Positions 1 through 16,869 of a stretch of 16,869 nucleotides of DNA are shown here, in pieces. The translations under genes were made by a program, and so were the position numbers. A model generated the notes under the pieces. The model was not told the origin of the DNA and did not search any database. It saw only the letters and a program-made list of their open reading frames with translations. The DNA is from Caldifarciminota bacterium (GTDB taxonomy: Bacteria > Hydrothermota > Hydrothermia > LBFQ01 > DSFT01): assembly GCA_025060695.1 (NCBI GenBank), contig JANXBH010000021.1, positions 1 through 16,869 on the forward strand, read 5' to 3'. The first letter of the stretch is position 1. Each line of letters begins with the position of its first letter.

Positions 1-9
1 TGCTTTACT

Positions 10-888
10 ATGGCTATGGTTAAATCTCCTCTCAGATATCCTGGTGGAAAATCAAAGGCTTTAAGATTTCTTGAGAAGTTTATTCCTGAATTTAAGGAAT
101 TCAGAGAGCCTATGTGTGGCGGTGCAAGCATGACCCTTTACCTTGCCCAAAAAAGACCTTCCGCAAGGTTTATCATGGGTGATATTAATTACGACCTTTT
201 CTGCTTCTGGAAAGAGCTAAAGGAAAGGCCAGGTAAGCTCATAGAAGAGATAAAACTCGTAAAAAAGAACTTTAGAGAAGGTAGAAAACTCTTTGAGGAG
301 CTTCTAACAAGAAGAACCTTAAACTTGGACTGTTTCCAAAGAGCTGTAGATTTTTTCGTGCTTAACAGGATTACTTTTTCTGGGACTGTGGACTGCGGAG
401 GCTATTCGGAGGAAGCTTTTAAGAAAAGGTTTACAGAAAGCTCTATAGAAAGGTTGTGGACTGTAAGCAATGTGCTTCAAAGAGTTGAGCTATACCACGG
501 AGACTACGAGCATCTTCTTAATTTGCCGGGCAACGAGGTTTTCATATTCCTTGACCCACCCTACTACTCAGCGACAGCTTCTAAACTATACGGTAGAAAG
601 GGTAGCCTGCATACGGGCTTTGACCACGAGCGGCTTGCCAGTTTAGTAAAGGAGTGTCCCCATAAGCTTATGGTAACCTATGATAACAGCCAATACATAA
701 GAAATCTTTACAGAGGCTTCTATATGGTGGAATGGAGGCTAAAGTACGGAATGACAAACTACGGAAGAAACTACCTAAGAGAGGGGGACGAGCTACTTAT
801 AGCCAACTATTCACTTAAAGAGAGCTTCAAAGCCTTACAAAAGCAAGCCTCTCTATTCCAAAAGGTGGCAAAATATTACTCATCATGA
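10..888 (+). CDS. Dam-type DNA N6-adenine methyltransferase
   Basis: Transfers a methyl group from S-adenosylmethionine to adenine N6 in a DNA target site (D12 class I / Dam family). Visible are the N-terminal RYPGGKSK signature (residues 9-16), a glycine-rich AdoMet-binding stretch FREPMCGGAS (31-40), and the catalytic DPPYY at 182-186. This is the alpha-type motif order, and 292 aa is normal for the family. ATG at 10 and ATG at 16 are both possible starts; the second gives the usual MVKSPLRYPGG-like N-terminus. The frame stays open to the window edge, so a longer start cannot be excluded. GC content and Leu/Arg codon choice are higher-GC than the genes after 2411, suggesting transfer. No restriction endonuclease lies beside it; only decayed DNA follows. 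The target sequence cannot be read from the protein. Confidence 0.93.
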   Translation: MAMVKSPLRYPGGKSKALRFLEKFIPEFKEFREPMCGGASMTLYLAQKRPSARFIMGDINYDLFCFWKELKERPGKLIEEIKLVKKNFREGRKLFEELLTRRTLNLDCFQRAVDFFVLNRITFSGTVDCGGYSEEAFKKRFTESSIERLWTVSNVLQRVELYHGDYEHLLNLPGNEVFIFLDPPYYSATASKLYGRKGSLHTGFDHERLASLVKECPHKLMVTYDNSQYIRNLYRGFYMVEWRLKYGMTNYGRNYLREGDELLIANYSLKESFKALQKQASLFQKVAKYYSS

Positions 889-943
889 AAGAATGTTTTA
901 AATTCCTCCAAAGCAAGAACGACAAAGTTTGTAATATACATAT

Positions 944-1425
944 GTGAGAAGTTCAAAGTGCGAAGAAGCCTGCTTTAAAAAGCTTTACATTAGGGAGAAA
1001 GCCCAAAGTTTCAGACCAGCAAATAATGGACCTTTTCATGCCCTCATACCTTACACTTGCCAGACTTCTCATAAATCTAAGCATAAACTCCTATTACACA
1101 TTCAGAAAAGCAATATGGAAAAGAATTTACTTACACCAAAGAATAAGAAGATTTTCTGGTAAGGTTTTCTGGACAAAGTTCATTATGGCAAGAAGGTACA
1201 GTTTGAAGAGCTCTTGTTTAGTATGTTTGTAATGGTCTTATATGATGAAGATTGGGTGGTGTATGACGTGTGGTTTCTTATACCAATGTCCATGAAGCAA
1301 AAGCCTACAGGATGAAAAAGACAAAGAGCTTTTGGTTTAGGCATTTGATAGAAAGTGCTGAGGTGTATAAGAGCAAGGAGGACAGATTCATAGGGCAGGT
1401 GGTAAGCAAAGTTTCAATGCTATAA
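944..1425 (+). pseudogene. decayed DDE-transposase-like remnant (three frames)
   Basis: This fills most of the 587-base gap between the methylase and the OPT remnant. No intact gene is present, but coding-like text continues across three frames. Around 1002-1150 it reads KVSDQQIMDLF and on, like a helix-turn-helix region. From 1163 to about 1285, after a shift, it reads GFLDKVHYGKKVQFEELLF and then VMVLYDEDWVVYDVWFL. From 1285 to a TAA at 1425 it reads NVHEAKAYRMKKTKSFWF and on. The last two pieces joined (DEDWVVYDVWFLIP|NVHEAKAY) resemble the transposase pattern in which a beta strand ending in an N-V-H-D/E-x-K motif follows the second catalytic Asp of a DDE fold. I did not find terminal inverted repeats or target duplications. 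Assignment to an IS family is not possible by eye. Confidence 0.45.
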
Positions 1426-1475
1426 GCAAGTGGTGTAATAGCATAACCTTGCTTACCTCTGCGGATTTATAATAG

Positions 1476-2394
1476 TTGCTTGTAGATGAAGATAAAACTT
1501 TGCCCTATCCTGAAGTTAGAGCTTGTGCTCAAATACTTACAAGTCCATCCAGAGGAAATGATGTAATATACATTCTGATTGGTTTTATGTTCGGCTTTAT
1601 AGTAAGAATAGCTATAAATGTATTTTCAAAATCAAGCTTTTTTTATAATATTCCAAAGTTTTCCATATTTTCTATAGATACTTCTCCTGCTTTATTGGGA
1701 GTGAGCTATATATTAAGTTCCTATATCTTCACTAGTGGAGTTCTGTCTTGGTTTGTTCTAATTTTGTTAATTTCATATTAGGAGGAATAATAGCCTTTAT
1801 AAAAAACTATAGAGCATTTTATAGTTTTTTAAAGTTTGGAGGGTTAAAGTATGACTTGCATAAGTTTCACATAATTGGAATAGTTCTTGCTTTCATATTG
1901 GGTATAATTTTTACTGGTATTTCGGGTAGAATTGTTGGTATTGTTGGAAGTTCGTCAAATTATTGTTTCTATTATTGTTAAAAATCTTGTATATAGTGGA
2001 TATGAAGGTATATTCATCGCACTTACTATTGGTGCAATAATGTTTATTTCTGCAGCAATAGCAGGTGATATATCTCAACCTATAAACCAAGAGATTGCCC
2101 AGCTTGTTGGGGTTTTATATGTTATAAATTCAAGCAATCTTCCTGCACTACAAGCGACGTTAATGTCTATTATACTAAAAACCTCATTTGGAGGGAACTT
2201 GGATACTTTTAATAACAGGTGGATTAATTGCCCTTTGCTTTGAAATATTGAGTATAAATGCACTTGCAATATCAGTGGGGCTATATTTACCTTTTGAACT
2301 TTCAAGTACAATATTTTTGGGTGGTATAGTCTTTGGAATTAAACTCTTGTTTTTTCAAGTAAGGGTTTTTGTTATTTCTTTTGAAAAAGGATAG
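1476..2394 (+). pseudogene. OPT-family oligopeptide transporter, truncated and frameshifted
   Basis: Four successive pieces match the OPT transporter family in order but in different frames. (1) About 1479-1778: LVDEDKTLPYPEVRACAQIL, then DTSPALLGVSYI and SGVLSWFVLI. (2) About 1778-1960: LGGIIAFIKNYRAFYSF, ending GISGRIVGIVGSSSN. (3) About 1961-2198: SAAIAGDISQ, EIAQLVGVLYVI, LPALQATLMSIILKTSFGGN. (4) About 2197-2394: WILLITGGLIALCFEILSI, SVGLYLPFELSSTIFLGGIV. The family hallmarks (LPYPE...ACA, GRIVGxVGSSSN, AGDxSQ, VGLYLPxELS) are all recognisable. About the first 170 residues are missing upstream of 1476. Frameshifts lie near 1778, 1960 and 2197, and there are apparent deletions near the first shift and just after GDISQ, where a conserved loop is missing. 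It cannot encode a working transporter. The promoter of rpsP begins 17 bases after its end. Confidence 0.85.
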
Positions 2395-2410
2395 GGAAAT
2401 AGCTATGCTT

Positions 2411-2424
2411 TAAAATTTTCAAAT
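2411..2424 (+). promoter_or_regulatory. -10 box and leaderless start of rpsP
   Basis: TAAAAT at 2411-2416 is followed by 8 bases and then the ATG of rpsP. No Shine-Dalgarno is possible in that space. The distance equals the usual -10 to +1 spacing, so the transcript probably begins at or next to the A of the ATG. No convincing -35 box at 17 bases is seen. Confidence 0.6.
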
Positions 2425-2673
2425 ATGGTAAAAATTCGTCTTCAAAGACATGGAAGAAAGGGAGATCCTGTTTATAGAATAGTAGTTGCGGATTCAAGGT
2501 GGAAAAGAGATGGAAAAGTTATTCAAGTGTTAGGATATTATAATCCGAAAAGAGAAATGGACTTTAGATTAGATCTAAAAGCATATAATGATTGGATTCA
2601 AAAGGGAGCTCAGCCTACCGCGAGAGTAAAAGCTATAGTTAAGCTTCAAATGAAAAAGGAGGTTCAGCAATGA
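2425..2673 (+). CDS. rpsP: 30S ribosomal protein S16
   Basis: Structural component of the small ribosomal subunit. The 82-residue length and the N-terminal pattern VKIRLQRHGRKGDPVYRIVV are typical, followed by the conserved GYYNP (residues 38-42) and the C-terminal GAQPTARV. The ATG at 2425 gives the expected N-terminus and lies 8 bases after a TAAAAT box, with no room for a ribosome binding site. It is the first gene of an rpsP-khpA-rimM operon and its stop overlaps the next start as ATGA. In many bacteria this cluster also carries trmD and rplS; neither follows here. Confidence 0.97.
   Translation: MVKIRLQRHGRKGDPVYRIVVADSRWKRDGKVIQVLGYYNPKREMDFRLDLKAYNDWIQKGAQPTARVKAIVKLQMKKEVQQ
2656..2669 (+). 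promoter_or_regulatory. Shine-Dalgarno of khpA
   Basis: AAGGAGG at 2656-2662 lies 7 bases before the ATG at 2670, inside the end of rpsP. It is the clearest Shine-Dalgarno in the window and contrasts with the leaderless first genes of operons. Confidence 0.8.
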
Positions 2674-2909
2674 ATAGCACAAGAGACCTTTTGGAACAGC
2701 TAGTAAAATCAATAGTTGATAAGCCCGAAAATGTTGAGATAAAGGAAATTCCTGGTGAAAAAGTTGTAATATATGAAGTGAAAGTTGATAGAGAAGATCT
2801 TGGTAAAATTATTGGAAAACAAGGAAGAACAGCAAAAGCTATAAGAACTATACTTGCGGCAATTTCTCTTAAAAGAGGTAAAAAGGTGGTCGTAGAAATT
2901 ATTGAATAG
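2670..2909 (+). CDS. khpA: KH-domain RNA-binding protein KhpA
   Basis: Small RNA-binding protein of 79 residues made almost entirely of one type-II KH domain. The RNA-contacting GxxG loop is seen as LGKIIGKQGRTAKAIR in the middle of the protein, followed by the helix and strand IRTILAAISL and KKVVVEI. Members of this family bind ribosomal and other RNAs, and in several bacteria act with KhpB in cell-envelope control. Its position between rpsP and rimM is the conserved one. It starts by a 4-base ATGA overlap with rpsP behind a strong Shine-Dalgarno, and its 3' end overlaps rimM by 8 bases. Confidence 0.93.
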   Translation: MNSTRDLLEQLVKSIVDKPENVEIKEIPGEKVVIYEVKVDREDLGKIIGKQGRTAKAIRTILAAISLKRGKKVVVEIIE

Positions 2910-3405
2910 ATATCCAGTTGCAAGAATTTTAAAGGATTTTGGTATAAAGGGGGAGTTAAAAGTAAAAGTATATTTTTCTCCCCCTGAGTACTTTAAGAAC
3001 TATAAAAAAGTATCTATATATACTAATGAATTTGGCTTTATTGACTATGAAGTGGATTACTTTAAAATATTGAAAGGACATTACGGTATTCTAAAGTTCA
3101 AAGATATTCATGATTTGCAAGTACTAAAAAAACTTAAAGGTTTAGAAATCTATATAGATGAAAATTTGCTTCCTCCGAAAGAAAATGGTGAATACTATGT
3201 CTACGAGCTTGAAAATCTAAGGGTTTACTATGAAGGTCAGGAAATTGGTTATATAGAAGACATAATACTTCAGAATAACTATACTTTATTTAAAATAAGA
3301 ACTCAAGATGATGAGCTATATATACCTTTTAATAAGAAATTTATAAAGTGCATTGATTTAGAAAATAAAATTTGCTATTTAAATGAAAAAATTCTCAATT
3401 TTTGA
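2902..3405 (+). CDS. rimM: 16S rRNA-processing protein RimM
   Basis: Assembly factor for the head of the 30S subunit. The N-terminal domain begins YPVARILKDFGIKGELKVKV, matching the family's VGRIxxxxGIKGELKV pattern. The C-terminal half is a PRC-barrel: YYVYELENLRVY then EIGYIEDII and the closing LYIPFNKKFIK. At 167 residues it is full length. The start is TTG at 2902: the frame has a stop at 2893-2895, so no other start is available. The overlap with khpA implies translational coupling. Confidence 0.93.
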   Translation: MNRYPVARILKDFGIKGELKVKVYFSPPEYFKNYKKVSIYTNEFGFIDYEVDYFKILKGHYGILKFKDIHDLQVLKKLKGLEIYIDENLLPPKENGEYYVYELENLRVYYEGQEIGYIEDIILQNNYTLFKIRTQDDELYIPFNKKFIKCIDLENKICYLNEKILNF

Positions 3406-3562
3406 AACTTTTATATACATTATGGTATTTTGGCTTGTATTTTCTTTAATTACATCGCTATATTCGTTATACAAAGTAGAGAGACAGATAAAAAATTTAA
3501 AGGATGAAATTGAAAAATATAAAACTGGCTATATTCTCTACAAGTCTAGGTCTTTAAGATGA
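3383..3562 (+). CDS. small single-pass membrane/coiled-coil protein (FtsB/FtsL-like layout)
   Basis: A 59-residue reading frame from ATG at 3383 to TGA at 3560-3562. It starts MKKFSIFETFIYIMVFWLVF, continues with hydrophobic residues to about 27 (one membrane segment), and then has a charged amphipathic stretch KVERQIKNLKDEIEKYK (31-47) that would form a coiled coil. A short cytoplasmic end, one membrane helix and then a coiled coil is the layout of the divisome proteins FtsB/FtsL/DivIC, but it lacks their conserved C-terminal region and is shorter, so I give no name. It overlaps the end of rimM by 23 bases, consistent with membership of that operon, and its last 25 bases overlap the end of rluD on the other strand. 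Without it, 3406-3537 would be empty, which is unusual here. Confidence 0.6.
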   Translation: MKKFSIFETFIYIMVFWLVFSLITSLYSLYKVERQIKNLKDEIEKYKTGYILYKSRSLR

Positions 3563-4527
3563 TATTTTAGAATATTATAAAGTTTTTGCATATCATCTGG
3601 TAAGGGAGTTTCATATATTAATTCTCTTTTTTCTATAGGATGCATAAAAATAAGCTTATATGCATGTAAAGCTTGTCTATTTATGGTATTTAGAATTTCA
3701 TTTACTATACTTCTATAAATAGAAGGAACAACCTTAAATATTTTCCTTGAATCTCTTCCACTATAAACACTATCTCCTATAATTGGAAAACCTATATATT
3801 CCATGTGAACCCTTATCTGATGAGTTCTTCCTGTATCTAATTTTAATTCTAAAAGTGTAGCAACAGAAGAAAATTTCTCTATTACTCTATAGTGTGTAAT
3901 AGCCATCTTTGAATTTATTGGAGTAATTGCCATCCTTTTTCTATCTACAGGATGTCTTCCAATTGGTGCTTGTATTGTCCCTTTATCTTTAATACTTGCT
4001 CCCCATACAAATGCTTTATATAGTCTTTTCATAGTTCTTTTTTGAATTTGTTCTGCTAAATTTCTTACTGCATCTTGCGTTTTTGCTATAACCATTAAAC
4101 CGCTTGTATCTTTATCTAATCTATGAACTATGCCTGGTCTTGTTCTATCAGCTTGAATTTCTAAAATTTTTTTTAAGACTGCATTTACAATTGTTCCCTT
4201 AAAATGACCCTTTGCAGGGTGCACTACAATACCCATAGGCTTATTTATAACAATAATGTATTCATCTTCATAAACTATTGGTATTTCAATGTCTTCAGGT
4301 AATATTTCTGGCTCTTTTTCAACTTCATATTCCACTACAATATGATCTCCTGCTTTTACTTTGTATGAAGGTTTATCTATAACTTTATTGTTTACCTTTA
4401 CTTTTCCTTCTTTTATTAGTTCGCTAACTTTACTTCTTGAAACCCCAATTCCACTAATAGTAAGATAAGTGTCCAATCTCATTTTTTCACTATCTTTTTG
4501 AACTCTTCTTTCAAATGTCTTAATCAT
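3538..4527 (-). CDS. rluD: RluA/RluD-family 23S rRNA pseudouridine synthase
   Basis: Isomerises uridine to pseudouridine in RNA, most likely large-subunit rRNA. An S4 RNA-binding domain occupies about residues 16-70 (MRLDTYLTISGIGVSRSKV...). The catalytic domain follows with VINKPMGIVVHPAKGH (94-108) and the active-site motif RPGIVHRLDKDTSG, whose catalytic Asp is residue 138. TGRTHQIRVHM is the expected C-terminal signature. 329 aa is normal for the family. The specific paralogue (RluD versus RluA or RluC) is inferred from the S4 domain and overall form only. It is divergent from the glycosyltransferase and convergent with the small membrane ORF. Confidence 0.93.
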   Translation of the reverse strand: MIKTFERRVQKDSEKMRLDTYLTISGIGVSRSKVSELIKEGKVKVNNKVIDKPSYKVKAGDHIVVEYEVEKEPEILPEDIEIPIVYEDEYIIVINKPMGIVVHPAKGHFKGTIVNAVLKKILEIQADRTRPGIVHRLDKDTSGLMVIAKTQDAVRNLAEQIQKRTMKRLYKAFVWGASIKDKGTIQAPIGRHPVDRKRMAITPINSKMAITHYRVIEKFSSVATLLELKLDTGRTHQIRVHMEYIGFPIIGDSVYSGRDSRKIFKVVPSIYRSIVNEILNTINRQALHAYKLIFMHPIEKRELIYETPLPDDMQKLYNILKYHLKDLDL

Positions 4528-4545
4528 AAAAACCTTAAAATTATA
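4528..4545 (-). promoter_or_regulatory. -10 box of rluD
   Basis: On the minus strand TATAAT (plus positions 4540-4545) lies 12 bases before the ATG. The predicted leader is about 5 bases. It overlaps the TAAAAT used by the divergent gene. Confidence 0.5.
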
Positions 4546-4550
4546 AAGGT
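4536..4550 (+). promoter_or_regulatory. -10 box for the glycosyltransferase gene
   Basis: TAAAAT at 4536-4541 is followed by 9 bases and then the ATT proposed as start codon at 4551. The spacing matches the leaderless starts elsewhere in the window. It shares bases with the opposite-strand TATAAT of rluD. Confidence 0.45.
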
Positions 4551-5654
4551 ATTAAGAAAATTGTATTTATAATGCCTTACTTCATAAAGGATAACTACGG
4601 AGGTGGTGCTGAAGTTCAGGCGTATTTGACTGCAAAAAGTATTTCAAAATTATACGAAGTGTATTATATAACATCAAATCCCTTAAAAAAGAATAACTAT
4701 GAAATTTTTGAAAGTATGGTGATTATGAGGGTTTTAAAAAATACAAGTATTTATGCAATATTTGATTTTCCAAAAATTGTATATTACTTATTTAAGCTAA
4801 AGCCCGACATAGTCTACTTAAGAGTGAATTATCCATTTTTGCTTCCTGTTGGAATAGTATCAAAAATTATAAAATCAAAAACTATTTGGTTTTCTACGGA
4901 AGATATTACTATAGATAGGTTTTACCACACGAAGAATTTTTTTAAATATCTAAGAAACTATAAAAAATTTTACAAAGTTCCAATTTTGTTCCTAAACTAT
5001 CTTCTTTACGATATATGCTTTTCGCTTGGAATATATTTAATGGATAAAAGAATTGTTCAAAATGGTATTCAAAAGGCAAAACTAAAAAAAATTTTTAATT
5101 TAGATAGCGAGATAGTTTATTCTATTATAGAAGTATCTGAAGAGAGTTTTGAAAAGTCAAAAGAACCTATAGTTCTTTGGGTTTCTCACTTTGGTCAGAG
5201 AAAAAGACCAGAACTTTTCTTAAAGATTGCAAGAAGGCTTCCTAATTATAAATTTATAATAATTGGAAAAGATAGTCCAAACTTTCCAAAGGAAGAGGTT
5301 TTAAAAGATAAACCTGATAATTTGATATATCTTGGGGGTCTTAGCTTAGAGGAAACAAATGAATATTTTAAAAAATCTTGGATTTTTGTAAATACAAGTG
5401 ATAGAGAGGGTTTTCCTAACACATTTTTACAAGCATTTAAATATAAGTCCGTTGTAGTGTCCTTAGAGGTTGACCCTGATAATATTTTAACGAATAATAA
5501 AATAGGTTTTGTAGTCGGAAATATAGATAATGCAATAGAAATTATAGAAAAATTAGTAAAAGACGAAGAGCTAAGAAATGATATTACAAATAGGGCTTAT
5601 GAGTATCTTTTAAAGCATCACTCTATTAATAACATATTAGAGTTTTTTAAATAA
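4551..5654 (+). CDS. GT4-family glycosyltransferase (GT-B fold)
   Basis: Transfers a sugar from a nucleotide-sugar donor, probably in surface polysaccharide or glycolipid synthesis. The N-terminal domain holds the acceptor loop KDNYGGGAEVQ, and the C-terminal GT4 domain has VLWVSHFGQRKRPELFLKIA and later SDREGFPNTFLQAF. In that last motif the usual EX7E reads E...Q, a variant I believe also occurs in other GT4 enzymes. The first ATG is at 4572, but the frame is open back to 4536 and encodes KKIVFI before MPYF, which is exactly the first beta strand of the Rossmann domain. I therefore place the start at ATT 4551, 9 bases after a TAAAAT box; there is no ATG/GTG/TTG in that stretch. The conservative start is 4572. 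The gene ends 8 bases inside the end of nadE on the other strand. Confidence 0.85.
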   Translation: MKKIVFIMPYFIKDNYGGGAEVQAYLTAKSISKLYEVYYITSNPLKKNNYEIFESMVIMRVLKNTSIYAIFDFPKIVYYLFKLKPDIVYLRVNYPFLLPVGIVSKIIKSKTIWFSTEDITIDRFYHTKNFFKYLRNYKKFYKVPILFLNYLLYDICFSLGIYLMDKRIVQNGIQKAKLKKIFNLDSEIVYSIIEVSEESFEKSKEPIVLWVSHFGQRKRPELFLKIARRLPNYKFIIIGKDSPNFPKEEVLKDKPDNLIYLGGLSLEETNEYFKKSWIFVNTSDREGFPNTFLQAFKYKSVVVSLEVDPDNILTNNKIGFVVGNIDNAIEIIEKLVKDEELRNDITNRAYEYLLKHHSINNILEFFK

Positions 5655-7350
5655 GAAACTTATTGGTATTAGCATATCTTCTGTCTCTATAAAATGCTCT
5701 TTTTGTAATTTTTGGGCCTATTGGGGATTGCTTTCTTTTAAATTCATTTATTCTAATTCTATTTAGAGTTTCTATGACATAATTTTCATCATTTACATAA
5801 TTTAAAATATCGTATATTGACAAGTCTTCCTCGACAGCCATTTGGATAACTCTATCTAATAATTCATAAGGTCCAATTTCATCTTCATCATATTGATTTT
5901 CTTTAAGTTCGGCTGAAGGTCTTTTTAGTATAATTCTTTCAGGAATTACTAATTCCTCTTGATTTCTCCACTTTGCAATTTTATATATCCAAGTTTTATA
6001 TACATCTTTCAATGGAGCATATGCTCCTACCATATCTCCATATAAAGTAGCATATCCTACCGCGTATTCACTTTTATTTCCAGTTGAAATAACTAATGCC
6101 TTAAATTTATTTGATATAGCCATTAGAATGTTTCCTCTAATTCTTGATTGTAAGTTTTCCTCAGTTGTATCGCTTTCTAAATTCTTAAATACCCTATCGA
6201 GTTCAGATAGATACACCTTAAATATCTCATCTATGTTAAACTCATAAAAACTAATACCAAGATTTTGTGCAACTTTCTTTGCATCTTCATAACTTTCAAT
6301 TTTATTATATCTACTTCCCATCCATACACCAATTACATTCTCACTTCCAAAAGCATCTTTACATAAAACGCTAGTTATTGCAGAATCTATACCTCCAGAT
6401 ATTCCAACAACAACTTTATTAAATCCGCTTTTTATTACATAATCTTTCAAACCAAGCAAAATCGCTCTATAAACTTCTTCTTCAAAAACTAAATTATCAC
6501 TCAAACTTCCAAGAAATTTAATTTCGTTTTTTAACTCCTTTTGGATATAAACTTCCTTTATTTCTTCATGTAGTATATGCTCATATAATCTATTTTCGTG
6601 TGATTTTTGATTTAATGACCATAACTTCGGTATATCTATAATCATTAAGTCTTCTTCAAATGATTTTGCTCTTGAGATTACTTTTTTTTCATTTACTACA
6701 AAGCTTCTTCCGTCAAATACTAAATCATCTTCTCCACCTACTAAGTTTACATAAACTATCGGGACAAGATTATCTATATTTCTTGTGATGATAAGTGCTT
6801 CTCTTTCTTGTTGCTTTCCTACATAAAATGGAGAACCATTTATTACTATTGAAAGGTCAATACCATAAAGACTATATTTTCTTAGTGGTCCATCTGGATG
6901 CCAAGCATCTTGACAAATTACAACACCTACTTTATATCCACCTATATTTATAACCTTATACTCATTACCCTTCTTGAATATTCTCTTTTCATCAAAAGTT
7001 GTATAGTTTGGTAGATGAAACTTTTCAATTGTATCTACAATTCTATTCTTATATAAAATAGCTGCACTATTGTATACAAAACCATTCTTTTCATTTACAA
7101 ACCCTACGATAACTACTTCATCATTTACAAATTTTGAGATTTCCTCCATTGCTTCCTTATTCTTCTTTACAAAACTTGGTCTTAATGCTAAGTCCTCAAT
7201 TAAATAGCCACTTAGTGCAAGTTCTGGAAATACTACTAAATCGCTGTTGTATTCTCTTGACCTTTGAATATAACTTATAATTTTTTCCTTATTGTATTCT
7301 AAATTTCCTACTATAGGATTGATTTGACATATTGCAACTCTTATATTCAT
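5647..7350 (-). CDS. nadE: glutamine-dependent NAD+ synthetase
   Basis: Final step of NAD synthesis: amidation of deamido-NAD using ATP and ammonia released from glutamine. The N-terminal nitrilase-type glutaminase domain has its triad visible as Glu43 (VVFPELALSGY), Lys110 (IEKFHLPNY) and Cys146 (VGVVICQDAW). The C-terminal synthetase domain has the PP-loop SGGIDS at 318-323 and the later STGNKSEYAVGYATLYGD. At 567 residues it is a complete two-domain enzyme. The ATG at 7348-7350 overlaps the stop of the upstream lipoprotein gene as TAATG, so the two are in one operon and probably translationally coupled. Its 3' end overlaps the glycosyltransferase end by 8 bases. Confidence 0.96.
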   Translation of the reverse strand: MNIRVAICQINPIVGNLEYNKEKIISYIQRSREYNSDLVVFPELALSGYLIEDLALRPSFVKKNKEAMEEISKFVNDEVVIVGFVNEKNGFVYNSAAILYKNRIVDTIEKFHLPNYTTFDEKRIFKKGNEYKVINIGGYKVGVVICQDAWHPDGPLRKYSLYGIDLSIVINGSPFYVGKQQEREALIITRNIDNLVPIVYVNLVGGEDDLVFDGRSFVVNEKKVISRAKSFEEDLMIIDIPKLWSLNQKSHENRLYEHILHEEIKEVYIQKELKNEIKFLGSLSDNLVFEEEVYRAILLGLKDYVIKSGFNKVVVGISGGIDSAITSVLCKDAFGSENVIGVWMGSRYNKIESYEDAKKVAQNLGISFYEFNIDEIFKVYLSELDRVFKNLESDTTEENLQSRIRGNILMAISNKFKALVISTGNKSEYAVGYATLYGDMVGAYAPLKDVYKTWIYKIAKWRNQEELVIPERIILKRPSAELKENQYDEDEIGPYELLDRVIQMAVEEDLSIYDILNYVNDENYVIETLNRIRINEFKRKQSPIGPKITKRAFYRDRRYANTNKFLI

Positions 7351-8735
7351 TATTTAGTTGAAAGGACTTGAATTTGCAATTTTCCTACAATTCCCATAAT
7401 TTCTGCTTGTTTATCAATAGAACCTCTCTGGAGCATAATATGACCTACGTCCGCAGGAAACTGATTAAAAGTAGGGTCTATCCATATCCAATTTCCACTA
7501 ATATAAATTGCATTCCACGCATGATAGTAATATCTTCCGTTTTGATATATTAGTCCAACTATTATATCTGTTGGGATACCTGCTGCTCTTGCAAGAGCAG
7601 TGTATAGTATAGAATGCTCATTACAATCTCCATAACCCATATTTAAAACCTCTATAGCATTTGGAACACTTACTGTAGGTCTTTTTTCTAAATTCGTATA
7701 TACCCAGTGCATTATTGCTCTTGATTTTTCTAAAATTGATGTTTTATTGCTTACTATTTCTTGTGCAAGTTTTTTTATTCTTGGGTCATCTGACTGTGCG
7801 AATGCATCAGCCTTCAAATATTGCCTGATACTATCAGGTATATTGCTATCTTCTTTTATATCTTTAATGTTTTGTCTTTTTATTTCTATAATTACTCCGT
7901 TGCTGTCTTTTTCTATAATTTTTTGTGCTCCAAAGTCCAATACAAGCTCTCCCCTTAAGTTTTCAAGTTTTAATAATAAAACGCTGTCCTTATTTGGATC
8001 AAATGTTCCATTTGGTTGTATTGCAAATGTTAAAAGAACATCTAAATTTTTATTTTCAGTTTTTGTAGCAATTTCCTTTGGCTCACTAATTAATGTAATA
8101 TCAAATGGCATTTCAACTTTTATTATTCTATTTTGATAGATATAAACTTTGGTTTCTGCACCAAACATATTAGTTCTATATACTCTTGCATTAATAGTTT
8201 TACCATTGTATTGAGTTTCTAATAATCCTAAGTTTTCACTTTTTGCCGTTCCTAATACAAAATTTGTAGGATCATATACATTCATTTCTTTTGGAGGCTC
8301 CTTTCCAAGTATTAAAAGAGCCCACCATGCTTGTGGGAGATAGAATTCATATTTTAAATCGTGAATTCTTTCGGTTTTTGGCATATTCTTTCCTTCCATT
8401 TTTACTATAAGCTTATTATTTTTAACCTCTCCATTTACTTTTACAAATACATCTGTTTTTAGCTCAAAACTAAAGCTTTTTACTTTTAATTGATTATCTA
8501 ACTTGATTTTAGTAAGTGTCTGAAGTTCCTTATCCTGATCTAACATTTTTAGTCTAAGAATAGAGTTTTCTACAACTTCATAACTATTAAATACTTTCCT
8601 AATATAGTAGTGATAATATCCGACTTTGTTTCCCCTAATGTATGCGGAAAACCAGTCCTCATATTTATTTTCAATAAATTTATTTTCCACAAAAGAACAA
8701 GAGACCAAGCTCAAAAATATAATTTTCTTAAACAT
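7350..8735 (-). CDS. transglutaminase-like lipoprotein (putative cysteine protease/peptidase fold)
   Basis: Exported protein of 461 residues. The N-terminus MFKKIIFLSLVSC is a short signal peptide ending in a lipobox (LVSC, Cys13), so it should be lipid-anchored outside the cytoplasm. A beta-rich region (about 30-330) is followed by a transglutaminase-like core with a visible triad: Cys371 (GYGDCNEHS), His405 (YYYHAWNAIY) and Asp420 (WIWIDPTFNQ). Such domains may cleave or cross-link peptides; the substrate is unknown. The arrangement is like bacterial proteins with a large N-terminal domain in front of a C-terminal transglutaminase core. Its ATG lies 7 bases after a TAAAAT box. It is co-transcribed with nadE, with no obvious functional link. 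Confidence 0.88.
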   Translation of the reverse strand: MFKKIIFLSLVSCSFVENKFIENKYEDWFSAYIRGNKVGYYHYYIRKVFNSYEVVENSILRLKMLDQDKELQTLTKIKLDNQLKVKSFSFELKTDVFVKVNGEVKNNKLIVKMEGKNMPKTERIHDLKYEFYLPQAWWALLILGKEPPKEMNVYDPTNFVLGTAKSENLGLLETQYNGKTINARVYRTNMFGAETKVYIYQNRIIKVEMPFDITLISEPKEIATKTENKNLDVLLTFAIQPNGTFDPNKDSVLLLKLENLRGELVLDFGAQKIIEKDSNGVIIEIKRQNIKDIKEDSNIPDSIRQYLKADAFAQSDDPRIKKLAQEIVSNKTSILEKSRAIMHWVYTNLEKRPTVSVPNAIEVLNMGYGDCNEHSILYTALARAAGIPTDIIVGLIYQNGRYYYHAWNAIYISGNWIWIDPTFNQFPADVGHIMLQRGSIDKQAEIMGIVGKLQIQVLSTK

Positions 8736-8748
8736 ATTGAAAATTTTA
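8736..8748 (-). promoter_or_regulatory. -10 box and leaderless start of the transglutaminase gene
   Basis: On the minus strand TAAAAT (plus 8743-8748) is followed by 7 bases and ATG. The local sequence TTTAAAATTTTCAAT before ATG is almost identical to that before rpsP (one A longer there). Confidence 0.6.
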
Positions 8749-8757
8749 AACTTACCT

Positions 8758-8769
8758 TAAAATTTTAAA
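8758..8769 (+). promoter_or_regulatory. -10 box for the MFS transporter gene
   Basis: TAAAAT at 8758-8763 lies 6 bases before the ATA proposed as start at 8770. The two divergent starts are 34 bases apart. A second overlapping TAAAAT is at 8766-8771, but no start codon follows it at the right distance. Confidence 0.4.
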
Positions 8770-9975
8770 ATAGTTAGTAAGTTATTTAGCATAACAGTTT
8801 TAGTATCTGCTTTTGGTTATTTTGTAGATATTTACGATTTATCGCTTTTTGGTATATTAAGAGTTCAAAGTTTAATAGACTTAGGATACGAAAATAAACT
8901 ATTTGATTATGGGGTATTGCTTTTGAATATGCAAATGTTTGGTATGTTGGTTGGAGGAATAATATGGGGGATTATTGGAGATACAATCGGAAGAAAAACT
9001 ATTCTATTTGGTTCTATATTGCTATTTTCTATTGGTAATATTTTAAATGCTTTTGTAGTTGATATATATCAGTATGCAATATTAAGATTTATTACAGGTA
9101 TTGGTCTTGCAGGTGAATTAGGTGCTGCAATTACATTGGTTTCAGAAATTTTGGATAAAGAGATTAGAGGATATGGAACTACAATAGTTGCAAGTTTTGG
9201 TCTTCTCGGTGCAGTGTTTGCAAGTATAACCGCTGAATTTTTCCATTGGAGAGTGATGTATTTCATTGGTGGTATTCTTGGAATTTTGTTATTCTTCTTA
9301 AGACTTAAAACTATGGAAAGTTCAATATTTGAAAGGTCAAGAGTTTTAAATATAAAGCGAGGTGATTTTATAGGAATATTTACAAATGTAAGCAAGTTTA
9401 GAAGATACACTATTATACTCATTACAGGTCTTCCTATTTGGTTTGTATTTAGTATATTAATTACTTTTTCTCCTGAGGTTGCAAAGTCTTTAAATCTAAA
9501 TATAAATATCTCTGCTGGAAAAAGTATAATGTTTGCATATCTTGGTATTTCCTTAGGTGATGCAGTTAGCGGAATTTTAAGTCAAAGGCTTAAAAGTAGA
9601 AAAAAGCCCATATATATATTTCTTCTTTTACTTTTTATTGTAGTGCTACTTTATCTTTATTTCAATAAAGAAAGTTACTTTGTTTTTTATTTCTATAATT
9701 TTCTACTTGGATTTTTTGCAGGGTATTGGGTATTATTTTTAACCGCTGGTGCAGAGCAGTTTGGAACAAATATAAGGGCAACTGTTGTTAGCACTTTACC
9801 AAATTTTATTAGGGGTTCTGTGGTTTTGATAACACTCTCTTTTAATTATATAAAAAGTTATTTTGATTTTATTACTTCAGCAGTTATTCTTGGAACTATA
9901 ATTATTCTTGTGGCATTTATATCTACTTTACTTATGGAAGAAACATTTGCTAAAGACTTGGATTATGTTGAATAA
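8770..9975 (+). CDS. major facilitator superfamily transporter
   Basis: Secondary transporter of the inner membrane with about 12 helices; substrate unknown. The loop between helices 2 and 3 has the family motif GDTIGRKT, and helix 4 contains RFITGIGLAGELGAA, as in the sugar/organic-acid-type MFS group. The first ATG/GTG/TTG in frame is TTG at 8917, which would begin inside helix 2. Upstream the frame is open to a stop at 8758 and encodes KLFSITVLVSAFGYFVDIYD, a clear MFS first helix. No ATG, GTG or TTG occurs there, so the start is most likely ATA at 8770, giving 401 residues. Its last 26 bases overlap the end of the PHP phosphatase gene on the other strand. Confidence 0.85.
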   Translation: MVSKLFSITVLVSAFGYFVDIYDLSLFGILRVQSLIDLGYENKLFDYGVLLLNMQMFGMLVGGIIWGIIGDTIGRKTILFGSILLFSIGNILNAFVVDIYQYAILRFITGIGLAGELGAAITLVSEILDKEIRGYGTTIVASFGLLGAVFASITAEFFHWRVMYFIGGILGILLFFLRLKTMESSIFERSRVLNIKRGDFIGIFTNVSKFRRYTIILITGLPIWFVFSILITFSPEVAKSLNLNINISAGKSIMFAYLGISLGDAVSGILSQRLKSRKKPIYIFLLLLFIVVLLYLYFNKESYFVFYFYNFLLGFFAGYWVLFLTAGAEQFGTNIRATVVSTLPNFIRGSVVLITLSFNYIKSYFDFITSAVILGTIIILVAFISTLLMEETFAKDLDYVE

Positions 9976-10591
9976 TTCTTAGAAAATCTCTGTTTTTATA
10001 AAGTTCAAAATCTTTCAGATCTTTGCATTCTTCAATACTATGAATATCTGAACCGACTAAATCACTAAATTCATAAATTTGAATTGCTCTTTTCTTTATC
10101 CTTTCTCCATATACTCCAAGTAAGCTTTTTAGATTTACTTGAATAATAACCTCTAAATCACTCTTTAACTTTAAAATCTCGTCAATACTTAAATATTCAT
10201 ATCTTTCAGGATGTGCTAAAATTGGTCTTAAGCCATGTTTAAGTACTTTTAAAAATGGTTGAAGTATGTCATTTGGTCTTTTGCTAATGCTAAATTCAAG
10301 TAATATTAAATTTGTATTTTCAATTGAAAATATCTTTGGGTCGTATATTTCAATAGCATCAATTCTTACTTCATAACCTACAAGAATTTTAAACTCCACA
10401 AGTTTTGATATTTCTTCTTTTAATTTATTTAGTTTTTCTCTTGGTGGATAGTATAAACTATTTGCATGTGGTGTTGCAACAGCTCCAATAAATCTATTTT
10501 TCTTTAAAAATTCAATAATCATAACACTTTCATCTATACTCCTTGAACCATCGTCTACGTTAGGTAAAATGTGAATATGAAAATCAAACAT
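9950..10591 (-). CDS. PHP-domain protein-tyrosine phosphatase (CpsB/YwqE family)
   Basis: Metal-dependent phosphatase of the kind that dephosphorylates tyrosine kinases controlling capsule or exopolysaccharide synthesis. The metal ligands of the PHP fold are visible in order: FHIHILPNVDDGS (His5, His7), TPHAN (His42), GYEVRI (Glu74), AHPERY (His127) and SDIHS (Asp182, His184). 213 residues is slightly shorter than usual (about 240-255). The ATG lies 7 bases after a TAAAAT box. No partner tyrosine kinase or Wzz-like gene is present in the window, so the role is by family only. Confidence 0.88.
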   Translation of the reverse strand: MFDFHIHILPNVDDGSRSIDESVMIIEFLKKNRFIGAVATPHANSLYYPPREKLNKLKEEISKLVEFKILVGYEVRIDAIEIYDPKIFSIENTNLILLEFSISKRPNDILQPFLKVLKHGLRPILAHPERYEYLSIDEILKLKSDLEVIIQVNLKSLLGVYGERIKKRAIQIYEFSDLVGSDIHSIEECKDLKDFELYKNRDFLRIIQHNPSL

Positions 10592-10604
10592 TCCTAAAAT
10601 TTTA
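10592..10604 (-). promoter_or_regulatory. -10 box and leaderless start of the PHP phosphatase
   Basis: Minus-strand TAAAAT (plus 10599-10604) is followed by 7 bases and ATG. It lies 6 bases from the opposite-strand TATAAT of the mutase subunit gene. Confidence 0.6.
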
Positions 10605-10610
10605 ATGCTT

Positions 10611-10627
10611 TATAATTGTAGAGCTAT
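10611..10627 (+). promoter_or_regulatory. -10 box of the B12-binding mutase subunit gene
   Basis: TATAAT at 10611-10616 lies 11 bases before the ATG. The predicted leader is 4-5 bases and no Shine-Dalgarno is possible. Confidence 0.55.
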
Positions 10628-11041
10628 ATGAATAAGCCTATTAAAGTGCTTATAGGTAAGGTGGGTTTAGATGGACACGATAGAGGTGCGAAGGTATTAG
10701 CAAGAGCTTTAAGAGATGCAGGTATGGAAGTAGTATATAGTGGTCTTCATAGAACTGCTGAAGAAATTATTCAAATGGCAATAGATGAAGACGTAGATGT
10801 AATAGGAATATCAATACTCTCTGGGGCACATATGACGTATTTCCCAAAAATATTAAAACTTATGAAAGAAAACAATTTAGATGACGTACTTTTAATAGGT
10901 GGTGGTATTATACCAGAAGAGGATGCAGTTGAATTAGAAAAGATAGGAGTAAATAAAATCTTTGGACCGGGGACACCACTTGAAGATATAATAATCTATA
11001 TTAAAAGTTGGTATGAGAGAAAGCTCGCATCTATTAAATAA
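10628..11041 (+). CDS. methylmalonyl-CoA mutase-type cobalamin-binding subunit
   Basis: Stand-alone B12-binding domain of an acyl-CoA mutase (McmA2 type), 137 residues. The cobalamin motif DxHxxG is seen as [11 protein letters not shown] with Asp15, His17 (the lower cobalt ligand) and Gly20. It continues with [11 protein letters not shown] and [20 protein letters not shown], completing the flavodoxin-like domain, and [11 protein letters not shown] near the C-terminus is typical. It must pair with a large substrate-binding subunit encoded elsewhere; the exact substrate (methylmalonyl-, isobutyryl- or ethylmalonyl-CoA) cannot be told from this subunit. It heads an operon with cda, overlapping it by 29 bases. 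Confidence 0.93.
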
Positions 11042-11417
11042 AGCATTAGAATATACAAAATTCTCATATGCACCATATTCTAAATTTAAAGTAGCGTGCA
11101 TTCTTATTGCTTCAAATGGAAATGAGGATAAAGAGTTTTATGGTGTAAATGTAGAGAATAGTTCTTATGGTCTTACAATATGTGCTGAAAGAGTAGCAAT
11201 ATTTAAAGCAATATCTGAGGAATATAAAATTCTAAAAGCTCTTTATTTGGTGGCAGTTGATAGTGAAGGTTTTGAAGTATTGGATATTATGCCTTGTGGT
11301 GCATGTAGGCAAGTTATGATTGAATTTTCGGATAATCTAAGTATTATTACAAGAAAGTCTGAATATAAAATTAAGGAACTTATACCATTTTCTTTTAGGC
11401 TAAAAAACCACATTTAA
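11013..11417 (+). CDS. cdd: cytidine deaminase
   Basis: Deaminates cytidine and deoxycytidine to uridine and deoxyuridine in pyrimidine salvage. The zinc site is visible: Cys57 and the proton shuttle Glu59 in [12 protein letters not shown], then Cys95 and Cys98 in MPCGACRQV. The N-terminal [12 protein letters not shown] and the [10 protein letters not shown] stretch are the nucleoside-binding signatures. 134 residues is normal for the homotetrameric class. The start at 11013 lies inside the mutase subunit gene, implying coupled translation. Its stop TAA (11415-11417) forms the first three bases of the next promoter's TAAAAT. Confidence 0.95.
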
Positions 11418-11428
11418 AATTTCACACT
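11415..11428 (+). promoter_or_regulatory. -10 box and leaderless start of pstC
   Basis: TAAAAT at 11415-11420 is followed by 8 bases and ATG. The TAA of the box is the stop codon of the cytidine deaminase gene. No Pho-box-like direct repeats were recognised. Confidence 0.6.
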
Positions 11429-12337
11429 ATGCGAGATTCCGTATTAGATATACTATTTAAATTAATATCTCTTTTTTGTGCATTATTATTAGCTGTAGTA
11501 TTTATATCAATTTTTGTGGTGCTATACTATGAAGCAGAACTCTCCATATCAACATTTGGAATTGCTTTTATGTTTAAACCTATTTGGGATCCAGTAAGGG
11601 AGATTTTTGGTGGTTTGATACCAATAGTGGGTACAATTTTAAGTTCAATGATTGCTATTATTTTGGCTACTCCTGTAAGTATTGGTATTGCAATTTTCAT
11701 TACTGAAATATGCCCTGTATATTTAAGAAATATAATAAGAACAACTATAGAGTTGTTATCTGCAATACCGAGCATTATATATGGAATATGGGGATTGTTT
11801 GTGCTTGTCCCTTTTATGAAGAACTACGTTGAGCCATTTTTAATTAAATATTTTGGTTTTATGAAGATATTTCAAGGAGAACCGTTTGGTATTGGTCTTC
11901 TTAGTGCGGGAATAGTTCTTGCAATAATGATAATCCCAATAATATCTTCCATATTAATAGAAGTGTTCTACTTAGTACCAAATGTCTTTAAAGAGTCTGC
12001 ATATGCTCTTGGTGCTACAAGGTTTGAAGTAATAAGTAAAGTGGTTATCTCCTATACTAAGGTGGGTATATTAGGTGGTATTATACTTGGTCTTACAAGG
12101 GCACTTGGAGAAACTATGGCGGTTACTTTCGTTATAGGAAATAGTTATAAAATACCATCTAATATCTACGATCCAACTATTACTATAGCATCTGCATTAG
12201 CAAACGAATTTACAGAAGCAACTACAGACTTATACTTATCAAGTTTATTTTATCTATCACTATTGCTATTTCTTATTTCGTTTATAATAATATCTATTTC
12301 GCGGTTTATAATACATAGAATAAGGGTTCCTATATGA
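11429..12337 (+). CDS. pstC: phosphate ABC transporter permease PstC
   Basis: Membrane subunit of the high-affinity phosphate importer. At 302 residues it has about six membrane segments. The conserved region SAIPSIIYGIWGLFVLVPF is a PstC hallmark, and the cytoplasmic EAA loop that contacts the ATPase is seen as FKESAYALGATRFEVISKVV. RALGETMAVTFVIGN near the C-terminal part is also diagnostic. The start follows a TAAAAT box with no room for a ribosome binding site. The pstA gene follows with a 4-base overlap (ATGA). Neither the binding protein PstS nor the ATPase PstB is in the window. Confidence 0.95.
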   Translation: MRDSVLDILFKLISLFCALLLAVVFISIFVVLYYEAELSISTFGIAFMFKPIWDPVREIFGGLIPIVGTILSSMIAIILATPVSIGIAIFITEICPVYLRNIIRTTIELLSAIPSIIYGIWGLFVLVPFMKNYVEPFLIKYFGFMKIFQGEPFGIGLLSAGIVLAIMIIPIISSILIEVFYLVPNVFKESAYALGATRFEVISKVVISYTKVGILGGIILGLTRALGETMAVTFVIGNSYKIPSNIYDPTITIASALANEFTEATTDLYLSSLFYLSLLLFLISFIIISISRFIIHRIRVPI

Positions 12338-13155
12338 GAAGGAGAATTTTTATTAATAATTTGTCTGAGATACTATCTATTATTTCCGCAATGGTAGGTA
12401 TTGTTTTCCTTATTTGGATAATTAAAGACGTAGTTGTTTTTGGTATAAAGTCAATAAACTTAGAGTTTTTTCTTGAAAATCCAAAACCCCCTGGTATTGA
12501 AGGCGGTGGTTTGAAAAATGCAATTTTTGGAAGTATTATAATTGCTACAATTGCTGTTATTATAGCATTTCCTATTGGATTATTAGGTGCGACTTATATA
12601 AATGAGTATAGAACAAAAATATCAGGAATTATAAGGTTTATAACTGATATAATGTTGTCCGCTCCTTCAATAGTAATAGGTGCTTATGTATATGCTTTAC
12701 TTGTTAAACCATTTAAGACATTTTCCGCAATAAGTGGTTCAATAGCTTTAAGTATTATAATGATACCAATAGTATTAAAGGCTATTGATGAACTTCTAAA
12801 TCTTGTCCCAAATATTACCAAGGAAGCTGCATATGCACTTGGTGCACCGAAATGGATGATTATTACGCAAATTATATGGAGGTACATTAGAACTGGTATA
12901 TTAACCGCATTTCTTATAGCATTTGCAAGAATTATGGGAGAAACTGCTCCCTTATTATTTACAAGTTTTAATAATATGTTTTTTGAAACTGATATTACTA
13001 AACCTATGGCAACACTAACTGTAAGTATATTTAACTATGCAATGTCTCCGTATGAAGAATGGCATAGACTTGCATGGTCTGCAAGTTTTCTAATAGTTAT
13101 AGTGGTTCTTTCAGTAAATATTATTTCAAAGATTATACAAAGTAGAGGTTCATAG
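12334..13155 (+). CDS. pstA: phosphate ABC transporter permease PstA
   Basis: Second permease of the phosphate importer, 273 residues, six predicted membrane segments. Diagnostic stretches are PPGIEGGGLKNAIFGSI, the SAPSIVIGAYVYALLV segment, the EAA loop TKEAAYALGAPKWMII, and ARIMGETAPLLFTSFNN. It overlaps pstC as ATGA and would form the PstC-PstA transmembrane pair. A PstB ATPase would be expected next; a small cysteine-tailed protein takes that place. Confidence 0.95.
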   Translation: MRRRIFINNLSEILSIISAMVGIVFLIWIIKDVVVFGIKSINLEFFLENPKPPGIEGGGLKNAIFGSIIIATIAVIIAFPIGLLGATYINEYRTKISGIIRFITDIMLSAPSIVIGAYVYALLVKPFKTFSAISGSIALSIIMIPIVLKAIDELLNLVPNITKEAAYALGAPKWMIITQIIWRYIRTGILTAFLIAFARIMGETAPLLFTSFNNMFFETDITKPMATLTVSIFNYAMSPYEEWHRLAWSASFLIVIVVLSVNIISKIIQSRGS

Positions 13156-13157
13156 CT

Positions 13158-13382
13158 ATGGACTATCTTAAGGAATTCATTTATATTAAATTTAAATTGC
13201 CCTTAGTTCAAGAGTATAAGTATTTAGAGGATACACTTATATTTGTTAGTTTTATTGAATTTTTTGGTCTTGAAAATCCATTGGGAATATTTGCAATAGA
13301 TTTATATCCTGACCTTATAGAAGCTTTTCATAATTGGCATAAGAATTTAGATATTAAGGGGTACAATTTACCGTGTTGTTAG
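13158..13382 (+). CDS. cory-CC-star-like small protein
   Basis: A 74-residue soluble protein ending in a Cys-Cys pair (73-74). The pattern IEFFGLENPLGIFAIDLYP followed by LIEAFHNWHKNLDIKGYNL and terminal CC matches what I recall of the uncharacterised cory-CC-star family (LGIPNP...LLP...DFHEWHRR...CC). The function is unknown; paired C-terminal cysteines could bind metal or form a disulfide, but this is inference. Members I recall sit beside ArsA/GET3-like ATPases; none is seen here. The ATG is 2 bases after the pstA stop, with AGAGGTT upstream as a weak ribosome site, so it belongs to the pst operon. Its end overlaps a possible minus-strand ORF by 29 bases. Confidence 0.65.
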   Translation: MDYLKEFIYIKFKLPLVQEYKYLEDTLIFVSFIEFFGLENPLGIFAIDLYPDLIEAFHNWHKNLDIKGYNLPCC

Positions 13383-13491
13383 TTAAGTTTTTAATAAATT
13401 CTGCAATTCTATTGCTGAATGAGTATATATTAACTCTTTCATTGCTTAAAGGGACTAATAGAGATGTCAAAATAATCTCCCTTTTCCTCAT
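13354..13491 (-). CDS. possible 45-residue protein, unknown
   Basis: An ATG on the minus strand (13491-13489) opens a 45-codon frame beginning MRKREIILTSLLVPLSNERV and ending NTVNCTP. I do not recognise it. Support is positional: its ATG lies 8 bases after a minus-strand TAAAAT, exactly as for the leaderless genes, and it fills the 125-base gap between two plus-strand genes. Against it: it is short, has no known domain and overlaps the end of the cory-CC-star gene. It could also be an antisense RNA or the relic of a longer gene. Confidence 0.35.
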   Translation of the reverse strand: MRKREIILTSLLVPLSNERVNIYSFSNRIAEFIKNLTNNTVNCTP

Positions 13492-13505
13492 GTTATAAAA
13501 TTTTA
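13492..13505 (-). promoter_or_regulatory. -10 box for the small minus-strand ORF
   Basis: Minus-strand TAAAAT (plus 13500-13505) is followed by 8 bases and ATG. It interleaves with the plus-strand box for the next gene. Confidence 0.4.
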
Positions 13506-13507
13506 AA
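13494..13507 (+). promoter_or_regulatory. -10 box and leaderless start of the conserved exported-type protein
   Basis: TATAAA at 13494-13499 lies 8 bases before the ATG at 13508. The whole region between the two divergent ATG codons is 16 bases. Confidence 0.5.
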
Positions 13508-13996
13508 ATGTTTCTTATTTTCTTATTTTCAAAAGATGACATATCAAGCTTGGCTGACAAAATTGTATTATTAATTCAGAAGGGAGACTTTAAGAATATT
13601 TCTAATTATGCAACTAAGGAAGGAATAATTTTTTCTATAGATATTTACATTGACTCATTAGACCCAAAGCTTTCAGCAAAAAAACTTAAGTTTATACTAA
13701 AGGATACTACAAAGCTATTTTTTGGATATGAAAGTGGTTCAGGAAGAGAAATTTATATGACATTTAACGATTTCTATAAAAAATACTTAAACAAAGATTA
13801 TATAAAGGGTAAAAAGTCAATAAATAGTCTAATCGGAAAAACTTCAGTAAAAAATAATATTTTGGAGTATTTTAAAAATGCACAGTTTGTTGAATACTAT
13901 TTAGAGGGAAAAGAAGAATACGACTGGCATAGTTTAATATTAGTCTTTAGGGGACGGGCATTATTAGCAATAATTCATAGTAGTTGGTCTCCTTAG
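13508..13996 (+). CDS. conserved hypothetical protein, exported/lipoprotein-like family
   Basis: A 162-residue protein of a widespread uncharacterised family. Recognisable features are LIQKGDFKNISNYATKEGI followed by FSIDIYI, FFGYESGSGREIYMTFNDF (the G-Y-x-D/S-GSG motif), AQFVEYYLEG, and the closing EYDWHSLILVFRG then ALLAIIHSSWSP. Relatives usually carry a signal or lipoprotein peptide; here only MFLIFLF is present, so the signal is very short or the true start is missed. No upstream ATG exists in the short promoter gap. Family function is unknown; fold and context suggest a periplasmic or surface protein. Confidence 0.75.
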   Translation: MFLIFLFSKDDISSLADKIVLLIQKGDFKNISNYATKEGIIFSIDIYIDSLDPKLSAKKLKFILKDTTKLFFGYESGSGREIYMTFNDFYKKYLNKDYIKGKKSINSLIGKTSVKNNILEYFKNAQFVEYYLEGKEEYDWHSLILVFRGRALLAIIHSSWSP

Positions 13997-14003
13997 AATG
14001 CCT

Positions 14004-14018
14004 TAAAATTTTGTAGTT
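14004..14018 (+). promoter_or_regulatory. -10 box and leaderless start of the aldehyde dehydrogenase gene
   Basis: TAAAAT at 14004-14009 is followed by 9 bases and ATG at 14019. No ribosome binding site is seen. Confidence 0.6.
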
Positions 14019-15482
14019 ATGAACGAGTATAAAATCTTTATAAATGGGAATTTCATAGAAGGAAATGGAGGTATGGGCGAGGTTATAAATCCACACGATA
14101 ATAAGGTAATTGCTAAATACTACATTGCAAGTAAAGAAGATGTAGACTTAGCTGTGAAGTCAGCAAGACAAGGCTTTGAAAAATGGAGAAATACTCCTAT
14201 AAATAAAAGAATTAGAATACTTCAAAATTTATCAAAATTACTACAAGAAAATGTTGACAAAATTGCGGAAATTGAAAGTTTAAATGTAGGAAAACCCATA
14301 AATGCCTCAAAGGGAGAAATTCTTGCAGGAATAAATGTTTTAGATTTTTATATAGGTGCTATAAATAAAATTATGGGTGAAACTATTCCTACATTACCTG
14401 GTTTATTTAACTATACTATTAGAGAACCTATAGGTGTTTGTGCTCTTATTGTTCCTTGGAATTATCCATTTATGTTAACGATGTGGAAAATATCTCCCGC
14501 TCTCGCTTGTGGAAATAGTGTTATTATTAAGCCTGCAAGTTGGACACCATTAACAGCTATTGAACTTGCAAAACTATGCAAAGAAGCAGGTATTCCTGAT
14601 GGAGTAGTAAATGTTATAACTGGTCCGGGAAATACAATAGGCTCTTATCTTGTAAGTCATGAAGGTGTAGATAAAATCTCATTTACAGGAGAAACTAAAA
14701 CTGGTTCAGAAATTATGAAATTAGCAAGTAATACTGTCAAAAGGATTTCGTTAGAACTTGGTGGAAAGTCCGCAAATATTGTATTTGAAGATGCTGACAT
14801 AGATGAAGCGGTAAATGGTTCAATTTGGGGTATATTCTATAATTCTGGTCAATCTTGCGAAGCAAGGAGTAGACTATTTGTTCAGAAAAACATATATGAT
14901 AAGTTTTTATCAGCTTTTCTTGAAAAAACTAAAAAAATAAAAATTGGAAATCCAATTTTAAAAGAAACCCAAATGGGACCAATTATAACAAGGACTCATT
15001 TAAACAATGTCCATAGTATAGTAGAGAGAGGAATAGAAGAAGGAGCAAAAGTTGTCTATGGTGCAAAGAAAATAGAAACCGAGGATTTAAAAGATGGAAA
15101 CTATTATTTACCAACTATATTGGAGTTAGAAAGTACTAACAATACATGCTTTAAAGAAGAAATATTTGGACCTGTTGTAGTAATAATGCCTTTTGAAACA
15201 GAGGAAGAAGTTATAGAGCTTGCAAATGATAGTAAATATGGTCTTGCAGGAACAATATGGACGAGGGATGTAAAACGTGCAATTAGGGTAAGTAGTTCTA
15301 TAAGAGCAGGAAGCATTACTGTAAATCATCCACTAACTGCAATACCAGGACTTCCATTCGGCGGATATAAGCAGTCTGGTTTTGGAAGAGAACTTTCATT
15401 AGATGCTATTGATTTATTTACAGAAAAGAAGAGTGTAATTTATAAATACGATGAAAATCCATTTAACCCATGGAACTTGTAG
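14019..15482 (+). CDS. NAD(P)-dependent aldehyde dehydrogenase
   Basis: Oxidises an aldehyde to the acid with NAD(P). The family residues are all present: Asn148 (VPWNYP), Lys171 (IKPASWTPL), Glu246 (LELGGKSANIVF) and catalytic Cys280 (NSGQSCEARSRLFV). EEIFGPVVVIMPF and PFGGYKQSGFGREL complete the C-terminal half. 487 residues is full length. The sequence looks like the betaine-aldehyde/aminobutyraldehyde branch (RLFVQ after the Cys, AIPGLPFGGYKQSG), but the substrate cannot be fixed. It heads a unit with nuoF and overlaps it by 13 bases, so its product may feed NADH straight into Complex I; that link is inference. Confidence 0.94.
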   Translation: MNEYKIFINGNFIEGNGGMGEVINPHDNKVIAKYYIASKEDVDLAVKSARQGFEKWRNTPINKRIRILQNLSKLLQENVDKIAEIESLNVGKPINASKGEILAGINVLDFYIGAINKIMGETIPTLPGLFNYTIREPIGVCALIVPWNYPFMLTMWKISPALACGNSVIIKPASWTPLTAIELAKLCKEAGIPDGVVNVITGPGNTIGSYLVSHEGVDKISFTGETKTGSEIMKLASNTVKRISLELGGKSANIVFEDADIDEAVNGSIWGIFYNSGQSCEARSRLFVQKNIYDKFLSAFLEKTKKIKIGNPILKETQMGPIITRTHLNNVHSIVERGIEEGAKVVYGAKKIETEDLKDGNYYLPTILELESTNNTCFKEEIFGPVVVIMPFETEEEVIELANDSKYGLAGTIWTRDVKRAIRVSSSIRAGSITVNHPLTAIPGLPFGGYKQSGFGRELSLDAIDLFTEKKSVIYKYDENPFNPWNL

Positions 15483-16714
15483 AAAAGAGACTAATTCTAT
15501 CATATACTGACGATGAAGGTTCAATTACTATAGAAAATTATATCAAAAAAGGTGGATATAAAGCATTGAGAAAAGCACTGGAAATGCGACCAGAAGAAAT
15601 TATAGAGGAGGTAAAAAAGTCTGGTCTTAGAGGAAGGGGTGGTGCAGGATTTCCTACAGGACAAAAGTGGTCTTTTGTTCCGAATGACGGAAACGAGCAT
15701 TATCTTGTAATAAATGCAGATGAAGGAGAACCTGGAACTTTTAAAGATAGAGAAATATTAGAAAAGGCACCTCATCTCTTAATTGAAGGTGCAATCATAT
15801 CAGCATATGCAATTAAAGCAAATGAAGGATTTATATATTTAAGAGCGGAATATATGGATGCATTCAAAATTCTAAAAGATGCTATAATTGAGGCCTATAA
15901 CAATAGTCTGCTTGGAAAAAACATCTTGGGTAGTAATTTTTCATTTGATTTACATTTATATCCAGGTGCAGGTGCATACATATGCGGAGAAGAAACCGCA
16001 CTATTAAATTCTCTTGAAGGGAAAAGAGGCATACCAAGATTAAAACCACCATTTCCTGCAATAAAGGGTCTTTATGGAAAACCTACAGTAGTAAATAATG
16101 TGGAAACAATAGCTAACATTCCAATTATTATAAATAATGGTGGAGATTGGTATAAAAAGCTTGGAACTGAAAAAAGCACAGGAACTAAGATATTTACAAT
16201 TAGTGGAGCGGTAAAAGAACCAAAAGTATGCGAATTTGAATTAGGAAAAATTACATTTAGACAGCTTATTGAGTATGCTGGTGGAATAAGGGAAGGTTCT
16301 AAACTGGTAGGAGTTATTCCAGGAGGACTTTCCGCACCAATTCTAATAAATGATGAAATTGATATTCCTGCCACTTATGAAGATTGTTCTTTAAAGAATA
16401 CTATGCTTGGAAGTGGTGCAGTAATAGTAATTGACGATAAGATACCATTAGCAAAAATTATTAGAAGGTCAATACAATTTTTTGCATTTGAAAGTTGTGG
16501 TTGGTGCACTCCCTGTAGAGATGGTCTTCCATGGGCTACAAGGATTTTAAGAAAAATTGAAGTAGGAAATGGTAGAAGAGAGGATTTAGATACACTTTAT
16601 GAAATTTGTAATTACATTAAAGGAAAGACTTTTTGTGCACTTGGAGAGGGAGCGCAGTGGATATTAAGGGTTTATATTGAAAAATTTGGTGAGAAAATTC
16701 TAACTCAAGGTTAA
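15470..16714 (+). CDS. nuoF: NADH-quinone oxidoreductase subunit F
   Basis: FMN- and NADH-binding subunit of Complex I (51 kDa type), 414 residues. The FMN/NADH site is visible as SGLRGRGGAGFPTGQKW (about 51-67) and the INADEGEPGTFKDRE stretch, followed by GAGAYICGEETALLNSLEG. The N3 4Fe-4S cluster ligands are Cys343, Cys346 and Cys349 (ESCGWCTPCRDG) and Cys389 (KTFCALGEG). Its ATG lies within the last 13 bases of the aldehyde dehydrogenase gene, with no strong Shine-Dalgarno. NuoE, its usual upstream partner, is absent here. A stand-alone NuoF could also serve as the diaphorase part of a hydrogenase or formate dehydrogenase; the short N-terminus fits plain NuoF. Confidence 0.94.
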   Translation: MELVEKRLILSYTDDEGSITIENYIKKGGYKALRKALEMRPEEIIEEVKKSGLRGRGGAGFPTGQKWSFVPNDGNEHYLVINADEGEPGTFKDREILEKAPHLLIEGAIISAYAIKANEGFIYLRAEYMDAFKILKDAIIEAYNNSLLGKNILGSNFSFDLHLYPGAGAYICGEETALLNSLEGKRGIPRLKPPFPAIKGLYGKPTVVNNVETIANIPIIINNGGDWYKKLGTEKSTGTKIFTISGAVKEPKVCEFELGKITFRQLIEYAGGIREGSKLVGVIPGGLSAPILINDEIDIPATYEDCSLKNTMLGSGAVIVIDDKIPLAKIIRRSIQFFAFESCGWCTPCRDGLPWATRILRKIEVGNGRREDLDTLYEICNYIKGKTFCALGEGAQWILRVYIEKFGEKILTQG

Positions 16715-16732
16715 TCTTTTATCTTTAAAATT

Positions 16733-16746
16733 TAAAATATTAATTA
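16733..16746 (+). promoter_or_regulatory. -10 box before the last, partial gene
   Basis: TAAAAT at 16733-16738 is followed by 8 bases and ATG at 16747, matching the leaderless pattern. A further TAAAAT is at 16726-16731. Confidence 0.5.
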
Positions 16747-16869
16747 ATGGAGGTTGGAAGTGTGGTGGTCTATCTTATATCATCACTTTACGTAAATGGG
16801 CATGAAGTAGATGAGGGTAGTATTTACGACATAGGGCGTGATGCGAGGTATCACATAATAAAGATAGAA
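16747..16869 (+). CDS. partial ORF at window end, unknown
   Basis: An ATG at 16747 opens a frame of 41 codons that is still open at the window edge. It reads MEVGSVVVYLISSLYVNGHE and continues with DEGSIYDIGRDARYHIIK. I do not recognise it; the short piece looks soluble. Two starts compete: ATG 16747 fits the leaderless rule, while GTG at 16762 would have GGAGG (16749-16753) 8 bases upstream as a Shine-Dalgarno. The frame is the same. Confidence 0.6.
   Translation, partial: MEVGSVVVYLISSLYVNGHEVDEGSIYDIGRDARYHIIKIE

Follow-up and report, generated by a model that had tools for sequence, protein, structure and literature searches.

Leaderless genes in which a -10 element lies beside the start codon are known in Actinobacteria, in Deinococcus-Thermus and in other bacteria (PMC3160421, PMC12340547). 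In Deinococcus-Thermus, the motif TANNNT, which has promoter activity, is located 6-7 bp upstream of the ORF in about a third of genes (PMC12340547). TA-like leaderless signals were reported by Zheng et al. (2011) in 207 of 953 bacterial genomes, a survey from which WOR-3-type lineages are absent (PMC3160421). In Sulfolobus-type archaea, leading genes are leaderless and internal genes are led by a Shine-Dalgarno (SD) motif (cited in PMC3160421). In E. coli, pseudo-symmetric -10 elements drive divergent transcription from start sites that are mostly 18 bp apart, distances of 10 and 23 bp being also common (Warman et al. 2026, PMC12825309). A literature search retrieved no paper covering both WOR-3 and leaderless.

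The stretch of DNA analysed here (the window, 16,869 nucleotides) is one contig of a 1.497 Mb genome of 77 contigs and ~30% GC. Its promoters resemble each of these systems in part. As in Deinococcus-Thermus, a -10-like element is found 6-7 bp before the start codon of genes that have no SD, and SD motifs are found on other genes. In contrast to that system, the element spans 13 bases, in which C-15TT and T-6TT are nearly fixed and the centre is AAA rather than NNN; tRNA and rRNA genes are preceded by it as well, and its host is an unrelated bacterium (30% GC) from a candidate phylum. As in the genomes surveyed by Zheng et al., a TANNNT about 12 bp before the start is the predicted mark of leaderless transcription, and operon-distal genes are SD-led; low-GC examples of that survey, however, strengthen the signal by TG before TATAAT, whereas here CTT precedes and TTT follows TAAAAT. 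Labour is divided by operon position as in Sulfolobus-type archaea, but the archaeal TA-like box lies near -30, and the box described here is a bacterial -10 at -12. As in E. coli bidirectional promoters, a pseudo-palindromic -10 is shared, with separations (17-22 bp) that match the preferred 18 bp. Unlike the E. coli promoters, both outputs are predicted leaderless protein genes with start codons 17-22 bp apart, so that the promoter takes up the whole intergenic region. Both leaderless -10-adjacent genes and bidirectional -10s have been described before; their combination is new, the new parts being a 13-bp, -35-less box that serves every class of RNA and the use of one such box by two divergent genes predicted to be leaderless.

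TAAAAT marks the starts of leading genes

According to the original prediction, TAAAAT followed by 7-9 bases and the start codon precedes nearly every first gene of the window, an arrangement expected by chance at roughly 0.5% of starts. The pattern TAAAATN{6,10}ATG has 11 matches in the window against 5.4 expected, and 5 of 200 shuffles reach 11. The enrichment being only about twofold, the window by itself would not settle the case. Gene starts were classified in a 405 kb sample (20 stretches, 27% of the genome) by a home-made gene caller blind to upstream DNA, and patterns were counted in the whole genome.

Genome-wide, TAAAATN{7,9}ATG occurs 468 times, versus 254 for the pattern read backwards, and CTTTAAAATTTN{3,8}ATG occurs 213 times, versus 6 in the backward control. 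In the 405 kb sample, TAAAAT is located 5-11 bases before the start codon in 84 of 117 transcript-leading genes (72%), namely 69/96 divergent genes and 15/21 genes that follow a same-strand gap of 16-50. The same position is occupied in 27/199 operon-internal genes (gap <=15; 14%), and in the control codons at 15 of 1660 in-frame internal Met codons (0.9%) and 68 of 5238 out-of-frame ATGs. Leading genes differ from internal Met codons (Fisher p ~1e-99) as well as from operon-internal genes (odds ratio 16, p ~1e-25). The equal frequency across classes that would have counted against the original prediction was thus not observed, the excess at leading starts is overwhelming genome-wide, and the anticipated chance rate was of the right order. 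Genes following a same-strand gap >50 form a weak class, in which a near box is found in only 4 of 38; on inspection, many of these look like SD-led genes, missed neighbours or mis-called starts.

Spacings measured without gene calling give a similar picture. Counts of all ATGs after TAAAAT in the 405 kb sample peak at spacings 6-9 (42, 51, 53 and 39, against a background near 23), and no comparable peak was observed in the sample for GTG, TTG or the other hexamers tried. In this and the sister species, the start codon lies 6 bases from the box in 35 cases, 7 in 52, 8 in 26, 9 in 26, 10 in 20 and 11 in 10.

The pattern might simply reflect composition, TAAAAT before ATG being expected by chance at 30% GC and picked out by the reader. 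TAAAAT is common, and the modest excess over shuffles within the window would agree with this. Such an artefact is nevertheless refuted by the position and class controls and by the counts of the extended box; moreover, C is fixed at -15, and the same architecture is found in relatives at 48-55% GC. We regard this explanation as next to impossible. Class controls were preferred to a backward-PWM control, which is uninformative here, since a nearly palindromic box still looks much like itself when reversed.

The 13-base box and the missing -35 element

TAAAAT forms the centre of a longer box of 13 bases, R-C-T-T-TAAAAT-T-T-T. Among 109 box-aligned sites, A or G occupies -16, C is found at -15 in 84%, and T at -14 and -13 in 74% and 86%, respectively; the three bases after TAAAAT are T in 97%, 92% and 61%. 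The box profile was also derived by iterated PWM. The longer form YYWTAAAATTT precedes 67/117 leading starts and a single one of 1660 internal Met codons.

Upstream of -16, the information content of the aligned sites is at most 0.15 bit, and TTGACA at spacers of 15-19 does not exceed its shuffles in either mRNA or tRNA promoters, confirming the earlier observation that a consistent -35 box is missing. A hidden -35 was thus not upheld; an upstream AATTTTAAAG signal in that region is the opposite-strand box, mostly that of the divergent neighbour. Of the sigma-70 plan, the TATAAT-like -10 hexamer is present, as TAAAAT or, at some genes, TATAAT. The TG of extended -10 promoters was not found; T-14 and C-15 stand instead. 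TATAAT variants within the same flanks precede tRNA-Phe, tRNA-Trp, tRNA-Pro and rluD.

Stable RNA genes and the predicted site of transcription initiation

In the loci analysed, 24 of 33 tRNA genes carry the box, which stands 7-21 bases (median 11) upstream of the mature 5' end; most unboxed tRNAs follow another tRNA in a cluster. The tmRNA gene is also preceded by the box, and the 16S rRNA gene has one ~70 bases upstream. As it occurs before tRNA, tmRNA and 16S genes, the box is, on this indirect evidence, a promoter and not a translation signal. The promoter reading of the original prediction is likewise supported by orthologous genes, which share little upstream sequence other than the box and the start codon.

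The box stands where an SD would, and near-box genes lack an SD, as might be expected of an AT-rich or Kozak-like translation-initiation signal in mRNA, as in Bacteroidetes, with the true promoters farther upstream. The untranslated RNA genes, however, carry the same box. Such a signal is also difficult to reconcile with the rarity of the box before operon-internal starts, with its location far upstream of some SD-led genes, and with divergent pairs only 17-45 bp apart, which leave no room for a promoter outside the coding sequence of the neighbour. This explanation is very improbable.

In two tRNA genes, just 7 bases separate the box from the mature 5' end, which places initiation there no more than ~7 bases past the box. 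With tRNA spacings of 7-8 bases as the bound, leaders of 0-4 bases are predicted for most boxed protein genes. Immediately before ATG, boxed starts have T in 69% of cases and G in 1%, compared with 37% and 18% for unboxed internal starts, a T-rich, G-poor -1 that fits a T(-1)A(+1) initiator. Alternatively, the box may be a promoter of mRNAs with short but real leaders (5-15 bases), if transcription starts <7 bases from the box or if the true start codons are farther downstream; translation would then be SD-independent, but not leaderless. Spacing does run from 6 to 11, and with a fixed start site genes at 9-11 would likely carry 2-4 leader bases. The most frequent spacings, 6-7, however, leave at most 1-2 bases at the usual box-to-start distance, and T is preferred and G avoided at -1 across nearly all spacings. 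We consider short leaders unlikely, and favour leaderless messages.

Shine-Dalgarno motifs and start codons

The 16S rRNA 3' end reads GGATCACCTCCTTT, with an intact anti-SD (CACCTCCTTT). SD-like sites were found in none of 122 near-box genes, in 5 of 22 genes whose box lies farther upstream (15-80 bases) and in 13 of 60 genes without a box. AGGAGG is enriched upstream of internal genes (32 versus 1.6 expected). Boxed genes start with ATG (136), TTG (18) or GTG (17). In the spacing of the box, in its restriction to leading genes with SD motifs on the others and, on indirect evidence, in its promoter function, these genes agree with the class in which a -10 adjoins the ORF; an mRNA 5' end at the start codon is predicted from the bound set by the tRNAs.

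Divergent gene pairs

Both starts are boxed in 44 of 61 divergent pairs of the genus. The start codons of divergent genes are mostly <50 bp apart, with a median of 47 in the genome under study. In seven pairs, start codons 17-22 bp apart flank one palindromic box. For instance, prmC and a sigma factor gene are separated by 20 bp, a SufS-type cysteine desulfurase and a membrane-type protein by 18 bp, and an acyl-CoA dehydrogenase and a TonB-receptor-like protein by 22 bp (product names were assigned by reading translations). Palindromes with ATG on both sides occur at one place in this genome and at several in the sister species. The window pair 13491/13508 has the shared-box form (16 bp), as does rluD/glycosyltransferase (23 bp) if the glycosyltransferase starts at ATT 4551. 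Shared palindromic boxes are predicted to fire both ways.

Predicted promoters of the window

The boxes of the window are listed in Table 1.

Table 1 Predicted promoter boxes of the window, with the khpA Shine-Dalgarno motif as a contrast case
Feature	Positions	Strand	Box or motif	Start codon	Bases from hexamer to start	Family
rpsP promoter box	2407..2419 (TAAAAT from 2411)	+	GCTTTAAAATTTT	ATG 2425	8	
khpA Shine-Dalgarno (operon-internal, no box)	2655..2669	+	AAGGAGG			
Glycosyltransferase promoter box	4532..4544 (TAAAAT 4536-4541)	+	ACCTTAAAATTAT	probable ATT 4551	9	PF00534
rluD promoter box	4537..4549 (TATAAT 4540-4545)	-	CCTTTATAATTTT	ATG 4527	12	PF00849 + PF01479
Transglutaminase-domain gene promoter box	8740..8752 (TAAAAT 8743-8748)	-		ATG 8735	7	PF01841
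MFS transporter promoter box	8754..8766 (TAAAAT 8758-8763)	+	ACCTTAAAATTTT	probable ATA 8770	6	PF07690
PHP/CpsB-type phosphatase promoter box	10596..10608 (TAAAAT 10599-10604)	-		ATG 10591	7	PF19567
B12-binding mutase subunit promoter box	10607..10619	+	GCTTTATAATTGT	ATG 10628	11	PF02310
pstC promoter box	11411..11423 (TAAAAT 11415-11420)	+		ATG 11429	8	PF00528
Palindromic core, reads both ways	13496..13505	both	TAAAATTTTA	ATG 13508 (+); ATG 13491 (-)	6 (+); 8 (-)	
Aldehyde dehydrogenase promoter box	14000..14012 (TAAAAT from 14004)	+	GCCTTAAAATTTT	ATG 14019	9	
Last gene, two overlapping boxes	16722..16738 (TAAAAT 16733-16738)	+	CTTTAAAATTT at 16723; TAAAAT	ATG 16747	15; 8	

TAAAAT followed by 7-9 bases and ATG was found, as predicted, at rpsP, the transglutaminase and PHP/CpsB genes, pstC, the ORF at 13491, the aldehyde dehydrogenase and the last gene, and TATAAT is present upstream of both the mutase subunit and rluD. 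Some assignments need qualification. At 13508, the TATAAA reported at a distance of 8 bases is present but does not stand alone, TAAAAT being located there as well at spacing 6. The last gene does carry TAAAAT at 16733, 8 bases before ATG, but the promoter is ambiguous, because CTTTAAAATTT is the better box and its TAAAAT ends 15 bases before the start codon. The ORF at 13491 is only a putative 37-codon coding sequence. The AAGGAGG of khpA also proved correct, and is conserved in the sister species as AAAAAGGAGGTTCAGCA-ATG.

The boxes of rluD and the glycosyltransferase overlap within a single near-palindrome (CCTTAAAATTATAAAGG), and the start of the B12-domain gene is located 36 bp from that of the divergent PHP/CpsB-type phosphatase. 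In translations of the window, the glycosyltransferase frame opens at 4551 (IKKIVFIMPYF...). The N-terminus of the MFS transporter conserved in the sister species lies upstream of the first ATG, GTG or TTG. Both genes obey the same grammar if, as is probable, non-AUG starts are used. ATA and ATT show no genome-wide excess 5-9 bases downstream of boxes; hence AUU and AUA starts, if real, are rare exceptions.

Conservation and taxonomic range

In rpsP, the sequence from the C of the box through ATG is identical in the window and in the sister species, and DNA farther upstream is unrelated. Conservation of the same kind, concentrated in the box and the start, is seen in several other leading orthologues. 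For the aldehyde dehydrogenase, the box is GCCTTAAAATTTT in the window, GCTTTAAACTTTT in the sister species and, in the other genus of the family, ACTTTATACTTTT.

Counts of CTTTAAAATTTN{3,8}ATG against the backward control are 298 versus 11 in the sister species of the same genus and 26-27 versus 0 in the other genus of the family; elsewhere in the class, counts are near background. In the other genus of the family (G002 and G003, ~50% GC), TTTAAA(A/C)TT adjoins the starts. In this sister genus, TAAAAT precedes 12 of 45 leading starts (0.55 expected). In the sister family of the order (G004, 55% GC, and G006, 41%), TA(T/G)AAT is located 6-11 bases before ATG, and TANAAT lies 6-10 bases before 14 of 19 starts in G004. 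A comparison of 147 genomes of the phylum showed the strongest enrichment of TANAATN{6,9}ATG in this order (e.g., 516 versus 40 and 554 versus 47); outside it, enrichment is usually 1.1-3 fold, with a few genera at about 7 fold or above. By RpsP, the closest named relatives are records of candidate division WOR-3 and records labelled Thermotogota, the loci of which feature the 6-11 spacing too. On these comparisons, the exact box is genus-specific, and the spacing predicted for leaderless -10 promoters reaches the order and, more weakly, the phylum.

Sigma factors

Three sigma factors are encoded, namely RpoD, a 273-aa sigma and an ECF-sized sigma. The box departs from the plan of a -10 plus a -35, and its reader could thus be either of the minor sigma factors, or an architectural DNA-binding protein, instead of RpoD. 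It serves, however, tRNAs, rRNA, rpsP and most leading genes, which are the domain of a housekeeping sigma, and TATAAT variants are found within the same flanks. We judge this assignment improbable, and RpoD is the preferred candidate.

RpoD (541 aa) contains regions 2.4, 3.0 and 4.2. In E. coli, the -12 base pair is contacted by T440 and Q437. At the position of T440, this RpoD has I and that of the sister species M; T or S occupies it in the remaining relatives seen. The change at T440 was not upheld as the cause of the box, as G002 and G003 keep T440 yet use TTTAAA(A/C)TT. Regions 2.4 and 4.2 look ordinary except for residue 440, and hence sigma alone does not explain either the lost -35 or C-15TT.

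Proposed promoter organization

The core promoter of the genus is very probably an elongated -10 box lacking a -35 element, from which leading mRNAs are transcribed as leaderless messages. RCTTTAAAATTTT would be this core promoter, with TA-A/T-AAT at -12 to -7 and near-fixed flanks at R-16 C-15 T-14 T-13 and T-6 T-5 T-4. The housekeeping sigma factor would read the box with no -35, and transcription would start about 7-8 bases downstream of it. In leading protein genes, the start codon, 6-11 but mostly 6-7 bases from the box, would leave a leader of 0-4 bases, and translation of the mRNA would be leaderless. Genes inside operons, together with a leadered minority, would rely on SD pairing with the intact anti-SD, and tRNA genes would use the same box at 7-21 bases. 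Divergent genes would be arranged either 30-49 bp apart with two back-to-back boxes or 17-22 bp apart around one shared palindromic box, spacings so tight being made possible by a box that is near-palindromic and sufficient by itself.

A more far-reaching proposal, to which we assign even chances, is that the genus has dispensed with the -35 for general transcription and relies on one 13-bp box (-16 to -4) for mRNA, tRNA and rRNA. Nearly all leading mRNAs would then be leaderless, divergent genes would share a palindromic box with the whole intergenic DNA as promoter, and sigma contacts would have been re-tuned to C-15TT and T-6TT.

A -10 adjacent to the start codon can be a general rule in an uncultured bacterial lineage, and transcript starts, operons and true start codons are consequently readable from sequence; gene callers that expect an SD may miscall starts here. 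The sister lineages, which range from 28% to 55% GC, keep the spacing and change the box, and could serve to test directly whether, as proposed in 2011, the signal becomes longer at lower GC. The promoters shared at 17-22 bp represent an extremely tight divergent layout and a clean system for studying how polymerase orientation is chosen.

The original prediction understated the system, which also includes the 13-base element, stable RNA genes, some leadered SD genes and sharing by divergent genes.

Possible unusual start codons downstream of the promoter box

Features that bear on start codons and on the contig left end are listed below; spacing is the number of bases between the TAAAAT core of the 13-base promoter box and the start codon.

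Features of the window
Feature	Position	Strand	Remarks
Glycosyltransferase frame	4551-5654	+	From ATT 4551 translates as IKKIVFIMPYFIKDNYGGGAEVQ
MFS transporter	8770-9975	+	ATA codon 6 bases past the box
D12-class adenine methyltransferase (PF02086), then broken short frames	within 1-1480
Membrane-protein-like coding stretch, split across several frames	1476-2394		Upstream of rpsP

None of ATG, GTG or TTG lies ahead of the conserved N-terminus IVSKLFSITVLVSAFGYFVDIYD of the MFS transporter (8770-9975); in the sister species, the corresponding gene has a TTG start close by. A third candidate AUA start is found in the sister-species locus L110, where ATA lies 7 bases past the box CCCTTAAAATTTC, within the frame of a secreted-looking protein (IIISFFLLKLSAIIPD...). 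In the glycosyltransferase, ATT 4551 is located 9 bases downstream of the box, and starting at ATG 4572 would truncate the usual N-terminus; an AUU start on a leaderless mRNA is possible.

In L018, near the 124-bp divergent gap, a box lies 7 bases ahead of the short ORF MISKTKF*, and the ATG of the gene itself follows further downstream. This ORF may encode a leaderless upstream peptide or may reflect a sequence error.

Relatives and RpoD residue 440

At the position equivalent to E. coli T440, RpoD (L102 / L145) carries I in the window's species, M in the sister species, and T or S in every other relative examined. L024 and L029, from metagenome bins labelled Thermotogota, group with WOR-3 records in the RpsP ranking and share their -10-to-ATG spacing; the label is possibly wrong.

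Left end of the contig

GC content is approximately 0.42 in positions 1-1480, versus 0.27-0.31 in the rest. This segment could be a recent acquisition, a mobile element or a contig-end chimera. The adjoining membrane-protein-like stretch looks like a decayed or frameshift-containing gene.
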